Positions 1-64,000 of a DNA stretch of 64,000 bases are shown one piece after another. Source of the stretch: an uncultured Alphaproteobacteria bacterium (GTDB taxonomy: Bacteria > Pseudomonadota > Alphaproteobacteria > Rhizobiales > Aestuariivirgaceae); contig CALMWF010000041.1 in NCBI GenBank assembly GCA_937873445.1, forward strand, positions 62,001 to 126,000. The letters are read 5' to 3'. The notes under the pieces were generated by a model. The model made no database searches. It was not told the origin of the DNA and saw nothing but the letters and a program-made list of their open reading frames with translations. The stretch's first letter is position 1. Each line of letters starts with the position of its first letter. A program made the position numbers and the translations under genes.

Positions 1-1
1 C

Positions 2-784
2 ATGATCCCGACTCTGCACCCGGAAGACCTCGACCGGCGGGTGCGCGACCTCATCATGCTCCAGAACCTGCAGGGCTTCCTGCTGTCGGGCGGCTCCAAC
101 CGGCACAATGAAATCAAGTATGAGCGCTTCTATCCGGTTTTGGAAAAGCTGAAGCGCGATTTTCCCAGCCTGCGCATCGCCATTCACACGGCACTCACCG
201 ATGAACCGGCGGCAAGGCGCATGGAGGCGGCGGGCATCGACACCGCCATGATGGATGTGATCGGCGCCGATGAAACCATCCGCGATGTCTATCACCTCAA
301 CCGGCCGGTGGCGGATTTCGAGCAGACCCTGGCCGCCCTCTGCGCCACCACCATGCAGGTCTCGCCCCACATCGTCATCGGCCTGCACTATGGCCGCATT
401 CTGGGCGAGCAGACGGCCCTCGACATGGTGGCGCGCTACAAGACCCATGCGCTGGTGCTGGTGGTCATCATGCCCTTCTATGCCAAGCCCGGCACTTTCG
501 TGGAGCCGGATGTGCATGAGGTCGGGCGGATCTTCCTGTCGGCCCGTGAAACTCTGGCCGACCGCGATGTGCTGCTGGGCTGCGCCCGCCCCGGCGGCAT
601 GCACAAGCGCATGACCGACGCCTATGCCGTCATGGCCGGGCTGGACGGCATTGCCTTCCCGGCGGAGGGAGCGGCCCCCGTGGCCCGTGCCATTGGCCGC
701 AGCTTTACACAGCAGCATTCCTGCTGCTCGGTGAAACTCGACCCCGCCACCGGCCGCGCGGCGGTTGCCACCTGTGCCGCATGA
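2..784 (+). CDS. lipS1: LipS1, lipoyl synthase half of the sHdr locus (5' partial)
   Basis: Radical SAM enzyme that, with LipS2, inserts sulfur into octanoyl groups on lipoate-binding proteins of the sHdr sulfur-oxidation pathway. The left edge of the window cuts it: the visible 260 residues start at an internal ATG and lack the CxxxCxxC cluster motif, which must lie upstream. What is visible fits the rest of a TIM-barrel radical SAM protein, with a glycine-rich LLSGGSN segment and a C-terminal QHSCCSV that could supply auxiliary-cluster cysteines. It overlaps lipT by four bases (ATGA), so the two are translationally coupled. The assignment rests mainly on the strongly conserved neighbourhood lipS1-lipT-lipS2-ligase; alone, the fragment would only be called a radical SAM protein. 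Confidence 0.8.
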   Translation: MIPTLHPEDLDRRVRDLIMLQNLQGFLLSGGSNRHNEIKYERFYPVLEKLKRDFPSLRIAIHTALTDEPAARRMEAAGIDTAMMDVIGADETIRDVYHLNRPVADFEQTLAALCATTMQVSPHIVIGLHYGRILGEQTALDMVARYKTHALVLVVIMPFYAKPGTFVEPDVHEVGRIFLSARETLADRDVLLGCARPGGMHKRMTDAYAVMAGLDGIAFPAEGAAPVARAIGRSFTQQHSCCSVKLDPATGRAAVATCAA

Positions 785-1854
785 AAAGCCCCGCACCCGT
801 TGATGTTCTGGTGATCGGCCTCGGCCCGGCCGGGGCAGCGGCGGCGGCCGCTGCGGCAGGCGACGGCCGCAGGGTCATGGGCGTTGACCGCCGCGAACAG
901 GCGGGAGAGCCGGTGCAATGCGCCGAATTCGTTCCCTCCCTCATCGGCCTTGAGGTGGCCGATCTGTCAGCGTCCATCCGCCAGGCCATCGAGGGCATGG
1001 TCACCTATGTCGAAACGGAAGCGGGCGACCACAGCCCGGATTTTCGCGGCGTCATGATCTCGCGCGCCGATTTTGACCGCGATCTGGTGAAGAAGGCGGA
1101 AGGGGCCGGTGTTGAATGCCGCTTCAGCAGCCCAGTCCGGGCCATTGCCGCCGACGGCGCGGTGGAACTGGCCTCGGGTGAAATCATCCGGCCACGGATC
1201 ATCATCGGAGCCGACGGGCCGCGTTCCTTCGTCGGCCGCACCATTGGCCGGGTCAATGACGACTGTGTGGAATCGCGCCAGATCACCGTGCCGCTGAAAA
1301 AGCCCCACAACGCCACCGATATTTTCCTCTCCGCTGCCTTTCCCGGCGGCTATGGCTGGCTCTTCCCCAAGGGCGAGGTGGCCAATCTCGGCATCGGGCT
1401 GGCGCCGCAATGGAAGGACCAGTTGAAGCCGCTTCTGGACACGCTGCACCGCCGCCTGGTTGACGAAGGCCGCGTCGGCGCGGAGGTGCTGGGCCTCACC
1501 GGTGGTCTCATTCCCGTGGGCGGCATGCTGAAGGCGGTGGGTCATCTCGGCCCCACTGCAGTCTTTCTTGCCGGCGATGCCGCGGGTCTCGCCAATCCGG
1601 TCACCGGGGCGGGCATTTCCGCCGCCGTCATTTCCGGCACCATGGCAGGCCGCGCCGCCAGGGCGCTGCTGTCGGGGCGCGAAAACGCCGCCGCCGACTA
1701 TATTGAAGAGCTGGATGATCTGTTCGGCCCGTCGCTGGCGCGGGCGCTGAAGCGCCGCCAGGCGCTGCTGGATTGCTATGCCCGCAATGAATTGCCCCAG
1801 ACCGACGATCTGCGCGTCGGCTGGATTGCCTATCCCGAATACTGGGCGGCCTGA
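781..1854 (+). CDS. lipT: LipT, FAD-dependent oxidoreductase of the lipoate assembly block
   Basis: A 357-residue flavoprotein of the geranylgeranyl-reductase/FixC-like family. The N-terminal Rossmann motif GLGPAGAAAAAAA lies at about residues 13-25, followed by an acidic/basic dinucleotide edge (VDRRE). The second FAD motif, FLAGDAAGLANPVTGAG, is near residue 262. In sHdr loci this protein accompanies the LipS1/LipS2 radical SAM pair and is thought to supply electrons for lipoyl synthesis; that role is inference from context. The start overlaps the lipS1 stop (ATGA), and lipS2 follows after 14 bases, so this is a tight operon. No membrane segment is obvious. Prenyl-lipid reduction, the family's name-giving activity, is unlikely here because no isoprenoid genes are near. 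Confidence 0.85.
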   Translation: MKSPAPVDVLVIGLGPAGAAAAAAAAGDGRRVMGVDRREQAGEPVQCAEFVPSLIGLEVADLSASIRQAIEGMVTYVETEAGDHSPDFRGVMISRADFDRDLVKKAEGAGVECRFSSPVRAIAADGAVELASGEIIRPRIIIGADGPRSFVGRTIGRVNDDCVESRQITVPLKKPHNATDIFLSAAFPGGYGWLFPKGEVANLGIGLAPQWKDQLKPLLDTLHRRLVDEGRVGAEVLGLTGGLIPVGGMLKAVGHLGPTAVFLAGDAAGLANPVTGAGISAAVISGTMAGRAARALLSGRENAAADYIEELDDLFGPSLARALKRRQALLDCYARNELPQTDDLRVGWIAYPEYWAA

Positions 1855-1868
1855 GAACGAGGAACACC

Positions 1869-3167
1869 ATGAGCTGCATCAAGAACGAAACCGCCACCCC
1901 CGCCGAACCCGTTCCCGGCGGGCTTGATTTCAATCCCTTCGAGGTGATGGTGCCGCGCCCCGCCGGTGAAACACCGGCGGAAATGAAGAACGGCGCCCGC
2001 GTCAAGGCGAACAATGTGGAACCGGCCGGCGTCTATCGCCCGGACTACCGCATGCTCACACCGCACATGCGCTCGCCCGATTATGTGCAGATGTCCACCG
2101 CCGCCGCCATTTCGCTGGGCGTGGTCAATGGCAAGATGCACCGCTGCGCCTGCACCCGCTGCCTCAACCTGCTTCTCACCTATCCGGAAGGCTGCCGCGC
2201 CAATTGCGCCTATTGCGGCCTTGCCCGCCACCGCGAAGCCGAACGCGACTTTGCTGACCGCAACTTCATCCGCGTCGACTGGCCCGCCGTGCCCATGGAT
2301 GAGGTGGTGAACATTGTGGCGCGCGATGTGAAGGCCAGCCCCTTCCATCGCATGTGCATTTCCATGATCACCCATCCCAAGTCGGATGAGGATACCGTCA
2401 GTGTGCTGAAGAAATGGACGGCGCGCATCGACCCCAGCGACATTCCCGTGTCGATCCTCTCCAACCCCACCACCATGACGCGCGCCGATGTGCAGCGCCT
2501 GAAGGATCTGGGTTCCGACATGTTCACCGTGGCGCTGGATGCCGCCACGCCGGAAATCTTCGACCGCACCCGCGGCAAGGGTGTGGACAGCCCGCATTCG
2601 TGGAAAAAATACTGGGACGTGCTGCTCGACGCCAGGGACATCTTCGGGCCGGAGAAATTCGGCGTCCACATCATCGCCGGCATGGGCGAGACCGAGCATG
2701 ACATTCTCACTCTGGTCCAGCAGGTGAAGGATCTGGGCGGTCACAGCCACATGTTCTGCTTCTTCCCTGAAAAGGGTTCGCTCATGGACCATCTGCCCGC
2801 CACCCCGCGCGACCAGTGGCGGCGCGTGCAGCTGGGCCGCTATCTCATTGACTATTTCGGCGTGAAGGTGGCGCAGATGCGCTTCGACAACCATGGCCGG
2901 GTCATCGACTTCGGTCTGCCGTCGGGCGAACTGGACACGGTGATTGACGCGGGCCTTGCCTTCCGCACCTCCGGCTGCCCGGGCAAGTTCGGCGAGGATA
3001 TTTCCGCCTGCGACCGGCCCTATGGCGACAGCCCGCCCAGCAATATCGCAAGCTATCCCTTCCAGCCGGAAGCGGCCGACCTGCGCCGCATCCGCCACCA
3101 GCTGGGCCGCGAAAAGCCGGGCCAGGAATACCGCGAGGGCGAGGAATTCGAGGGCCTCGATTCGTGA
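1869..3167 (+). CDS. lipS2: LipS2, radical SAM lipoyl synthase partner
   Basis: A 432-residue radical SAM protein. The SAM-cluster motif CRANCAYC (C109, C113, C116) is clear, and it is preceded by CACTRC (C93, C95, C98), which could hold an auxiliary iron-sulfur cluster as lipoyl synthases require. A further cysteine pair (SGCPGKFG...SACDRP) lies near the C-terminus. Known LipS1/LipS2 pairs divide the two sulfur insertions that LipA performs alone. The gene starts 14 bases after lipT behind a plausible ribosome site (GAACGAGGAACACC), and its end overlaps the GTG start of the ligase gene. Biotin-synthase-like enzymes share the fold, but the ligase and lbpA context points to lipoate. Confidence 0.87.
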   Translation: MSCIKNETATPAEPVPGGLDFNPFEVMVPRPAGETPAEMKNGARVKANNVEPAGVYRPDYRMLTPHMRSPDYVQMSTAAAISLGVVNGKMHRCACTRCLNLLLTYPEGCRANCAYCGLARHREAERDFADRNFIRVDWPAVPMDEVVNIVARDVKASPFHRMCISMITHPKSDEDTVSVLKKWTARIDPSDIPVSILSNPTTMTRADVQRLKDLGSDMFTVALDAATPEIFDRTRGKGVDSPHSWKKYWDVLLDARDIFGPEKFGVHIIAGMGETEHDILTLVQQVKDLGGHSHMFCFFPEKGSLMDHLPATPRDQWRRVQLGRYLIDYFGVKVAQMRFDNHGRVIDFGLPSGELDTVIDAGLAFRTSGCPGKFGEDISACDRPYGDSPPSNIASYPFQPEAADLRRIRHQLGREKPGQEYREGEEFEGLDS

Positions 3168-4225
3168 AGCCATTCCGTGTGATCGACACTGGCGTCCGTG
3201 CGGGCAGGGCGCAGATTGCCTTTGACCAGGCCCTGATTGACCTGCATCGCGACGGCGTCATTGGTGACACCATCCGCTTTCTCACCTTTCCGCCCACCGT
3301 TCTGGTGGGCCGCCATCAGGCGATCTCGCAGGAGCTTCACCTTGACGCCTGCCGCGCCGCGGGTGTGGGCATTGGCCGACGCATCACCGGCGGTGGTGCC
3401 CTCTATCTCGACGAACACCAGTTCGGCTGGGAGCTGATCTTCCACCGCAACACACTGGGCATTGCCTCGCTCGCCGATCTCACGCGTTTGATCTGCGAGG
3501 CGGCGGCCCATGGCCTGTCGAAACTCGGCATCGATGCCCGCTACCGGCCGCGCAACGACATTGAGGTGGGGGGCCGCAAGATCTCCGGCACCGGCGGGTT
3601 CTTCGACGGCGACACACTGTTCTATCAGGGCACGGTGCTGGGGGCTCTTGACCCTGCCGTGATGGTCAGCCTGCTCAACATTCCCGAGGCCAAGCGCGCC
3701 AAACATGCGGCTTCTGGCCCGCGCGTTGTCACGCTTGCCGAACTGTTCAATGGCGCGCCGCCACCCCTTTCGGAGGTGAAGCGCGTGATGCTGGAGGGCT
3801 TTGCCGAAAAACTGGGAATAGCGCCGCAGTGGCAGGACATCACCGCACGCGAGGAGGAACTGGCCCAACAGCTCCACGACGATGAAATCGGCACCGATGG
3901 CTTTGTCTATGAAATTGACGATCCCGCCGCCCATGCCGATGTGCTGGTGGGCGAGGTGCAGTCGCCGGGTGGGATGATCACTGCCCATGTGCGGCTGGAG
4001 GGCCGGCACGAGCCACGCTATCGCGAAGTGGTCATCACCGGTGATTTCTTTGTCACCCCGCCGCGCACCATCTTTGATCTTGAAGCCGCCCTGCGCGGCA
4101 GTCTGGTCAGCGACACGGCGGTAACCGTGGCCGACTTCTTCCGCACCGCCAGTGTCGGCCTTCTCAGCGTGCGGCCCGACGATTTTCTGGCGGCCCTGTG
4201 CGCGGCCACGGCGAAGGCCGCATGA
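3164..4225 (+). CDS. slpl(AB): Two-domain lipoate:protein ligase of sHdr type, sLpl(AB)
   Basis: A 353-residue lipoate-protein ligase. The catalytic-domain signatures are present: RRITGGGALYLDE near residues 74-86 (lipoyl-binding loop) and RPRNDIEVGGRKISGTGG near 127-144, with the catalytic lysine in KISG. The remaining C-terminal region of about 100 residues is long enough to be the LplB-like accessory domain, so one polypeptide could activate and transfer octanoate or lipoate. Its likely target is LbpA at 11708. The start is GTG, overlapping the lipS2 stop as GTGA. The following gene overlaps its stop by four bases. It could also modify GcvH or E2 subunits, but the locus argues for a dedicated role. 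Confidence 0.88.
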   Translation: MKPFRVIDTGVRAGRAQIAFDQALIDLHRDGVIGDTIRFLTFPPTVLVGRHQAISQELHLDACRAAGVGIGRRITGGGALYLDEHQFGWELIFHRNTLGIASLADLTRLICEAAAHGLSKLGIDARYRPRNDIEVGGRKISGTGGFFDGDTLFYQGTVLGALDPAVMVSLLNIPEAKRAKHAASGPRVVTLAELFNGAPPPLSEVKRVMLEGFAEKLGIAPQWQDITAREEELAQQLHDDEIGTDGFVYEIDDPAAHADVLVGEVQSPGGMITAHVRLEGRHEPRYREVVITGDFFVTPPRTIFDLEAALRGSLVSDTAVTVADFFRTASVGLLSVRPDDFLAALCAATAKAA

Positions 4226-4914
4226 AACTGCTTCATGTCATCCAGCACACCTCGGCCGAATATCTCGGTCTGATGGAGGATCATTTTGACGGCCGCGGCA
4301 TTCGCTACCGCTATTTTCGTCCGTTTACGGAGGGAACGCCCTTGCCCGCCCGCTCGGCCACGGTCGATGGCCTCATTCTGCTGGGCGGCGGCCCCTGGGG
4401 CAGCCTGGGTGAACGCGCCCTGCCCACCCTGGCTGAGGAGGTGGCCCTCACCCGCGTCTATCTGATGAGCGGCAAGCCGGTCATCGGCATCGGCCTCGGC
4501 GCCCAGATCCTGGCCCTTGCCGCCGATGGCCAGACGGAGGCTGCCCCTCTCACCTTTGCCGTGGCCACGGCCCGGCGCGAGTCTCCTGATTCGCTGGCCG
4601 GTTTCATGCCTGAAACGATGCCGCACATCACCTACATGCGCGACCGGCCCGTGCCGCCCGCCTATGCTGTCACACTTTCGCGTGATGAGGCCGGTGCGCC
4701 AGCGGCCTTTCAACTGGGTGATAATGTCTTCGGCTTCCTTGGCCACCCCGGATTTAAGCGCGCCATGGCCGAAGATCTGATCATGGAATTCTCCGAATCT
4801 CCGGAAAATCCGGGCCCCGGTCTGGATCAGCTGACAGCAGTCAAAGGCCAAATAGAGGATTCTTTAATACCGCTTATGACGGGTATTATCGGGAAAACCG
4901 GCCTTATGCGTTAG
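4222..4914 (+). CDS. Class I glutamine-amidotransferase-fold protein lacking catalytic residues
   Basis: A 230-residue protein with the layout of a class I glutamine amidotransferase (GMP-synthase-like domain): an early LILLGGGPWGS oxyanion-type loop at 51-61, a nucleophile-elbow strand at 87-95 and a late HP motif. At the elbow the usual GxCxG reads GIGLG, so residue 91 is glycine where the cysteine nucleophile belongs. The late HPE reads HPGF (H175, P176, G177), so the catalytic glutamate is missing too. It should therefore not hydrolyse glutamine, and a binding or scaffolding role is more likely. It overlaps the ligase gene (ATGA) and ends the lipoate block. Its function is unknown. The last 20 codons are more AT-rich than the rest. 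Confidence 0.8.
   Translation: MKLLHVIQHTSAEYLGLMEDHFDGRGIRYRYFRPFTEGTPLPARSATVDGLILLGGGPWGSLGERALPTLAEEVALTRVYLMSGKPVIGIGLGAQILALAADGQTEAAPLTFAVATARRESPDSLAGFMPETMPHITYMRDRPVPPAYAVTLSRDEAGAPAAFQLGDNVFGFLGHPGFKRAMAEDLIMEFSESPENPGPGLDQLTAVKGQIEDSLIPLMTGIIGKTGLMR
4865..4888. repeat. Perfect 7-bp inverted repeat in the 3' end of the amidotransferase-like gene
   Basis: TAATACC at 4865-4871 and GGTATTA at 4882-4888 form a perfect inverted repeat with a 10-base spacer. It lies within the last codons of the coding sequence, so it may be a DNA site or an mRNA hairpin affecting 3'-end stability. No function can be assigned. Confidence 0.3.
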
Positions 4915-4942
4915 ACGCAAGTGCGAGACGACACCCTTGCGT
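4915..4942 (+). terminator. Weak stem-loop after the lipoate assembly operon
   Basis: ACGCAAG (4915-4921) pairs with CTTGCGT (4936-4942) across a 14-base loop, immediately after the stop of the amidotransferase-like gene. The downstream run is only TTCTCC followed by an A-tract, so this is a weak intrinsic terminator at best. It may act as an attenuator between the lip block and the sHdr operon. Confidence 0.3.
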
Positions 4943-4950
4943 TTCTCCAA

Positions 4951-4971
4951 AAAATTATAATACGCTAATAT
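4951..4971 (+). promoter_or_regulatory. AT-rich promoter/operator candidate before dsrE3C-sHdr
   Basis: The AT-rich stretch AAAATTATAATACGCTAATAT contains a perfect TATAAT (4956-4961) and a CTAATAT element (4965-4971). The same CTAATAT occurs in the dsrE3A promoter at 13747-13753. The only TTG-type -35 upstream (4937) is too close (13-base spacer), so a regulated or alternative promoter is likely. Confidence 0.4.
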
Positions 4972-4983
4972 TCGTGGGCTTAA

Positions 4984-5036
4984 GGCTGGTGCCGGTCCGT
5001 CCACTAATAGAGAGTGGCAGGCCCGGCGCTGAAGCC
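4984..5036 (+). promoter_or_regulatory. Structured 5' leader before the dsrE3C-sHdr operon
   Basis: By hand folding, GGCT (4984-4987) pairs with AGCC (5033-5036). GGTGCCGG (4988-4995) pairs with CCGGCGCT (5023-5030) with two G-U pairs. An inner hairpin CCACT/AGTGG (5001-5005 and 5013-5017) closes a 7-base loop, AATAGAG. The structure ends 23 bases before the dsrE3C start, just upstream of its ribosome site. I do not recognise it as a known riboswitch class. It could control translation, transcript stability or transcription elongation of the sHdr operon. Confidence 0.4.
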
Positions 5037-5059
5037 ACCAACCCAATGGGAGTGAATTT

Positions 5060-5437
5060 ATGAGCAAGAAGCTCTTGATCGTCATGGCCAACACGGACCC
5101 GCGCAACGGTGAGGAACTGGGCGCGCCCTTTTTCCAGGCCACCGTGGCCGCCGCCATGGAATACGAAGTTGAAGTCATCTGCACCGCCACCTCCGGCCGC
5201 CTGATGAAAAAGGGCGAAGCGGAAAAGCTGGTGGTCAAGGAAGGCTCGCCCAAGACCGTCTATGATTTCATCAAGGACGCACACGACGCGGGCGCCGTGT
5301 TCAAATGCTGCTCCCCCAATCTTGAACTCTTCAGCATGACCGAAGCCGATCTTATTCCCGAATGCTCGGGTATCGTCGGCGGCGCGTATCTGATTGAGGA
5401 GATCATGGAAGGCGACTGCAAGGTTCTCACCTACTAA
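5060..5437 (+). CDS. dsrE3C: DsrE3C-type cytoplasmic sulfurtransferase
   Basis: A 125-residue DsrE-fold protein. The adjacent cysteines C83-C84 in VFKCCSPNLELF are the expected persulfide carriers of the DsrE3C group found in sHdr loci. A third cysteine, C41, lies in a central strand and C100 near the C-terminus. In this pathway DsrE3C is thought to exchange sulfane sulfur with TusA and deliver it to LbpA or sHdr; that is known for relatives and inferred here. The start has a GGGAGTG ribosome site and lies behind the structured leader. It is the first gene of the sHdr operon, 13 bases before hdrC1. A second DsrE protein of a different subgroup is at 13805. Confidence 0.88.
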   Translation: MSKKLLIVMANTDPRNGEELGAPFFQATVAAAMEYEVEVICTATSGRLMKKGEAEKLVVKEGSPKTVYDFIKDAHDAGAVFKCCSPNLELFSMTEADLIPECSGIVGGAYLIEEIMEGDCKVLTY

Positions 5438-5450
5438 GGAGCATCACAGG

Positions 5451-6197
5451 ATGAGCCATGCCCACGGTTCGCGGGTTCAGGAGTATATTGGCGACCCCGT
5501 GTCAGAGGCGCCGCAGGTGCCGCGCGCAAAGCTGGAAGAAATCTTCCAGGACATTCAGTCGGACATTCGCTTCGATCACGAGCTGAATGGCTGCCTGAAT
5601 TGCGGCATCTGCACCGCCACTTGCCCGGCTGCCTATTATTACGACTACAGCCCGCGCGAAATCGTGCAGCTCCTGTGGACGGAAAATCTCGAAGGCATCT
5701 ACGACGCCATGCAGGAAAAGATCTGGGCCTGCGCCCAGTGCTACACCTGCGCGGCGCGCTGCCCGTTCGGCAACTCTCCCGGCGGTCTCGTCATGCTGAT
5801 GCGCGAGACCGCCATCAAGCACGGCATGGAATCAGCCAAGAACGTGCTGCGGCCCTTCAGCCGCGTCATGCTGAAGCTGATCTCCACCGGCAACCAACTT
5901 GCCCCCGACATGATCAACCCCGATCATTTCGCCGACTGGGGCCCCAACATTGCCAAGGTGAAGGCGCCGCTGAAAACGCTGCGCCGCGCCATTCCCATGC
6001 CCACCCTGAACACCACCACCACCGCCTGGGAGGTCAACCTCAAGACCTCGGTGGAACTCTACACCATCTGGGAAATGACGGGCGTTCTCGACCAACTCGA
6101 AACCATCGACCAGAACCTCTTCGACGTCATCACCGACATCATGGATGAGAAGCGCGACGAGTGGAAAGATTTCCTGGACGAGCAGGACGACGATTGA
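5451..6197 (+). CDS. hdrC1: sHdrC1, iron-sulfur subunit of the sHdr complex
   Basis: A 248-residue HdrC-like electron-transfer subunit with two ferredoxin-type [4Fe-4S] motifs: CLNCGICTATCP (C48, C51, C54, C58) and CAQCYTCAARCP (C94, C97, C100, C104). The rest is helical and lacks membrane segments, so it is cytoplasmic. It should pass electrons between HdrB1 and HdrA. An upstream in-frame start exists, but the ATG at 5451 has an AAGGAG site nine bases before it and avoids overlap with dsrE3C. Order and spacing match the conserved hdrC1-B1-A-hyp-C2-B2 set of sulfur oxidisers rather than methanogen HdrABC. Confidence 0.92.
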   Translation: MSHAHGSRVQEYIGDPVSEAPQVPRAKLEEIFQDIQSDIRFDHELNGCLNCGICTATCPAAYYYDYSPREIVQLLWTENLEGIYDAMQEKIWACAQCYTCAARCPFGNSPGGLVMLMRETAIKHGMESAKNVLRPFSRVMLKLISTGNQLAPDMINPDHFADWGPNIAKVKAPLKTLRRAIPMPTLNTTTTAWEVNLKTSVELYTIWEMTGVLDQLETIDQNLFDVITDIMDEKRDEWKDFLDEQDDD

Positions 6198-6242
6198 TCC
6201 AGCAACGATCGGCGCTTGATCAGCGCCTGGGAGGAAGCACGA

Positions 6243-7604
6243 ATGGCGAAAAAGCCGACCACCACTGAAGGCGAGCGTTTCACCGGGCACGGTTCCGAGT
6301 GGCGCCCCGCCAACCTGAGCCCGGAGGATGCGCGCACCGCCACCGCCTGGGTTGAGCAGAAGATCGACAAGCGCTCCATGCTGGTCAACAAGGACCGCGT
6401 GCAGGACGTGCGCGACGCCATGTGGGAATTGGAAAAGGACGGCCAGATCGTTGTGCACCGCATCCGCGATGAGCATGAGCCGGTCATTGCCAAGACCATT
6501 TATGGCTGGGACAAGAAAATCCCCACCAACCAGCTCTGGCATCACAAGTCCTGCGGCCAGTGCGGCAACATTCCGGGCTACCCCGCCTCGCTGCTCTGGA
6601 TCATGAACCAGTTCGGCACGCGCTATCTCGATGAAACCGACCAGACCTCCTGCACAGCCTGGAATTACCATGGCTCGGGCATCGGCAATCTGGAAAGCCT
6701 GGCCGCCGTGTTCCTGCGCAATTTCCATCAGGCCTATGTGGCGGCCAAGGCCCAGGGCCTGCCGGAGGGCTATTACTACCCGCTGGTGCATTGCGGCACC
6801 TCCTTCGGCAACTACAAGGAAGTGCGCGGTTATCTGCTGTCCTCGGCCAAGCTGCGCGAGAACGTGAAGAAAATTCTCGAGAAGCTCGGCCGCCTGGTGG
6901 ATGGCAAGCTGCTGATCCCGGAGGAGATCGTTCACTACTCCGAATGGGTGCACATGATGCGCCACCAGATCGCCGAACGCCGGGTGATTGACGTGAGCCA
7001 CATCCGCGCCACCGTTCATCCCGCCTGCCACGTCTATAAAATGGTTCCGCAGGACGCGATCTATGACGACGACATTCTGGAAGGCAACCGCGTGGCCGTT
7101 TCCACCGGCGTCATGCAGGCCCTCGGCGCCCAGGTCATTGACTATTCAACCTGGTATGACTGCTGCGGCTTCGGCTTCCGCCACATCATCTCCGAGCGTG
7201 AATTCACCCGTTCCTTCGCTCTTGACCGCAAGATCAAGGTGGCGGTGGAGGAGGCCAGGTCCGACGTGATGATCGGCCATGATACGGGCTGCGTTACCAC
7301 CCTCGACAAGAACCAGTGGATCGGCAAGGCCGTGGGCAAGGACTATGAACTGCCCATCCTCGCCGACGTGCAGTTTGCCGCCCTCGCCATGGGTGCTCAC
7401 CCCTACAAGATCGTGCAGTCCCACTGGCATGCCTCTGCCACCGAAAAGCTCATGGAAAAAATGGGCATCGACTGGCAGGCCAAGAAGGCCGAATTCGAGG
7501 CCTATCTCACCGATGTCGAGGCGGGCAAACAGGAAAACCTTTATGACCCGCGCCGCATGATCACTTCCGGTCCCGGCTTCAAGAAAATCGAGCAACGCAC
7601 ATGA
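6243..7604 (+). CDS. hdrB1: sHdrB1, CCG-domain subunit of the sHdr complex
   Basis: A 453-residue HdrB-like protein. The C-terminal CCG-type motif has C262, the C307-C308 pair and C350, but the expected last cysteine of the CxxC is threonine (CVTT at 350-353). The N-terminal half has only scattered cysteines: C104 and C107 in SCGQC, C137 and C184. It thus differs from HdrB2, which has two intact CCG motifs; this asymmetry is a feature of sHdr complexes and suggests that only some noncubane clusters form here. The ATG at 6243 follows a GGGAGG site; an earlier in-frame start lacks one. The gene overlaps hdrA by four bases. Confidence 0.92.
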   Translation: MAKKPTTTEGERFTGHGSEWRPANLSPEDARTATAWVEQKIDKRSMLVNKDRVQDVRDAMWELEKDGQIVVHRIRDEHEPVIAKTIYGWDKKIPTNQLWHHKSCGQCGNIPGYPASLLWIMNQFGTRYLDETDQTSCTAWNYHGSGIGNLESLAAVFLRNFHQAYVAAKAQGLPEGYYYPLVHCGTSFGNYKEVRGYLLSSAKLRENVKKILEKLGRLVDGKLLIPEEIVHYSEWVHMMRHQIAERRVIDVSHIRATVHPACHVYKMVPQDAIYDDDILEGNRVAVSTGVMQALGAQVIDYSTWYDCCGFGFRHIISEREFTRSFALDRKIKVAVEEARSDVMIGHDTGCVTTLDKNQWIGKAVGKDYELPILADVQFAALAMGAHPYKIVQSHWHASATEKLMEKMGIDWQAKKAEFEAYLTDVEAGKQENLYDPRRMITSGPGFKKIEQRT

Positions 7605-8653
7605 GCAAACCCATTCTGATTGTTGGCGGTGGCCCCGCCGGTCTCTCCGCCGCCCACATGCTGGCCCAGCTTGGCCAGAAAACGGTGCTGGTGGAAAAGC
7701 TGCCCCATCTCGGCGGCGCGCCCATCGTTTCGGGCTATGCCAAATTGGTGCCCTCGGGCGAGTGGGCCAAGGACGCCATCGGCGGCATGATCGCGCGTGT
7801 TGAAAAGAACAAGCTTGTGGACGTGCGCCTTTCCACCACGGTGAAGGACTTCAAGGGCGAGCCGGGCAAGTTCACCGCCACGCTCTCGGACGGCAAGAAG
7901 GTGGAGGCGGCCTCGGCCGTGCTGTGCACCGGCTTCACCCACTTTGACGCCATCAACAAGCCCGAATGGGGCTTTGGCATGTTCCCGGATGTGGTCACCA
8001 CCGCACAGGTGGAGCAGATGATCTCCTCCGGCCAGGGCGTGCGCCGCCCCTCTGACGGCAAGAAGCCGCAGCGCGTGGCCATCCTGCTGTGCGTCGGCTC
8101 GCGTGACCGCCAGATCGGGCGCGAGTGGTGTTCCAAGATCTGCTGTTCGGTGTCGGCCAATCTCGCCATGGAAATCCGCGAGGAACTGCCGGATTGCCAC
8201 GTCTATGTCTATTACATGGACATCCGCACCTTCGGTCTGCTGGAAACCAAGTATTATTGGAAGAGCCAGGAGGAGTTCAAGGTCAAGTACATCAAGGCGC
8301 GCATTGCCGAAGTGACCGCCCAGGGCGACAAGCTTCTGGTCAAGGGCGAGGACACGCTGGTCAAGCGCCCCATCACCATTCCCTTCGACATGGTGGTGCA
8401 GGCCATCGGCATGGACCCCAATGTCGACAACATGCTGCTGTCGGCCGTCTTCGGCATCGATCTGGAGCCCCATGGCTACATCGGCAAGGCCAACAGCTAT
8501 GGCACGCAGGGCGCAACCTCGCGGCCCGGCGTGTTTGTGGCCGGCTCGGCCACCGGGCCGGAAACCATTGACGACTCCATTGCCCAGGCCAATGCCGCCG
8601 CCCTTGCCGCCTATGCCACGGCCCAGGGTGCTGGCCTGAAGGCCGCCGAATAG
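7601..8653 (+). CDS. hdrA: sHdrA, FAD subunit of the sHdr complex
   Basis: A 350-residue flavoprotein. The FAD-binding fold starts at residue 5 with VGGGPAGLSAAHML, and the second dinucleotide motif GVFVAGSATGPETIDDSI is near the C-terminus. An HdrA-type [4Fe-4S] motif is visible as CVGSRD...WCSKICC (C164, C177, C181, C182). It is much shorter than methanogenic HdrA, lacking the extra ferredoxin domains, as is usual for sHdrA. It is the central electron-handling subunit of the cytoplasmic complex. It overlaps hdrB1 (ATGA) and is followed after four bases by the unknown hyp gene. Confidence 0.93.
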   Translation: MSKPILIVGGGPAGLSAAHMLAQLGQKTVLVEKLPHLGGAPIVSGYAKLVPSGEWAKDAIGGMIARVEKNKLVDVRLSTTVKDFKGEPGKFTATLSDGKKVEAASAVLCTGFTHFDAINKPEWGFGMFPDVVTTAQVEQMISSGQGVRRPSDGKKPQRVAILLCVGSRDRQIGREWCSKICCSVSANLAMEIREELPDCHVYVYYMDIRTFGLLETKYYWKSQEEFKVKYIKARIAEVTAQGDKLLVKGEDTLVKRPITIPFDMVVQAIGMDPNVDNMLLSAVFGIDLEPHGYIGKANSYGTQGATSRPGVFVAGSATGPETIDDSIAQANAAALAAYATAQGAGLKAAE

Positions 8654-8657
8654 GCCC

Positions 8658-9527
8658 ATGCGCTGGAAGGCCTTCCATAGCGCGCCCAAGGGTGCGACGG
8701 CGCTGCCGCCCCTGCCGGAGCTTCACCTTTCAGGTGAGGTGCTGCGGCAGGCGCTGCAGGCCGTCATTACGGGTGCTGAGGAACTGGGCGGCATTGAGCG
8801 CTACGTGGAAGCGGTAAAGCTCAAGTCCGACCTGTTCAAGGATGCGCTCGGCTCCGGCAAGCACCGGACGGTGCCACTCGAAACCTTCATGAGTCTCGCC
8901 ACCTTCATGTCGTCGGTGCGCCGCCGCATCACGCCCTATCTTGATGAAAAGGGCATGAAGCTGATCCGCGAAGGGCTGGCCATTCTGCTGGATGACGCCG
9001 GCGACACCGCCTCGACCGACCAGCGCATGGCCGCCTTTGCCCGTCTTTTCCCGGAGGACCGCGCCCACAGCTATGTGCGCGACCTGGCGGCGGAGGTGCT
9101 GCACTATACCGACCCGGAGCGTTACCCGCTCATGTGCCGCTGGGTGTGGGATGCCGCCACCAACACCGGCGCGCTGCGTGAAATGTGGTTCGGCGACAAT
9201 GTCGATCACACCATCATTCCCGCCGGCGACAAATATGACACCTTCCTGGCGCTGCGCCGCGACCTTGCCACGCTCTTGACCGAGAACGGCGTGTTCCGCG
9301 ACCATCTGTTCTACATGGATCTGCTCACCGCCCAGGTCTATTCGCACTACATCTGCGCCCAGGGCGGCACCTATCTCAGGGCCGACTTCGCCTCACCCCA
9401 GGACCCCATGCAATATACCCGCCGCCTGCTGGGCCTTGACGGGGTGGAACCGCGCTCCGGCCGCGCCCGCCTGAAGTCCATCGACGGCAGCGCCTTCATC
9501 ATCGACGATCACAAGCTCCTCGGCTGA
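8658..9527 (+). CDS. Conserved unknown protein Hyp of the sHdr operon
   Basis: A 289-residue soluble protein between hdrA and hdrC2, the position of the hyp gene in sHdr loci. No cofactor motif is visible and only two cysteines are present (PLMCRW and YICAQ), so it is unlikely to carry an iron-sulfur cluster. The sequence looks mainly helical, with a conserved-looking block HYTDPERYPLMCRWVWD near residue 148. It starts four bases after hdrA and 13 before hdrC2, so it is made with the complex and may be an assembly factor or structural subunit. Its function is unknown. Confidence 0.85.
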   Translation: MRWKAFHSAPKGATALPPLPELHLSGEVLRQALQAVITGAEELGGIERYVEAVKLKSDLFKDALGSGKHRTVPLETFMSLATFMSSVRRRITPYLDEKGMKLIREGLAILLDDAGDTASTDQRMAAFARLFPEDRAHSYVRDLAAEVLHYTDPERYPLMCRWVWDAATNTGALREMWFGDNVDHTIIPAGDKYDTFLALRRDLATLLTENGVFRDHLFYMDLLTAQVYSHYICAQGGTYLRADFASPQDPMQYTRRLLGLDGVEPRSGRARLKSIDGSAFIIDDHKLLG

Positions 9528-9540
9528 AAGGGATTGAACC

Positions 9541-10332
9541 ATGGCCATTCATGAAAAATCGCTGATCCGCCCGGAAAACATCAGAAGCCAGGAAAACATC
9601 GTCATCGACGGCATTGACGTGTCGGGCCACTGGTCCACCTTCATCAATGCCCGTGTCATCACCGACTATAATGAAAAGATGCAGGATGAAATTCAGGCCT
9701 TGCCGGGGGGTGAGAACATTCACCGCTGCTGGCAGTGTGGCTCCTGCACCAACAGCTGCACGGTGAACGCCATCGAGCCGCGCTTCAACCCGCGCTACTG
9801 GATCTATCTCATCCGCATGGGCCTGGAGAGCGAGCTTCTGCGCGACAAGGACATCATCTGGCAGTGCGTGTCGTGCAACAAGTGCACCAACATCTGCCCG
9901 CGTGACGTGGTGCCGGAAGGCATCATGAAAGCCACCGCCAAATGGCTGGAGCTGAAAGGCCACACCGAGGTCAATCCTTCCACCCACTTCGACGAAGCCT
10001 TCATGGAGCAGATTTCGGCCACCGGCCGCATCGAGGAAGGCAAGACCATGCGCATGCTGTTCAAGCGCACCGGCCGCTCGCTGTTCCAGGACTGGCTCAT
10101 CGAAATGGTGAAGCGCATCGCCGTGAAGCTGCCCATGCACTACGTCTTCGGCATGGGCATCGAGCAGATCTTCCCGCCGCGCGTGTCGGGCTGGAAAAAA
10201 CGGCTTGGTCCGGCGCTTGATGACTATGTCCACGAAAGTGAAAAGAAACAACGCCAGGCGCTGGGTCTGGATGACTTGATCAGCATGGCGCAGGCCGAGG
10301 TTCGGCCCGCCCACCAGAAAGCCGCGGAATAG
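9541..10332 (+). CDS. hdrC2: sHdrC2, second iron-sulfur subunit of the sHdr complex
   Basis: A 263-residue HdrC-like protein with two [4Fe-4S] motifs: CWQCGSCTNSC (C63, C66, C69, C73) and CVSCNKCTNICP (C109, C112, C115, C119). A basic helical tail follows. It is clearly related to HdrC1 but differs outside the cluster motifs, as in other sHdr operons where C1B1 and C2B2 form two arms around HdrA. The start has an AAAGGGA site, and hdrB2 follows after 12 bases with its own site. No membrane segment is seen. It should move electrons between HdrB2 and the rest of the complex. Confidence 0.92.
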   Translation: MAIHEKSLIRPENIRSQENIVIDGIDVSGHWSTFINARVITDYNEKMQDEIQALPGGENIHRCWQCGSCTNSCTVNAIEPRFNPRYWIYLIRMGLESELLRDKDIIWQCVSCNKCTNICPRDVVPEGIMKATAKWLELKGHTEVNPSTHFDEAFMEQISATGRIEEGKTMRMLFKRTGRSLFQDWLIEMVKRIAVKLPMHYVFGMGIEQIFPPRVSGWKKRLGPALDDYVHESEKKQRQALGLDDLISMAQAEVRPAHQKAAE

Positions 10333-10344
10333 GGAGAAAGCGCA

Positions 10345-11277
10345 ATGGCTGAGATCATCAACACCATGAAGCGGGTGGCCTACTACCACGGCTGTGCGCT
10401 GGACGGCACCGGCCACGGCTATAACCGCTCCACCCGCGCGCTGGCCGGCGCCCTCGACCTTGAGCTTGAGGATGTGAAGAACTGGAACTGCTGCGGCGCC
10501 ATGGAAACCAAGAACATCGACAATGAGGTGCAAACCTACCTGTCGTCGCGCGTTCTCTCCATTGCTGCCAATGAAATGGGCCACAAGAAGGTGATGGCCC
10601 CGTGCAACGGCTGCTACCACAATCTCAAGAAGGCCGAATATGACCTTGGCCACAAGGAAAAATCGCGCGAGGTGGTGGAGCGTATTTCCGCAAAGGCCGG
10701 CCACGAACCGTACAAGGCCGGTCAGATTGAAATCATTCACGCGGTGGACTGGATCAAGGAATCCATCGGCGAGGAGGGCATCCGCGAGCGCACCAAGGGC
10801 AAGCTCAAGGGCCTGAAGGTGGCCAACTATTACGGCTGCATGTACACCCGCCCGCGCCACATCTTCCCCGGGCGTGACGCGGGCCCGGGCACGGAATCAA
10901 ACTTCCGCCCGCATTTCATGGATGACATTCTGGGTGCGGCAGGCGCCACCAATGTGGACTTTCCGCTGAAGAGTGCCTGCTGTGGCGGTGCCCACACGCT
11001 CTGTGATTCCGATACTTCCACCAAGCTCTGCATCAACATTCTGCAAACCGCCGAGGCGGCTGGTGCCGACGTGATCGCCACCGAATGCCCCACCTGCCAT
11101 GCCGGTTTGGAAATGCACCAGATCCGTGCCGAAAAGGTCTTCGGCATCAAGACCAATGTGAAGATGATCTATTTCACCCAGCTTCTGGGCATCGCCATGG
11201 GTCTGTCGCACCGCAAGGTCGGCCTGCAGGAAAATGTCTCGGATGCGTCCTCGGTGCTGAAGGCCAAGGGCATCTGA
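10345..11277 (+). CDS. hdrB2: sHdrB2, catalytic-type CCG subunit
   Basis: A 310-residue HdrB-like protein with two complete CCG motifs: C17, C49-C50, C87/C90 (APCNGC) and C165, C212-C213, C248/C251 (TECPTC). In the family these bind noncubane [4Fe-4S] clusters that work on disulfide-type substrates. It is therefore the better candidate than HdrB1 for the site where LbpA-bound sulfur is handled; that is inference. The start follows a GGGAGAAAG site. Its stop overlaps the ATG of the next small gene (TGATG). Confidence 0.93.
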   Translation: MAEIINTMKRVAYYHGCALDGTGHGYNRSTRALAGALDLELEDVKNWNCCGAMETKNIDNEVQTYLSSRVLSIAANEMGHKKVMAPCNGCYHNLKKAEYDLGHKEKSREVVERISAKAGHEPYKAGQIEIIHAVDWIKESIGEEGIRERTKGKLKGLKVANYYGCMYTRPRHIFPGRDAGPGTESNFRPHFMDDILGAAGATNVDFPLKSACCGGAHTLCDSDTSTKLCINILQTAEAAGADVIATECPTCHAGLEMHQIRAEKVFGIKTNVKMIYFTQLLGIAMGLSHRKVGLQENVSDASSVLKAKGI

Positions 11278-11705
11278 TGGCCACCCCCTGGGAGGATATT
11301 GAGCGCGCCATTGAGGCGCCGGGCCAGAGCCCGGAAAGGCTGCTTGCTCTGGGCGAACAGATCCTTGAGAACTGGCTGGAGGCAAAGGGCTTCACCCCCA
11401 CCGAGGCGAAGCGTGAAAGCTTCCGCCTGCTGGCGCTCCATCATCAGGGAGCGAAGGATGAACCCTCCTTCAACGCCTGCCGTGAAACCTGCCGCGAGCT
11501 GGCCTGGCACTATAATCTGCTCAAGGACGGCGGCCCCGAGGCTGGCAATGCCGCAACCCGCGCCATGATGGTCATGGTGGCCAAGCATCTCATGCTGTTT
11601 GTGCGCGGCAAAATGGAAGTTGCGGAACTCGGTGAATTTTGCTGTTCTTCCAGACCAATTCGAGCGTTGGACAAAGACGAACTCCAAACCCAAGCAAGAG
11701 GCTGA
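11277..11705 (+). CDS. Small unknown protein between hdrB2 and lbpA
   Basis: A 142-residue soluble protein not recognised as a named family. Its body is helical and acidic to neutral, with NACRETCREL near residues 65-74. Close to the C-terminus an adjacent cysteine pair (EFCCSSRP, about residue 122) resembles persulfide-carrying pairs, though no fold can be claimed. It overlaps the hdrB2 stop (TGATG) and ends two bases before lbpA, so it is translationally coupled to both. The context suggests a partner of LbpA or HdrB2. The start is well fixed by the overlap. Confidence 0.75.
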   Translation: MATPWEDIERAIEAPGQSPERLLALGEQILENWLEAKGFTPTEAKRESFRLLALHHQGAKDEPSFNACRETCRELAWHYNLLKDGGPEAGNAATRAMMVMVAKHLMLFVRGKMEVAELGEFCCSSRPIRALDKDELQTQARG

Positions 11706-11707
11706 AT

Positions 11708-12148
11708 ATGCCAAAAGTCAGAGGCTGCAATCTCCCCGACGATCTTCTGTATGACGTCGACAATCACATCTGGTTCCGCGACATGGGTGACGGCAATGTC
11801 CGCCTCGGCATGACCACGGTGGCTACCGCGCTGGCGGGCCAGCTTGTTGCCTTCACGCCCAAGAAGGCGGGCAAGGCCATTGAAGCGGGCAAGTCCTGCG
11901 CCACGGTTGAATCCGGCAAGTGGGTCGGCCCCGCCAAGTCCGCTGTGGCGGGCGAGGTTGTGAAGATCAATGATGAACTGGTGGGCAAGCCCAGCCTTGC
12001 CAACGACGATCCCTATGACAAGGGCTGGATGGTGCTGCTGAAGCCCACCGACTGGGCGGGCGTTAAGGCCACGCTGACACCGGGTTCGGCGGTGGCCGCC
12101 AAGTATGAGGCCAAGATGGCCGCCGACGGTTTCGCCGGCTGCGCCTGA
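11708..12148 (+). CDS. lbpA: LbpA, lipoate-binding protein of sulfur oxidation
   Basis: A 146-residue GcvH-like carrier. The lipoyl-domain hairpin reads CATVESGKWVGPAKS, with the predicted lipoylated lysine at K71. It differs from glycine-cleavage GcvH (usually SVKA around the lysine) and carries extra cysteines (C7, C64, C145) not needed in GcvH. In sHdr bacteria LbpA carries the sulfur substrate while sHdr oxidises it toward sulfite. No glycine-cleavage genes are near, whereas hdrB2 and a complete lipoate assembly block are, which supports LbpA over GcvH. The start follows an AAGAGGCTGA site. A strong terminator follows. Confidence 0.93.
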   Translation: MPKVRGCNLPDDLLYDVDNHIWFRDMGDGNVRLGMTTVATALAGQLVAFTPKKAGKAIEAGKSCATVESGKWVGPAKSAVAGEVVKINDELVGKPSLANDDPYDKGWMVLLKPTDWAGVKATLTPGSAVAAKYEAKMAADGFAGCA

Positions 12149-12168
12149 TCCATCCGCACGGATGCATG

Positions 12169-12203
12169 AAAGCCGGTGGCGCTGCCGCCGGCTTTTGTTT
12201 TTT
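12169..12203 (+). terminator. Intrinsic terminator of the sHdr-lbpA operon
   Basis: AAAGCCGGTGGC (12169-12180, with one more A before it) pairs with GCCGCCGGCTTT (12184-12195) through one G-U pair and a GCT loop, followed by TGTTTTTT. It closes the plus-strand operon 20 bases after lbpA. Confidence 0.85.
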
Positions 12204-12268
12204 CAATAGTCGGAAGGCAGACTCTATCATATGGCGCGGGCTGTGCTGGCCATCGCGCCCGTCGCTGT

Positions 12269-12622
12269 TCAGTCGAGTCGGGGGCGGCTCAGGCAGCCCA
12301 CCAGCAGGTCCATGCGGCGCTTGTTCAGGGCCGCCCAGGCGGCCGCAATCTGCGCATCATCAGCCGTGGGGCTGGCGGCATGGCGTGCAAACACGGCGGC
12401 GATGAAGGCGGCCAGTTCCGGGTTCAGTTCAAAGGTGCGCAAATCACCCTGGGTCCAGCCCAGCAGCAGGGCAGCCTTGCCGAAGCGGGCGGCATCGCGT
12501 TCCACCCGCGCCAGCTGCTCAAGCTTCTCCAGGCGCAGAATGTCTTCCTTCAGCAGCTGGGCGGCAAACATGCTCTGGGTTTGCGCCGCCTCGGCGCGCA
12601 GCTCATCAATCAGCTTCATCAT
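12269..12622 (-). CDS. Small unknown helical protein
   Basis: A 117-residue soluble protein rich in Ala, Leu and Glu, predicted mostly helical with a possible short coiled coil at residues 20-45 (LLKEDILRLEKLEQLARVE). No catalytic motif is visible. Its ATG overlaps the stop of the deacetylase-like gene (ATGA), so it is the second gene of that small operon and may be a partner of the enzyme. I do not recognise the family. Confidence 0.65.
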   Translation of the reverse strand: MMKLIDELRAEAAQTQSMFAAQLLKEDILRLEKLEQLARVERDAARFGKAALLLGWTQGDLRTFELNPELAAFIAAVFARHAASPTADDAQIAAAWAALNKRRMDLLVGCLSRPRLD

Positions 12623-13680
12623 TCCTCCGCAACAGCATCCGACAGGGTGACCAGCCAGGCCGGATTGATTTCGTCATCATCCACCAGATCGCAGGTGAGG
12701 GCAGATAAAATCTTTGTGGCGGCCTCAGGCAGGCGCTTCGGCAATGCATAGCCGTTGAGTCTTCCCCACAGTCCCACCCAGCAGCGCACCGTGGTCCATG
12801 GATTATAACCGCCGCCGCCCAGCACCACGGCGCGCGGGGCCGCCCCCGCCACGCCCACCACCGCATCCCACAGCGCATCATTGCTCAGCATCATGCCGGA
12901 CAGGGGGTCTCCGGCCAGGCCATCAGCCCCGCAGGTGATGACCACGGCCTCCGGCGCGAAAGCGGCCAGCACCGGCATGACGCCAGCCTCCATCACCGCT
13001 CTGTACTGCGAATCAGTGACGCCGCGCGGCACCGGAAAGTTGCGCGCCTGCGGCCCGTGGCCCTGTCCGGTGCCCGGCCAGCGCTTTTCCTCATGCACGG
13101 AAATGCACATCACCCTTGCATCCTGTGCAAAGGCATCCTCCACCCCGTCGCCATGGTGGGCATCAACATCGACATAGGCCACGCGCTTCAGACCGCCGTC
13201 GAGAAGTGTCAGAATGGCAAACACCGGATCGTTGAAATAGCAGAAGCCGGAGGCGCGGTCAGGGCGGCCATGATGCGTGCCGCCTGCGGGGTGATAGGCA
13301 AGGTGTCCGGCCAGCGCCAGCTGTGCGGCCATCACGGAACCTCCGACCGAACTTGCCGCGCGTTCGAAAAGTCCTGTGAATACGGGGTTTTCCATGGTGC
13401 CCAGCGCAAAGGTTTCGCGCTCTGCCCGGCTGGCCTGGCCGCTGCGGCTCACCGCCTTCACCGCCGCCACATAGTCGGCGCGGTGAAACCGCGTCAGCAC
13501 GGCATCATCGGCCATGCCGCTGGCGCGGTAATTATCGGCATCAAGAAAACCTAAAATCCGGCAAATATCCGTCACCGGTCCGATGCGTCCGATGGCCAGA
13601 GGATGCCCCGGCGGATAGCCCTTGGCGTAATAGATTGGGCTGCTGATGAACAAGGGCTGTTTCCCGGACAACACAGTCAT
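12619..13680 (-). CDS. Histone-deacetylase/AcuC-family amidohydrolase
   Basis: A 353-residue class I/II deacetylase-fold enzyme. The metal site is visible in YVDVDAHHGDGVEDAF, with the usual ASGFCYFNDP before it, SVHEEKRWPGTG after it and the C-terminal LGGGGYNPWTT loop. Bacterial members deacetylate acetyl-lysine (AcuC, acting on acetyl-CoA synthetase) or acetylpolyamines; which applies cannot be told. The ATG at 13680 has an AAGGA site; a further-upstream in-frame start would run through the dsrE3A promoter. It is divergent from dsrE3A-tusA and shares their intergenic region. The link to sulfur oxidation may be accidental. Confidence 0.85.
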   Translation of the reverse strand: MTVLSGKQPLFISSPIYYAKGYPPGHPLAIGRIGPVTDICRILGFLDADNYRASGMADDAVLTRFHRADYVAAVKAVSRSGQASRAERETFALGTMENPVFTGLFERAASSVGGSVMAAQLALAGHLAYHPAGGTHHGRPDRASGFCYFNDPVFAILTLLDGGLKRVAYVDVDAHHGDGVEDAFAQDARVMCISVHEEKRWPGTGQGHGPQARNFPVPRGVTDSQYRAVMEAGVMPVLAAFAPEAVVITCGADGLAGDPLSGMMLSNDALWDAVVGVAGAAPRAVVLGGGGYNPWTTVRCWVGLWGRLNGYALPKRLPEAATKILSALTCDLVDDDEINPAWLVTLSDAVAEE

Positions 13681-13743
13681 GTTCCTTATGCGGAGGTGGC
13701 AGGGTATGTTGCTTGACCTTGCCTGAATCATGGTATTTCATCC

Positions 13744-13759
13744 ATTCTAATATATGAGT
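13744..13759. promoter_or_regulatory. ATTC-N8-GAGT operator candidate, dsrE3A/deacetylase intergenic region
   Basis: ATTC-TAATATAT-GAGT lies 45 bases before dsrE3A and 63 before the divergent deacetylase gene. It differs in one base from ATTC-N8-GAAT, the type of site bound by sulfide-responsive ArsR regulators of the BigR/SqrR group. The inner TTCTAATATAT (13745-13755) recurs exactly, on the other strand, at 37131-37141. Confidence 0.45.
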
Positions 13760-13778
13760 TTGCGCAAATAAGCATAAC

Positions 13779-13792
13779 AAATACCGGTATTT
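13779..13792. repeat. Perfect 14-bp palindrome before dsrE3A
   Basis: AAATACCGGTATTT is a perfect palindrome ending 12 bases before the dsrE3A start, in the untranslated leader. As DNA it could bind a dimeric regulator near the start site; as RNA it would form only a short hairpin beside the ribosome site. No known factor is assigned. Confidence 0.35.
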
Positions 13793-13804
13793 ACGGAGAG
13801 CCCC

Positions 13805-14293
13805 ATGGCTGACAATCCCAAGAGCATGTCCATCATCGTCACCAAGGGCTCGCTCGACTGGGCCTACCCGCCCTTCATTCTCGCCACCACGGCAGCCGCC
13901 ATGGATGTGAAGGTGACCATGTTCTTCACCTTCTACGGTCTTGAGCTTCTGAAGAAGAAACTCGACCTTCAGGTTTCGCCGCTGGGCAATCCCGCCATGA
14001 AGATGCCCATGGCCGGCATGCACATGGCCATGCCCAACCTTGTCGGCATGCTGCCGGGCGTGGATGCCGCAGCCACGGTCATGATGAAGAACATGATCAA
14101 GAAGAAGGGCGTGGCCTCCATTGAGGACCTGCGCATGGCGGCGGTTGAATCCGACGTGAAGATGATTGCCTGCCAGATGACCATGGACCTCTTTGAATAC
14201 AAGATGGAGGACATGATCGAAGGGCCGGTTCTCGGCGGTGCGGCCTCCTGGGTCGACCTCGCCACCAAATCCGACATCAACCTGTTTATCTGA
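13805..14293 (+). CDS. dsrE3A: DsrE3A-type sulfur carrier protein
   Basis: A 162-residue DsrE/DsrF-like protein with a methionine-rich flexible middle (GNPAMKMPMAGMHMAMPN, residues 61-78). The single conserved cysteine C123, in KMIACQMTMDLF, is the expected persulfide or thiosulfonate carrier. DsrE3A proteins work with TusA in moving sulfur in the cytoplasm. tusA follows 16 bases later with its own AAGGAG site. The start is preceded by ACGGAGAG. Unlike DsrE3C at 5060 it has no adjacent cysteine pair, so the two probably act at different steps. Confidence 0.88.
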   Translation: MADNPKSMSIIVTKGSLDWAYPPFILATTAAAMDVKVTMFFTFYGLELLKKKLDLQVSPLGNPAMKMPMAGMHMAMPNLVGMLPGVDAAATVMMKNMIKKKGVASIEDLRMAAVESDVKMIACQMTMDLFEYKMEDMIEGPVLGGAASWVDLATKSDINLFI

Positions 14294-14309
14294 TTGCCAA
14301 GGAGACATC

Positions 14310-14534
14310 ATGGCTGACAAGACTCTCGACGCCAAGGGCCTGAACTGCCCGCTGCCCATTCTGCGCGCCAAGAAGGCAATCAATGAAATCAGCCCCGGCC
14401 AGACGCTGGAAGTGCTGGCCACCGACCCGGGCGCGGTTGCCGACTTCGCCGCCTTCTGCCGCACCACCGGCAATGAACTGGTTGAATCCGGCCAGACGGG
14501 CAATGTTTACCGTTTTGTGATTAAGAAGACTTGA
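14310..14534 (+). CDS. tusA: TusA sulfur carrier protein
   Basis: A 74-residue TusA/SirA-family protein. The signature AKGLNCPLPILRAKKAI gives the persulfide cysteine C13 in the CPxP motif. TusA distributes sulfane sulfur; beside dsrE3A and near sHdr it is expected to feed sulfur into oxidation rather than tRNA thiolation. An upstream in-frame start inside dsrE3A was rejected because the ATG at 14310 has a clean AAGGAG site. It forms an operon with dsrE3A. Confidence 0.93.
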   Translation: MADKTLDAKGLNCPLPILRAKKAINEISPGQTLEVLATDPGAVADFAAFCRTTGNELVESGQTGNVYRFVIKKT

Positions 14535-14549
14535 CCATCATTGTGAACC

Positions 14550-14581
14550 GGCGCGACCTCCGAGGCAAAACGAGGCGCGCC
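14550..14581 (+). terminator. Stem-loop between tusA and the FadL-type gene
   Basis: GGCGCG and CCTC (14550-14555, 14557-14560) pair with GAGG and CGCGCC (14572-14581), leaving one bulged A and an 11-base loop. There is no U-run, so it may attenuate or stabilise transcripts rather than terminate. Confidence 0.35.
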
Positions 14582-14598
14582 CTGAGGGGACTGGGATC

Positions 14599-15852
14599 AT
14601 GAAGAAAACTCTGTTTGCAGCGGTTGGGCTGGCGGCGCTGACTTTGGGCAGTTCGCTGGCTTCCGCCACCGAAGGCTATTTCCAGCTGGGCTTCGGCCCG
14701 CGTCAGAGCGCCATGGGCGGCACCGGTGTTGCCGATTCGGTTGACGCCATGGCGCTGGCGCTGAACCCCGCCGGCATCGTCGGGCTCGAGAAGCAGTGGT
14801 CGCTGGGTGCGGCAGCCTTCATGCCCTTCCGCGGCTATGACGGCACCGGCACCGGCATGGTTCCGACCGGCAGCGTGAAGAGCGACTCCAACTTCTTCGC
14901 CATTCCCAACGCTGCCTATATCCGTCCCATCGATGAAAACTCGAGCTGGGGCATTACCCTCTATGGCAACGGCGGCATGAACACCGACTATTCCGCCGAT
15001 TATGCCTGCGGCATGGGCGGCCCTGGCGTGTTCTGCGGCGGCAAGGCCGGCGTGGACATGATGCAGGCCTTCCTGTCGGTGGGCTATGCGCACCGCTTCG
15101 GCCCGGTGAAGGTCGGCATTGCGCCCACTTTGGTGGGCCACCGTTTCAAGGGCGTCGGCCTTGGTGCCTTTGCGCCCATGTCGTCGGACGCCGCCCACCT
15201 CACCAACAATGGCTATGACTATGCTTTCGGCGCCGGCCTGCGCGGCGGCATCGAGCTTGATCTGGCCGAAAACCTGCGCCTGGCGGTTGCCGGCCAGACC
15301 AAGATGTGGATGTCCAAGTTTGACAAATATGCCGGCCTCTTTGCCGAGCAGGGTGACTTTGACATTCCGGCCTCCATCACCGCCGGCCTGTCCTTTGATG
15401 CCACGCCGGACCTGACACTGAACTTCGACTACCAGCACATCTTCTATGAGGATGTGAAAGCGGTGGCCAACGGCTTCCCGACCGGTGCCCCCCTGGGTGA
15501 TGACAATGGCCCGGGCTTCGGCTGGAAGGATGTCGACGTCTTCAAGATCGGTGCCGAATACAAGGCCAGCGACGTGTGGACGCTGCGCGCCGGTTATGCC
15601 TATGTGACCAGCCCCATCAAGGGCACCGATGTGACCTTGAACATTCTGGCGCCGGGCGTGGTGCAGCATCACATCACGGCGGGTGCGGCCTACAAGACCT
15701 CCGACACCGGCACGCTGGAATTCTTCGGCATGTTTGTGCCCGCCAGCCATGTCCGCGGCCCGGAACTGACCCCCATGGGGCCGTCCGGCGGCACAGTTGA
15801 CCTGAACATGCATCAGATCCAGTTCGGCTTCGGCTACAACAAGAAGTTCTGA
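14599..15852 (+). CDS. OmpP1/FadL/TodX-family outer-membrane channel
   Basis: A 417-residue outer-membrane beta-barrel. The signal peptide MKKTLFAAVGLAALTLGSSLASA is cleaved before TEGYFQ. The mature N-terminus has family features, GPRQSAMGGTGVAD and the conserved ALNPAG. The rest alternates as barrel strands and ends in an aromatic strand (QFGFGYNKKF). The family imports hydrophobic compounds such as fatty acids or aromatics. Its place between tusA and soe suggests uptake of a hydrophobic or organic sulfur compound, which is inference only. It starts 64 bases after tusA behind GGGGACTGGG and ends at a strong terminator. Confidence 0.85.
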   Translation: MKKTLFAAVGLAALTLGSSLASATEGYFQLGFGPRQSAMGGTGVADSVDAMALALNPAGIVGLEKQWSLGAAAFMPFRGYDGTGTGMVPTGSVKSDSNFFAIPNAAYIRPIDENSSWGITLYGNGGMNTDYSADYACGMGGPGVFCGGKAGVDMMQAFLSVGYAHRFGPVKVGIAPTLVGHRFKGVGLGAFAPMSSDAAHLTNNGYDYAFGAGLRGGIELDLAENLRLAVAGQTKMWMSKFDKYAGLFAEQGDFDIPASITAGLSFDATPDLTLNFDYQHIFYEDVKAVANGFPTGAPLGDDNGPGFGWKDVDVFKIGAEYKASDVWTLRAGYAYVTSPIKGTDVTLNILAPGVVQHHITAGAAYKTSDTGTLEFFGMFVPASHVRGPELTPMGPSGGTVDLNMHQIQFGFGYNKKF

Positions 15853-15871
15853 TCCGAACCAAGGTATGCGA

Positions 15872-15909
15872 AAAGGGCGCGGGAGTGATGTCCCGCGCCC
15901 TTTGATTTT
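15872..15909 (+). terminator. Strong intrinsic terminator after the FadL-type gene
   Basis: GGGCGCGGGA (15875-15884) pairs with TCCCGCGCCC (15891-15900) over a six-base loop, extended by AAA/TTT and followed by GATTTTT. It lies between converging genes; on the other strand the A-rich flank also gives T's after the stem, so it may serve soeC as well. Confidence 0.85.
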
Positions 15910-15930
15910 TGCCCTCTGGGGCGCGCCCTC

Positions 15931-16860
15931 TCAGGCCGTTTTGGCGCCATAGAACAGGGTGGAGACGTGCTGGGCCTCGGCAAAGAACAGCCAGCGTTCC
16001 ACCATGGTGGCGGTGAAGGCCAGCGCCGCCGCCACCAGCGCCAGCAGCGGCGCCTTCAGGCTGACAAGAAGCAGCAGCATGGCCGCCAGCAGCAGGGCCA
16101 GAACCATGAGGCGCAGCCGCGCCGCGTGGCGCCGCGCCACCACATAGCCCATTTCCTTCTGCACGAAATTGATGGCCGTGTGCGGCACTTCCCATTGCGA
16201 CACCTGGCCGATGCGCCCCAGACCGGTGGCGGCCTCCATAGTGTGGCTGCGGGGGGCGGCGTCAATGGCCCGCCAGTACAGCGCCTTCAGCACCAGAACG
16301 GCGGCCAGCGCCGCCAGCCCCAGCCACACCTGAAACGGCTGAAAGCGCCCGAACACAGCGGCCAGCGCCGCCAGCAGCGCCGCCCCCGTGGCCAGCGCAA
16401 ACACCAGATAGACGGGTGCGGTCAGGCTCTGGTGCCAGGCGCGAATGGTTTTCAGGCTGGCATAGATCTGGGCTGTGCAGAACACGGTGATGGCGCACAT
16501 GACCGCCGTGATGATGCCAAGCGGGGCAATGAATTGCGGCGCCTCATAAAGCCCGGACCACACCACGCCGAAGGCCAGCGCCGGCAGGAAGGTCAGCACC
16601 GCCGCCACGCCCTCGCGCGACAGCCATGACGACCGCCACTGCGAAAAGGCGCGCCAGGCCCGCTCCGGCCGGCCGAGATGGAATGTGGACGACAACAGCC
16701 CCACGCTGATGAGGCCCAGTGCCAGCACCATGGCGGTGATGCCGAAGGCGGTGGATGACGCCTGGCCATGCTGCGCACCGGCAAGGCCGAGCAGCGCCAG
16801 CAGCCCATAGCCCGCGCCGGAGGCGGTGGTGAACAGAATGACGGAATAGGCGGGATGCAT
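15931..16860 (-). CDS. soeC: SoeC, DmsC-type membrane anchor of sulfite dehydrogenase
   Basis: A 309-residue integral membrane protein with about eight hydrophobic segments. The DmsC-family signature HLGRPERAWRAFSQW followed by SWLSREG is near residue 54. It anchors the SoeAB catalytic pair to the inner membrane and passes electrons to quinone. The start overlaps the soeB stop by one base (TAATG). Its end faces the FadL-type gene. A DmsABC-type reductase is the main alternative, but SoeA has no Tat signal and sHdr needs a sulfite sink, which favours SoeC. Confidence 0.87.
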   Translation of the reverse strand: MHPAYSVILFTTASGAGYGLLALLGLAGAQHGQASSTAFGITAMVLALGLISVGLLSSTFHLGRPERAWRAFSQWRSSWLSREGVAAVLTFLPALAFGVVWSGLYEAPQFIAPLGIITAVMCAITVFCTAQIYASLKTIRAWHQSLTAPVYLVFALATGAALLAALAAVFGRFQPFQVWLGLAALAAVLVLKALYWRAIDAAPRSHTMEAATGLGRIGQVSQWEVPHTAINFVQKEMGYVVARRHAARLRLMVLALLLAAMLLLLVSLKAPLLALVAAALAFTATMVERWLFFAEAQHVSTLFYGAKTA

Positions 16861-17720
16861 TATTTTTTGCCCCTGCTTTTTGATTTTACCGCGGCCACGG
16901 CGGACTTCACCCGGCGCTTGATGGCCGCCACCCGGCTGACCTTTCGGGCAGCAGGGGCAGTGCCCGCATGCCCCGCCAGCAGGCCATCCGCCCACTGGAA
17001 CAGCCGGTCCATGGCCGAGCCATCGCCACGCGGCAGCGCCTCCGGCGCCAGCGTGGTGGCGTCGCGCCGCGGCCGGGGCGGCAGGTAGCGATTGACCGGC
17101 TTGTAGTCCATCTCCGGCAGCAGCGCGAAGCCGCCGCGCGCCGCCACCAGTTGCGACACCGCCGAGGCCGGATCGCCCAGATCGCCGAAGTGCCTGGCCC
17201 CGGTGGGGCAGGCCCGCACACAGGCGGGAATGCGGTCTTCCGGCAGGAAGTTCTCGTTGTAAATGCGGTCCACACAGAGCGTGCACTTCTTCATCACGCC
17301 CTGCACCTCGTCATATTCGCGCGCGCCATAGGGGCAGGCCCAGGAACACAGCTTGCAGCCGATGCACATGTCCGGGTTGACCAGCACAATGCCGTCTTCG
17401 GCCCGCTTGTAGGAAGCGCCCGTGGGGCACACGGTGACACAGGCCGGCGTCTCGCAATGCAGGCACGAGCGCGGGAAATTGACAATGCGCGACTGCGCCT
17501 GACCCTTCTCCTTCACCTCATAGCCGTGAATGCGGTTGAGCCATGAGCCGGAATGATCGGCCCCGCGCGCATCCCAGTCGTTGAGCGGCGCGGAATAGCC
17601 CTGTGTGTTCCATTCCTTGCATGATGTGGCACAGGCCTGACAGCCCACGCAGGTGTCAAGGTCAATGACCAGACCGAGCTTCTTCTGGCCGGGGCGGGTG
17701 GTGTCGGGCAATGTGGTCAT
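16860..17720 (-). CDS. soeB: SoeB, four-cluster ferredoxin subunit of sulfite dehydrogenase
   Basis: A 286-residue iron-sulfur protein with four cysteine groups: CVGCQACATSC, CLHCETPACVTVCP, CIGCKLCSWACP and the CTLC...CVRACP pair, giving four [4Fe-4S] clusters as in DmsB/PsrB. The C-terminus (AAIKRRVKSAVAAVKSKSRG) is very basic. It relays electrons from SoeA to SoeC on the cytoplasmic side. It overlaps soeA by four bases (ATGA) and soeC by one, so all three are translationally coupled. Confidence 0.9.
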   Translation of the reverse strand: MTTLPDTTRPGQKKLGLVIDLDTCVGCQACATSCKEWNTQGYSAPLNDWDARGADHSGSWLNRIHGYEVKEKGQAQSRIVNFPRSCLHCETPACVTVCPTGASYKRAEDGIVLVNPDMCIGCKLCSWACPYGAREYDEVQGVMKKCTLCVDRIYNENFLPEDRIPACVRACPTGARHFGDLGDPASAVSQLVAARGGFALLPEMDYKPVNRYLPPRPRRDATTLAPEALPRGDGSAMDRLFQWADGLLAGHAGTAPAARKVSRVAAIKRRVKSAVAAVKSKSRGKK

Positions 17721-20530
17721 GCCGTCCTCCCGATGCCGGTCAGGGTGGGAAATTGCGGGTCGGCCTCGCCGGACTGGTCGGCGGCGCGTTCAATGCGCAC
17801 CTTCAGGTCATACCAGGCCGCCTGTCCGGTCACGGGATCGCTGTTGGAATAGCGATAGCCGCCGCCGCGCTCCGGCAGCAGTTCCGAGATCAGGTGATTG
17901 AGCAGAAAGCCCTGCTTCGCCTCCGGCGCATCGGCGTCCAGCGCCCAGGCGCCGGAGCGCTTGCCAATGGCGTTCCAGGTCCACACCGTGCCGGGTTCAA
18001 CCCCGTCCATCAGCCGCGCCTGCGCGCGGATCTGGCCGTGATGCGAGGTGACAGTCACCCAGTCACCATCGGCAATGCCCTTGGCCGCCGCCGTCTCGCG
18101 CGCCATGTACAGCCAGTTGCGCCCCAGAATCTGCCGCAGCCAGTCATTCTGTGACCCCCACGAATGATACATGGCCATGGGCCGTTGCGTCACCGCATGC
18201 AGCGGGAAGTCCTCCGCCTTCACCATCTCGCCCTCAAAGGGCGCATACCAGAAGGGCAGGGGGTCGAAATGATCGCGGATGCGGGCACGATGCTCCGTGG
18301 GCGGAACAATGCTGCCGTGGCCCTCCGCCGCCAGCCGGAATTTCTGGAACGGCTCGCTGTAAAGCTGGAAGATGATGGGGTCTGCCTTGCCGAGGAAGCC
18401 AAAGCCCACCGCCCAGTCGAGATAGTCGCGGTTCACATGCTTGTAGTATTTCATGTGCTCCGGCAGTTCATGGAACCAGTGGCAGCCATGCTCGATGTAG
18501 CGCTTGAGCTGGTCCGGGTTGGGCGCGCCCTTGCCCTCCGCCTTGCCATCGGCACCGCGGAAACCCGCCAGCGGCCCCACCCCCGGCGTGCGCTCATGAT
18601 TCACAATGTAGTCGGCATAGCCGCCGGGATAGCGCGGTGAACCGTCTTCCTTCACCATGCCGTTGAGGCCCAGCCGCGCACCAAGGTCCAGCAGCACCGT
18701 CTGGAACGGGCGCACGTCGCGGTCCGGCTCCACCACCGGCTGGCGGATGGAATCGGCCGGGCCATCGGGTTCGGAAATCGGTCGGTCCAGCAGCGAGATG
18801 CAGTCCCAGCGTTCCAGATAGGTCGTGTCCGGCAGAACCAGATCGGCGTAATAGACCATTTCCGACTGATAGCTGTCGGCATAGATGATCCTGGGGATCA
18901 CATAGTCGCCGGTCTTCTCGTCCTTGGCTGTCAGATATTTCAGCGTGTCCGGAACATTCATGGCCGAGTTCCAGCTCATGTTGGCCATGTACATGAACAG
19001 CACATCAATGCCATAGGGATCGCGCAGCCCCGCATTGGTGATGACCATATGCATGAGGCCATGGGCCGACATGGGCGCATCCCATGAGAAGGCCTTGTCC
19101 AGCCGCTGCGGCGCGCCGTGTTCGTCGATGAGCAGATCTTCCGGAGCGGTGACGAAGCCCAGCGGCGGCCCCGGCAGGGCCGTGTTGGGCTTCACCTGGC
19201 CCGGCTTGCCGGTGGGCTTGATGCCCGGCGGAATGGGCTTGGGGTAGGGTGCCTTGTAGCGATAGCCGCCCGGCACATCGATGGTGCCCAGCAGGATTTG
19301 CAGAATGTGGATCATCCGGCAGGTGTGGAAGCCGTTTGAATGGGCCGAGATGCCGCGCATGCCATGCATGGACACGGGCCGTCCCACCATCTTGTCATGG
19401 CGGCGACCAAGGTGATCCGTCCACGGAACATCCAGCGTGATGGCCTCGTCAAAGGCCACCCGCGCCAGTTCCGCCGCAATGCGCTTGATGCTGGCGGCAG
19501 GCACGCCGCAACGGTCCGCCACCGCTTCGGGTTTCCAGTCATCGCCAAGGAAACGTTCCGCCAGCAGCGTGAAGGAGGTTGCAACCCTGCGCCCGTCTTT
19601 CAGGGTGAAGCGGCCCATCAGCGCCGGGGTGGCGGTGGGCGACAGGGCCGAAGCCGGGGCCCTGGTTGCTGCGTCCCACACCAGCGTGTTGCCATCCCGG
19701 TCGCGGGCCAGAAGTCCATGCTCCGCCGTGCCGGGCTTCTCCACCACCAGCCAGGGCGCATTGGTGAAGCGGGTCAGATATTCGCCGTCGATCTTCTGCG
19801 CGGCCAGCAGCTCGTGAATGAGCGCGCCGACGAACAGGCCGTCGGTTCCGGGGCGAATGCCCACCCACTCATCGGCAATGGCCGAATAGCCGGTGCGGAT
19901 CGGGTTGACCGACACGAACTTTGCCCCGCGCTCCTTCAGCTTCCCCAGCCCCATCTTGATGGGGTTGGAGCCATGGTCCTCGGCCACGCCGAACAGCATG
20001 AAATATTTGGTGTGCTTCCAGTCCGGTTCGCCGAATTCCCAGAAGGCGCCGCCGAAGGTGTAAAGCCCGGCTGCCGCCATGTTCACCGAACAGAAGCCGC
20101 CATGAGCGGCATAATTGGGCGTGCCGAACTGGGTGGCCCACCAGCCGGTCAGGCCCTGGCTCTGGTCGCGGCCGGTGAAGAAGGCAAGCCTCTTCGGGTC
20201 GGTGCGCCGCACCTCGGACAGCCAGGAGGTGGCAAGCGTCAGCGCCTCGTCCCACTCGATCTCCTTGAACGCGCCCTTGCCGCGCTCGCCCACGCGCAAC
20301 AGCGGCTTGGCCAGCCGCGCCGGGGAATAATGCTGCTTGATGCCGGAGGATCCCTTGCCGCAGATCACCCCCTTGTTCACCGGGTGGTCGCGGTTGCCCT
20401 CGATGTAGCTGACGCGCCCGTCCTTCAGATAGACCTTGATGCCGCAGCGGCAGGCACACATGTAGCAGGTGGTGGTTTTGATCTCGTCCCAGCTCTTGGG
20501 CGAGCGCGTCACATGCGGTTCAGCACTCAT
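17717..20530 (-). CDS. soeA: SoeA, molybdopterin subunit of cytoplasmic sulfite:quinone oxidoreductase
   Basis: A 937-residue complex-iron-sulfur molybdoenzyme. The N-terminal cluster motif is CYMCACRCG (C22, C25, C29) with the fourth cysteine C57 in VICGKGSSG. Molybdopterin-fold blocks run to the C-terminal GDWVTVTSHHGQIRAQARL. There is no twin-arginine signal, so it should stay in the cytoplasm, as SoeA does. It would oxidise sulfite from the sHdr pathway to sulfate. The ATG at 20530 follows GGAGG by eight bases; an in-frame TTG at 20545 overlaps that ribosome site and is less likely. Thiosulfate/polysulfide reductase relatives are usually exported, which argues against them. Confidence 0.88.
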   Translation of the reverse strand: MSAEPHVTRSPKSWDEIKTTTCYMCACRCGIKVYLKDGRVSYIEGNRDHPVNKGVICGKGSSGIKQHYSPARLAKPLLRVGERGKGAFKEIEWDEALTLATSWLSEVRRTDPKRLAFFTGRDQSQGLTGWWATQFGTPNYAAHGGFCSVNMAAAGLYTFGGAFWEFGEPDWKHTKYFMLFGVAEDHGSNPIKMGLGKLKERGAKFVSVNPIRTGYSAIADEWVGIRPGTDGLFVGALIHELLAAQKIDGEYLTRFTNAPWLVVEKPGTAEHGLLARDRDGNTLVWDAATRAPASALSPTATPALMGRFTLKDGRRVATSFTLLAERFLGDDWKPEAVADRCGVPAASIKRIAAELARVAFDEAITLDVPWTDHLGRRHDKMVGRPVSMHGMRGISAHSNGFHTCRMIHILQILLGTIDVPGGYRYKAPYPKPIPPGIKPTGKPGQVKPNTALPGPPLGFVTAPEDLLIDEHGAPQRLDKAFSWDAPMSAHGLMHMVITNAGLRDPYGIDVLFMYMANMSWNSAMNVPDTLKYLTAKDEKTGDYVIPRIIYADSYQSEMVYYADLVLPDTTYLERWDCISLLDRPISEPDGPADSIRQPVVEPDRDVRPFQTVLLDLGARLGLNGMVKEDGSPRYPGGYADYIVNHERTPGVGPLAGFRGADGKAEGKGAPNPDQLKRYIEHGCHWFHELPEHMKYYKHVNRDYLDWAVGFGFLGKADPIIFQLYSEPFQKFRLAAEGHGSIVPPTEHRARIRDHFDPLPFWYAPFEGEMVKAEDFPLHAVTQRPMAMYHSWGSQNDWLRQILGRNWLYMARETAAAKGIADGDWVTVTSHHGQIRAQARLMDGVEPGTVWTWNAIGKRSGAWALDADAPEAKQGFLLNHLISELLPERGGGYRYSNSDPVTGQAAWYDLKVRIERAADQSGEADPQFPTLTGIGRTA

Positions 20531-20600
20531 GCGGCCAGCCTCCAAACGCCGCCGCAGCGGATGACAGTGTGCACGTCTTCCTCCCAGCCCTTGGCTGATT

Positions 20601-20616
20601 ATTCATTGCGGCGAAT
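20601..20616. promoter_or_regulatory. Perfect ATTC-N8-GAAT operator candidate upstream of soeABC
   Basis: ATTC-ATTGCGGC-GAAT, extended to TATTC/GAATA, lies 71 bases before the soeA start. This arrangement is the published site type of sulfide/persulfide-sensing ArsR-family regulators of the SqrR/BigR group (from memory, not searched). No ArsR gene is in the window. Confidence 0.5.
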
Positions 20617-20700
20617 ATGAGGGATTATGCATGCGCGTGCAAGCTTTCGGCTCTGTGACCTTGGGTGAAGGAGCCATGACTGTCGCCTGACGGGAACTCG

Positions 20701-20727
20701 AAAATACGCCTCTCAGAGGCTCATTTT
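20701..20727. promoter_or_regulatory. 27-bp imperfect palindrome upstream of the ModE-like gene
   Basis: AAAAT-ac-GCCTCT-C-AGAGGC-tc-ATTTT is symmetric at 11 of 13 positions around base 20714. A one-base centre is poor for an RNA hairpin, so a dimeric regulator site is more likely. It does not resemble the E. coli ModE consensus as I know it. Confidence 0.4.
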
Positions 20728-20869
20728 AGTCACCGCAAAAACCTCCCCGCCATCAGGCAGCCGACACCTGTCGCCCCGCTTTTGACGGGCGGATCAAAAT
20801 CAGACAAGCTGCCGCCCGCATGGGGTGGGCCGTGTCGCGTCACGGTGCGCCGCTGCAGAAAGCTTGGGC

Positions 20870-21661
20870 ATGGACGATCAACATATTGATGCATTGCTGG
20901 CGGTTCGGCGCAATGGCCGCCTGCTGCTCGGGCGTGAGCGCATCCGGCTTCTTGAACTGGTAGCGCAGCACGGCAGCATCAGCCGCGCCGCGCAGATGGC
21001 GGGGCTGAGCTACAAGACGGTGTGGGAGGCGGTGAACGCCATCAATAATCTGCTGCCGTCGCCCGCGCTGCTGACGCGCGCCGGCGGGGCCGAGGGCGGC
21101 GGGGCCGAGATCACCGCGGAGGGGCTGAAACTCATTGCCACCTTCAACCGGCTGGAAACCCACCTGTCGCGCATATCCACGCTCATGGCGGCCGAGGGCC
21201 TGGGCGACATCGAGGCTGATTTTCTCTGGACGCTGGGGGTGAAACTGTCGACCCGCAATGTCTTCCGCGCCGAAGTGGTGACGGTTGAGCGCGGCCCCGT
21301 CGATGTGTCGGTCAGCCTGCGCATTGCTGGTGATACCGCCATTCAGGCCATCGTCACCAACGCCGCCGCCGATGAACTGCAACTGGCCCCCGGCCGCAAG
21401 GTTCTGGCGCTGGTCAAGGCGCCCTTTGTGCATCTGTCGCCTGCTGCCTCGGCTGCTGGCCAGCCCGCAAACCGCTTCCCGGCCACGGTGCTGAAGCGTC
21501 AGGACGGGGCAGGCAGGTCACAGGTGACACTCGACATCGGTGACGGCAAGACCATGACGGCGGTGGTGGATCAGGCTGATGCCGAGGCGCTTGCTGTGGC
21601 GCCGGGGCAGCGGCTCACCGCCGCCTTCGACGCCAGCCACGTCATTCTCGCCGCCAGTTGA
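20870..21661 (+). CDS. modE: ModE-type molybdate-responsive regulator
   Basis: A 263-residue regulator. The N-terminal winged-helix domain shows the ModE/LysR-like block GSISRAAQMAGLSYKTVWEAVNAIN (about residues 34-58). The C-terminal half holds two TOBE/Mop molybdate-binding repeats, seen as STRNVFRAEVVTVERGPVDVSVSL and PANRFPATVLKRQ...VTLDIG. It should bind molybdate and control molybdenum-related genes; its divergent place next to soeA suggests that sulfite oxidation is tuned to molybdenum supply. The ATG at 20870 is chosen because it opens the HTH domain at normal length. No modABC transporter is in the window. It converges on phoB with three bases between. Confidence 0.85.
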   Translation: MDDQHIDALLAVRRNGRLLLGRERIRLLELVAQHGSISRAAQMAGLSYKTVWEAVNAINNLLPSPALLTRAGGAEGGGAEITAEGLKLIATFNRLETHLSRISTLMAAEGLGDIEADFLWTLGVKLSTRNVFRAEVVTVERGPVDVSVSLRIAGDTAIQAIVTNAAADELQLAPGRKVLALVKAPFVHLSPAASAAGQPANRFPATVLKRQDGAGRSQVTLDIGDGKTMTAVVDQADAEALAVAPGQRLTAAFDASHVILAAS

Positions 21662-21664
21662 GGA

Positions 21665-22372
21665 TCAGTTTCGGCCCGTCCTGCCGAAGCGCTCATCAAA
21701 CGCATAGCCCATGCCGCGCACGGTGCGGATCGGATCCGGTTCGCGGCCCCGCTGCAACGATTTGCGCAGCCGGCCCACATGCACATCCACCGTGCGCTCA
21801 TCAACATAGATGTCGCGCCCCCACACCGCATCCAGAAGCTGGCTGCGGGCATAGACCCGGCCCGGCGTCTGCATCAGATGTTCAAGCAGGCGGAATTCCG
21901 TGGGCGACAGATTGACATCGCGCCGGTTGCGGCTCACCCGCCGCGCCACCCGGTCGAGCATGATGTCACCAATGGTCAGCACATCGGCCACCGCCTCCGG
22001 ATTGACCCGGCGCAGCACGGTCCGCGCCCGCGCCAGCAATTCCGGCACCGAGAAAGGTTTCACCACATAATCGTCAGCGCCGGTGGCGAGACCACGGATT
22101 TTCTCCGCCTCCTCGCCGCGCGCCGTTAGCATGATCACGGGAATGCTGCGCGTCTCCGGCTTGGCGCGCAGCATGCGGCACACCTCGATGCCGGAAATGC
22201 CCGGCAGCATCCAGTCGAGAATGATCAGGTCTGGCCGTTCCTCCTGAACAAGGCGGGCCACATCTTCCCCCTGCGCCGTCTGGCGCACCCGATATCCCTC
22301 CGCCGAAAAATTATAGGACAGCAGGATCTGCAGGGGTTCTTCGTCTTCGACAATGAGCAGCGAGGCGCTCAT
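21665..22372 (-). CDS. phoB: PhoB phosphate response regulator
   Basis: A 235-residue OmpR-type response regulator. The receiver domain has the phospho-acceptor aspartate in LIILDWMLPG (residue 51 region), the T in MLTARG and K in YVVKPFSVPEL. The winged-helix output domain ends with VDVHVGRLRKSL. With PhoR it activates Pho-box promoters when phosphate is scarce. It is the last gene of the phoR-pst-phoU-phoB run and overlaps phoU by four bases. Confidence 0.95.
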   Translation of the reverse strand: MSASLLIVEDEEPLQILLSYNFSAEGYRVRQTAQGEDVARLVQEERPDLIILDWMLPGISGIEVCRMLRAKPETRSIPVIMLTARGEEAEKIRGLATGADDYVVKPFSVPELLARARTVLRRVNPEAVADVLTIGDIMLDRVARRVSRNRRDVNLSPTEFRLLEHLMQTPGRVYARSQLLDAVWGRDIYVDERTVDVHVGRLRKSLQRGREPDPIRTVRGMGYAFDERFGRTGRN

Positions 22373-23079
22373 GGGCTTTCCTCATAGCGGGTGGTGCTGG
22401 TCATGTCCTTCTTGGGCCGCTCTCCGGCCAGAACGCTGCCATGCACCAGATAGTGAATGTTCTCGGCAATATTGGTGGTGTGGTCGCCGATGCGCTCCAT
22501 GTTCTTGGCCCCGAACAGCAGATGGGTGCACATGCCGATGAGGCGCGGATCTTCCATCATGTAGGTCAGCAATTCGCGGAAGATCGAAGTATAGAGTGCA
22601 TCAAGGTCTTCATCGGCATGCCAGACCTCAAGGGCGCGTGCCGCATCCCCCGCCGCATAGGCATCCAGCACCGCCTTCAACTGGTCCTGGGCCAGGCGGC
22701 CCATGCGCGCCAGGCCGGTCATCAGCTTGCGCGGCAGCGCCTCCGATACGGCATGGGTGCGCTTGGCGGTGTTCTTGGCCAGATCGCCGATGCGTTCAAG
22801 GTCGGAGGCAATGCGAATGGCCACAATGATCTCGCGCAGGTCGCGCGCCATGGGCTGGCGCTTGGCAATGGTGAGAATGGCCTTCTGCTCCACCTCGCGT
22901 TCCAGCGCGTCGATCTTCTCGTCATCGGCAATCACCTGATCGGCCAGCTTGCCATCGCGGCGCGACAGCGCATCGGTGGCCCGCGCCAGTTGTTCCTCGG
23001 CAAGCCCGCCCATGCGCGCCAGCAAGGTCTTGAGCGCCCCCAGATCCTCGTCATAGGCCTTGTAGGTGTGTTCCGTCAT
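22369..23079 (-). CDS. phoU: PhoU phosphate signalling regulator
   Basis: A 236-residue protein made of two three-helix PhoU repeats, recognisable by the metal-site segments (ASDLERIGDLAKNTAKR and AKNMERIGDHTTNIAEN). PhoU links the Pst transporter to PhoR and prevents activation when phosphate is plentiful. It lies ten bases after pstB and overlaps phoB, fitting the standard operon. Length and ends match the family. Confidence 0.96.
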   Translation of the reverse strand: MTEHTYKAYDEDLGALKTLLARMGGLAEEQLARATDALSRRDGKLADQVIADDEKIDALEREVEQKAILTIAKRQPMARDLREIIVAIRIASDLERIGDLAKNTAKRTHAVSEALPRKLMTGLARMGRLAQDQLKAVLDAYAAGDAARALEVWHADEDLDALYTSIFRELLTYMMEDPRLIGMCTHLLFGAKNMERIGDHTTNIAENIHYLVHGSVLAGERPKKDMTSTTRYEESP

Positions 23080-23089
23080 GTATCAGTCC

Positions 23090-23905
23090 TCAACCATAGC
23101 GGCCGGTAATGTAGTCCTGGGTGCGCTGGTCCGTGGGCGCGGTGAAGATTTTATCGGTATCGCCGAATTCCACCAGCGTTCCCAGATGGAAAAATGCCGT
23201 GAGCTGTGAAACCCGTGCTGCCTGCTGCATGGAGTGGGTGACAATGACGATGCAGAAGTTCTGGCGTAACTCGTCGATCAGCTCTTCGATCCTGGCCGTG
23301 GCAATGGGGTCCAGCGCCGAACACGGCTCGTCCATCAGGATCACCTCCGGGTTGACGGCAATGGCGCGGGCGATGCACAGGCGCTGCTGCTGGCCGCCGG
23401 AAAGGCCGGTGCCCGGCTGGTGCAGCCGGTCCTTCACCTCCCCGAACAGGCCGGCCTTTTTCAGGCTCTCCTCCACACGCTGTTCCAGTTCCGCCTTGCT
23501 GGCGCAGAGACCGTGAATGCGCGGCCCATAGGCCACATTCTCGAAGATCGACTTGGGAAAGGGGTTGGGCTTCTGAAACACCATGCCGACATGGCTGCGC
23601 AGTTGCACCGGGTCCACATCGGGGTCGTTAATGTTGCGCCCGTCCAGCGTAATGGCGCCGGTCATGCGGCAGGAGGGGATGGTGTCGTTCATCCGGTTCA
23701 GCGCCCGCAGGAAGGTTGACTTGCCGCAGCCCGAAGGGCCGATGAAGGCGGAGACCGCGCGGTCGGGAATGGTGATGGACAGATCCTTGATGGCATGCTT
23801 GTCGCCATAATGGATGTTGACGCCGCGTGCGGCCATCTTCTCGGGCCGGTCGGCCAGAATGCGCGGCAGGGGCGGTTTCATCAGTGGGGGGGATGCATCG
23901 TTCAT
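23090..23905 (-). CDS. pstB: PstB phosphate ABC transporter ATPase
   Basis: A 271-residue ABC ATPase. Walker A is GPSGCGKST, the signature [14 protein letters not shown], and Walker [14 protein letters not shown]; the PstB-typical [12 protein letters not shown] follows Walker A. It drives high-affinity phosphate import with PstSCA. The ATG at 23905 has an AGGAG site; an earlier in-frame start would extend further into pstA. The first 25 residues are a proline-rich extension common in alphaproteobacterial PstB. Confidence 0.96.
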
Positions 23906-23913
23906 GACAACTC

Positions 23914-25122
23914 CTACCACCGCCTCTCAAAGCGGTTGCGCAGATAAATGGCCAGCGCATTGGCGGCAAACAGCACGGCAATCAGCACCATGATGGCCGC
24001 CGCCGTCTTGGACCGGAATGCCAGTTCCGGCAGGTCGGACCAGAGATAGATTTGCACCGGCAGCACCGTGGCCGCGTCGCTGATGCTCCCTGGCACATCG
24101 GCGATGAAGGCCACCATGCCGATCATCAGCAGCGGTGCCGTTTCGCCGAAGGCGCGGGCCATGCCCAGAATGGCCCCGGTCAATATGCCGGGCAGCGCCA
24201 GCGGCAGCACATGGTGAAACACCGCCTGATGCTCAGAAGCGCCCACACCCAGTGCCGCCTCCTTGATGGACGGGGGCACCGCCTTCAGCGCCGCCCGTGC
24301 GGCAATGATGATGGTGGGCAGCACCAGCAGTGACAGCACCAGCCCGCCCACCAGCGGCGATGAGCGCGGCAGGCCGAAGGCGTTGAGAAACACCGCCAGA
24401 CCAAGCAGGCCGAAGATGATGGACGGCACGGCGGCAAGATTGTTGATGTTCACTTCGATAATGTCGGTCAGCCGGTTCTTGGGGGCAAACTCCTCAAGAT
24501 AGATGGCCGCTGCCACGCCGAAGATGAGCCCCAGCCCCAGCGCCACCGCCACCGTGAGCAGGGAACCGATGAGCGCCCCCCTGATGCCAGCCTCTTCGGC
24601 CTCGCGCGAGTCGCCATGACTGAAGAAGCGCCAGGAAAAATGCGCTGTCACCGGCAGGCGCGCCGTGAGCGCGTCAATGGCGGCCGGATCGGCGAGGTGC
24701 GAAAGACCCTTGAGATGGAGATCGGCCGTATCGGAGAGCAGCACCTCGGCCTTGACGGTTTGCCCGGCGGCGGCCGGCGCTTCCGCCAGTTGTGCCGCGA
24801 GCGCCTGTTCGGCGGAATGCGAGAACAGCGCCAGCACCGCCTTGCGCTGGCCGCGGCTTTGCGCCTCCGGAAACCGGGCGAAGATCGCGTCCTTGATCAG
24901 GCCGTCGTAGTTTTTTTCCGCCAGCTTTCTGGAATCAAGCGTCACCGGCAGTTCAACCCGATGTTCAACAAAGGCAGGCCAGCCCTTGCCCACGATATCG
25001 ATAATCAGAAAGGCCAGAAACAGCGAGGTGAGCGCCAGGGCCGCCGCACCATAGCGGCGGAACCGGGCTTCGGCCGCGCGCCGCCGCCGCAGGGTGGGGT
25101 TTTGTGCGTTGAGACTACTCAT
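23914..25122 (-). CDS. pstA: PstA phosphate ABC transporter permease
   Basis: A 402-residue permease. A first membrane helix ([22 protein letters not shown]) is followed by a periplasmic insert of about 120 residues before the core. The core carries the five-to-six-helix BPD permease domain with the EAA loop ([29 protein letters not shown]). The insert makes it longer than E. coli PstA (about 296 residues), as in many alphaproteobacteria. It overlaps pstC by eight bases. Confidence 0.93.
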
Positions 25123-26113
25123 AGTGCTGCCGGTATTTGCGCACCAGCCGCAGGGCGGCGATATTCAGTGCCAGGGTGAAGAAAAACAGCACCAGACCGA
25201 GCGCGAAGGCCGACAGGGTCTTGTCTGAGTCAAATTCCTGATCGCCCACCAGCAGCGTGGCAATCTGCACCGTGATGGTAGAGACGGCGGCCAGCGGATT
25301 GAAGGACAGATTGGCGGCCAGCCCCGCCGCCATGACCACAATCATGGTTTCGCCAATGGCCCGCGAGATGGCCAGCATGATGGCCGAGGCAATGCCGGGC
25401 AGGGCGGCGGGCAGCACCACGCGCTTCACCGTTTCCGATGGCGTTGCCCCCATGGCCAGTGAACCATCGCGCAGGCTCTGCGGCACGGCGTTGATGATGT
25501 CGTCAGACAGCGACGAAATCAGCGGCACAATCATCATGCCCATGACCAGGCCAGCCGCCAGCGCCGACTCCGAGGCAACATCAAGACCGAGCCCAGTGCC
25601 CACCTGGCGGATGAAGGGAGCCACCGTCAGGGCAGCAAAGAAACCCAGCACCACGGTGGGAATGCCAGCCAGCAATTCCAGCACCGGCTTCAGCGATTTG
25701 CGCAGTGTGGGGGTGGCGTATTCGGAAAGATAAATCGCCGAGAACAGGCCAAGCGGCGTAGCGGTGATGAGGGCAATCACCGTAATCAGAATGGTTCCGG
25801 CGAGCAGCGGCAGAATGCCGAAGGCGGCGGGGCTGCCGGTGGGGGCCCATTGCGTGCCGAACAGGAAGGAGAGAAGCGGCACCTCCCGGAAAAAGACGAA
25901 GCTCTCAAACAGCACCGAGGCCAGAATGCCAAGCGTCGTCGCCACCGCAACAGCGGAGCAGACGAGCAGGACCATCCGCACCGCACCTTCAAAGCGACGC
26001 CGCGCCGAGGTGCTTTTCGTGGTGAGGGCAAATCCTGTTCGTGCTGCTGTGGTCAATGCCGTGCTCATGGGGGTCAACGCCGGAACAGATGGACGTTCGG
26101 AGGGCCGGTTCAT
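25115..26113 (-). CDS. pstC: PstC phosphate ABC transporter permease
   Basis: A 332-residue permease with about six membrane helices and an EAA loop (AVPQSLRDGSLAMGATPSETVKRVVLP). It has a long polar N-terminus of some 45 residues before the first helix. The start is not certain: the ATG at 26113 has a G-rich upstream stretch that could serve as ribosome site, while the next ATG (26068) has none. It follows pstS by 25 bases and overlaps pstA. Confidence 0.93.
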   Translation of the reverse strand: MNRPSERPSVPALTPMSTALTTAARTGFALTTKSTSARRRFEGAVRMVLLVCSAVAVATTLGILASVLFESFVFFREVPLLSFLFGTQWAPTGSPAAFGILPLLAGTILITVIALITATPLGLFSAIYLSEYATPTLRKSLKPVLELLAGIPTVVLGFFAALTVAPFIRQVGTGLGLDVASESALAAGLVMGMMIVPLISSLSDDIINAVPQSLRDGSLAMGATPSETVKRVVLPAALPGIASAIMLAISRAIGETMIVVMAAGLAANLSFNPLAAVSTITVQIATLLVGDQEFDSDKTLSAFALGLVLFFFTLALNIAALRLVRKYRQHYE

Positions 26114-26138
26114 CCGCGGTCCCCCCCGTCCGCTCGGG

Positions 26139-27179
26139 CTACTTCAGGCTGTCAGCCTGCAGCGGCTCCAGAGAAAGTGCGGCCTTGCGGCTGGCTCCGG
26201 CCTGATCGGCAGGCAGCGTCACCAGCCCCTTGTCGGCCAGATAGCCGTCCTCGCCCAGCGCCTTGTCAGACACATATTCGGCGATGAATTCCTTCATGCC
26301 GGGAATGCTGTCCGCATGGCCCTTCTTGACATAGATGAACAGCGGCCGGGCCACCTTGTAGGTGCCGTTGGCAATGCTGTCATAGGAGGCTTCCACCCCA
26401 TCGACCGGAATGTCGGACAGCGTCGCCTCGTTCTGCTCCAGGAAGGAATAGCCGAAAATGCCCAGGGCATCCGGATTGGCCTGCAGCTTCTGCACGATGA
26501 GATTGTCGTTCTCGCCCGCTTCCACATAGGCGCCGTCTTCGCGCATCGCCTTCCACACCGCCTCAAAGGCCTTGGCGTCGGCCTTCTTCAGGGCGGCCAG
26601 GCTTTCAATGCCTTCGGCACCCTTTTCCATCACCAGTTCGGCAAAGCTGTCGCGCGTGCCGGAGGTGGGCGGCGGGCCAAGCACTTCAATCTTGGTGGCG
26701 GGCAGGGCGGGGTCAATGTCAGACCAGTTCTTGTTGGGATTGGCGATGAGCTTGCCGTCCTTGTCGGGAATGGTCTTGGCCAGTGCCAGGAACAGCTGCG
26801 TCTTGGTCAGGCCGAAGGGCTTGGCCGCCTTGGACTGGGCGATTGACAGGCCGTCGAACCCCACCTTGATTTCCACCACCTCAGCCACGCCATTCTTGAC
26901 GCAGGTTTCAAACTCGCTCTTCTTCATGGCGCGCGAGGCATTGGTGAAGTCGGGCGTGTCCTCGCCCGCCCCGGCGCAGAACAGCTTCATGCCGCCGCCG
27001 GTGCCGGTTGATTCCACCACCGGGGTCTTCATGCCCGTGGCCTTGCCGAAGGCTTCCGCCACCGCTGTGGTGAAGGGATAGACCGTGGACGAGCCCACAA
27101 TCCGGATCTGGTCGCGGCCCGCCAGGGCCGGCGAAGCGGCGAGAACCAGGGCACCAAGGCCGATCATCATGCGTTTCAT
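26139..27179 (-). CDS. pstS: PstS phosphate-binding protein
   Basis: A 346-residue periplasmic phosphate-binding protein. The signal peptide MKRMMIGLGALVLAASPALA is cleaved before GRDQIR. The family's first ligand loop reads IVGSSTVYPF and the second SGTRDSFAEL. The ATG at 27179 has a GGAG site nine bases upstream; earlier in-frame starts spoil the signal peptide. The gene is preceded by a clear Pho box and leads pstSCAB-phoU-phoB. Confidence 0.95.
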   Translation of the reverse strand: MKRMMIGLGALVLAASPALAGRDQIRIVGSSTVYPFTTAVAEAFGKATGMKTPVVESTGTGGGMKLFCAGAGEDTPDFTNASRAMKKSEFETCVKNGVAEVVEIKVGFDGLSIAQSKAAKPFGLTKTQLFLALAKTIPDKDGKLIANPNKNWSDIDPALPATKIEVLGPPPTSGTRDSFAELVMEKGAEGIESLAALKKADAKAFEAVWKAMREDGAYVEAGENDNLIVQKLQANPDALGIFGYSFLEQNEATLSDIPVDGVEASYDSIANGTYKVARPLFIYVKKGHADSIPGMKEFIAEYVSDKALGEDGYLADKGLVTLPADQAGASRKAALSLEPLQADSLK

Positions 27180-27223
27180 GTTCAATGTCTCCGTTGTGAC
27201 GGATGGCAAGCTAGAAAGCGATG

Positions 27224-27263
27224 ATGAGAGTCATGCGACAGCGAGATCACATGTTTATGACGG
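27224..27263 (-). promoter_or_regulatory. Four-half-site Pho box upstream of pstS
   Basis: Read on the minus strand, four 7-bp direct repeats sit every 11 bases: CCGTCAT, ATGTGAT, CTGTCGC, CTCTCAT, separated by AAAC, CTCG and ATGA. They match the PhoB half-site CTGTCAT with five or six of seven bases each. The 11-bp period is the known PhoB dimer spacing. The array ends 44 bases before the pstS ATG. Confidence 0.8.
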
Positions 27264-27290
27264 CTTAAGCTGTTGAAATATGACGATAAG

Positions 27291-28334
27291 TTATTCTGCT
27301 GCCGGAAACGCCACGCGGCATGTGGTGCCTTGGCCCACGGTGGAGGTGATGGCGAGCCTGGCTTCGTGCCGGTTGAGAATATGCTTCACAATGGCCAGCC
27401 CCAGCCCGGTGCCGCCGCGCGACCGGCTGTCCTGCACGCTGACGCGGTAGAACCTTTCGGTAAGGCGGGGAATGTGAATGGCGGCAATGCCCGGACCATG
27501 GTCGGTGACCGACACCACCGCCTGATCGCCCTCGCGCCGCGCGACAATCTCAATCCCCCTCGGGCTTGCGCCATACTTCAGGGCATTTTCGATGAGGTTG
27601 TAGAACACCTGCACCAGTTCCTCGCGCGCCCCCATGATTGGCAGCGCTGTGGCAAGGTCAAGATGAAGCGGTGTTCCCGTCTTCTCCGCTTCCGGCCTCA
27701 GAAGATCCGCCGCCTGCCTGACGGTGGCGGCAAGCTCCACCTCGGCTGCGGGTTTTAGATGCTCGTTGATCTCGATGCGCGACAGCGACAGAAGATCGTC
27801 AATGAGCCGCTTCATGCGGGCGGCCTGCGCCTGCATGAGATCAAGAAATTGCGTCCGGGCCTGTTCGTCGTCGCGCGCGGCCCCCTGCAGCGTGTCAATG
27901 AAGCCGGTGAGTGAGGCCAGCGGCGTGCGCAATTCATGGCTGGCATTGGCCACGAAATCGGCGCGCATCCGCTCCACCTGCTGTTCGCGTGTCAGGTCGC
28001 GGATCTGCACCAGAAGGGTGGCCCGCTCCGGCCCGCCCCCGGCAATGGCCGCCACCACCGCCTCGAACTGGCGCGGGGTGGTGCCGCGCGTTTCATAGGC
28101 CGCGCGCCGGCTCTGGCCGTCGGAAAGCGTCTGGGTCAGCGCCTCCAGCAGGGCCGAAGAGCGCAGCGAATGCGTAAGAGGCTGGCCGGGCGTCAGCGTG
28201 TCCACCAGGCTGAAGGCCGCCCGGTTGGCATGGAGCACCAGCCCCTGGCTGTCGAGAATGACGGTGGGATCGGGCAGAGCCGCCACCAGCGCGGCCACGC
28301 CCCCTGTGCCCATCGGTTCACCGGTCTCATTCAT
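27291..28334 (-). CDS. phoR: PhoR-type histidine kinase without membrane segments
   Basis: A 347-residue sensor kinase: a PAS domain (about residues 15-110, LPDPTVILDSQGLVLHANRA), then HisKA with the phospho-histidine in FVANASHELRTPLAS, then HATPase_c with N-box NLIENALKYG, DHGPGIA and GTGLGLAIVK. It has no hydrophobic segment, whereas most PhoR proteins carry one or two membrane helices. The start at 28334 is the first good ATG; an in-frame extension from near 28370 adds no hydrophobic region. It precedes pstS, so signalling would depend on PhoU/Pst contact in the cytoplasm. Confidence 0.88.
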   Translation of the reverse strand: MNETGEPMGTGGVAALVAALPDPTVILDSQGLVLHANRAAFSLVDTLTPGQPLTHSLRSSALLEALTQTLSDGQSRRAAYETRGTTPRQFEAVVAAIAGGGPERATLLVQIRDLTREQQVERMRADFVANASHELRTPLASLTGFIDTLQGAARDDEQARTQFLDLMQAQAARMKRLIDDLLSLSRIEINEHLKPAAEVELAATVRQAADLLRPEAEKTGTPLHLDLATALPIMGAREELVQVFYNLIENALKYGASPRGIEIVARREGDQAVVSVTDHGPGIAAIHIPRLTERFYRVSVQDSRSRGGTGLGLAIVKHILNRHEARLAITSTVGQGTTCRVAFPAAE

Positions 28335-28423
28335 GCCCGCGACATAATCCCAAGGCGGGCCACCGCACAAGCACCCGACAGCCTGACGCTGCCATGATGA
28401 TATGTCGGCTCAATTAAGGGAAA

Positions 28424-28499
28424 TGGTGGGCGATACTGGACTCGAACCAGTGACCCCTGCGATGTGAACACAGTGCTCTACCAACTGAGCTAATCGCCC
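28424..28499 (-). tRNA. tRNA-Val (anticodon CAC)
   Basis: The reverse complement folds as a full cloverleaf. The acceptor stem GGGCGAT/ATCGCCC is followed by an encoded ACCA end. The D-arm is GCTC/GAGC, the anticodon stem CTGTG/CGCAG with loop TTCACAT, and the T-arm ACTGG/CCAGT with TTCGAGT. The anticodon CAC reads the valine codon GUG. Confidence 0.95.
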
Positions 28500-28556
28500 A
28501 CAGGGTTCGCGCGTCTTAAGGGGCAGGGCAGGGCAAGTCAAGCCCGCCCCCGGCGC

Positions 28557-29228
28557 TCACAGATAATGCCGTTCCAGCAGCGGCCAGACCTCGTCGAAGT
28601 GCTGCACCAGATGGTCCGGCCCATAGGTTTCAACCGGTTCCGGCGTAAAGCCGAAGGGCACGGCGATGATGGGCACACCCGCCGCCCTTGCGGTCAGCAC
28701 ATCGGTCTCGCTGTCGCCCAGCATGAGGGCCTCTGCCGCGGCGACGTTGAGCCGCCGGGCCGCCTCGCGGAAGGGGGCGGCGTCGGGCTTGGCCACGCCG
28801 ATGGTGTCCGGCCCGATCACCGCGCCGAAATGGCGCGACAGGTCAAGTTCATCCAGCAGCCGCACCGACAGCGCCTCCAGCTTGTTGGTGCACACGGCAA
28901 GGCCCAGGCCATGGGCCTTGGCCCTTTCGATCAGTGCCACCACGCCGGGATAGGGCGCCGACCCGGCGGCGGCGATGTTGTTCATGTAGAAATCGAGGAA
29001 TGTCCGGTAGCGGCTTTCCAGCGCGGCGCCGGACAGCGTGCAGCCGCGCGCCGTGAAGCCGCGGGTCAGCAGCGCCTTGGCCCCGTGACCCACGAAATTG
29101 TTCATCTGTGCGGCCTGCAGGGGCGCCAGCCCGTCCAGTGCCAGCACATGGTTGGTGGCAGCCAGCAGGTCGGGCGCGGTGTTCACCAGCGTTCCGTCAA
29201 GATCGAAAACAAGGCCACGAACTGGCAT
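28557..29228 (-). CDS. gph: Phosphoglycolate phosphatase (HAD family)
   Basis: A 223-residue HAD phosphatase. Motif I is FDLDGTLVNTAPD, motif II lies in VCTNK, the lysine is in GVAKPDA, and motif III/IV is LGDSETDV. A helical cap after motif I fits subclass IA Gph. It would remove 2-phosphoglycolate from oxygenation or DNA repair. The ATG at 29228 has GGGAG upstream; the longer in-frame form lacks a site. It is divergent from the gabD gene. Other small HAD phosphatases cannot be fully excluded. Confidence 0.82.
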   Translation of the reverse strand: MPVRGLVFDLDGTLVNTAPDLLAATNHVLALDGLAPLQAAQMNNFVGHGAKALLTRGFTARGCTLSGAALESRYRTFLDFYMNNIAAAGSAPYPGVVALIERAKAHGLGLAVCTNKLEALSVRLLDELDLSRHFGAVIGPDTIGVAKPDAAPFREAARRLNVAAAEALMLGDSETDVLTARAAGVPIIAVPFGFTPEPVETYGPDHLVQHFDEVWPLLERHYL

Positions 29229-29308
29229 CACCACTCCCTGAATCTGGCCCGTTTGAGCCGTTCCCGCGCCCGTGCTAACACCCATGCCACATCAATTGGG
29301 AGAAACGG

Positions 29309-30784
29309 ATGACCCAGCGCAAGGCCCCCGCTTTGAAGGACTTACTCAAGGACAAGTCGCTGCTCAAGGACAAGTGTTACATCAACGGCAAATGGCTGGG
29401 CGGCAGCGATGTCATCACTGTCACCAACCCGGTTGATGAAAGCCCCATCATCACCGTGCCGAAACTGGGCCAGAAGGAAACCCGCGCCGCCATCGAGGCC
29501 GCCCAGGCCGCCCAGAAGGGCTGGGCCGCCAAAACCGCCCGCGAGCGCTCGGCCATCCTGCGCAAGTGGTTCAACCTGATGATGGAAAATCAGGACGACC
29601 TCGGCCAGATCATGACCGCCGAACAGGGCAAGCCGCTGGCCGAAGCCAAGGGCGAAGTGGCCTATGGCGCGTCCTTCGTGGAATTCTTCGCCGAGGAGGC
29701 GCGCCGCATCTATGGCGAGACCATTCCCTCGCCCTGGCCCACCAGCCGCATTGTGGTGGTGAAGCAGCCGGTGGGTGTGGTTGCCGCCATCACGCCGTGG
29801 AACTTCCCCAACGCCATGATCACCCGCAAGGCCGGTCCGGCGCTGGCGGCGGGCTGCACCTTTGTCTGCAAGCCGGCCAGCGAAACGCCGCTCTCGGCGC
29901 TCGCCCTGGCCGAACTGGCCGAACGCGCCGGCATTCCGCCCGGCGTGTTCTCGGTCATCACCGGTTCGGCCCGCGACATTGGCGCCGAAATGACCTCCAG
30001 CCCCATCGTCAAGGCGCTGACCTTCACCGGCTCCACCGAAATCGGCCGCATGCTCATGGCCCAGTGCGCCCCCACCATCAAGAAGCTGGGGCTGGAACTG
30101 GGCGGCAATGCCCCCTTCATCGTGTTTGACGATGCCGACCTTGATGCGGCGGTGGCGGGCGCCATGGCCTCCAAATACCGCAATGCCGGCCAGACCTGTG
30201 TGTGCGCCAACCGCCTGCTGGTGCAGGACGGCGTCTATGACAAATTCGCCGAAAAGCTCGCCGTGGCGGTGAACAAGCTGAAGGTGGGCGGCGGCACCGA
30301 GGACGGCGTCACCACCGGCCCGCTCATCAATGCCGCGGCCGTGGCCAAGGTGGAAGAACACATTGCCGATGCCGTGAAGAAGGGCGGCAAGGTGGTGGCC
30401 GGCGGCAAGCGCCTGGGCGGCAATTTCTTCGAGCCCACCCTCATCACCGGCGTCACGCCCGACATGGCGGTGGCGCGTGAGGAAACCTTCGGCCCGGTGG
30501 CGCCGCTGTTCCGCTTCAAGACCGAGGACGAGGCCATCGCCATGGCCAATGACACCGAGTTCGGCCTTGCCTGCTATTTCTACACCCGCGACATCGGCCG
30601 CGTCTGGCGCGTGGCCGAGGGTCTGGAGTATGGCATTGTCGGCATCAACGAGGGCATCATCTCGGCGGCCGAAGCGCCCTTCGGTGGCGTCAAGGAATCG
30701 GGTCTGGGCCGCGAAGGCTCGCACCACGGTGTCGAGGAATATCTGGAAATGAAATACATGCTGATGGGGGGCCTGGGCAAATGA
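29309..30784 (+). CDS. gabD: NAD(P)-dependent succinate-semialdehyde dehydrogenase
   Basis: A 491-residue aldehyde dehydrogenase. Visible elements are the cofactor loop [29 protein letters not shown], the general-base glutamate in [12 protein letters not shown] and the catalytic cysteine in [11 protein letters not shown]. The overall pattern, with [11 protein letters not shown] near the C-terminus, is typical of GabD, which oxidises succinate semialdehyde from GABA breakdown. Start ATG follows GGGAGAAACGG. It overlaps rpiA by four bases. Glutarate-semialdehyde dehydrogenase is a close alternative. Confidence 0.88.
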
Positions 30785-31488
30785 GCAAGGACATGACCGC
30801 CGACCAGATGAAGCGGCAGGCGGCGGAAGCCATCGTGCCCCATCTGAAAACCGGCATGAAACTCGGTCTGGGCACCGGCTCAACGGCGAGGCACTTCGTC
30901 GATTGCGTCGGCGAACTCATCAGGAAGGGCTATAATTTCACCTGCGTGCCCACCTCCGAGGCCACCAAGAAGCAGGCTGAGAGCCTCAACATTCCGCTGA
31001 CCACGCTGGAGAAGGAACCCGTCCTCGACCTCACCGTGGATGGCGCCGACGAGATCACGCCGGAACTCCATCTCATCAAGGGCGGCGGCGGCGCCATGCT
31101 GCGCGAGAAGATCGTCGCCACCTCGTCGAAGCAGATGTTCGTCATCGCCGATGAATCAAAGAAGGTGAAGCAGCTCGGGGCCTTCCCGCTGCCGGTGGAG
31201 ATTGCCCTGTTCGGCTCGCGCGCCACCGCCATGAAGATCGAGCGCCTGCTTATCAACCTGAAATATCAGGGCAGCATCGGCGCGCGCATGACCAAGGATA
31301 ACAAGCTCTACATCACCGACAATGGCAACATGATCGTCGACCTCAAGCTGGGCAGGATCGATGACCCGGTGAAGCTCGACGCCTATCTCGCCTCCATTCC
31401 GGGCGTGATGGATACGGGCCTGTTCATCAATGTGGCCCGCAAGGCCTTCATTGCCTCGCCCAGGGGTGTGGAGATCATCAGCCGTTGA
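30781..31488 (+). CDS. rpiA: Ribose-5-phosphate isomerase A
   Basis: A 235-residue RpiA. Typical motifs are [13 protein letters not shown], the catalytic [29 protein letters not shown] region, and [17 protein letters not shown]. It interconverts ribose-5-phosphate and ribulose-5-phosphate in the pentose phosphate pathway. It overlaps gabD (ATGA) and gor (TTGA), so the three are co-translated, a grouping that supports NADPH and redox supply. Confidence 0.96.
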
Positions 31489-32846
31489 CCCAGCACGACT
31501 ATGACCTGTTTGTGATTGGCGCGGGCTCCGGCGGGGTCCGCGCCGCGCGCATTGCCGCCCGCCATGGCGCGCGCGTGGCCATTGCCGAGGAATACCGCGT
31601 CGGCGGCACCTGCGTCATCCGCGGCTGTGTGCCCAAGAAACTCATGGTCTATGCCTCCCGCTTCGCCGAGGCTTTTGAAGATGCCGTGGGCTTCGGCTGG
31701 ACCACCGAGAAGGTGAGCTTCGACTGGGCCACCCTCATTGAAAACAAGGACCGCGAGATTGACCGGCTCAACAGGATCTACACCCGCAATCTCGAAACGG
31801 CGGGTGTGGAGATCGTCCTTGAACACGCCGCGCTGACCGACCGCCACACGGTGAGGCTTGCCTCTGGCCGCACCGTTTCGGCCAAATACATCCTGATCGC
31901 CACCGGGGCCGCGCCCTTCATTCCGCACCATCTGCCGGGCCGCGAACTGGCCATCACCTCCAACGAAATCTTCCATCTGGAAAAATTGCCGCGCCGCATC
32001 GCCATTGTCGGCGGCGGCTTCATCGCCGTGGAATTTGCCGGCATCATGCAGGGGCTGGGGGTTGAAACCATCCTGCTCTATCGCGGTGAGCAGATCCTGC
32101 GCGGCTTTGATGATGACCTGCGCCATCACCTCGCCGCCGAGATGAAGAAGAAGGGCATCGAGATCCGGCTGAAGTCGGATGTGACGGCCCTCACCCGCTC
32201 CGGCGATGGCGTGCGCATTGAACTCAATGACGGCGCCCATTTCGGCGCATCGCACATTCTCTTCGCCACCGGGCGGCTTCCCCATGTCGAAGGCCTGGGC
32301 CTGGAAAAGGCGGGCGTGGAACTGACGCCGCACCGCGCCATCGCCGTCAATGACGGGTCACAGACCAGCGTGGACAATATCTATGCGGTGGGCGACGTCA
32401 CCAACCGGGTCAACCTCACCCCCGTGGCCATCCGCGAGGGCCATGCCTTTGCCGACACGGTGTTCGGCGGAAAGCCGACGCGGGTAGACCACAGCCTCAT
32501 TCCCGAGGCGGTGTTCTCGCAGCCGGAAATCGGCACGGTGGGCCTGACCGAAGCCCAGGCCCGCCAGGCGCACAAGCACATCGACATCTACAAGACCACC
32601 TTCCGCCCCATGATGCACACGCTCTCAGGCCGTGATGAGCGCATGCTGATGAAGCTGGTGGTGGATGGCGAGAGCGACCGTGTGCTCGGCTGCCACATCT
32701 GCGGGCCGGACGCCGCCGAGATGATTCAGACCGTGGCCATTGCCGTGCGCATGAAGGCCACCAAGGCCGACTTCGACGCCACCATGGCGCTGCACCCCAC
32801 GGCGGCAGAGGAACTCGTCACCCTGCGTGAGAAATGGACCGGCTGA
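31485..32846 (+). CDS. gor: Glutathione-disulfide reductase
   Basis: A 453-residue pyridine nucleotide-disulfide oxidoreductase. The FAD fold opens with VIGAGSGGVRAARIAA, the redox-active pair is GGTCVIRGCVPKK, the NADPH domain is IVGGGFIAVEFAGIM, and the dimer domain ends with the active-site histidine in MALHPTAAEELVT. The CVIRGC variant and RGEQILRGFD are usual for alphaproteobacterial Gor. The start is TTG overlapping the rpiA stop. It keeps glutathione reduced; a role in glutathione persulfide turnover is possible but not shown. Confidence 0.93.
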   Translation: MTQHDYDLFVIGAGSGGVRAARIAARHGARVAIAEEYRVGGTCVIRGCVPKKLMVYASRFAEAFEDAVGFGWTTEKVSFDWATLIENKDREIDRLNRIYTRNLETAGVEIVLEHAALTDRHTVRLASGRTVSAKYILIATGAAPFIPHHLPGRELAITSNEIFHLEKLPRRIAIVGGGFIAVEFAGIMQGLGVETILLYRGEQILRGFDDDLRHHLAAEMKKKGIEIRLKSDVTALTRSGDGVRIELNDGAHFGASHILFATGRLPHVEGLGLEKAGVELTPHRAIAVNDGSQTSVDNIYAVGDVTNRVNLTPVAIREGHAFADTVFGGKPTRVDHSLIPEAVFSQPEIGTVGLTEAQARQAHKHIDIYKTTFRPMMHTLSGRDERMLMKLVVDGESDRVLGCHICGPDAAEMIQTVAIAVRMKATKADFDATMALHPTAAEELVTLREKWTG

Positions 32847-32858
32847 AGCCGCGCCCCG

Positions 32859-33119
32859 CTATTTTCCGCACTTCTGATCGAGCACGGCAGATTGATGGGT
32901 ATTGAGGAACCAGTAGCCCCAGAAATCCAGGTGCCCGTCGGTCACGGTCCTGACCTGCACCCATTTGCCGTCGGATTGCTTCTGCCAGACATCGCACGGC
33001 ACCCGGTCAAAGTCACCCGGCCAGCTCTGCACCTTGAGTTTGTCCTGCGCCATTGCTGTGGCGCCCAGCGCCACCACAAGCACGGCCGCCGCCGCTGCCA
33101 ACACCCGCTTTGCCGTCAT
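32859..33119 (-). CDS. Small secreted protein of unknown function
   Basis: An 86-residue precursor with a clear signal peptide (MTAKRVLAAAAAVLVVALGATAMA, cleaved before QDK). The mature part has two cysteines (VPCDVW and DQKCGK) that could form a disulfide in the periplasm, and several tryptophans. The ATG at 33119 follows GGAGG closely. No family was recognised. It lies between gor (converging) and the peroxidase gene (same strand). Confidence 0.65.
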   Translation of the reverse strand: MTAKRVLAAAAAVLVVALGATAMAQDKLKVQSWPGDFDRVPCDVWQKQSDGKWVQVRTVTDGHLDFWGYWFLNTHQSAVLDQKCGK

Positions 33120-33255
33120 CCTGTCCTCCATGACACCGGCCTCAGCGCTCAGCCCGCACTGTGCGCCGCGATTGCGGAAAAAGAAAGACCGCCCCATTGG
33201 CGGACGGGACGGCCTTTCCACTTTCCCCCTGCGGATCCTCAGGAGGCTCGGAGAC

Positions 33256-33275
33256 GGGGCGGCCTTCACCGCCCC
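33256..33275 (-). terminator. Stem-loop after the cytochrome c peroxidase-like gene
   Basis: GGGGCGG (33256-33262) pairs with CCGCCCC (33269-33275) over a six-base loop, eight bases beyond the gene's stop. No U-run follows on the minus strand, so termination would be weak. Confidence 0.4.
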
Positions 33276-33282
33276 GCCAATC

Positions 33283-34326
33283 TTACTTCTTGACCACCTC
33301 AGCCGTGGGCCGCGGCGTTGTGGCGGTTTCCGCTGGCAGCTGCGGCACCGTGATTTCCGGCAGCTTGCCGGTCAGCGACTCAAGGAAGGCCACAATGGCT
33401 GTGGTCTCGTCGTCGTTCAGCGTGGCGCCCAATTGCGCCGTGCCCATGACCGCCACCGCTTCCTTCAGGTCCCACACCTTGCCGGAGTGGAAATAGGGGG
33501 CAGTGATGGCAATGTTGCGCAGCGGCCCGGCGCGGAACACATAGGAGTCGTCCGCCGTCTTGGTGACGGCAAAGCGGCCCTTGTCGCCTTCCGGCAGAAT
33601 GGCCGCACCCGGCTTCTCAACCACGCCGAACGGATAGTAGCCGTGGCCACCCACATTGACGCCGTTGTGGCAGGATGCGCAGCCCTTGTCGATGAACAGG
33701 GCCATGCCCTTCTTCTGGGCATCGCTGAGAGCGGCGTCATCGCCATTGAGATAGGCGTCAAACGGCGCCGGCGTCAGCAGCGTCACTTCAAACGCTTCAA
33801 TGGCCTTGGCCATATTGTCGAAGGACACCGGGTCCTTTTCCTCCGGGAAGGCGGCCTTGAACCATTCCACATACTGCGGCATGGAGGTCAGCGTCTTCAC
33901 GACATTGTCTGCCGTATTGGCCATTTCCACGCCCGCCTGCACCGGGCCCTTCGCCTGGGCCTTCAGGTCTTCGGCGCGGCCATCCCAGAACTGGGCCTCG
34001 TTCAGCACCGCATTGAGCGATGTCGGGGCATTGCGCGGCCCCTTCTGCCAGCCATGGCCGATGGAGGTTTCCAGGTTGTCGTCACCACCGGTGGTCAGGT
34101 TGTGACAGGAATAGCAGGAAAACACACCCGAAGCAGACAGCCGGGGGTCGAAATAGAGCGCCTTGCCCAGAGCAATCTTCTCCGGGGTCACAACATTGCC
34201 CTTCACCGCAGGGAGGGTGGAGGGAAGGGGTTTGAACGCCGCCACGGCCTTGTCACGCAGTTCGTCGGCCACAGCGCTGCCCGCCAACAGGCTGGTTGCC
34301 AACAGGATGGATGTGAGAAATTTCAT
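33283..34326 (-). CDS. Di-haem cytochrome c peroxidase family protein
   Basis: A 347-residue periplasmic protein with signal peptide MKFLTSILLATSLLAGSAVA. Two haem c sites are visible: CYSCH (C71, C74, H75) and CASCH (C216, C219, H220), in the CcpA/MauG arrangement. Family blocks LGKALYFDPRLSASGVFSCYSCHNL and APYFHSGKVWDLKEAV are present. It probably reduces peroxide with electrons from cytochrome c. The C-terminus has a Pro/Thr-rich tail. ATG at 34326 follows GAGGT. It is divergent from deoC across a region with two AT-rich operator-like sites. Confidence 0.88.
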   Translation of the reverse strand: MKFLTSILLATSLLAGSAVADELRDKAVAAFKPLPSTLPAVKGNVVTPEKIALGKALYFDPRLSASGVFSCYSCHNLTTGGDDNLETSIGHGWQKGPRNAPTSLNAVLNEAQFWDGRAEDLKAQAKGPVQAGVEMANTADNVVKTLTSMPQYVEWFKAAFPEEKDPVSFDNMAKAIEAFEVTLLTPAPFDAYLNGDDAALSDAQKKGMALFIDKGCASCHNGVNVGGHGYYPFGVVEKPGAAILPEGDKGRFAVTKTADDSYVFRAGPLRNIAITAPYFHSGKVWDLKEAVAVMGTAQLGATLNDDETTAIVAFLESLTGKLPEITVPQLPAETATTPRPTAEVVKK

Positions 34327-34382
34327 GGATAACCTCAATCAGTTGCGGTTCCTGCACATGCAGGGTGGGGTTACAGATTCGA

Positions 34383-34393
34383 ATTAGTCTAAT
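34383..34393. promoter_or_regulatory. ATTAG-T-CTAAT palindrome before the peroxidase gene
   Basis: ATTAG-T-CTAAT is perfectly symmetric and is flanked by AGATT (34375-34379) and AATCT (34391-34395), an outer inverted pair. It lies 57 bases before the peroxidase start. The CTAAT half resembles the elements at 13747, 34474 and 37131. Confidence 0.45.
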
Positions 34394-34470
34394 CTGAAAC
34401 CTTAACGGCTTGTAATCTCGCCCAGGCGTGCCGTCTTTGAGCCGGGTCAAAAGGTCAGTAGATTTGACCT

Positions 34471-34484
34471 ATTCTAATTTGAAT
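34471..34484. promoter_or_regulatory. ATTC-N6-GAAT operator candidate before deoC
   Basis: ATTC-TAATTT-GAAT, extended to TATTC/GAATA, sits 55 bases before deoC. It shares ATTCTAAT with the dsrE3A promoter site but has a six-base spacer. With 34383-34393 it forms a pair of related sites in one divergent intergenic region. Confidence 0.45.
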
Positions 34485-34538
34485 ATCGCTCCGGCACCTG
34501 CCCTTGCGTGCCCTTTCCCCCTGCGCGATAGGTGGGAA

Positions 34539-35510
34539 ATGACCGTCCACACCCATGATGAGTCCATTCCGCGCAACACCGGAACGGCGTTCCATCAGAA
34601 CTGGTTTGCCCGGGCGCAGGTGAATGCCGCCGCAGTTGGCAGCCGTGTGGCCGATCTGTCGCGCCGCCGCATTGCCCGCGAACAGGAACCCCTGTGGCTC
34701 ACCCGCGCCATTGAATGCATGGACCTGACCACCCTCGCCGGCGACGACACCAGAGGCCGGGTGGAGCGGCTCTGCGCCAAGGCCATGTCTCCCCTGCGTC
34801 CCGATCTGGTGCTGGCGCTGGGCCGCAGGGACAATCCGCCCCATGTGGCCGCCGTCTGCGTCTATCCCGCCATGGTGCCCCATGCGGTGAAGGCGCTGGC
34901 GGGCTCGGGCATTCCGGTGGCCTCGGTCGCCACCGGCTTTCCCGCCGGGCTCACGCCGCTTTCTGCCCGCCTTGCCGAGATCCGCTACGCCGTGGCTGAA
35001 GGCGCGGCCGAGATCGACATCGTCATCTTCCGCGAACATGTGCTGACCCAGAACTGGCAGGCCCTTTACGATGAGGTGGCCGCCATGCGTGAGGCCTGTG
35101 GCGCTGCCCACATGAAGGCCATTCTCGCCACCGGCGACCTCAGGACCCTGCGCAATGTCCACCGCGCCGCCATGGTGGCCATGATGGCCGGGGCCGATGT
35201 CATCAAGACCTCCACCGGCAAGGAGGAGGTGAACGCCACCCTGCCGGTGTCGCTCACCATGCTGCGCGCCATCCGCGACTATCAGGCGCTCTCCGGCCAG
35301 ACCGTGGGCTTCAAGCCCGCGGGCGGGCTGCGCACCGCCGCCGATGCGCTGGCCTGGCTCACCCTGATGAAGGAGGAACTGGGCAAGGCCTGGACCGAAC
35401 CCGACCTGTTCCGCATCGGCGCCAGCTCGCTGCTCGCCAGCATCGAGCAGCGGCTTGACCATCTTCTCACCGGGGCGGCCCCCACGCCCCACCGCCACAC
35501 CCTTGCCTGA
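34539..35510 (+). CDS. deoC: Deoxyribose-phosphate aldolase (class II DeoC)
   Basis: A 323-residue DeoC. The Schiff-base lysine lies in ADVIKTSTGKEEVNATL, the second catalytic lysine in VGFKPAGGLRT, and the preceding AILATGDL strand fits the fold. It splits deoxyribose-5-phosphate to acetaldehyde and glyceraldehyde-3-phosphate. ATG at 34539 follows GGTGGGAA; earlier in-frame starts would run through the operator region. The aldehyde-dehydrogenase-like gene follows by eight bases, the usual partner for removing acetaldehyde, though that copy looks inactive. Confidence 0.9.
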   Translation: MTVHTHDESIPRNTGTAFHQNWFARAQVNAAAVGSRVADLSRRRIAREQEPLWLTRAIECMDLTTLAGDDTRGRVERLCAKAMSPLRPDLVLALGRRDNPPHVAAVCVYPAMVPHAVKALAGSGIPVASVATGFPAGLTPLSARLAEIRYAVAEGAAEIDIVIFREHVLTQNWQALYDEVAAMREACGAAHMKAILATGDLRTLRNVHRAAMVAMMAGADVIKTSTGKEEVNATLPVSLTMLRAIRDYQALSGQTVGFKPAGGLRTAADALAWLTLMKEELGKAWTEPDLFRIGASSLLASIEQRLDHLLTGAAPTPHRHTLA

Positions 35511-35518
35511 GGCCCGCC

Positions 35519-37102
35519 ATGTCCTCGCCCTTTGCCACCCTTGACTATGGTTCCGCCCCGGTAAACGCCGAGGCGGCCCGCAGCTTTCTCGCACAGGCGG
35601 CTCCCCAGCCCGCCGTCGCGGCAGCGCAGAAGGCGGCTTCGGCCGCTGCCACCGCATGGCGCAAAACCGCGCCCGCCCTGCGTGCCCAAAGGCTTCGTGC
35701 CCTTGCCAGGCACATGGAACAGAAGGCGGGCTTTCTGGCTGCTCTGGCCGCGCTTGATGGCAAGGTGCCGGTGGCCAGCACTCTGGCCCAGGTAGTGCCG
35801 CGTGCCGTGGCGGCCCTTGACCATTTCGCCGATCAGGCCCCGCTGCTTGCCGGGGCACCCGGCCTTGCCGCCGTGCTGGGCGAGGGTGCGGGCCTTGCCG
35901 CGCTGGTCGAGGCCGTGGCCCCCGCACTGGCGGCGGGGCAGGGGGTGGTCATCGCTTCAGCCGCGCCCATGGCCCGTGCCTTCGCCGCGCTGGCCGCTGC
36001 AGCGGGCCTGCCCGGGGGTCTGGTGCAGACAGTCAAAAATGATCCGTCCACGGAGCAGGCGCTGCTCGCCCTTGCCGCCATCACCCATGTCAGCTTCACC
36101 GGCCCCAGGGCCAAGTCTCTCGCCCTGCGCGGCCAGCTTGCCGCCACCGGCAAGACCGCATCCTTCACCCTCAGCGGCCCCACGGTCCTCATCGTCCATG
36201 ACGATGCCGACCTTGACGCCGCGGTGGAGGCCGCCGCCCACTTGCTCTGGCCGGGCGAGGGGCATGGCGTCCGCCTCCATGTGCAGGAAGGCGTGGCCCC
36301 CCGCTTTTCCGGCAAGCTGGTGAACCGCCTGTCGCGCCTCCGCCTTGGCGATCCTCTTGACGCCAACACGGATCTTGCCGCCGATGTGAAACCCGTCCTG
36401 CCGGACATCACAAGCTTCCGCACCCCCGATGAGGCGGTGCAACTGGCCAACCATCCCGGTGATGCCGTGGCCGCTTCGGTGTGGAGCGAAAACCTGTCCT
36501 TCGCGCTCGACACGGCAGCGCGCCTGCGCTGCGCCACGGTCTGGCTCAATGGCGTAAACCACCACGCCCCGGCAGCACCGGCGGTTCAGCACTTCCCCCG
36601 GCCGGGCAAAAACCCGGCCACTGCCGAGATGCTGGCCGCCGCGGTCAAGGCCCAGACGGCCTGGGCGGCGCTGGCCCCCGCTGCCCGGGCGGAAAAGCTC
36701 GCACACCTTGCCGCCAGCCTCCCGGCCAGGGCCGCAGGCCTGGCCCACCGCCTCATGGCCGCGGGTGATGCCACCGGGGTTTCGCGCCGGGTCCAGCCCG
36801 GCCTCGTTTTCTTCACCCTGCCGGATCCCCAGGGTGTGCTGGCCGTGACGCCTGCCAGCCCCGGTCTGGAGGGGCTGGTGACGGCCGTCCTCCCGGCCCT
36901 GGCGGCGGGCAATGCCGTTCTCCTCCACAGCCCGGAGGGCGCTGCCCGCCGGGCGCTGGAGGTGGCCGCCGCGCATCTTCCGCCCGCCCTCATCAGCTTT
37001 GCCAGTGCGGAAAAAATCCTTGCCGATGAACGGCTTGCCGGGAGTTTCGCCGGAACCCCGCCGGCCCGTCACAAGACCGTCTGGGCCGCCTTCGGCACCT
37101 GA
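35519..37102 (+). CDS. Degenerate tandem aldehyde-dehydrogenase-like protein
   Basis: A 527-residue protein that resembles aldehyde dehydrogenase in two incomplete copies. The first (to about 355) keeps the order of the fold, but the general-base LELGG reads FTLSGPT and the GQxC catalytic segment reads WPGEGHGVRL, with no cysteine. The second (about 365-527) has only the N-terminal part, PDPQGVLAVTPASPGLEGL then PALAAGNAVLLHSPEGA, and stops before any catalytic region. It is therefore probably not an oxidising enzyme. It is very alanine-rich. It sits eight bases after deoC where an active enzyme is normally found, so it may bind DeoC or shape an enzyme assembly. Confidence 0.8.
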   Translation: MSSPFATLDYGSAPVNAEAARSFLAQAAPQPAVAAAQKAASAAATAWRKTAPALRAQRLRALARHMEQKAGFLAALAALDGKVPVASTLAQVVPRAVAALDHFADQAPLLAGAPGLAAVLGEGAGLAALVEAVAPALAAGQGVVIASAAPMARAFAALAAAAGLPGGLVQTVKNDPSTEQALLALAAITHVSFTGPRAKSLALRGQLAATGKTASFTLSGPTVLIVHDDADLDAAVEAAAHLLWPGEGHGVRLHVQEGVAPRFSGKLVNRLSRLRLGDPLDANTDLAADVKPVLPDITSFRTPDEAVQLANHPGDAVAASVWSENLSFALDTAARLRCATVWLNGVNHHAPAAPAVQHFPRPGKNPATAEMLAAAVKAQTAWAALAPAARAEKLAHLAASLPARAAGLAHRLMAAGDATGVSRRVQPGLVFFTLPDPQGVLAVTPASPGLEGLVTAVLPALAAGNAVLLHSPEGAARRALEVAAAHLPPALISFASAEKILADERLAGSFAGTPPARHKTVWAAFGT

Positions 37103-37108
37103 ATGACA

Positions 37109-37124
37109 CCCGCCCTTTGGCGGG
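37109..37124 (+). terminator. Short hairpin after the aldehyde-dehydrogenase-like gene
   Basis: CCCGCC (37109-37114) pairs with GGCGGG (37119-37124) over a CTTT loop, followed by GCTTGAATATATT. The tail is AT-rich but not a U-run, so termination is uncertain. Confidence 0.4.
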
Positions 37125-37130
37125 GCTTGA

Positions 37131-37153
37131 ATATATTAGAAATAACTTATATA
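37131..37153. promoter_or_regulatory. AT-rich inverted repeat before DUF2892 and the RND pump
   Basis: TATATTAG (37132-37139) and CTTATATA (37146-37153) form an inverted repeat with one mismatch and a six-base spacer, 37 bases before the DUF2892 start. The minus strand reads TTCTAATATAT at 37141-37131, identical to 11 bases of the dsrE3A promoter site. It may overlap the promoter -10 region itself. Confidence 0.5.
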
Positions 37154-37190
37154 TGCCGCCTGAGATTAAGTGAAATTCCGGAGATTACAG

Positions 37191-37394
37191 ATGAACATTG
37201 ACCGTTCCGTCCTTGCCTTCGCGGGTGTCATGGTGCTGCTGTCGGTGCTGCTCACAGAGTTCGTGTCGCCGCTCTTCATGTGGTTCACCGTCTTCATCGG
37301 CGTGAACCTGCTGCAGTCGGCCTTCACCGGCTTCTGCCCCGCCGCCATGATCTTCAAGAAGCTGGGCGCCAAGGTGGGCGAAGCCTTCCGCTGA
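37191..37394 (+). CDS. DUF2892 (YgaP-type) inner-membrane protein
   Basis: A 67-residue protein with two hydrophobic helices (VLAFAGVMVLLSVLLTEF and LFMWFTVFIGVNLLQSAF) followed by the family's TGFCPAAMIFKKLGAK. This is the membrane part found fused to rhodanese in YgaP and often placed in sulfide-detoxification operons. A possible role is moving small sulfur species, which is unproven. Start ATG follows CCGGAGATTACAG. The RND adaptor gene is 86 bases downstream and is probably co-transcribed. Confidence 0.85.
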   Translation: MNIDRSVLAFAGVMVLLSVLLTEFVSPLFMWFTVFIGVNLLQSAFTGFCPAAMIFKKLGAKVGEAFR

Positions 37395-37480
37395 GATTGA
37401 GACAACGGGCCTCGCTGCGCCGGGTCCCGTCGTCCTGTATGTCATCACCTTCCGTAACGCCGTCCGGCGGAGGACCACAC

Positions 37481-38485
37481 ATGCTGAAATTCCCATTGCG
37501 CTCCGTGGCGCTCGCTGTCCTGATGGCCGCTGCCGGCCCGGCGCTGGCCGCCGAATACCAAGTGCAGGTGCAGCAGGTGCCGGACCTGAAGGCCGTCTAT
37601 GGCAAGGTGGAAAGCCGTGACATCGTGGCAGCCCGCGCCCGCATCGGCGGCACGCTGGCCGAAGTCACCGTCACCGAAGGCAGCGCCGTCAAATCCGGCG
37701 ATGTCATTGCCCTGGTGGTGGACGACAAGCTGGCCCTCCAGCTTGAGGCGCTGGACAGCCAGTTGAAGGCCCTGCAGGCCCAGCTCGACAATGCCGCCCT
37801 TGAATTGAAGCGCGGCAAGGCGCTGGCCGCCTCCGGCACCATTGCCAAGGCCCGCCTTGACCAGTTGCAGACCCAGGTGGACGTGCTGACCAACCAGCTG
37901 TCCTCCACCCAGTCCAACCGCGCCGTGGTGGTTCAGCAGGCCCAGGAGGGCCGGGTGCTGGCGCCCGCCGCCGGCCGCGTGCTCACCATTCCCTCGCCCA
38001 GGGGCACCGTCATCATGCCGGGCGAACCGGTGGCCCGCATTGCCTCAGGCGGCTATTTCATCCGCCTCTCCCTGCCGGAGCGCCACGCCGCCCTGCTGAA
38101 GGAGGGCGACACGGTGGAAATCGGCGCCCGCGGGCTGCAGCCTGCCGCCTCCATCGGCCAGCCCCTGCGCACAGGCAGGATCGTCAAGGTCTATCCGGAA
38201 ATTGAAGGCGGCCGCGTGGCCGCCGATGTCGAGGTGGATGCCCTGGGCGATTACTTCGTCGGCGAGCGCATCCTGGTCCTGGTGCCCACCGCGCTGCGCC
38301 CGGTCATCACCCTGCCGCCCGAAGCCGTCAACAACCGCTATGGCGTGGACTATGTGAAGCTGATGAACGGCAACGGCCCGGTTGATGTGCCGGTCATCAT
38401 CGGCGGCATGATGAACACGCCAGACGGCAAAAGGCTGGAGATCATCTCCGGCCTGCATGACGGCGACCGCGTGGTGCTGCCATGA
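37481..38485 (+). CDS. RND efflux membrane-fusion (adaptor) protein
   Basis: A 334-residue periplasmic adaptor with signal peptide MLKFPLRSVALAVLMAAAGPALA. A split biotinyl/lipoyl-type hairpin domain flanks a coiled coil of about 80 residues (DDKLALQLEALDSQLKALQ onward), followed by beta-barrel and membrane-proximal parts. It would join the pump at 38482 to an outer-membrane channel, which is not in the window. Start ATG follows GGCGGAGG. It overlaps the pump gene by four bases. Confidence 0.88.
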   Translation: MLKFPLRSVALAVLMAAAGPALAAEYQVQVQQVPDLKAVYGKVESRDIVAARARIGGTLAEVTVTEGSAVKSGDVIALVVDDKLALQLEALDSQLKALQAQLDNAALELKRGKALAASGTIAKARLDQLQTQVDVLTNQLSSTQSNRAVVVQQAQEGRVLAPAAGRVLTIPSPRGTVIMPGEPVARIASGGYFIRLSLPERHAALLKEGDTVEIGARGLQPAASIGQPLRTGRIVKVYPEIEGGRVAADVEVDALGDYFVGERILVLVPTALRPVITLPPEAVNNRYGVDYVKLMNGNGPVDVPVIIGGMMNTPDGKRLEIISGLHDGDRVVLP

Positions 38486-41400
38486 AGCTGGGCATTGCCG
38501 GCAATCTCACGCGCGGCTTCATCACCTCGCCGCTGACGCCGCTGTTCCTGCTCGCCGCCTTCATGGTCGGGCTGGTGGCGCTGCTCACCCTGCCGCGCGA
38601 GGAGGAGCCGCAGATCTCCGTTCCCATGGTTGACATCTATCTGCGCGCCAACGGCCTCAAGGCCGAGGACGCGGTGAAGCTGGTCACCGAGCCCATGGAA
38701 ACCATCATCAAATCCATCGACGGGGTGGAGCACGTCTATTCCCAGACCAAGGACGACAACGCGCTGGTCACCGCGCGCTTCCTGGTGGGCACCAATGCCG
38801 ACGCCGCCATTCTGCGCGTCCACGAGAAAATCCGCGCCAACATGAACCGCATTCCGGTGGGCATTCCGGAACCGCTCATTGTCGGGCGCGGTATTGACGA
38901 CGTGGCCATCGTCGTTCTCACCCTGTCGCCCAAACCCGAGGTGGCCAGCCACTGGGATGCCAATGGCGTCACCCGCGTCACCCGCGAATTGCAGGTCGAG
39001 CTGGCCAAGCTGCCGGACATCGGCCTCACCTATCTGGTGGGTGACCAGCCCGAGGAAATCCGCATCACCCCCGACCCGGAAAAGCTGTCGCTCTACGGCA
39101 TCACCATGCAGCAGCTGGCCGCCAAGGTGGCGGGGGCCAACCGCTCCTTCGAGGCGGGCACCATCCGCGATGGCGGCAGGCAGATTTCCCTCATGGTGGG
39201 CCAGACCCTGCAAAGCCCCTCTGAAATCGCCAACATCCTGCTCACTGCCCGGGACGGCCGCCCCGTCTATGTGCGCGACGTGGGCGTGGTCGCCGTCACC
39301 TTCGGCAGCAATGAGTGGCGCGTTGCCAACATCGCCGATCTGAAGAACACGCCCACCCGCGTGCCCGCCGTGTCGCTGGCCATCGCCAAGCGTTCCGGCA
39401 CCAATGCCGTGGTCATTGCCGAGCGCATCGTCGAACGCCTGCACCAGCTTGAAGGCAGCGTCATTCCCGACGGTCTGCAGGTCCAGGTGACGCGCGACTA
39501 TGGCGAAACCGCCAATGAAAAGGCCAATGAGCTTCTCTTTCATCTGGCGCTTGCCACCATCTCTATCGTCATTCTGGTGGGCTTCACCATCGGCTGGCGC
39601 GAGGCGGGCGTGGTCGCTGTGGTCATTCCCACCACCATTCTGCTCACCCTCTTTGCCGCCCGCATCATGGGCTACACGCTGAACCGCGTGTCGCTGTTCG
39701 CCCTCATCTTCTCCATCGGCATTCTGGTGGATGACGCCATTGTGGTGATCGAGAACATTGCCCGCCACTGGGCCATGAAGGACGACCGCAGCCGCGTTCA
39801 GGCCGCCATCGAGGCGGTGGCCGAAGTGGGCAATCCCACCATCGTCGCCACCCTGACCGTGGTGGCCGCCCTGCTGCCCATGCTGTTCGTGTCCGGCATG
39901 ATGGGCCCCTATATGAGCCCCATTCCGGCCAATGCCTCGGCGGCCATGATCTTCTCCTTCTTCGTGGCGGTGATGGTCACCCCCTGGCTGATGATCAAGC
40001 TGGGCGGTGGCACCCACGGCCATGGCGACCACGGTGCCGCCCATGGCGGGCTGATGGGCAGGCTTTACCTGCGCATGGCCCGGCCCATCGTCGTGTCAAA
40101 GGCGCGTTCCTGGCTGTTTCTGGCGCTGGTGGGGGCGGCCACCCTTCTGTCGCTGGTGCTGTTCTACAGCAAGAGCGTGACGGTGAAGCTTCTGCCTTTC
40201 GACAACAAGTCCGAGCTTCAGGTGGTGGTCGACCTGCCGGAGGGGTCTTCGGTGGAGGATACCGACCGGGTGCTGCAACTGGCCGCCCAGCGCATCGCCA
40301 CCATTCCGGAAGTGACCTCGCTGCAAACCTATGCCGGCACCGCCGCCCCCTTCAACTTCAACGGTCTGGTGCGCCACTATTACATCCGCACCTCACCCGA
40401 ATTGGGCGACATTCAGGTGACCCTGTCGCCCAAGGGTGAGCGCGAGCGCACCAGCCACGACATCGCCCTTGAACTGCGTGAGAGGCTGAAGGACGTGACC
40501 CGCCCGGCGGGCACCGTGGTGAAAACGGTGGAGCCGCCGCCCGGTCCGCCGGTTCTGTCCACGCTGCTGGCGGAAATCTATGGCCCGACGCCGGAAGCGC
40601 GCCGCGTTGCCGCCGCCAAGGTGCGCGCCGCCTTTGAAAGCGTGCCCTTTGTGGTCGACGTGGATGATTCCATCGGCGTTCAGGTGGAGCGCGCCCGCGT
40701 GGCCGTCAATCAGGACAATCTCGAATATCAGCATGTCGAGGAATCCGACGTCTACGACACGCTGCAATATCTCTATGCCCCCAACACCGTGGGCTATTCC
40801 CACCGTGGCGGCGGCCGCCAGCCCATTCCCATCAAGGTGGGCCTGGCCAAATCCGGCAAGGTGCTGGATGAAAAGACCCTCTCCACCCCCATTCCCGCCA
40901 ATGTGCTGCCGGGTGATCGTGGCGTCGTGGAACTGGGCGATGTGGTGACGGTGAGCCGCGAGCTGACCTCCTTCCCCATCTTCCGCCACAACGGCCACCC
41001 CACGGAAATGGTCACCGCCGAACTGGCGGGCGCCTATGAGGCACCAGTCTATGGCATGATGGCGGTGGACGAGGCGCTGGACAAACAGGACTGGACCGGC
41101 CTGGAAAAGCCGGAAGTGATCCTGCATGGTCAGCCCACGGATGATTCAAAACCGGCCCTGCTGTGGGATGGCGAGTGGGAAGTCACCTGGGTCACCTTCC
41201 GCGACATGGGGGCGGCCTTCATGGTGGCGCTGCTCGGCATCTATATTCTGGTGGTGGCGCAGTTCAAATCCTTCAAGCTGCCGCTGGTCATCCTGACGCC
41301 GGTGCCGCTCACCCTCATCGGCATCATGCTCGGCCACTGGCTGTTCGGCGCGGCTTTCACCGCCACCTCCATGATCGGCTTCATCGCGCTGGCCGGCATC

Positions 41401-41733
41401 ATCGTGCGCAACTCCATCCTGCTGGTGGACTTCATCACGGGCGCGCGTGAACCGGGCCGGCCCCTGAAGGACGTGGTGCTGGAGGCGGGCGCCATCCGCT
41501 TCAAGCCCATCCTGCTCACCGCCATTGCCGCCATGATCGGCGCCGCGGTCATTCTGGCCGATCCCATTTTCCAGGGTCTGGCCATTTCGCTGCTGTTCGG
41601 TCTGGCCTCCTCCACCGCCCTCACCGTGCTGGTCATTCCGGCCATCTATGTGGTGCTGCGCGATGACGGCAAGCCGATGAGCAGCGAGGATGACGCGCCG
41701 GGCGATGAAGGCGCTGCTGCCGCCGCCCATTGA
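38482..41733 (+). CDS. RND-family inner-membrane efflux pump
   Basis: A 1083-residue AcrB-type transporter with the usual 12 membrane helices and two large periplasmic loops. Motifs LPREEEPQISVPMV after the first helix and the proton-relay helix ILVDDAIVVIENIARHW are visible. A histidine-rich stretch GGTHGHGDHGAAHGG near residue 511, on the cytoplasmic loop between the two halves, is unusual and may bind metal. The neighbouring DUF2892 gene suggests a role with sulfur or metal stress. The substrate is unknown. Confidence 0.9.
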   Translation: MKLGIAGNLTRGFITSPLTPLFLLAAFMVGLVALLTLPREEEPQISVPMVDIYLRANGLKAEDAVKLVTEPMETIIKSIDGVEHVYSQTKDDNALVTARFLVGTNADAAILRVHEKIRANMNRIPVGIPEPLIVGRGIDDVAIVVLTLSPKPEVASHWDANGVTRVTRELQVELAKLPDIGLTYLVGDQPEEIRITPDPEKLSLYGITMQQLAAKVAGANRSFEAGTIRDGGRQISLMVGQTLQSPSEIANILLTARDGRPVYVRDVGVVAVTFGSNEWRVANIADLKNTPTRVPAVSLAIAKRSGTNAVVIAERIVERLHQLEGSVIPDGLQVQVTRDYGETANEKANELLFHLALATISIVILVGFTIGWREAGVVAVVIPTTILLTLFAARIMGYTLNRVSLFALIFSIGILVDDAIVVIENIARHWAMKDDRSRVQAAIEAVAEVGNPTIVATLTVVAALLPMLFVSGMMGPYMSPIPANASAAMIFSFFVAVMVTPWLMIKLGGGTHGHGDHGAAHGGLMGRLYLRMARPIVVSKARSWLFLALVGAATLLSLVLFYSKSVTVKLLPFDNKSELQVVVDLPEGSSVEDTDRVLQLAAQRIATIPEVTSLQTYAGTAAPFNFNGLVRHYYIRTSPELGDIQVTLSPKGERERTSHDIALELRERLKDVTRPAGTVVKTVEPPPGPPVLSTLLAEIYGPTPEARRVAAAKVRAAFESVPFVVDVDDSIGVQVERARVAVNQDNLEYQHVEESDVYDTLQYLYAPNTVGYSHRGGGRQPIPIKVGLAKSGKVLDEKTLSTPIPANVLPGDRGVVELGDVVTVSRELTSFPIFRHNGHPTEMVTAELAGAYEAPVYGMMAVDEALDKQDWTGLEKPEVILHGQPTDDSKPALLWDGEWEVTWVTFRDMGAAFMVALLGIYILVVAQFKSFKLPLVILTPVPLTLIGIMLGHWLFGAAFTATSMIGFIALAGIIVRNSILLVDFITGAREPGRPLKDVVLEAGAIRFKPILLTAIAAMIGAAVILADPIFQGLAISLLFGLASSTALTVLVIPAIYVVLRDDGKPMSSEDDAPGDEGAAAAAH

Positions 41734-41742
41734 CGGATCAAT

Positions 41743-41764
41743 CCTCCCGGCCCCGGCCGGGAGG
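41743..41764. terminator. Hairpin between the converging pump and carboxypeptidase genes
   Basis: CCTCCCGGCC (41743-41752) is complementary to GGCCGGGAGG (41755-41764), followed on the plus strand by TTTA. It lies in the short gap between converging genes and likely terminates the pump transcript. Confidence 0.6.
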
Positions 41765-41765
41765 T

Positions 41766-43250
41766 TTACAGATAGCGTTCTTCCAGATGGGCCATGAAGG
41801 CGGCCGGTGACAATGGCGCGCCCGTGGCCTGGCGCATGATCTCCTGGGTGGACAGGAAACTCGCCTTTTCCCACACATTGCGCCGCCGCCAGTCATTGAG
41901 GGCTGAAAAATCGCCGCGGGCAATGAAGGCCTCCACCTCCGGCAGATCGCGCTTCAGGGCGGCGAACTGCTGGGCCGCCGCCAGCGCCCCCAGCGTATAG
42001 GACGGGAAATAGCCGAAGGCCCCTGACGGCCAGTGCACATCCTGCATCGGCCCGTCGCGGAAATTGCCGCGCGTGTCGAGGCCGAGGGCCGCCTTCATCT
42101 GCGCATCCCACGCCTCCGGCACATCCTCGGGCTTGAGCGTACCGGCAATCAGCGCCTGCTCCAGCTCATAGCGCAGCATGATGTGCAAGGGGTAGGTGGC
42201 CTCGTCGGCATCCACCCGGATAAGCCCCGGTTGCACCCGCTGCACCGCGCCCAGAATGACCGCCGTGGTCACACCCTTGAGCTTTGCTGCGCCCAGATGC
42301 TTGCGCGCCAGCGGCAGGGCAAATTTCCAGAAGGCACCCCGCCTGGCCAGCTGCATCTCTGAAAACAGGCTCTGGCTTTCATGCAGCGCCATGCCGCGCG
42401 CCTTGCCCGCCGGCCAGTGCCGCCAGTCGCGCGGCAGGCCCTGTTCGTAAAGCCCATGCCCGGTTTCATGGACAATGCCCATCAGCGATGAAATGAACTC
42501 GCTGCTGCGATAGCGCGTGGTCATGCGCACATCATCCGGCACGCCGCCGCAGAACGGATGATGCGACTGGTCAAGCCGCCCGTGGCTGAAGTCAAAGCCC
42601 AGCGCCGCCATTACCGCCTCGCCCAGCGCCTTCTGCCGCGCCACGGGGTAGGGGCCGCGCGGCAGGGCCTTGGTCCGCCGGCGCGCCTGCGCCGCCATGG
42701 CCCTGGGAATGAAATCGGTCAGGAAGGTCTTCAGTGTACGGAACACCGGCGTGACCTCGGCCATGCGGTTGCCGGGATCAAACTGCTCCATCAGCGCATC
42801 ATAGGGCGCGAGCTTCAACACCTCGGCGCGCCGGGCCGCCTCCTCGCGGGCCAGTTCCACCACGGTGCGGAAGGCGGGCAGAAAACCGGCCCAGTCATTG
42901 CGCGGCCGCAGCGTCCGCCACAATTGCTCCGCCGCCATGCGCGCCTTCACCTGGCGGGCCACAAACGCCGACGACAGGCAGGTGAGATTGGTGTGGACCC
43001 GGCGAAACTCGCGCAGGGCCGCCCGGCGCAGCGGGTCGCTCTCCGTGGCCTCGGCCGTGGCCAGCCACTCCGCCACTTCCGGGGCGGTGCTCATGTCGTG
43101 GTGCAGGGCGGCAATCTCGGCCATGGCGGCGGCCCGCGCCGAGCCGGAGCCTTCCGGCATCATCACCGCCTCGTCCACCCCCAGCATGGCCTGGGCATGG
43201 TCCAGCGCATCAAGTCGGTGGCACAGGGCATCAAGCCGGTCAAAGGACAT
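41766..43250 (-). CDS. Carboxypeptidase Taq family (M32) metallopeptidase
   Basis: A 494-residue M32 metallocarboxypeptidase. The zinc motif HETGH lies in MGIVHETGHGLYEQGLP with the downstream glutamate in ALHESQSLFSEM. Helical family blocks (DVRMTTRYR, YPLHIMLRYELEQALI, GYFPSYTLGALAAAQQF) fit the full length. It trims C-terminal residues from peptides in the cytoplasm. Start and length fit the family. Confidence 0.93.
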   Translation of the reverse strand: MSFDRLDALCHRLDALDHAQAMLGVDEAVMMPEGSGSARAAAMAEIAALHHDMSTAPEVAEWLATAEATESDPLRRAALREFRRVHTNLTCLSSAFVARQVKARMAAEQLWRTLRPRNDWAGFLPAFRTVVELAREEAARRAEVLKLAPYDALMEQFDPGNRMAEVTPVFRTLKTFLTDFIPRAMAAQARRRTKALPRGPYPVARQKALGEAVMAALGFDFSHGRLDQSHHPFCGGVPDDVRMTTRYRSSEFISSLMGIVHETGHGLYEQGLPRDWRHWPAGKARGMALHESQSLFSEMQLARRGAFWKFALPLARKHLGAAKLKGVTTAVILGAVQRVQPGLIRVDADEATYPLHIMLRYELEQALIAGTLKPEDVPEAWDAQMKAALGLDTRGNFRDGPMQDVHWPSGAFGYFPSYTLGALAAAQQFAALKRDLPEVEAFIARGDFSALNDWRRRNVWEKASFLSTQEIMRQATGAPLSPAAFMAHLEERYL

Positions 43251-43373
43251 GGCATTCTCCGTGAAAAATCCGGCACCTCATACACCACCACGGCAGCCCT
43301 TGCCATTGTGACGGTTGCCAGACTGGCAGGGTGCGCCTAGCTTGCTGGCAGAGGCATTGTTTGGAGACGCTTT

Positions 43374-43640
43374 ATGAATCACCGCCACCGCAAGGTTCTG
43401 CACAGCCTGTTCAGCCATCCCATTCCCACCAACATTCACCTGCACGAAGTCGAGACGGTGTTGAAGGATCTGGGCGCTGAACTGGGCCATAGCGGCCATG
43501 GCCGGGTGAGTGTGGCGCTGAGCGGCAAAACCCTGTCCGTCCACGGCGGCGACCATGGCCTGTCCAAGGACGAGGTCACCAGCCTGCGCCACTTCCTCAC
43601 CGAATGTGGCGTCGATCCGGTCCGCGACTATCCGCTCTGA
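43374..43640 (+). CDS. Small HicA-like fold protein, function unknown
   Basis: An 88-residue basic protein. The helix-strand pattern (KVLHSLFSHP...VETVLKDLGAELGHSGHGRVSVALSGKTLSVHG) resembles the small dsRNA-binding-like fold of HicA, with a histidine in the usual turn. No HicB partner gene adjoins it, so a toxin-antitoxin role is not supported. The start has GGAGACGC upstream. The Crp/Fnr gene starts ten bases after its stop. Confidence 0.6.
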   Translation: MNHRHRKVLHSLFSHPIPTNIHLHEVETVLKDLGAELGHSGHGRVSVALSGKTLSVHGGDHGLSKDEVTSLRHFLTECGVDPVRDYPL

Positions 43641-43650
43641 CCCCGAAGCC

Positions 43651-44316
43651 ATGCCCGGCCGGGATTGGATGGGTCTGTTCCCGGTTCTGGCGGGCCTGTC
43701 GCCGGAGGAACGGGCGCTGCTGGTCAGCCAGGCCAGGGTGATGAGCCTGGCCGGGGGCAGCCGTCTGTTCGGGCCGGGCGATTCGCCTGCCGCCATGCTG
43801 CTGGTGCTGGGCGGGCAGGCCCGTGTCACCCACCTCTCCGATCAGGGCCGTGAACTGGTGCTCTACCGCCTCACAGCGGGCGAAAGCTGCGTGCTCACCA
43901 CCGCCTGCCTGCTGGCGGGCGAGGACTATATGGCCACCGGCCTGGCTGAAACCAGTTTGCAGGCGGTGGCCATTCCGCGCGCCCTGTTTGCCGAACTGCT
44001 GGCGCGCTCGGCGGCCTTCCGCGATTTTGTTTTCACCTCGCTGTCGCGGCGCATGACCGGCATTTTCCGGTCCATCGCCGATGTCGCCTTTTCCCGGCTG
44101 GATGTGCGCCTGGCCGAGCGCCTGCTGGCGCTGGCGGGGCAGGGGACGGAAATCGTCACCACCCACCAGAAACTGGCGGCGGAACTGGGCTCCGCGCGTG
44201 AGGTCATCTCCCGCCAGCTCAGCCGCCTGGCCGAACAGGGCTGCATCAGCCTCAGCCGCGGCCGCATCACCATCCGCCAGCGCGCCGCCCTTCTCCGCCT
44301 CGCTGCGGGCCGTTGA
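43651..44316 (+). CDS. Crp/Fnr-family transcription regulator
   Basis: A 221-residue regulator. The N-terminal cyclic-nucleotide-binding-like beta roll includes LFGPGDSPAAMLLVLGGQARV and a single cysteine cluster-free sensor region with C102-type residues (ESCVLTTACLLAGEDY). The C-terminal winged helix has LGSAREVISRQLSRLAEQG. It lacks the N-terminal FNR cysteines, so it is not an FNR-type cluster sensor; the paired cysteines in SCVLTTAC may respond to redox or sulfur. The pairing of this regulator type with a DUF2892 gene is common. Confidence 0.85.
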   Translation: MPGRDWMGLFPVLAGLSPEERALLVSQARVMSLAGGSRLFGPGDSPAAMLLVLGGQARVTHLSDQGRELVLYRLTAGESCVLTTACLLAGEDYMATGLAETSLQAVAIPRALFAELLARSAAFRDFVFTSLSRRMTGIFRSIADVAFSRLDVRLAERLLALAGQGTEIVTTHQKLAAELGSAREVISRQLSRLAEQGCISLSRGRITIRQRAALLRLAAGR

Positions 44317-44323
44317 CAGTTTG

Positions 44324-44336
44324 GTGACTTGGTCAC
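44324..44336. promoter_or_regulatory. GTGAC-TTG-GTCAC operator candidate
   Basis: GTGAC-TTG-GTCAC is perfectly symmetric and lies 57 bases before the DUF2892 gene, just after the Crp/Fnr gene. Its size and symmetry fit a Crp/Fnr-family dimer, most simply the regulator encoded next door. Confidence 0.55.
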
Positions 44337-44392
44337 AGACTCCTGCGGGGGCCAGTCCCTATGTTAAAGCGGCCAAACCAAGGAGGCACTTC

Positions 44393-44605
44393 ATGACACC
44401 CAATGTTGGCGGCGCCGACCGCATCATCCGCATCGTTCTGGGCGTGGTTCTGCTCGCGCTCGTTTTCCTGTCTCCCGCCACGCTGGGCGGCGGGGCGCTC
44501 TACTGGATCGCGCTCATTGCCGGTCTGGCCATGCTGCTCACCGGCCTGTTCCGCTTCTGCGGCCTCTATACGCTGCTGGGCATCAGCACCTGCCCGACCA
44601 AGTAA
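44393..44605 (+). CDS. Second DUF2892 inner-membrane protein
   Basis: A 70-residue protein with the family start NVGGADRIIRIVLGVVLLAL, two hydrophobic helices and the ending FRFCGLYTLLGISTCP. A strong AAGGAGG site precedes it. It is the probable target of the upstream Crp/Fnr regulator. A DUF442-type sulfur transferase follows, making a likely sulfur-stress pair. The exact function of the family is unknown. Confidence 0.88.
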   Translation: MTPNVGGADRIIRIVLGVVLLALVFLSPATLGGGALYWIALIAGLAMLLTGLFRFCGLYTLLGISTCPTK

Positions 44606-44619
44606 CGGCCTTTTGACAT

Positions 44620-44646
44620 CCCGCCCCGGACAGGCGCCGGGGCGGG
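44620..44646 (+). terminator. Strong GC hairpin after DUF2892
   Basis: CCCGCCCCGG (44620-44629) pairs perfectly with CCGGGGCGGG (44637-44646) over a seven-base loop. There is no U-run, so it may terminate with help from Rho or protect the upstream mRNA end. Confidence 0.5.
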
Positions 44647-44714
44647 CATATTCGAAACAGTTGAAATACCCGCCCGGCAATGGCAAAAGGCGCCGCCATT
44701 TCCGAGGAACCTGC

Positions 44715-45047
44715 ATGCGCCCCTATCAGTTGACCGCCGATTATTCCGTTTCCGGCCAGATCAAGCCCGCCGATGTCGCCGGGCTGGCTGCCATGGGCTA
44801 CAAGTCCATCATCTGCAACCGGCCCGACAATGAGGGCTTCTTCCAGCCCGCCTATGCCGACATTGAAAAGGCCGCCCGGGAAGCAGGCCTTGCCTGCCGC
44901 TTCATTCCCCTGGGCCGGCCCATGACCGGCGACCCGGTGGCCGACACGGTGAAGGCCATGGCGGAAATGCCCAAACCCATCCTGGCCTACTGCGCGTCCG
45001 GCAACCGCTCGCAGCAGCTCTTCATGGCTGCCAGCCGCGGCCGCTGA
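44715..45047 (+). CDS. TIGR01244/DUF442 sulfur-transferase-like protein
   Basis: A 110-residue protein with a phosphatase-like fold and the active loop AYCASGNRSQQLF, whose cysteine would carry the persulfide. It matches the DUF442 domain found at the N-terminus of Blh persulfide-detoxification proteins. Here it stands alone, without the dioxygenase domain. The neighbouring DUF2892 gene and hairpin suggest a small sulfide-handling unit. Start ATG follows GAGGAACC. Confidence 0.82.
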   Translation: MRPYQLTADYSVSGQIKPADVAGLAAMGYKSIICNRPDNEGFFQPAYADIEKAAREAGLACRFIPLGRPMTGDPVADTVKAMAEMPKPILAYCASGNRSQQLFMAASRGR

Positions 45048-45111
45048 CCCTTTGGCGCGGCCGCCCCCACCGCGCTAAGAAGGGGGCGCAATGATTCGCC
45101 GGATGTAGTCC

Positions 45112-45768
45112 ATGCTTGAAGGTTTTCTGACGGGTGAGGCCCTGGTCGCCCTCGGCCAGGTCATCATGATTGACCTCGTGCTGGCGGGCGACAATGCCAT
45201 CGTCATCGGCCTGGCGGCCGCCGGCCTGCCGAAGGAACAGCGCACCCGGGCCATTCTCATCGGCATTCTCGCCGCCACCGTGCTGCGCATCGGTTTTGCC
45301 GCCGTCACCACCCAGCTTCTGCAGATTCTCGGCCTGCTGCTCATGGGCGGCATTCTGCTGCTCTGGGTGGCGTGGAAAATGTGGCGCGAGCTGCGCGACG
45401 GCGATGCCGACGAAACCGAAGCCCTGGAAGCCATCACCGAACAGGACATCAACGCCGACCAGAAGATTGCCGGCAAGGCCCCCCGCAAGACCCTGCGCCA
45501 GGCCGTCACCCAGATTGTTCTGGCGGACGTGTCCATGTCGCTCGACAATGTGCTGGCGGTGGCCGGGGCGGCGCGTGAACACCCCGCCGTGCTGGTGCTG
45601 GGTCTCACCCTGTCCATCGCCCTCATGGGCCTGGCGGCCTCCTTCATTGCCAGGCTGCTGCAGAAGCATCGCTGGCTGGCCTATGTGGGTCTGGTCATCA
45701 TCCTCTATGTGGCGCTCAAGATGGTCTATGAAGGCGCCCACGAAGTCTGGCCGGCGCTGCCTCTCTGA
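45112..45768 (+). CDS. TerC/YjbE-family integral membrane protein
   Basis: A 218-residue membrane protein with about seven helices and the TerC-family acidic motifs LVLAGDNAIVIG (helix 1) and DVSMSLDNVLAV (helix 5). Members have been linked to manganese export or tellurite resistance. A cytoplasmic acidic loop (RELRDGDADETEALEAITEQD) may bind cations. No Mn riboswitch is visible in the short upstream gap. Confidence 0.88.
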   Translation: MLEGFLTGEALVALGQVIMIDLVLAGDNAIVIGLAAAGLPKEQRTRAILIGILAATVLRIGFAAVTTQLLQILGLLLMGGILLLWVAWKMWRELRDGDADETEALEAITEQDINADQKIAGKAPRKTLRQAVTQIVLADVSMSLDNVLAVAGAAREHPAVLVLGLTLSIALMGLAASFIARLLQKHRWLAYVGLVIILYVALKMVYEGAHEVWPALPL

Positions 45769-45863
45769 CCCGCCACCACCACATTGACAGGCCCCATGCC
45801 TTTTGCGACCTTGCCGCCGTCCTGGTCCGGCAGACGGCTGGTCAGGTCTGATCGGGCGAAGGC

Positions 45864-46625
45864 ATGGCACATATTGTGAAAGGCATGGATGTGATGCCGG
45901 CAGTTCACCGCTGCCGTGGCTGTGCCGTGCGCCACCGGGCCGTCTGTGGCTCCATGAACGAAGACCAGATCCAGGCGCTGAACAGCATTGCCCGCACCCG
46001 GCTGATTGAAGCCGGTCAGGTCATCATGTCCGATCAGGAACCGGCCACCTTCTTTGCCAACATCATCTCCGGCACGGTCAAGCTCATCAAGAACACGCCC
46101 GACGGCCGCCAGCAGATTGTCGGCCTGCTGTTTGCCCCGGATTTTCTGGGCCGCGCCTTCTCGCGCAACAATCCCTATTTCGCCGAAGCCGCCACCGACG
46201 TGGAAATCTGCATGTTTCCCAACGCCGCCTTCGAGCGTCTGGTGGAAAGCAACCCCGATTTGCAGCACCGCCTGTTTGAGCGCACCCTCGATGAACTGGA
46301 TGCCGCCCGCGACTGGATGCTGTTGCTCGGCCGCAAGACGGCGGAAGAGAAGGTTGCGAGCTTTCTGCTGCTCATTGCCCGCCGCCAGCTTCTGTCGGGC
46401 TGCACCCATGACGGGCTGGGCCAGGCCGACGGCAGCTTCGCCCTGCCGCTCACCCGCGCCGACATGGCCGACTATCTCGGTCTCACCATCGAAACCGTGT
46501 CACGCCAGATCACCCGGCTCAAACTCTCCGGTATCGTTGCCATGAATTCCAACCGGGTCATGGCGGTGCCCGACATGGCCAGACTGGCCGCGGCAGCAGG
46601 CCAGACGGCGGCAGCCCAGGGCTGA
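45864..46625 (+). CDS. fnrL: FnrL-type oxygen-sensing regulator
   Basis: A 253-residue Crp/Fnr protein with an FNR-type oxygen-labile cluster motif: C17, C20 and C28 (Cx2Cx7C) plus the central C116 in DVEICMF. The DNA-recognition helix reads LTIETVSRQITRLK, with the E-SR contact residues of FNR that recognise TTGAT half-sites. It should activate microaerobic genes; perfect FNR boxes occur at 47269-47282 before ccoN and at 59183-59196. It lies upstream of the cbb3 island and converges on the hemerythrin gene. Confidence 0.92.
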   Translation: MAHIVKGMDVMPAVHRCRGCAVRHRAVCGSMNEDQIQALNSIARTRLIEAGQVIMSDQEPATFFANIISGTVKLIKNTPDGRQQIVGLLFAPDFLGRAFSRNNPYFAEAATDVEICMFPNAAFERLVESNPDLQHRLFERTLDELDAARDWMLLLGRKTAEEKVASFLLLIARRQLLSGCTHDGLGQADGSFALPLTRADMADYLGLTIETVSRQITRLKLSGIVAMNSNRVMAVPDMARLAAAAGQTAAAQG

Positions 46626-46635
46626 AACCCGTCCC

Positions 46636-47190
46636 TCAGTCGTGATAGCCCACCACCTGGGCGCGGTTCCTGGCCATCTCCTGATCCAGCTGCTTGAGAT
46701 CGGCCGCCGACAGATGCGCCCGCGCCAGCGGCATGATCACCGCATCCTCCCAGTGGATGTGGCGGCGGTAGCCTTCAAAGAAGGCGCGCAGCATGTAGCC
46801 GAGCATGTCGGCATTGCCGTGGTGCCGGCCCTGAGCCAGGATTTCCAGCTGTTCGATAATTTCGCTGGCCAGCGCCTCATCTGAGTCGTGCTCGTGTTCC
46901 AGCCGCTGGATGGCCTCGGTTAATACCGGTATCTTGGCTGCATATTTATTAAGCAGTGGAAAAAGCCCGGCTTCCTCGTCGCGGTGGTGCAGCGGAATGT
47001 CATGGCGCAATGCCTGAACCGCCTGCCGGCACAGTCCGGGGTCTGTGTCCTGGGGCAGGCCATCGGCAATTTTCTCAAGAATATCACAGAGATGCTCCTG
47101 CATCCGGTGCTCATGATCCAACAGGTCAAGGGCGCTGCGGCGCAAGGCGGGGCCGGGGACTTGAGCGGCCCTATCGTGGCGGACAGTCAT
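46636..47190 (-). CDS. Hemerythrin HHE-domain protein
   Basis: A 184-residue helical protein with HHE iron ligands spread over four helices: LDHEHRMQEHL, PLHHRDEEAGLFPLL, RLEHEHDSDE and RRHIHWEDAVIMP. A di-iron oxygen- or NO-binding role is likely. The ATG at 47190 is preferred to an upstream in-frame start that would come close to the FNR box. It is divergent from ccoN, and the FNR box lies 79 bases upstream, so both may be switched on at low oxygen. Confidence 0.85.
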   Translation of the reverse strand: MTVRHDRAAQVPGPALRRSALDLLDHEHRMQEHLCDILEKIADGLPQDTDPGLCRQAVQALRHDIPLHHRDEEAGLFPLLNKYAAKIPVLTEAIQRLEHEHDSDEALASEIIEQLEILAQGRHHGNADMLGYMLRAFFEGYRRHIHWEDAVIMPLARAHLSAADLKQLDQEMARNRAQVVGYHD

Positions 47191-47268
47191 CAATTGGACC
47201 CCGGAAACAGGCTGTGACGATTTGCCTGACGGCAAGGCGTGACACTAAGTCCCTTGCCAAGTGACGCT

Positions 47269-47282
47269 TTGATCCAGATCAA
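47269..47282. promoter_or_regulatory. Perfect FNR box between hemerythrin and ccoN
   Basis: TTGAT-CCAG-ATCAA is a perfect FNR consensus site. It lies 82 bases before ccoN and 79 before the divergent hemerythrin start, so FnrL bound here could serve both promoters. Confidence 0.9.
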
Positions 47283-47363
47283 TGTCCCCTGACTGGCGAT
47301 CCTTCATCGCTGGTATATGGCCGGAACTCATCCGGTCGTCTCGATTTCGAGTGGGCAAAGGCA

Positions 47364-48971
47364 ATGACAGAAACAGCTCAATTCATCAAAATTGGCCTTA
47401 TGGCATTGGTGGCTGTTGCTCTGGTCGCTCTCGCGGCCAAGGCACACGATCCAATCCTGGCCTTCCATGCCGTGGTCGGCGCTCTCGCCGCTGCGGTCAC
47501 CATCATTTACTGGGCGCGGGGCTATCCGGGCCGAGCACAGACCGTTGGCGGTCAGGAAGTGTATCTTGATGGCGTCGTCCGCTGGGGCGCGCTCATCACC
47601 GTATTCTGGGGCGTCGTCGGCTTCCTGGTGGGCGTTGTTGTCGCTCTCCAGCTCGCCTATCCGACGCTGCTGACCGGCATCGAATTCCTGAACTTCGGGC
47701 GCCTGCGTCCGTTGCACACTTCGGCGGTGATCTTCGCCTTCGGTGGCAACGGCTTGATCGCCTCCAGCTTCTACATCGTTCAGCGCACCAACCGCACCCG
47801 CCTTGCCCTTGGCAATCTGGCCTGGTTCGTGTTCTGGGGCTACCAGCTCTTCATCGTGCTGGCGGCCACGGGCTATCTCCTGGGCTTCTCCCAGGGCCGT
47901 GAATATGCCGAACCGGAATGGTACGTCGACCTGTGGCTCACCGTGGTCTGGGTTGCCTACTTCCTGGTGTTCTTCGGCACGCTGCTGAAGCGCCGTGAAT
48001 CCCACATTTATGTGGCCAACTGGTTCTACCTGTCCTTCATCGTCACCATCGCCATGCTGCATCTGGTCAACAATGCGGCCGTGCCGGTTTCGTTCATTGG
48101 CACCAAGAGCTACTCGGCCATGTCCGGTGTGCAGGATGCCATGACGCAGTGGTGGTATGGCCACAACGCCGTGGGCTTCTTCCTCACTGCCGGCTTCCTG
48201 GGCATGATGTACTACTTCGTTCCCAAGCGCGCCGAACGTCCGGTCTATTCCTACCGGCTGTCCATCGTGCACTTCTGGGCGCTGATCTTCCTTTACATCT
48301 GGGCTGGTCCGCACCATCTGCACTTCACGGCTCTGCCTGACTGGGCGCAGACCCTTGGCATGATCTTCTCGATCATGCTGTGGATGCCGTCCTGGGGCGG
48401 CATGATCAACGGTCTCATGACGCTCTCGGGCGCCTGGGACAAGATCCGCACCGATCCCGTCATCCGCTTCATGGTGATGTCCGTGGCCTTCTACGGCATG
48501 TCCACCTTCGAAGGCCCGATGATGTCCATCAAGGCGGTCAACTCTCTGTCACACTACACGGACTGGACCATCGGCCACGTGCACTCCGGTGCCCTGGGCT
48601 GGGTCGGCATGATCACCATGGGTTCGTTCTATCATCTCATTCCGCGCCTCTACGGCAAGACTGAGATGTATTCCACCCGCATGATCAGCTGGCATTTCTG
48701 GCTGTCCACCCTTGGCATCGTGGTTTACGCCTCGGCCATGTGGGTGTCGGGCATCATGCAGGGTCTGATGTGGCGTGAATATGACTCGCAGGGCTTCCTG
48801 GTCTATTCCTTCGCGGAAACCGTGCAGGCCATGCATCCCTACTACGTGCTCCGCGCTCTCGGCGGCGCCCTGTTCCTGGTCGGCGGCTTGCTGATGGCCT
48901 GGAACGTGTGGAAGACCGTCAGGGGCACCAAGGCAGTGACCGTGGCCGTTCCGGCTGCGGCAGCGGCATAA
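47364..48971 (+). CDS. ccoN: Cytochrome cbb3 oxidase subunit I
   Basis: A 535-residue haem-copper oxidase core subunit with 12 or more membrane helices. Metal ligands are visible: [11 protein letters not shown] (CuB), [10 protein letters not shown] (two His for CuB) and [13 protein letters not shown] (haem b/b3). The GHNAVGF form without tyrosine after HNAV is typical of the C-type oxidase. It reduces oxygen with very high affinity. It leads the cco operon and ccoO follows by 13 bases. Confidence 0.96.
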
Positions 48972-48984
48972 GGAGGACACGAAG

Positions 48985-49710
48985 ATGTTCAGTCACGAAA
49001 CAGTTGAACGCAACGCGACACTCCTTCTGCTTTTGGCCTTTGGTGTCGTAACCATCGGCGGTCTGGTGGAAATCGCACCGCTCTTCTACCTTCAGAATAC
49101 CATTGAGAAGGTGGAGGGCATGCGCCCCTACTCGCCGCTGGAACTCACCGGCCGCAACATCTACGTCCGTGAAGGCTGCTATACCTGCCACAGCCAGATG
49201 ATCCGTCCCTTCCGGGACGAGGTCGAACGCTATGGCCATTACAGCCTCGCGGCGGAAAGCATGTATGATCATCCCTTCCAGTGGGGTTCCAAGCGTACTG
49301 GCCCGGATCTCGCCCGCGTGGGTGGCCGCTACTCTGACGAGTGGCAGCGCAACCACCTTGCCGACCCGCGCTCGGTCGTGCCGGAATCGGTCATGCCCAG
49401 CTATCCCTTCCTGTACAATCGCTCGGCGGAAAACCCGGCCATTGGCGATCACCTGAAGACGCTCGCCCTCCTTGGTGTGCCCTATACTCAGGAACAGATC
49501 GACAATGCCGCCACCGACCTGAAGGCACAGGCGACACCTGATGACGCGAATGCTGCTGCAGTTGCCACCCGCTATCCCAAGGCGCAGGTGCGTGACTTCG
49601 ACGGCAACCCGGCGTCAGTGTCGGAAATGGATGCGCTCATTTCCTACATGCAGATGCTTGGCACTCTCGTGGACCTCAAAGCCTACGATGCCAATCCCAC
49701 TGTGAGGTAG
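48985..49710 (+). CDS. ccoO: Cytochrome cbb3 oxidase mono-haem subunit
   Basis: A 241-residue membrane-anchored cytochrome c. An N-terminal helix ([22 protein letters not shown]) is followed by the haem motif CYTCH (C65, C68, H69) and a methionine ligand region. The [18 protein letters not shown] block is characteristic of CcoO. It sits in the ccoNOQP operon, with ccoQ two bases later. Confidence 0.96.
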
Positions 49711-49712
49711 GG

Positions 49713-49895
49713 ATGACCTATGACTCAATGCGAGCCTTTGCCGATAGCTGGGGCTTGCTCTTGATGGTGCTTTTCTTCGCCGGGGTCGTGATCTTCGTGT
49801 TCCGCCCCCGGTCGAAGGAAACCTACGATCACCTGAGCAGGCTTCCGCTGGAGGACGATAAGGCTCCGCTGGAAAAAGATGATAAGAGAGGATGA
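49713..49895 (+). CDS. ccoQ: Cytochrome cbb3 oxidase small subunit CcoQ
   Basis: A 60-residue protein with one membrane helix (GLLLMVLFFAGVVIFVFRPR) and a charged tail. Position between ccoO and ccoP and length identify it. CcoQ stabilises the oxidase complex. Confidence 0.9.
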   Translation: MTYDSMRAFADSWGLLLMVLFFAGVVIFVFRPRSKETYDHLSRLPLEDDKAPLEKDDKRG

Positions 49896-49896
49896 G

Positions 49897-50769
49897 ATGT
49901 CAAAGCGCGAGCGCGACGAGATCTCCGGGACCGAGACCACAGGTCATACCTGGGACGGTCTGAAGGAGCTGAACACGCCCCTGCCGCGGTGGTGGGTGTG
50001 GACGTTCTACGTAACCATTATCTGGGCGTTGGGCTATTCCATCGTCTATCCGAGCTGGCCCTTGCTGACCACCAACGTCAAGGGTCTGTGGAACTGGTCA
50101 AGCCGTGGCGATGTGGCCGCTTCGCTGTCGGCAGCCCAGGGTGCCCAGAAGGAATGGCTGGACAAGATCAATGCCGCCGACGTTAACGCCATTAACGCCG
50201 ACGAGCAGCTGCGCAACTTCGCCGTTGCGGGCGGTGCTGCCGCCTTCAAGGTGAACTGCGTGCAGTGCCACGGCTCCGGCGCGGCCGGTGCGGTGGGCTA
50301 CCCCAACCTGAACGACAACGACTGGCTGTGGGGCGGAAGCCTTGATGCCATCTACACCACCATTCAGCATGGTATCCGCTCCACGGATGACGGCAGCACC
50401 CGTGATTCGGCGATGCCGGCCTTTGCTGATGGTGTGCTGGATGCCACCCAGATCGATCAGGTCGCCAACTACGTGTTGAAGCTGTCCGGCAACGAGGCTG
50501 ATGAAGCCGCCGCCACCGCCGGGGCTCAGCTCTTCACGGATAATTGTGCGTCCTGCCACGGCGCTGATGGTAAGGGTATGCGCGATTTCGGTGCGCCGAA
50601 CCTGACCGACAGCATCTGGTTGCGCTTTGATGCTCCCACCAAGGAGAACATCGTGGCCCAGATCAGCAAGCCGCATCATGGCCTGATGCCGGCCTGGGCA
50701 GCCAAGCTGGATGATGCCACCATCAAGCAGCTGGCAGTCTATGTGCACTCTCTGGGCGGTGGCGAATAA
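49897..50769 (+). CDS. ccoP: Cytochrome cbb3 oxidase di-haem subunit
   Basis: A 290-residue di-haem cytochrome c. One N-terminal membrane helix (RWWVWTFYVTIIWALGYSIVYP) is followed by haem sites CVQCH (C121, C124, H125) and CASCH (C217, C220, H221). The PSWPLL block after the helix is characteristic. The ATG at 49897 has AGAGAGG upstream. It feeds electrons into CcoNO. A strong terminator follows. Confidence 0.96.
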   Translation: MSKRERDEISGTETTGHTWDGLKELNTPLPRWWVWTFYVTIIWALGYSIVYPSWPLLTTNVKGLWNWSSRGDVAASLSAAQGAQKEWLDKINAADVNAINADEQLRNFAVAGGAAAFKVNCVQCHGSGAAGAVGYPNLNDNDWLWGGSLDAIYTTIQHGIRSTDDGSTRDSAMPAFADGVLDATQIDQVANYVLKLSGNEADEAAATAGAQLFTDNCASCHGADGKGMRDFGAPNLTDSIWLRFDAPTKENIVAQISKPHHGLMPAWAAKLDDATIKQLAVYVHSLGGGE

Positions 50770-50855
50770 GCCATCCCCCGACCAAAACATCGGGATGCGG
50801 CAAGTGGTCCATTGCACTTGTCTGAAATAAGAAGCATTCTAGATGTCACTTTAGA

Positions 50856-50886
50856 GCCCCGGTTCCCCTGGAGCCGGGGCATTTTC
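50856..50886 (+). terminator. Intrinsic terminator after ccoP
   Basis: GCCCCGGTTCC (50856-50866) pairs with GGAGCCGGGGC (50870-50880) with one G-U pair and a CCT loop, followed by ATTTTC. It separates ccoNOQP from ccoGHIS; since ccoG starts just 14 bases later, it probably reduces rather than abolishes read-through. Confidence 0.8.
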
Positions 50887-50899
50887 AAGAAAGGCAGGC

Positions 50900-52411
50900 G
50901 TGGCCGTGAACGAACAACTTGATTCCACCATTGAACAGCATGATGCCGTTGCCGTTCACAGTGAGGGCAAACGCTCGACGCCTCTCTATATTGCTTCGCG
51001 GAAAGTCTACCCCAAGGCGGTCAGCGGTTATTTCCGCAATCTGAAGTGGATCCTCACCGCCATCTTCCTGGGCGTCTATTACATCACCCCCTGGATTCGC
51101 TGGGACCGCGGCGAACACGCGCCCAATCAGGCGGTTCTGGTCGATATTCTTCACCGCCGCTTTTATTTCTTCGGCATCGAAATCTGGCCGCAGGAATTCT
51201 ATTACGTGGCGGGCCTTCTCATCATGGGTGGTGTGGGCCTGTTCCTCATCACGTCGGTGGCTGGCCGCGCCTGGTGCGGCTATGCCTGCTGGCAAACCGT
51301 CTGGACCGACCTTTTCCTGGTGGTGGAGCGCTGGATTGAGGGTGACCGCAACGCCCGCATCCGCCTGGAGAACGGGCCGTGGACGGCTTCCCGCGTCGCC
51401 AAGTTCCTGGCCAAGAATGCCGTCTGGCTGCTCATCGCCCTGGCCACCGGTGGCGCCTGGATTTTCTATTTCGCCGATGCGCCGACCCTGCTGAAAAGCT
51501 TCTTCACCGGCCAGGCCCCCTTCGTGGCCTATGCCACGGTGGGGGTGCTGACCTTCACCACCTTTGTTTTCGCCGGCTACATGCGTGAGCAGGTGTGCAT
51601 CTACATGTGTCCGTGGCCGCGCATCCAGTCGGCCATGTTCGACGAGAATTCGCTGCTGGTGACCTATAATGCCTGGCGGGGCGAGCCGCGCTCGCTGCAC
51701 CGCAAGAAGGCACTGGCCGCCGGCCAGAAGGTTGGCGATTGCGTGGATTGCAACGCCTGTGTGGCCGTCTGCCCCACCGGCATTGACATCCGCGAAGGCT
51801 CGCAGCTGGGCTGCATCACCTGTGCGCTCTGCATCGACGCCTGCAACGAAGTGATGGACAAGATGGGTCTGCCCCGCGGCCTCATTTCCTATTCCAACAC
51901 CGTCACCTACAACGACAATGCGGCGGGTAAACCCACCCACCTCAAGGCCTCGACGGTGTTTCGTCCGCGCACCCTCATCTACTTCACCGTGTGGTCGCTG
52001 GCGGGTTTGCTGATGATGATGAGCCTGTTCACCCGTGAGCGGCTGGACGTCAACATCGTGCCGGATCGCAACCCGCTCTATACGAAACTGTCGGATGGTG
52101 GCCTGCGCAACGGCTATCAGCTCAAGATTCTCAACATGAAGCAGCAGCCGCTGACCTTCCGGGTTGAGATGCAGGGCCTGGCGGAAGGTTCCTTTGCCGG
52201 CGATGGCCTGACCATGGTCAGCCCGCGGGAGGCCACCGTCAATGTCGAGGCGGACAAGCTGAAAAATGTCAAAATCTATGTTACAATGCCGCCCAATACG
52301 GTAAAGTCCGAGAGTTCGGAACTCGCCTTCAAGGTCACGGAAACCGGGCCTGAGGGTGATGGTGAGAGCCTGGTGACGGGAACGGTGTTCCACGGACCGA
52401 AGGTGAAGTAG
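50900..52411 (+). CDS. ccoG: CcoG (FixG/RdxA), cbb3 oxidase copper-assembly oxidoreductase
   Basis: A 503-residue membrane iron-sulfur protein. Membrane cysteine motifs GRAWCGYACWQTVW and CIYMCPWPRIQ precede a ferredoxin domain, CVDCNACVAVCP and CITCALCIDAC. An Ig-like C-terminal domain ends the protein. Family members reduce Cu(II) for the oxidase. The start is GTG at 50900, or possibly the GTG two codons later. It begins the ccoGHIS assembly cluster. Confidence 0.93.
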   Translation: MAVNEQLDSTIEQHDAVAVHSEGKRSTPLYIASRKVYPKAVSGYFRNLKWILTAIFLGVYYITPWIRWDRGEHAPNQAVLVDILHRRFYFFGIEIWPQEFYYVAGLLIMGGVGLFLITSVAGRAWCGYACWQTVWTDLFLVVERWIEGDRNARIRLENGPWTASRVAKFLAKNAVWLLIALATGGAWIFYFADAPTLLKSFFTGQAPFVAYATVGVLTFTTFVFAGYMREQVCIYMCPWPRIQSAMFDENSLLVTYNAWRGEPRSLHRKKALAAGQKVGDCVDCNACVAVCPTGIDIREGSQLGCITCALCIDACNEVMDKMGLPRGLISYSNTVTYNDNAAGKPTHLKASTVFRPRTLIYFTVWSLAGLLMMMSLFTRERLDVNIVPDRNPLYTKLSDGGLRNGYQLKILNMKQQPLTFRVEMQGLAEGSFAGDGLTMVSPREATVNVEADKLKNVKIYVTMPPNTVKSESSELAFKVTETGPEGDGESLVTGTVFHGPKVK

Positions 52412-52423
52412 GAGCATGACGCC

Positions 52424-52903
52424 ATGACCACCGCAGCGCGCGAGTTTACCGGCAGACATCTGCTGTACATCCTGGTGGGCTTCTTCAGCGTGGTCATCGG
52501 CGTCAATCTGCTCATGGCTCATTTCGCCAAGTCCAGCTGGACCGGGCTGGTGGTGGAAAACGGCTATGTCGCCAGCCAGGAATTCAACAAGGAACTGGAG
52601 AAGGCGCGGGAGCAGAAGGCCCTGGGCTGGCTGCCGGAATTCATCTACGACTCCGGCCGCGGTCTCATCGAGGTCAAGGTGCTGGATAAGACCGGCACCC
52701 CACTGCCGGTGAAGGGGGCCTGGGTCAGCCTTGTTCGCCCCTCGGATTCCCGGCTCGACGCCAATCTCACCATGACACCGGACGGCCTGGGCCATTTCCT
52801 GTCGGAAAAGAAGCTGGAAACCGGAAAGTGGCAGGCGCGCCTGCAACTGGAAGACGCCACCGGCCACACCATGCGGCAGGAATATTCCTTCGTAGTGCGC
52901 TGA
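52424..52903 (+). CDS. ccoH: CcoH (FixH), cbb3 oxidase assembly protein
   Basis: A 159-residue protein with one N-terminal membrane helix (LLYILVGFFSVVIGVNLLMAHF) and a periplasmic beta domain. The MAHFAKSSWTGLVVENGYVASQEFN block is typical of FixH. It joins copper delivery to the CcoN subunit. It lies 12 bases after ccoG and 15 before ccoI. Confidence 0.92.
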   Translation: MTTAAREFTGRHLLYILVGFFSVVIGVNLLMAHFAKSSWTGLVVENGYVASQEFNKELEKAREQKALGWLPEFIYDSGRGLIEVKVLDKTGTPLPVKGAWVSLVRPSDSRLDANLTMTPDGLGHFLSEKKLETGKWQARLQLEDATGHTMRQEYSFVVR

Positions 52904-52918
52904 AGGCGCCCGCCCGCC

Positions 52919-55231
52919 ATGACCGTCTGCTGCCCGGCCCCTGGCACCGACATCCCCGTTGTCCCGTTGACGGGTGATGAGGCCCGCCACTGGATTACCA
53001 GTGCCGGACCGGGCCGCAGCCGTATCGAATTCATTGTGCCGGAGGCCAATTGTGTCGCCTGCATCGGCGGCATTGAGCCCAGCCTCAATGCATTGCCCGG
53101 GGTGGTCTCGGCGCGGGTCAACCTCACCGCCCAGCGCGTCGCCGTGGTCTGGCAGGATGGCGCGGCCGAACCGCAGCAGTTCATGCAGACGCTGGCTGAT
53201 CTCGGCTATACCGCACGTCCCTTTGATCCGCGTGAAAACGGCGTTCTGTCCGAGCAGGAGGAGGGCAAGGCCCTGCTTCGCGCACTGGCCGTGGCGGGCT
53301 TTGCCGCCGGCAACATCATGCTGCTGTCGGTGTCGGTCTGGGCCGGGGCCGATGGTGCCACGCGTGACCTGTTCCACTGGATTTCCGCGCTCATTGCGCT
53401 GCCTGCGGTCATGTATGCCGGCCGGCCGTTCTTTTCTTCGGCGCTGGCGGCGCTGCGCCATGGCCGGGTCAACATGGATGTGCCCATTTCGCTGGGCGTT
53501 CTCTTGGCCACCGTCATGTCTCTCTATGAGACACTGCATCATGCCGAACATGCCTTCTTCGATGCGGCGGTAACGCTGCTGTTCTTCCTGCTGGCGGGCC
53601 GCACCCTCGACCACATGATGCGGGCCAAGGCGCGCTCGGCCATTTCCAACCTCACCCTGCTCATGCCGCAGGCCGCCACCATTGTGGAAAACGGTATGGC
53701 CCGCATCGTTCCCGCCGCCGCGCTGAAGCAGGACATGACCCTGCTGGTGGCAGTGGGCGAACGCCTGGCTGCCGATGGCGTGGTGGTGCAGGGCGTGTCG
53801 GAACTGGACCGGTCGGTGGTAACGGGTGAATCGGTGCCCGAACTGGTGCAGCCCGGCACCGAGGTTCAGTCCGGCACCATGAACCTGTCAGCACCGCTGA
53901 CAGTGCGCATCACCGCCGCCGGCCAGGACACCTTCATTGCCGAACTCATGAGCCTCATGGCGGTGGCCGAACAGTCGCAGTCGCACTATGTGCAACTGGC
54001 CGACCGTCTGGCCAGACACTACGCCCCGACCGTGCATACCGTGGCGGGCGCCACCCTGCTGGGCTGGCTTGCCTATAGCCACAACTGGCACACGGCGCTG
54101 ATGAACGCCATCGCCGTTCTCATCATCACCTGTCCCTGTGCGCTTGGCCTGGCCGTACCGGCGGTGCAGGTGGTGGCCACGGGGCTTTTGTTCCGGCGCG
54201 GCATCATGGTGAAGGACGGTGCGGTTCTGGAAAAACTGTCCCTGGTGGATACGGTGGTGTTCGACAAGACAGGCACCCTCACGCTTGGCCAGCCGGTGCT
54301 GCTGGACGGGCGTGACGTTGCCCCCCGCGCCATGGCCCTGGCCGCGGGCCTCGCCCAGCACAGCCGCCACCCGCTGTCGCGGGCCGTGCTGCGCGCCGCC
54401 ACCGAGGCGGGCATTGCGCCAGCAGCCGTCAGCGCCATGCAGGAGATGCCCGGCTGCGGCCTGGAGGCACAGGTCGAAGGCAAAACCGTCCGCCTCGGCA
54501 ACCGCCTGTGGTGCGGCCTTGGCGAAGCGCCCGATGCGCCCGGCATGGAATTTGCGCTGACGGAAAACGGCGCCCTCATCCACATCTTCAGCTTTGAGGA
54601 CGAATTGCGCCCCGGTGCCGCCGCCGCCGTGTCCCGGCTCAAGGCGGCAGACCTCAGGGTTGTGCTGCTCTCGGGTGACCGGCCCGCCGCCGTGGCGCGG
54701 CTTGCCGGCCTGCTCGGCATTGACGACTATCATGCCCGCCAGACCCCGCAGGACAAGCTCGCGCGCGTGGCCGCGCTTCAGGCTGAGGGCCGCAAGGTGC
54801 TGATGGTGGGCGACGGCATCAATGATGCACCGGCACTGGCGGCCGGCTTCACCTCCATGGCCCCGGCCAGCGCCTCCGATGTTGGCCGCGTTGCCGCCGA
54901 CACGGTGTTTCTGGGCCACTCGCTGCTGGCCGTGTCGGATGCCCGCGCCCTGGCGGTGAAGGCACAGAAAACCGTGAAGACCAATTTCCTCCTGGCCCTG
55001 GTCTATAATGCCCTTGCCGTTCCCATTGCTGTGTTGGGCTTTGTGACACCCTTGATTGCCGCCGTCGCCATGTCCACATCATCCATATTGGTGGTGGCCA
55101 ATGCCCTGCTTCTGGGCTGGCGGGCGCCACTGTCCATTCCCCTGCCTGCGGCCCCCAGGCCGCCGGTGGGCCACAAACCGGAGGATGATTCTATGATGCC
55201 GCTCAACGCACCGCCGCAGGCTGCCGAATGA
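52919..55231 (+). CDS. ccoI: CcoI (FixI), copper-transporting P-type ATPase
   Basis: A 770-residue P1B-ATPase. The N-terminal metal-binding domain has CVACIGG, the membrane copper site is CPCALGLAVP, the phosphorylation site DKTGTLT and the hinge GDGINDAPAL. An extra CC pair (TVCCPAPG) opens the protein. It moves copper for the CuB site of the oxidase. It overlaps ccoS by four bases. Confidence 0.95.
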   Translation: MTVCCPAPGTDIPVVPLTGDEARHWITSAGPGRSRIEFIVPEANCVACIGGIEPSLNALPGVVSARVNLTAQRVAVVWQDGAAEPQQFMQTLADLGYTARPFDPRENGVLSEQEEGKALLRALAVAGFAAGNIMLLSVSVWAGADGATRDLFHWISALIALPAVMYAGRPFFSSALAALRHGRVNMDVPISLGVLLATVMSLYETLHHAEHAFFDAAVTLLFFLLAGRTLDHMMRAKARSAISNLTLLMPQAATIVENGMARIVPAAALKQDMTLLVAVGERLAADGVVVQGVSELDRSVVTGESVPELVQPGTEVQSGTMNLSAPLTVRITAAGQDTFIAELMSLMAVAEQSQSHYVQLADRLARHYAPTVHTVAGATLLGWLAYSHNWHTALMNAIAVLIITCPCALGLAVPAVQVVATGLLFRRGIMVKDGAVLEKLSLVDTVVFDKTGTLTLGQPVLLDGRDVAPRAMALAAGLAQHSRHPLSRAVLRAATEAGIAPAAVSAMQEMPGCGLEAQVEGKTVRLGNRLWCGLGEAPDAPGMEFALTENGALIHIFSFEDELRPGAAAAVSRLKAADLRVVLLSGDRPAAVARLAGLLGIDDYHARQTPQDKLARVAALQAEGRKVLMVGDGINDAPALAAGFTSMAPASASDVGRVAADTVFLGHSLLAVSDARALAVKAQKTVKTNFLLALVYNALAVPIAVLGFVTPLIAAVAMSTSSILVVANALLLGWRAPLSIPLPAAPRPPVGHKPEDDSMMPLNAPPQAAE

Positions 55232-55413
55232 ACACGCTGGTTTTTCTCATCCCCATTGCCCTGCTGCTGGGCGCGGTCTGGCTGGGGGCCTTCATGTGGT
55301 CGCTGAAATCCGGCCAGTATGATGATCTTGAAGGTGCGGCCTGGCGCATCCTGAACGATGATGACAAGCCGCTGCCGCCGCCGGACAAGGACGACAGGTC
55401 ACGCAAGTCCTGA
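55228..55413 (+). CDS. ccoS: CcoS, cbb3 oxidase maturation protein
   Basis: A 61-residue protein with one membrane helix (LVFLIPIALLLGAVWLGAFMW) and the family's WSLKSGQYDDLEGAAWRIL segment. It is needed for cofactor insertion into CcoN. Overlap with ccoI (ATGA) fixes the start. It ends the assembly cluster. Confidence 0.93.
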   Translation: MNTLVFLIPIALLLGAVWLGAFMWSLKSGQYDDLEGAAWRILNDDDKPLPPPDKDDRSRKS

Positions 55414-55501
55414 GGGCAGGTCCACCGCCGGGCTGCTGCTGGCCCTTGCATGACCTGACAAATTCCGCGAATCCTGACGTCATGACACCACCGGCCGGCA
55501 C

Positions 55502-56749
55502 ATGACGGATCACGCGTCCCATTCCCTCACCACCATTCTCAGGGCGCTGGTGCCCTTTGCCGGCGCCTATGTGCTGTCCTACACCTTGCGCACGGTGAAT
55601 GCCGTGGTGGCGCCCGATCTGGTCGCCGACTTCGCCCTCAGCGCCGGTGAACTGGGCCTGCTCACCTCGGCCTATCTCCTGTCCTTCGCGCTGTTCCAGC
55701 TGCCGCTGGGTGTGCTGCTCGACCGCTATGGCGCGCGCCGGGTGCAAAGCCTGCTCATTCTCGTGGCGGCCTCCGGCATTTTCCTGTTTGCCGCCGCGCC
55801 GGACTTTCTCACCCTGGTCATCGCCCGCGCCCTCATCGGCCTCGGCTTCTCGGCGGGTCTGATGGCCAGCCTCAAATCCTCCTCCGACTGGGTGGCGCCG
55901 CAACGGCGCGCCTTCGTCAACAGCCTGTTTCTGGCCGCCGGCGGCCTGGGCGTGGTGGTGGCCACCAAGCCCACCGCCCTCATGGCCCAGGCCTGGGGCT
56001 GGCGCGGGGCCTTCATGGTGCTGGGGGCGCTGTGCATCGCCGTTGCCGCCGTCATCTTCACCGTGGTGCCCGCACGCCCCGGTGAAGGCAGGGCCGCCGC
56101 CCCTCTGGGGGAACAGGTTGCCCAGCTGGTGGCCATATTGAAACTGCCGCTGTTCTGGCGCATCGCCCCGCTGACCGGGCTTTCCACCGGCGTGTCCATG
56201 GCCATCATCACCCTGTGGAGCGGGCCGTGGCTGCGCGATGTCCTTGGTCTTACGCGCCAGGCTGTGGCCAATCACCTGTTTCTCATGGCCCTGGCCTTTG
56301 TGGCGGGCAATGTGCTGGTGGGTGTGGTCGCCGACCGGCTGCAGCGCCGGGGCTTTGGCATCATGGCCATCATGCTCGGCGTCCTGTCGCTCTACATGGC
56401 GGGCCTGCTGGTGCTGACCCTGCAGGTGAAGGCGCTGGCCCTGCCGGCACTCATGCTCATGGCGGGCACCGGCCAGTCGGGCTTTCTCGCCTTTCCGTGG
56501 TTTGCCGCGCGGGTGGGGCCGGGGCTGGCCGGCCGTTCCAACGCCACCATCAACTTCATCATGTTCATGGTGGCATTTGCCGCCCAGGCCCTCATCGGCG
56601 TCATCATCGGCCGCTTTCCGCCCACCGCCACCGGCTATGCGGCAGAGGGTTACGGCCTCGCCTATGGTCTGTTTCTGGGGGCCCAGATCATTGCTCTGCT
56701 GTGGTATCTCGCCGCTCCCAAAAGACTGACAGAGGATTCCCAATCATGA
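55502..56749 (+). CDS. Major facilitator superfamily transporter
   Basis: A 415-residue transporter with about 12 membrane helices. The MFS signature after helix 2 reads PLGVLLDRYGARRVQ, with an ADRLQRRGFG counterpart in the second half. The early YTLRTVNAVVAPDL resembles nitrate/oxalate-type or organic-anion MFS proteins, but the substrate cannot be told. It overlaps the asparaginase gene by four bases, so a nitrogen compound is possible. Confidence 0.85.
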   Translation: MTDHASHSLTTILRALVPFAGAYVLSYTLRTVNAVVAPDLVADFALSAGELGLLTSAYLLSFALFQLPLGVLLDRYGARRVQSLLILVAASGIFLFAAAPDFLTLVIARALIGLGFSAGLMASLKSSSDWVAPQRRAFVNSLFLAAGGLGVVVATKPTALMAQAWGWRGAFMVLGALCIAVAAVIFTVVPARPGEGRAAAPLGEQVAQLVAILKLPLFWRIAPLTGLSTGVSMAIITLWSGPWLRDVLGLTRQAVANHLFLMALAFVAGNVLVGVVADRLQRRGFGIMAIMLGVLSLYMAGLLVLTLQVKALALPALMLMAGTGQSGFLAFPWFAARVGPGLAGRSNATINFIMFMVAFAAQALIGVIIGRFPPTATGYAAEGYGLAYGLFLGAQIIALLWYLAAPKRLTEDSQS

Positions 56750-57729
56750 TCAATCCCGTCATCGCCGAAGTCACCCGCGGCGGCATTGTCGAAAGCCGCC
56801 ACCGCGGCGCCGTGGCCGTGGTGGATGGCACGGGCCGCATCGTTCTGGCGCTGGGTGATGTGAAGGCGGCGGTTTTTCCCCGTTCGGCCATCAAGGCCTT
56901 CCAGTGTCTGCCGGTGATTGACAGCGGTGCCGCCGACCGCTTCGGCTTCACCGATGAGGATATTGCGCTCTGCTGTTCTTCGCACAATGGCGAGGCCGAA
57001 CATGTGCGCGTGGCCCGCGCCATGCTGAACAAGTGCGGCGCCAGTGAGGCTCATTACGAATGTGGCGCCCACTGGCCGCTGAACGAGGCCGCCCACCACG
57101 CGCTGGTGCGCCAGGCGCCGGAACCCGCACAGGTGCACAACAACTGCTCCGGCAAGCATGCGGGCATGCTGGCGCTGGCCCGGCAGCTGGGCGCCGATCC
57201 GCTGGGCTATGTCCAGCGCGACCATCCCGTGCAGCGCGCCATTGCTGCCGCCATGGGCAAAATCTGCGACATCGACCTTGATGCCGCGCCCTGGGGCGTG
57301 GACGGCTGCTCGGTGCCCACCTGGGCCATGCCGCTGTCCAGCATGGCGCTGGGTTTTGCCCGGCTGGCCGCGCCCGCTAACGCCGCCGGAAGCCGGATCA
57401 TTGCCGCCGTGCGCGCCCACCCCTTCATGGTGGCAGGCAGCGGCCGCTTTGACACCGAGGTGATGCAGGCTGTGCCCCGCCTGTTCTGCAAGGTGGGGGC
57501 CGAGGGGGTTTATGGCGCCGCCATTCCCCATGCCGGTCTGGGTCTGGCGCTGAAGGTGGATGACGGTCAGGGCAGGGGGGCCGAAGTGGCGCTGGCCGAA
57601 ACCCTGCTCAAGCTCGATTGCTGGACAGCGGACGAACGCCGCCTGCTGACGGGCTTCAGCCACCATCCCCTGGCCAACTGGCGCAAGATCGCGGTGGGCG
57701 AGGTGCGCGGCGTTGCCGCCTCACCATGA
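56746..57729 (+). CDS. Rhizobial-type L-asparaginase II
   Basis: A 327-residue protein of the asparaginase II family seen in Rhizobium etli. Visible blocks are VFPRSAIKAFQCLP, CCSSHNGEAEHV, HYECGAHWPLN, NNCSGKHAGML and DGCSVPTWA, which carry the serine, lysine and cysteine residues of the active site. It would release ammonia from asparagine. Start ATG overlaps the MFS stop. It converges with the beta-helix gene one base away. Confidence 0.9.
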   Translation: MINPVIAEVTRGGIVESRHRGAVAVVDGTGRIVLALGDVKAAVFPRSAIKAFQCLPVIDSGAADRFGFTDEDIALCCSSHNGEAEHVRVARAMLNKCGASEAHYECGAHWPLNEAAHHALVRQAPEPAQVHNNCSGKHAGMLALARQLGADPLGYVQRDHPVQRAIAAAMGKICDIDLDAAPWGVDGCSVPTWAMPLSSMALGFARLAAPANAAGSRIIAAVRAHPFMVAGSGRFDTEVMQAVPRLFCKVGAEGVYGAAIPHAGLGLALKVDDGQGRGAEVALAETLLKLDCWTADERRLLTGFSHHPLANWRKIAVGEVRGVAASP

Positions 57730-57730
57730 A

Positions 57731-59014
57731 TTATGAGACGTGATTGTTGCTGACGGTGATGTGGGCCGGAGGGCTTGCCCCCTTCGTGCCCAGATCGCCG
57801 GTCTTCGGCGTGTCATGGTCAAAGCCGGAAATGGCCGTCCTGGCCCCGGTGATGGTGTTGTCGCTGATAATCACCCGGCCCGCCCCTTCCGTCACCGAGG
57901 CAGTAATTCCCCAGGGGCAGTCCTTCACCGTGTTGGCGCTGATGGTGACATTGCGGCAATAGGGGCCCCAGCCGGCATTGATGCCGAAGTCACGTGTCCC
58001 TTCCACCACATTGCCGGTGATCAGCGTATCGGCTTCGGCCGAAATGGCGCCGCCGGTTTTGGCGCCCGTGGCCTGCTCTCCCCGCACCTTGCGAATGAGA
58101 TTGCCCGACACCACCGCCAGCCGGCCGCCTTCGCGGAAATTGGTGATCGAGATGCCAAATGCCACATCCTCGATGAGATTGTTGCTCACCACCGCGCCCT
58201 GATATTCAAATTCGCAGTAGATCGTCACCTCGCCCATGCGGCTGATGGAATTGGCAATGATCTGGCAGTCGTCGCCGGAATTGTTGCGCACGGCGGAAAA
58301 GGCGCAGTCGGTGATGCGGTTGTTGGCCACCATGACACTGCCGGCCTTGTAGACATTGATGCCGTTGCCGTTCTGGCCGTCGCCGCCGGCATTGGCGGCA
58401 ATGCGCTGCACGATGTTGCCCAGAACCTGGCTGCCGTCCTGACCCTTGGCCTCGCGCCAGATCTGAATACCGTTGTTGCCGATGTCCTCCAGCCGGTTGG
58501 CCGTCACCTGCAGGCCGCCCGTGGCATTCAGGCTGAAAATGCCGGTCTGCTCCTGATGGCGAAAATGGCAGTTGCTCACCGCCCCCGAACTGTCGCGGAA
58601 GGAAATGCCGTTGCCGCCGCCCAGAAAGCCGCAGTGGTCCACCGTCACGCCGGTTGAGTCCCCCACCGTCACCAGATCTCCCTGCAGCCCCGCCTTGCTG
58701 AAGGTGATGCCCGACAGCATCACCGATTTGGCGCCGGTGATGCGCAGAACGGCAGAATTGCCGCTGGTGCGCAGAACCGTCTTGCCCGCAGCGCCGGTCA
58801 GGCTCACGGGCTTGGTGATGTCCAGCATGTCGACCAGAAACGTGCCCGCCCCCAGCCGCACCTCGCCACCCTTGGCCTGGGCAGCGTCGAGGGCGCGTTG
58901 CAGGCGCTCCTGCACATTGCCGCCAATGGCCTCAATGGTATCGGCTGCCGCCGCCACGGGGGCAAGCGGCAGGCTGGCGGCAGCGGTCAGCATCATCCGC
59001 CGGGACAGGGTCAT
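57731..59014 (-). CDS. Tat-exported right-handed beta-helix protein (TIGR03808-like)
   Basis: A 427-residue protein. The N-terminus MTLSRRMMLTAAASLPLAP is a twin-arginine-type signal (SRRMML). The body consists of about a dozen parallel beta-helix turns with NxI/V-type rungs (for example NCHFRHQEQTGIFSLNATGG and SGNLIRKVRGEQ), as in pectate-lyase-like proteins. The family is common in Rhizobiales and has no known substrate. The start ATG follows GGGAGACCAGC. Confidence 0.85.
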   Translation of the reverse strand: MTLSRRMMLTAAASLPLAPVAAAADTIEAIGGNVQERLQRALDAAQAKGGEVRLGAGTFLVDMLDITKPVSLTGAAGKTVLRTSGNSAVLRITGAKSVMLSGITFSKAGLQGDLVTVGDSTGVTVDHCGFLGGGNGISFRDSSGAVSNCHFRHQEQTGIFSLNATGGLQVTANRLEDIGNNGIQIWREAKGQDGSQVLGNIVQRIAANAGGDGQNGNGINVYKAGSVMVANNRITDCAFSAVRNNSGDDCQIIANSISRMGEVTIYCEFEYQGAVVSNNLIEDVAFGISITNFREGGRLAVVSGNLIRKVRGEQATGAKTGGAISAEADTLITGNVVEGTRDFGINAGWGPYCRNVTISANTVKDCPWGITASVTEGAGRVIISDNTITGARTAISGFDHDTPKTGDLGTKGASPPAHITVSNNHVS

Positions 59015-59182
59015 GCTGGTCTCCCTTCGGTTGCGGGCCTGTCGTTGGAAACCCGGAAGTTGACAGGCCGGCCCGCCATCGCAAAGCAAAATCTGGTAAC
59101 GGTGTAAACGCCGCGCCGCCCTCTGCCTCACGCCTGCTGCGCCAAAACACCACGGCGATCCCCCTGCGGCGATGACGCGCAT

Positions 59183-59196
59183 TTGATTTGGATCAA
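59183..59196. promoter_or_regulatory. Perfect FNR box before a small membrane-protein gene
   Basis: TTGAT-TTGG-ATCAA matches the FNR consensus exactly. A possible -10 (TGTGAT, 59212-59217) sits at the right distance for class II activation, and the small gene starts 51 bases beyond the box. Confidence 0.85.
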
Positions 59197-59246
59197 CGAA
59201 GACTCGCAATGTGTGATCCAGCATGCCGCAATTCGAGGAGGCTTTA

Positions 59247-59456
59247 ATGGGCAACATCGGCAAACTGACGGCTATTCTCTATCCCCTGATCGGCACCACT
59301 CTGGCGGGCATTCTGTTCACCGTCGGTCTGGCCACACCGTCCATGGCCAACAACAAGACCATGTTGATCGGTCTTGCGGCTCTGGGCTTTGCGGTCTCGC
59401 TGCCGTTCTCCTGGTGGGTCGCCAAGAAGGTTTCGGCGCTGACCAAGAACCGCTGA
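59247..59456 (+). CDS. Small FNR-linked membrane protein of unknown function
   Basis: A 69-residue protein with two hydrophobic helices (ILYPLIGTTLAGILFTVGLA and TMLIGLAALGFAVSLPFSWW) and a basic end. The ATG at 59247 has a strong GAGGAGG site five bases before it; an upstream in-frame ATG lacks one. The perfect FNR box at 59183-59196 implies expression at low oxygen. It is a candidate partner of the cbb3 oxidase or another membrane complex. I do not recognise the family. Confidence 0.75.
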   Translation: MGNIGKLTAILYPLIGTTLAGILFTVGLATPSMANNKTMLIGLAALGFAVSLPFSWWVAKKVSALTKNR

Positions 59457-59526
59457 GATCCGGTCCGTCCCGGCCGATGAGGCAATGCATCGGCGCGGGC
59501 GCGGCGGACTGAGCAGGCCAAACCGG

Positions 59527-59544
59527 CCCCGCCCTGTGGCGGGG
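59527..59544. terminator. GC hairpin between converging genes
   Basis: CCCCGCC (59527-59533) pairs with GGCGGGG (59538-59544) over CTGT. There is no U-run. It lies between the small membrane gene and mcmA, which converge. Confidence 0.4.
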
Positions 59545-59666
59545 GGGTGCCTGTCAGTGCTGCTGAACGATTGCCGCTCCCATCCGGGGGCGGTTTTCTT
59601 TTCATGCGGCCTTGCCGCTCGTGGCGGGCAGGCAACAGGCTGGCGACTCAGCGCCCCGTGGCAGCG

Positions 59667-61817
59667 TCAGCCGACCGGCGGCTGGGCATAACCCAGATGG
59701 GCCTCAAGCCGGTCCAGCACACTGTCGGCAGCGTCGGGAATGGCCGTGCCGGGCGGAAACACCGCCGCCGCCCCCATGGCCAGCAGCGGCTCCACATCCT
59801 GCGGCGGAATGACCCCGCCCACCACCACCATGATGTGGCCCTTGCCCGCCCTGTCCAGGGCGGCCTTCAGCAGCGGCATATGGGCCAGGTGCCCGGCGGT
59901 GAGGGTTGAAACGCCCACCACATGCACGCCCTCGGCAATGGCCCGCTCGGCCACTTCCTCCGGCGTGGCAAAGAGCGGCCCGATGACCACCTCAAAGCCC
60001 AGGTCGGCAAAGGCCGAGGCAATCACCTTCTGGCCGCGGTCGTGGCCGTCCTGGCCGATCTTGGCCACGAGAATGCGGGGCGCCTTGCCCTCATGCTCGG
60101 CAAAGGCCTGCACCTTGTTCTTGGTCTCGGTGATGCGGGCAATGTCGAGGGAGGTTGCCTCATAGACACCCTTCACCGCCTTGATCTCGGCCACATGGCG
60201 GCTCCACACCTTTTCCAGCGCAGCGGAAATCTCGCCCACCGTGGCCTTGGCGCGGGCCGCATCCACGGCGGCGGCCAGCAGATTGCCCTCGCCCGATGAG
60301 GCCACCCTGGACAGTGCCTCAAGCTTCGCCGCCACGTCGGTGCCGTCGCGCTCGGCCTTCAGCCGGGTCAGCTTTTCAATCTGGCGGGCGCGCACGGCGG
60401 AATTGTCGACCTTGAGAATGTCGATCTCCGGCTCGTGGGCGGCGAGATATTTGTTGACCCCCACCACCGTCTGCTCGCCGGAGTCGATGCGCGCCTGGGT
60501 GCGGGCGGCCGCCTCCTCGATGCGCAGCTTGGGCACGCCGGATTCAATGGCCTGGGCCATGCCGCCCAGTTTTTCCACCTCGGCGATGTGGGCGCGCGCC
60601 CGCGCCGCCAGATCAGCCGTCAGCCGCTCCACGAAATAGCTGCCGCCCCACGGGTCGATGACGCGGGCCGTGCCTGCCTCCTGCTGCAGCAGCAATTGCG
60701 TGTTGCGGGCAATGCGGGCCGAGAAATCGGTGGGCAGGGCCAGCGCCTCATCCAGCGAATTGGTGTGCAGGGACTGTGTGCCGCCCTGGGTGGCGGCCAT
60801 GGCCTCGATCATGGTGCGCGTCACATTGTTGAACACATCCTGCGCGGCCAGCGACCAGCCGGAGGTCTGGCAATGGGTGCGCAGCGCCAGCGAGCGTTCA
60901 TCCTTCGGGTTGAAGCGGCTCATCAGTTCGGCCCAGATCATCCGGCCCGCCCGCATCTTGGCCACTTCCATGAAGAAGTTCATGCCGATCGCCCAGAAGA
61001 AGGAAAGGCGCGGCGCGAACTTGTCGATGGCCAGACCCGCCTCCACCCCTGCCTTGGCATATTCATAGCCATCGGCCAGCGTATAGGCGAGTTCGAGGTC
61101 GGCGGTCGCTCCCGCCTCCTGCATGTGATAGCCGGAAATGGAAATGGAGTTGAACTTCGGCATGTGGGCCGAGGTGTATTTGAAGATGTCGGAGATGATC
61201 CGCATGGAGGCCTTGGGCGGATAGATGTAGGTGTTCCGCACCATGAATTCCTTCAGAATGTCGTTCTGAATGGTGCCGGCGAGCTTCTCCGGCGCCACGC
61301 CCTGTTCCTCGCCCGCCACAATGTAGAGCGCCATCACCGGCAGAACGGCCCCGTTCATGGTCATGGACACGGTCATCTGGTCGAGCGGAATGCCATCAAA
61401 CAGGGTGCGCATGTCATAGATGGAATCGATGGCCACCCCGGCCATGCCCACGTCACCGGCCACACGCGGATGATCCGAGTCATAACCGCGGTGAGTGGCA
61501 AGGTCGAAGGCGATGGACAGGCCCATCTGCCCGGCGGCCAGATTGCGCCGGTAGAAGGCGTTGGAATCCTCCGCCGTGGAAAACCCGGCATATTGCCGGA
61601 TGGTCCAGGGCTGGGTGGTATACATGGTGGGGTAGGGGCCGCGCAGATAGGGCACAATGCCGGGATAGTGCTGGGCAAGGTCAAGCCCCTGCACATCCTC
61701 CGCCGTGTAGAAGCTCTTGACGTCGAGGCCTTCGGGCGTGCGCCACAGATCCCGCGATCCTCCGTTCACGGAGGAAGCGGCAAAGGCGATGCGCGAGAAA
61801 TCCGGAATGCGGGTCAT
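59667..61817 (-). CDS. mcmA: Methylmalonyl-CoA mutase large subunit
   Basis: A 716-residue B12-dependent mutase. The TIM-barrel substrate domain includes [18 protein letters not shown]. The C-terminal B12 domain has the histidine-on motif in [14 protein letters not shown] and [10 protein letters not shown]...GVSTLTAGH. It converts (R)-methylmalonyl-CoA to succinyl-CoA, closing propionyl-CoA metabolism. It follows mcmB by three bases. Confidence 0.96.
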
Positions 61818-61820
61818 GGT

Positions 61821-63005
61821 TCAGGCCTCCACTTCCGGGCTGTATTCATCCTTGAGCCGGTAGGCCGTGGTGCCCACCGTGGGCAGGCTCGTTGCGGCAT
61901 CGGGCCGGGGTTTGGGCCGCCTTCCCGTCTCCGCCGCCTGAAACACGCCCCAGGCCTTCTCGCACAATTGCGCGGTGAGGTCTTCAATGACGCCTGCGCC
62001 CGCCGCCGGGTCATCCACCCGCCACAGCTCGGATTCCTCCAGCAGCACGTTCTGGACATTGCGCGCCACCCGCCGGGCAAAGCTGTTGGGCAGCCCCTGC
62101 GCTTGGGAAAAGGGCAGCACGGTGAAGGACGACGCCCCGCCCAGCCCCGCGCCGAACACCGCCGCCGTGGCGCGCAGAATATTGGTGTGCGGGTCCAGCG
62201 TTGCCATCATCCGCCACGAGGTTTCGCCATGCAGCGCCAGCGCTGCGGCCGGCAGTTTGGCCGCCTCCAGCACCCTGGCCCAGAGCAGCCGTGCCGCCCG
62301 GAACTTGGCCAGCGTCAGGAACATGTCCTGATCCGCCGCCAGCACCATGGACACGGCCCTGGCCAGATCATCATCACCAAGATTTTCCAGAGACCGGAGA
62401 TGACGGACACCCTCGGCCAGCGCCACGCCCAGTTCCTCCGCCGCCGTCAGGCCCTGTTCATGGGCGGCGCGGCCATCGGCCACCATAAAGGGTCCGGCAA
62501 AACCCTGCTTCATCAGCGCCGCCACCGGCCCCGCTTCAGTCAGACCGAAATGAACCGCAAGCCGGGCCGGATCGAGCGGCTGTTTATCGATGTGGCGGGC
62601 GAGAGCCACCGCCGCCGCGCTGGACCCCTCCAGCCGCAGGCTGGTGGCATGCAGCGGCAGGCCATGCAGCGCCGCCGTCAGATCGGTGAGCGCCAGACCG
62701 GCACCGCGCGCCGTGGCGGCATCCGCCATCACCAGCACCACGCCGTTCACACCATTGCCGATGTCGTCCCGCGCCTGGGCATTGGCCACCGCCGGGGCGG
62801 GCGCGTCCATGCGGGCGAAAATCTCCCACGGCCCGTGCAGCGGGCGCACCGCCCGCGGGGCCCCCGTGACCGGCGCGTAAAGCGGCTGGCGGATCACGCC
62901 GTCCGCCATGGTGCTCACCAGCTTCTCGGTGAAGTCCGCGCCCTTCAGCACGCCCTCCACCTTCTTCAGCCATTGCGCTTCGGTTGCCGGGGAAAATGTG
63001 GTCAT
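61821..63005 (-). CDS. mcmB: Methylmalonyl-CoA mutase small subunit, short form
   Basis: A 394-residue protein related to the barrel domain of the mutase small subunit, with LDPHTNILRATAAVFGAGLGGASSFTVLPF as the clearest block. It ends before any B12-binding domain and is therefore shorter than classical MutA (over 600 residues). It cannot bind cobalamin and likely has a structural role. It is the first gene of the mcmBA pair. Confidence 0.88.
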   Translation of the reverse strand: MTTFSPATEAQWLKKVEGVLKGADFTEKLVSTMADGVIRQPLYAPVTGAPRAVRPLHGPWEIFARMDAPAPAVANAQARDDIGNGVNGVVLVMADAATARGAGLALTDLTAALHGLPLHATSLRLEGSSAAAVALARHIDKQPLDPARLAVHFGLTEAGPVAALMKQGFAGPFMVADGRAAHEQGLTAAEELGVALAEGVRHLRSLENLGDDDLARAVSMVLAADQDMFLTLAKFRAARLLWARVLEAAKLPAAALALHGETSWRMMATLDPHTNILRATAAVFGAGLGGASSFTVLPFSQAQGLPNSFARRVARNVQNVLLEESELWRVDDPAAGAGVIEDLTAQLCEKAWGVFQAAETGRRPKPRPDAATSLPTVGTTAYRLKDEYSPEVEA

Positions 63006-63207
63006 GGTGTCAATCCTGTCTGCCGGTCTTCCTTGGCCCCCGGACCGGAACGGGGCAAGCCGACGATGGTTGAATCCATGCGCCGGACGAGGGTCCCATC
63101 CGCCCCATCCGCAGGGCGGAATGCCGCCCCGTTTCCGCCATCCGGCCCTTGCTTTTCGCCCCCTGCGCTATAAGTGTCAGGGCCAGCCGTCAAGCAGGGA
63201 TTCCGCC

Positions 63208-64000
63208 ATGACCGACAATGCCATTTTCCTCGGCAAAAGCACCAGGCCGGAGGTGCTCTACCTCGGCATGGCCAACCGCCACGGCCTGATCACCGGCGCC
63301 ACCGGCACCGGCAAGACCGTAACCCTGCAAATCCTGGCCGAGAGCTTTGCGGCGGCGGGGGTTCCGGTCTTTGCCGCCGACGTGAAGGGTGATCTGTCGG
63401 GCATCGCCATGCAGGGCGAACCCAAGGACTGGGTGATGGAGCGCGCCAAACTGGTGGGCCTGAAGGACTTTGACCAGCACGCCACCCCCACCATTTTCTG
63501 GGACCTGTTCGGCAAGCAGGGCCACCCCATCCGCACCACCATCACCGAGATGGGCCCCCTCATGCTGTCGCGGCTGATGGGCCTCACCGAGGCGCAGGAG
63601 GGCGCTCTCAACATTGCCTTCAAGATTGCCGATGAGGAGGGCCTGGCCCTTCTCGACCTGAAGGACCTGCGGGCCCTGCTCAAGGACCTGGCTGACCGCG
63701 GCAAGAAAATCACCACCGACTATGGCAACATCAACGACCAGACCATTGGCGCCATCCAGCGCCGTCTGGTGGTCATTGACGAGCAGGGCGGCGACCAGTT
63801 CTTCGGCGAACCGGCCCTCGACATCAAAGACTTCATGCGCACCACCCGCGATGGCCGCGGCTACATGAATGTGCTGGCCGCCGACAAGCTCATCAACGCA
63901 CCCCAGCTCTATGCCACCTTCCTGCTCTGGCTGATGTCGGAACTGTTTGAGCAGATGCCCGAAGTGGGCGACCCCGACCGGCCCCGGCTGGTGTTTTTCT
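63208..64000 (+). CDS. HerA-like (DUF853) ATPase, 3' partial
   Basis: An open frame from the ATG at 63208 runs off the right edge, giving 264 visible residues. Walker A is GATGTGKTVTLQ near residues 30-41, after the short LGKSTRPEVLYLGMANRHG start typical of DUF853 proteins. Later parts (DVKGDLSGIA, LMGLTEAQEGALNIAFKIAD) fit the HerA/FtsK-like helicase family, usually about 500 residues. A DNA- or RNA-related role is supposed; the real function is not known. It has AGCAGGGAT upstream and is divergent from mcmB. Confidence 0.88.
   Translation, partial: MTDNAIFLGKSTRPEVLYLGMANRHGLITGATGTGKTVTLQILAESFAAAGVPVFAADVKGDLSGIAMQGEPKDWVMERAKLVGLKDFDQHATPTIFWDLFGKQGHPIRTTITEMGPLMLSRLMGLTEAQEGALNIAFKIADEEGLALLDLKDLRALLKDLADRGKKITTDYGNINDQTIGAIQRRLVVIDEQGGDQFFGEPALDIKDFMRTTRDGRGYMNVLAADKLINAPQLYATFLLWLMSELFEQMPEVGDPDRPRLVFF

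Follow-up and report, generated by a model that had tools for sequence, protein, structure and literature searches.

The question raised by this locus is whether it merely repeats a known type of sulfur oxidation gene cluster or whether it also contains a component that has so far been overlooked. The stretch of DNA analyzed (the window, 64,000 nt) corresponds to positions 62,001-126,000 of the forward strand of contig CALMWF010000041.1 (assembly GCA_937873445.1), derived from an uncultured Alphaproteobacteria bacterium of the Aestuariivirgaceae. The answer we favor, with a probability of roughly 0.75, is that the window carries a Group I sHdr-LbpA locus together with an HDAC-family gene dedicated to its lipoate system. 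Related loci were collected by a contig scan with a query set headed by sHdrB1, which yielded 512 relatives, and the best 80 of the 512 were kept. Counts over 82 loci include two further loci (L030 and L031), which are left out of the counts over 80 loci (gene sets and HDAC synteny), and weak matches were disregarded, five for sHdrB1 and four for LipS1. The genes of the locus are as follows:

1..784, plus strand: lipS1, 3' part (best NCBIfam model LipS1)
781-1854, plus strand: lipT, FAD oxidoreductase of the geranylgeranyl-reductase superfamily (profiles; position as in the order lipS1-lipT-lipS2-slpl(AB) given in the available text of PMC10332631)
1869-3167, plus strand: lipS2, radical SAM lipoyl synthase subunit (NCBIfam LipS2)
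3164-4225, plus strand: sLpl(AB) lipoate:protein ligase, catalytic and LplB domains (Pfam LplA-B_cat, 130.8 bits)
4222-4914, plus strand: lipX, GATase1-type protein whose catalytic cysteine is missing (Pfam GATase, 24.3 bits vs. a cut-off of 22.8)
5060-5437, plus strand: dsrE3C sulfurtransferase (Pfam DrsE_2, 36.9 bits; homolog in 78/82 loci)
5451-6197, plus strand: shdrC1 (HdrC and Fer4 models)
6216-7604, plus strand: shdrB1 (HdrB and CCG models)
7601-8653, plus strand: shdrA flavoprotein (HdrA2 model, 215 bits, below its cut-off)
8658-9527, plus strand: sHdrH ("hyp"), all-helical model (homolog in 79/82 loci)
9541-10332, plus strand: shdrC2 (HdrC/QmoC and Fer4 models)
10345-11277, plus strand: shdrB2 (HdrB, 155.4 bits, below cut-off; CCG domain over cut-off)
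11277-11705, plus strand: sHdrI ("hyp"; homolog in 66/82 loci)
11708-12148, plus strand: lbpA, GcvH-like lipoate-binding protein with K71 (Pfam GCV_H, 108.1 bits)
12269-12622, minus strand: 117-aa protein (homologs in 14/82 loci)
12619-13680, minus strand: predicted HDAC-family deacylase of an sHdr/lip-linked branch (Pfam Hist_deacetyl, PF00850, 218.7 bits vs. gathering threshold 27.9)
13805-14293, plus strand: dsrE3A (DsrE2/E3 family) sulfurtransferase (Pfam DrsE_2, 167.7 bits)
14310-14534, plus strand: tusA (Pfam TusA, 88.1 bits)

Judged from its sequence, this is a Group I sHdr-LbpA sulfur oxidation locus with its own sLpl(AB)-LipS1/S2 lipoate assembly, i.e., one of an already known kind, and it almost certainly encodes a functioning sHdr-LbpA system. 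The hdrC1-B1-A-hyp-C2-B2 genes typical of Group I lie in the same order on a single strand, a GcvH-like LbpA carrying the lipoyl lysine is encoded next to them, and the maturation genes are found inside the same cluster. The initial annotation had described six sHdr core genes in canonical order, an LbpA with a lipoyl lysine and three sulfur carriers (DsrE3C, DsrE3A, and TusA), and had regarded sHdr loci as not new as such. All of this was borne out: the core genes run C1-B1-A-H-C2-B2, the order published for Hyphomicrobium denitrificans, the motif ESGKWVGP at residues 68-75 of LbpA, invariant in all 64 aligned rows, places the lysine at K71, each carrier was found by Pfam profiles, and the locus matches the known sHdr-LbpA system. 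Five genes had gone unmentioned, namely lipX, sHdrH, sHdrI, and those for the 117-aa and the HDAC-family proteins. The NCBIfam models HdrA, HdrB, and HdrC match the sHdr proteins, all below their cut-offs, and the protein termed here DsrE3A is named DsrE2 by NCBIfam, above cut-off (218.2 vs. 210 bits). The predicted structure of sHdrH (pLDDT 80.0) gave no PDB match with E ≤ 0.001 and its sequence matches were weak; in Pfam, sHdrI had no match and the 117-aa protein none over cut-off.

The lipoate-making genes and the two-domain ligase proposed at the outset were also recovered, with Pfam and NCBIfam profiles detecting lipT, lipS2, and sLpl(AB). In the case of lipS1, thought to lie inside the window, the gene is indeed present, but only as its 3' part, since the window edge cuts it. 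The full gene (L006:11747-12784, 345 aa) begins 254 bases ahead of window base 1, and the CX3CX2C motif of its product (residues 71-78) thus falls outside the window. The three cysteines of this motif are invariant in 48 of 48 aligned rows, as is CRANCAYC of LipS2 in 50 of 50. Full-length LipS1 scored 186.3 bits with the NCBIfam LipS1 model (cut-off 230) and LipS2 187.3 bits with the LipS2 model (cut-off 270), both below the cut-off, yet in each case this was the best model. Such a cut-off is a curator's naming threshold and not a property of the pathway, and the low scores probably reflect divergence from the model seeds rather than membership in another family. The expected assembly apparatus is represented by two CX3CX2C radical SAM proteins and a ligase combining LplA with LplB, the latter domain being matched by NCBIfam LplB at residues 263-348 under the cut-off (43.8 vs. 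65 bits). Separate LipB, LipA, and GcvH proteins are encoded elsewhere in the same genome, which fits a dedicated lipoate route to LbpA.

Class I glutamine amidotransferases carry their catalytic cysteine in a GxCxGxQ motif. In LipX this stretch reads GIGLGAQ, and among 74 aligned rows (a match of >170 residues was required) the nucleophile site is occupied by Gly in 72, by Glu in two, and by Cys in none. LipX as a working glutamine amidotransferase was rejected on this ground; the protein is GATase1-like and probably no glutaminase. An assignment of DUF116 by fold was rejected as well: the Lpl-DUF116 model was weak (pLDDT 65.8, four sequences), and the best 50 of its 735 PDB matches were lipoate/biotin ligase-type proteins. 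A literature search for DUF116 tied to lipoate found nothing, the DUF116 papers among the matches listed being unrelated by title.

Sulfur carriers of this type act in the order TusA, DsrE3A, DsrE3C. By homology and synteny, sulfane sulfur in this organism would pass along these three proteins to lipoylated LbpA, sHdr would oxidize the LbpA-bound sulfur to sulfite, and a SoeABC-like enzyme may oxidize the sulfite. For maturation, sLpl(AB) would attach free octanoate or lipoate to K71 of LbpA, and LipS2 together with LipS1 would insert sulfur, with electrons probably supplied by LipT. According to the available text of the cited papers, the Group I pathway and the essentiality of LbpA have been demonstrated elsewhere (PMC6067878, PMC10332631), as have the ligase step, sulfur insertion, and sulfite formation, whereas the role of LipT has been proposed in print.

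The closest published counterpart is the lip-shdr-lbpA2 region of H. denitrificans (Hden_0682-0698), which, as far as the available text describes it, has the same order of lipS1-lipT-lipS2-slpl(AB)-lipX followed by dsrE3C-shdrC1B1A-hyp-C2B2-hyp-lbpA, and the same ATGA overlap of slpl and lipX, here at window positions 4222-4225. It differs in that lipS1 follows shdrR and soxT1A, with sox genes found past tusA (PMC10451225, available text), while the window has its own HDAC-family and 117-aa genes between lbpA and dsrE3A and belongs to a genome without SoxB over the cut-off. In Thioalkalivibrio sp. K90mix, the same lipoate-assembly enzymes act on LbpA, though the gene order (lipS1-slpl(AB)-lipT-lipS2) is unlike that of the window and HDAC is unmentioned in the main text (PMC10332631, available text).

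The description of the gene set as unusually complete and compact did not hold, since 10 of the 80 related loci, a near relative (L032) among them, pack the same 16 genes into 14.6-15.9 kb. The 13 lip, shdr, and lbpA genes counted as a full set occur in 42 of the 80 loci, although these counts, like those on HDAC synteny given below, are not independent because the 80 loci are the best sHdrB1 matches and many come from related MAGs. Of the 42 complete loci, 38 also have the HDAC-family gene, 27 have dsrE3A and tusA in addition to the set, and 10 have lipT as well.

The new component is the HDAC-family gene, which lies with the 117-aa gene on the minus strand between lbpA and dsrE3A, whereas lipS1 stands at the other end of this locus. 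The residues which we take to act in catalysis (HH, the zinc ligands D/H/D, and Tyr) are invariant in all 45 aligned sequences. Genes of this family are common, with a match in 247 of 385 class genomes, and several loci with enough flank have none (L056, L076, and L031/G385; none was seen either in the stretch read of G196), as would be expected if the protein were an AcuC-like housekeeping deacetylase, a hitchhiker kept by synteny alone. This explanation is, however, very improbable in view of the distribution of the gene. Of the 48 loci in which lipS1 is visible, 43 contain an HDAC homolog, and their records carry names of alpha- and gammaproteobacterial lineages. In 36 of the 48 the homolog stands immediately upstream of lipS1 and in the same orientation; in the remaining HDAC-bearing loci it is found about 1.2 kb further upstream (four loci) or elsewhere in the locus (three). 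The gap between the two open reading frames, with start codons picked by script, has a median of 18 bp (37 loci, i.e., the 36 and L030) and is negative in eight. Among 396 genomes of a phylum sample, eight had strong lipS1 matches, six with HDAC directly upstream, one (the genome of this window) with HDAC in the locus and one without; at least four class or phylum sample genomes are, by length, the same contigs as scanned loci (G185/L058, G357/L047, G238/L070, and G433/L035). In a phylogenetic tree, the 50 linked HDACs formed a single branch (support 100/100) apart from 24 other HDACs, all of one class and including one (L143) from an sHdr genome, G001, where no lip genes stand beside it. None of these 24 has lip or shdr neighbors within 1.5 kb, and seven alignment positions separate the two sets, e.g., query position 107 with Ala in 50/50 linked and Pro in 24/24 other proteins. 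Finally, genome G724 has the gene beside lipS1, an lbpA, and no sHdrB1 match, suggesting that HDAC goes with the lip genes and not with sHdr. These findings indicate that the protein very probably belongs to the lipoate/sHdr system, and synteny and phylogeny support the view that it is no passenger but a part dedicated to lipoate supply or removal. The nearest solved structure by sequence is HDLP (1c3p, 1c3r; E=3.4e-57), presumably from Aquifex aeolicus. All analyzed Aquificae belong to Group I (PMC6067878, available text). Nevertheless, membership of the Aquifex HDLP in the sHdr-linked branch was not supported, as it falls outside on a very long branch, with an unsure placement and a bootstrap that is not settled.

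It is improbable, too, that nothing here goes beyond the published sHdr-LbpA system, the gene being already familiar to specialists through a figure or a supplement. The available parts of two papers leave some room for this, as PMC10332631 has an S5 Table of genomic arrangements, outside a main-text search, and the legend to Figure 2 of PMC6067878 refers to genes drawn in white as lacking conservation from group to group. On the other side, the words "deacetylase", "deacylase", and "histone" are absent from the main texts of five published sHdr/lipoate papers, and a literature search for HDAC or deacetylase with sHdr or LbpA gave, among the matches listed, papers unrelated by title, one on methanogens.

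As to function, the protein would preferentially be a zinc amidohydrolase acting on acyl-lysine, with octanoyl- or lipoyl-lysine as a possible substrate that we put forward only tentatively. Free octanoate and free lipoate are the only acyl donors taken by the Thioalkalivibrio ligase (PMC6067878, PMC10332631, available text), and no settled origin of these acids was met in the sections consulted. The HDAC could release octanoate or lipoate from other proteins with lipoyl domains and so feed a ligase unable to use acyl-ACP, or it could strip LbpA that is wrongly or incompletely modified. In its full form, with the HDACs linked to sHdr serving the LbpA system exclusively, as zinc-dependent lipoamidases or deoctanoylases that release octanoate or lipoate for the ligase or erase the LbpA tag, this reading is rather doubtful. 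A bacterial precedent for removing lipoyl groups from carrier proteins is the CobB lipoamidase of Escherichia coli (PMC5596343, available text), but CobB is an NAD-dependent sirtuin and thus of another family, whereas the window protein is a predicted HDAC-family deacylase; the matches listed in a literature search on delipoylases were mostly sirtuins. Operons for SirTM, GcvH-L, and LplA2 similarly unite a GcvH-like protein, its own ligase and a deacylase-family enzyme, though SirTM is an ADP-ribosyltransferase without protein deacylase activity, according to the available text of PMC4518038. The HDAC is not needed for attachment, since LbpA was modified in E. coli with a helper plasmid described as lipS1-slpl(AB)-lipT-lipS2 (in the methods also as lipS2-Y), HDAC being unmentioned in the available text of PMC10332631. 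Nor is it essential to the pathway, given that in H. denitrificans the gene preceding lipS1 is shdrR (PMC10451225, available text) and that the four loci and genomes named above show no such gene.

A lysine deacetylase keeping LbpA or the sHdr proteins free of acetyl groups (e.g., K71 before lipoylation), and removing no lipoyl or octanoyl groups, would produce the same operon linkage; it would agree with the full catalytic residue set and with the solved relatives listed, which are HDLP, HDAC8, HDAC1/2, RPD3, and HDAC6. We nonetheless consider it unlikely, as our broader searches turned up no account of acetylation on LbpA or on sHdr proteins, and the HDAC adjoins lipS1 also in G724, a genome that gave no sHdrB1 match. 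Small-molecule amidohydrolases with an HDAC fold exist, a precedent for action on a small compound from sulfur metabolism, acetylpolyamine-like or an acyl amide, instead of a protein. We hold this to be quite improbable, the 60 solved relatives listed being either HDLP or HDACs of the protein type. If the preferred reading, a zinc amidohydrolase working on the lipoate tag, is true, it would provide a physiological setting for one branch of bacterial HDAC-family proteins; in the full form of that reading, an operon of energy metabolism would contain its own lipoyl eraser. An HDAC-like gene found in most related clusters examined, usually beside the lipoate-making genes and directly before lipS1, may be an overlooked part, and is a candidate for the supply or removal, of the lipoate tag.

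Downstream of tusA, the window contains:

14599-15852, plus strand: FadL/OmpP1-type porin, possible lipY counterpart (Pfam Toluene_X, 74.5 bits)
15931-20545, minus strand: soeCBA-like genes of a membrane-bound molybdoenzyme (DmsC/NrfD, Fe-S, and molybdopterin subunits)

The latter enzyme belongs to the DMSO-reductase family, has all three subunit types and, judged by eye, no twin-arginine leader. Since no NCBIfam model scored above cut-off among the matches listed, its assignment as SoeABC is plausible, not established. In the 98%-complete genome, no SoxB was found over the cut-off (a single match of 106 bits vs. 550), so the thiosulfate assay suggested earlier is of doubtful use for this organism. 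A direct link of the locus to soeABC, as previously claimed, was not confirmed: the soe genes are convergent to it. A soeA match near the locus is rare, being found in one of 80 loci (L070) and in L189 outside those 80, with flanks that often end before the soeA position. The FadL-type porin gene lies between the locus and the soe genes and has homologs in 31 of 82 loci.

The window spans 62001-126000 of contig C41 in a genome that measures 2.58 Mb and is 98% complete. The gene list of the initial annotation for the sulfur-oxidation locus was borne out by reading frames and profile matches, with corrections: lipS1 is cut by the window edge, and some genes had been left unnamed. Since lipS1 begins 254 bases upstream of the window, its radical-SAM cysteines lie outside it. 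Three genes were added to the set, and the run between lbpA and dsrE3A was found to be broken by two minus-strand genes, one of them encoding an HDAC-family protein:

4222-4914, LipX
8658-9527, sHdrH
11277-11705, sHdrI
12269-13680, minus strand, the two genes between lbpA and dsrE3A
12619-13680, minus strand, HDAC-family protein (Pfam Hist_deacetyl, 218.7 bits)

The other minus-strand gene (12269-12622) encodes a 117-aa protein of unknown function with homologs in 14 of 82 loci (the 80 described below plus two from genomes G724 and G385), always on the strand opposite shdrB1 and mostly directly past lbpA. sHdrH is predicted to be all-helical (pLDDT 80), and no PDB structure matched the fold of its model at E<=0.001.

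The core of the locus is ordinary. Three papers (PMC6067878, PMC10332631, PMC10451225) describe the same order in H. denitrificans, namely lipS1-lipT-lipS2-slpl(AB)-lipX followed by dsrE3C-shdrC1B1A-hyp-C2B2-hyp-lbpA. A scan with sHdrB1 returned 512 relatives, the best 80 of which were used; these loci are thus best matches to one query and come nearly all from MAG records. The closest, L032 from the uncultured alphaproteobacterial MAG SRR2107213_bin.93 (sHdrB1 96% identical), has the gene order of the window locus. All 13 lip, shdr and lbpA genes counted were present within the stretch fetched in 42/80 loci, together with dsrE3A and tusA in 27/80, and additionally with lipT in 10/80, over a span of 14.6-15.9 kb; these counts are lower bounds, because many loci stop at contig edges. 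The soeABC-like genes of the window are convergent to the locus, with a FadL-type porin gene in between, and a soeA match was seen near 1/80 loci (L070) and near L189, a locus outside the 80. A gene for a ModE-like regulator with TOBE domains adjoins the soe-like genes (20825-26113), and past it, in the same interval, lie minus-strand genes that by eye resemble those for PhoB, PhoU and Pst phosphate uptake.

The own genome encodes three further lipoate proteins away from the locus:

L009:1405-2097, LipB
L019:1270-2223, LipA
L011:1492-1860, GcvH

The sLpl(AB)-LipS1/S2 route is therefore additional, as has likewise been described for other sulfur oxidisers (PMC6067878). Across loci, the LbpA motif ESGKWVGP (64/64), the LipS1 cysteines (48/48), LipS2 CRANCAYC (50/50) and the lysine of the ligase motif KISGTGG (55/55) were all kept. 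LipX, annotated in PMC10332631 as a putative glutamine amidotransferase, lacks the GATase nucleophile cysteine in the window (4222-4914); among 74 rows, some near-identical, this position holds Gly in 72, Glu in 2 and Cys in none. No SoxB over the cut-off was found in the own genome, and its sulfur source may thus differ from that of H. denitrificans.

The nearest solved relative of the HDAC is HDLP from Aquifex aeolicus. Residues HH 135-136, D172, H174, D252 and Y291 (352-aa query), which we take to be the zinc-binding and catalytic ones, are invariant in 45/45 locus HDACs, the window's included. Position was counted in the 48 of the 80 loci in which lipS1 was visible: a homolog immediately precedes lipS1, on its strand, in 36, lies about 1.2 kb further up in 4 and elsewhere in the locus in 3, while none was seen in 5, three of which have <=733 bases upstream. 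In L163, one of the four distant cases (by length, the same contig as L058), the intervening gene resembles by eye a YeeE/SoxT transporter. The gap between the HDAC and lipS1 ORFs, with script-chosen start codons, has a median of 18 bp and is negative in 8 of 37 loci (the 36 plus L030). Of the 32 loci carrying both HDAC and dsrE3A, 31 have the two on opposite strands (in L068 the pair is 1.5 kb apart), and the window keeps this divergent pair despite having lipS1 at the opposite end of the locus.

This link was also seen in two genome samples, which are not independent of the 80 loci (G185/L058, G357/L047, G238/L070 and G433/L035 are, by length, the same contigs). Among 385 genomes of the class, 247 had an HDAC match and 10 a strong sHdrB1 match (at E<=0.001 there were 15, including five weak ones). 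Leaving the own genome aside, the five top HDAC matches came from sHdr genomes, with lipS1 and tusA within 1.5 kb, and a lip or shdr neighbor was found within that distance for 0 of the next 24. As to the other four sHdr genomes, three had no visible lipS1 in the stretches read, and the fourth (G196) had lipS1 with no HDAC seen there. In the phylum sample (396 genomes), LipS1 matched strongly in 8 (12 at E<=0.001), with HDAC directly upstream in 6, in the locus in 1 (the own genome) and absent from 1 (G385). When 74 HDAC rows (71 different) were placed in a tree, a single branch (100/100) separated the 50 from sHdr/lip loci from the rest; the other 24 were the next-best class matches, and seven positions set the two groups apart. 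A thinned tree with HDLP, whose bootstrap had not settled, kept this branch (18 rows, 100/100) and placed beside it, at 89/90, L143, one of the 24, which comes from the sHdr genome G001 but without a lip gene in the surrounding 1.5 kb.

G724, listed as 100% complete in 10 contigs, carries HDAC-lipS1-lipT-lipS2-sLpl and an lbpA, as well as dsrE3C, dsrE3A and tusA (L030, L170). No sHdrB1 match was found in it, and its single CCG-domain protein adjoins hydrogenase genes. Thus G724 apparently has LbpA without sHdr, and its gene content argues that the HDAC follows the lip genes.

The Thioalkalivibrio ligase uses octanoate or lipoate only in free form (PMC6067878, PMC10332631). If it acts as a deacylase, the HDAC could release these acids from other acylated proteins or, alternatively, strip faulty LbpA; either role would fit the linkage. 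Known bacterial lipoamidases include sirtuins (PMC5596343), and some operons are known to encode a GcvH-like protein together with its ligase and an enzyme of a deacylase family (PMC4518038). Two observations count against a role in attachment: (i) a plasmid described as lipS1-slpl(AB)-lipT-lipS2, for which the methods also write lipS2-Y, gave modified LbpA in E. coli (PMC10332631), and (ii) shdrR, not an HDAC, precedes lipS1 in H. denitrificans (PMC10451225). The HDAC would then be accessory, serving supply, quality control or regulation. A word search of the main texts of five sHdr and lipoate papers gave no mention of an HDAC.

A second lipoate ligase gene, transcribed divergently from lipS1, is found immediately upstream of the window:

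L006:9939-11597, minus strand, fusion of the ligase with a DUF116 domain whose cysteines are conserved

DUF116 matched in 2/385 genomes of the class, namely the own genome and one more, where the match was below the cut-off and had in-frame stops, and the fused C-terminal part in 3/398 phylum genomes (own, G724 and G385). The fusion stands beside lip or lbpA genes in G724 (L030), G385 (L031) and L032, and was found in none of the rest of the 82 loci; in G385, the sLpl(AB) between lipS1 and lipT itself bears a DUF116 domain. We found no paper joining 'DUF116' and 'lipoate'. Genes for two SulP-family transporters and a rhodanese also lie upstream of the lip genes, at L006:5824-10015. NiFe-hydrogenase genes that include one for an HdrD-like subunit, recognized by eye from translations, occur near the lip genes both in the own genome (L006:181-5468) and in G724 (L170:4268-9578).
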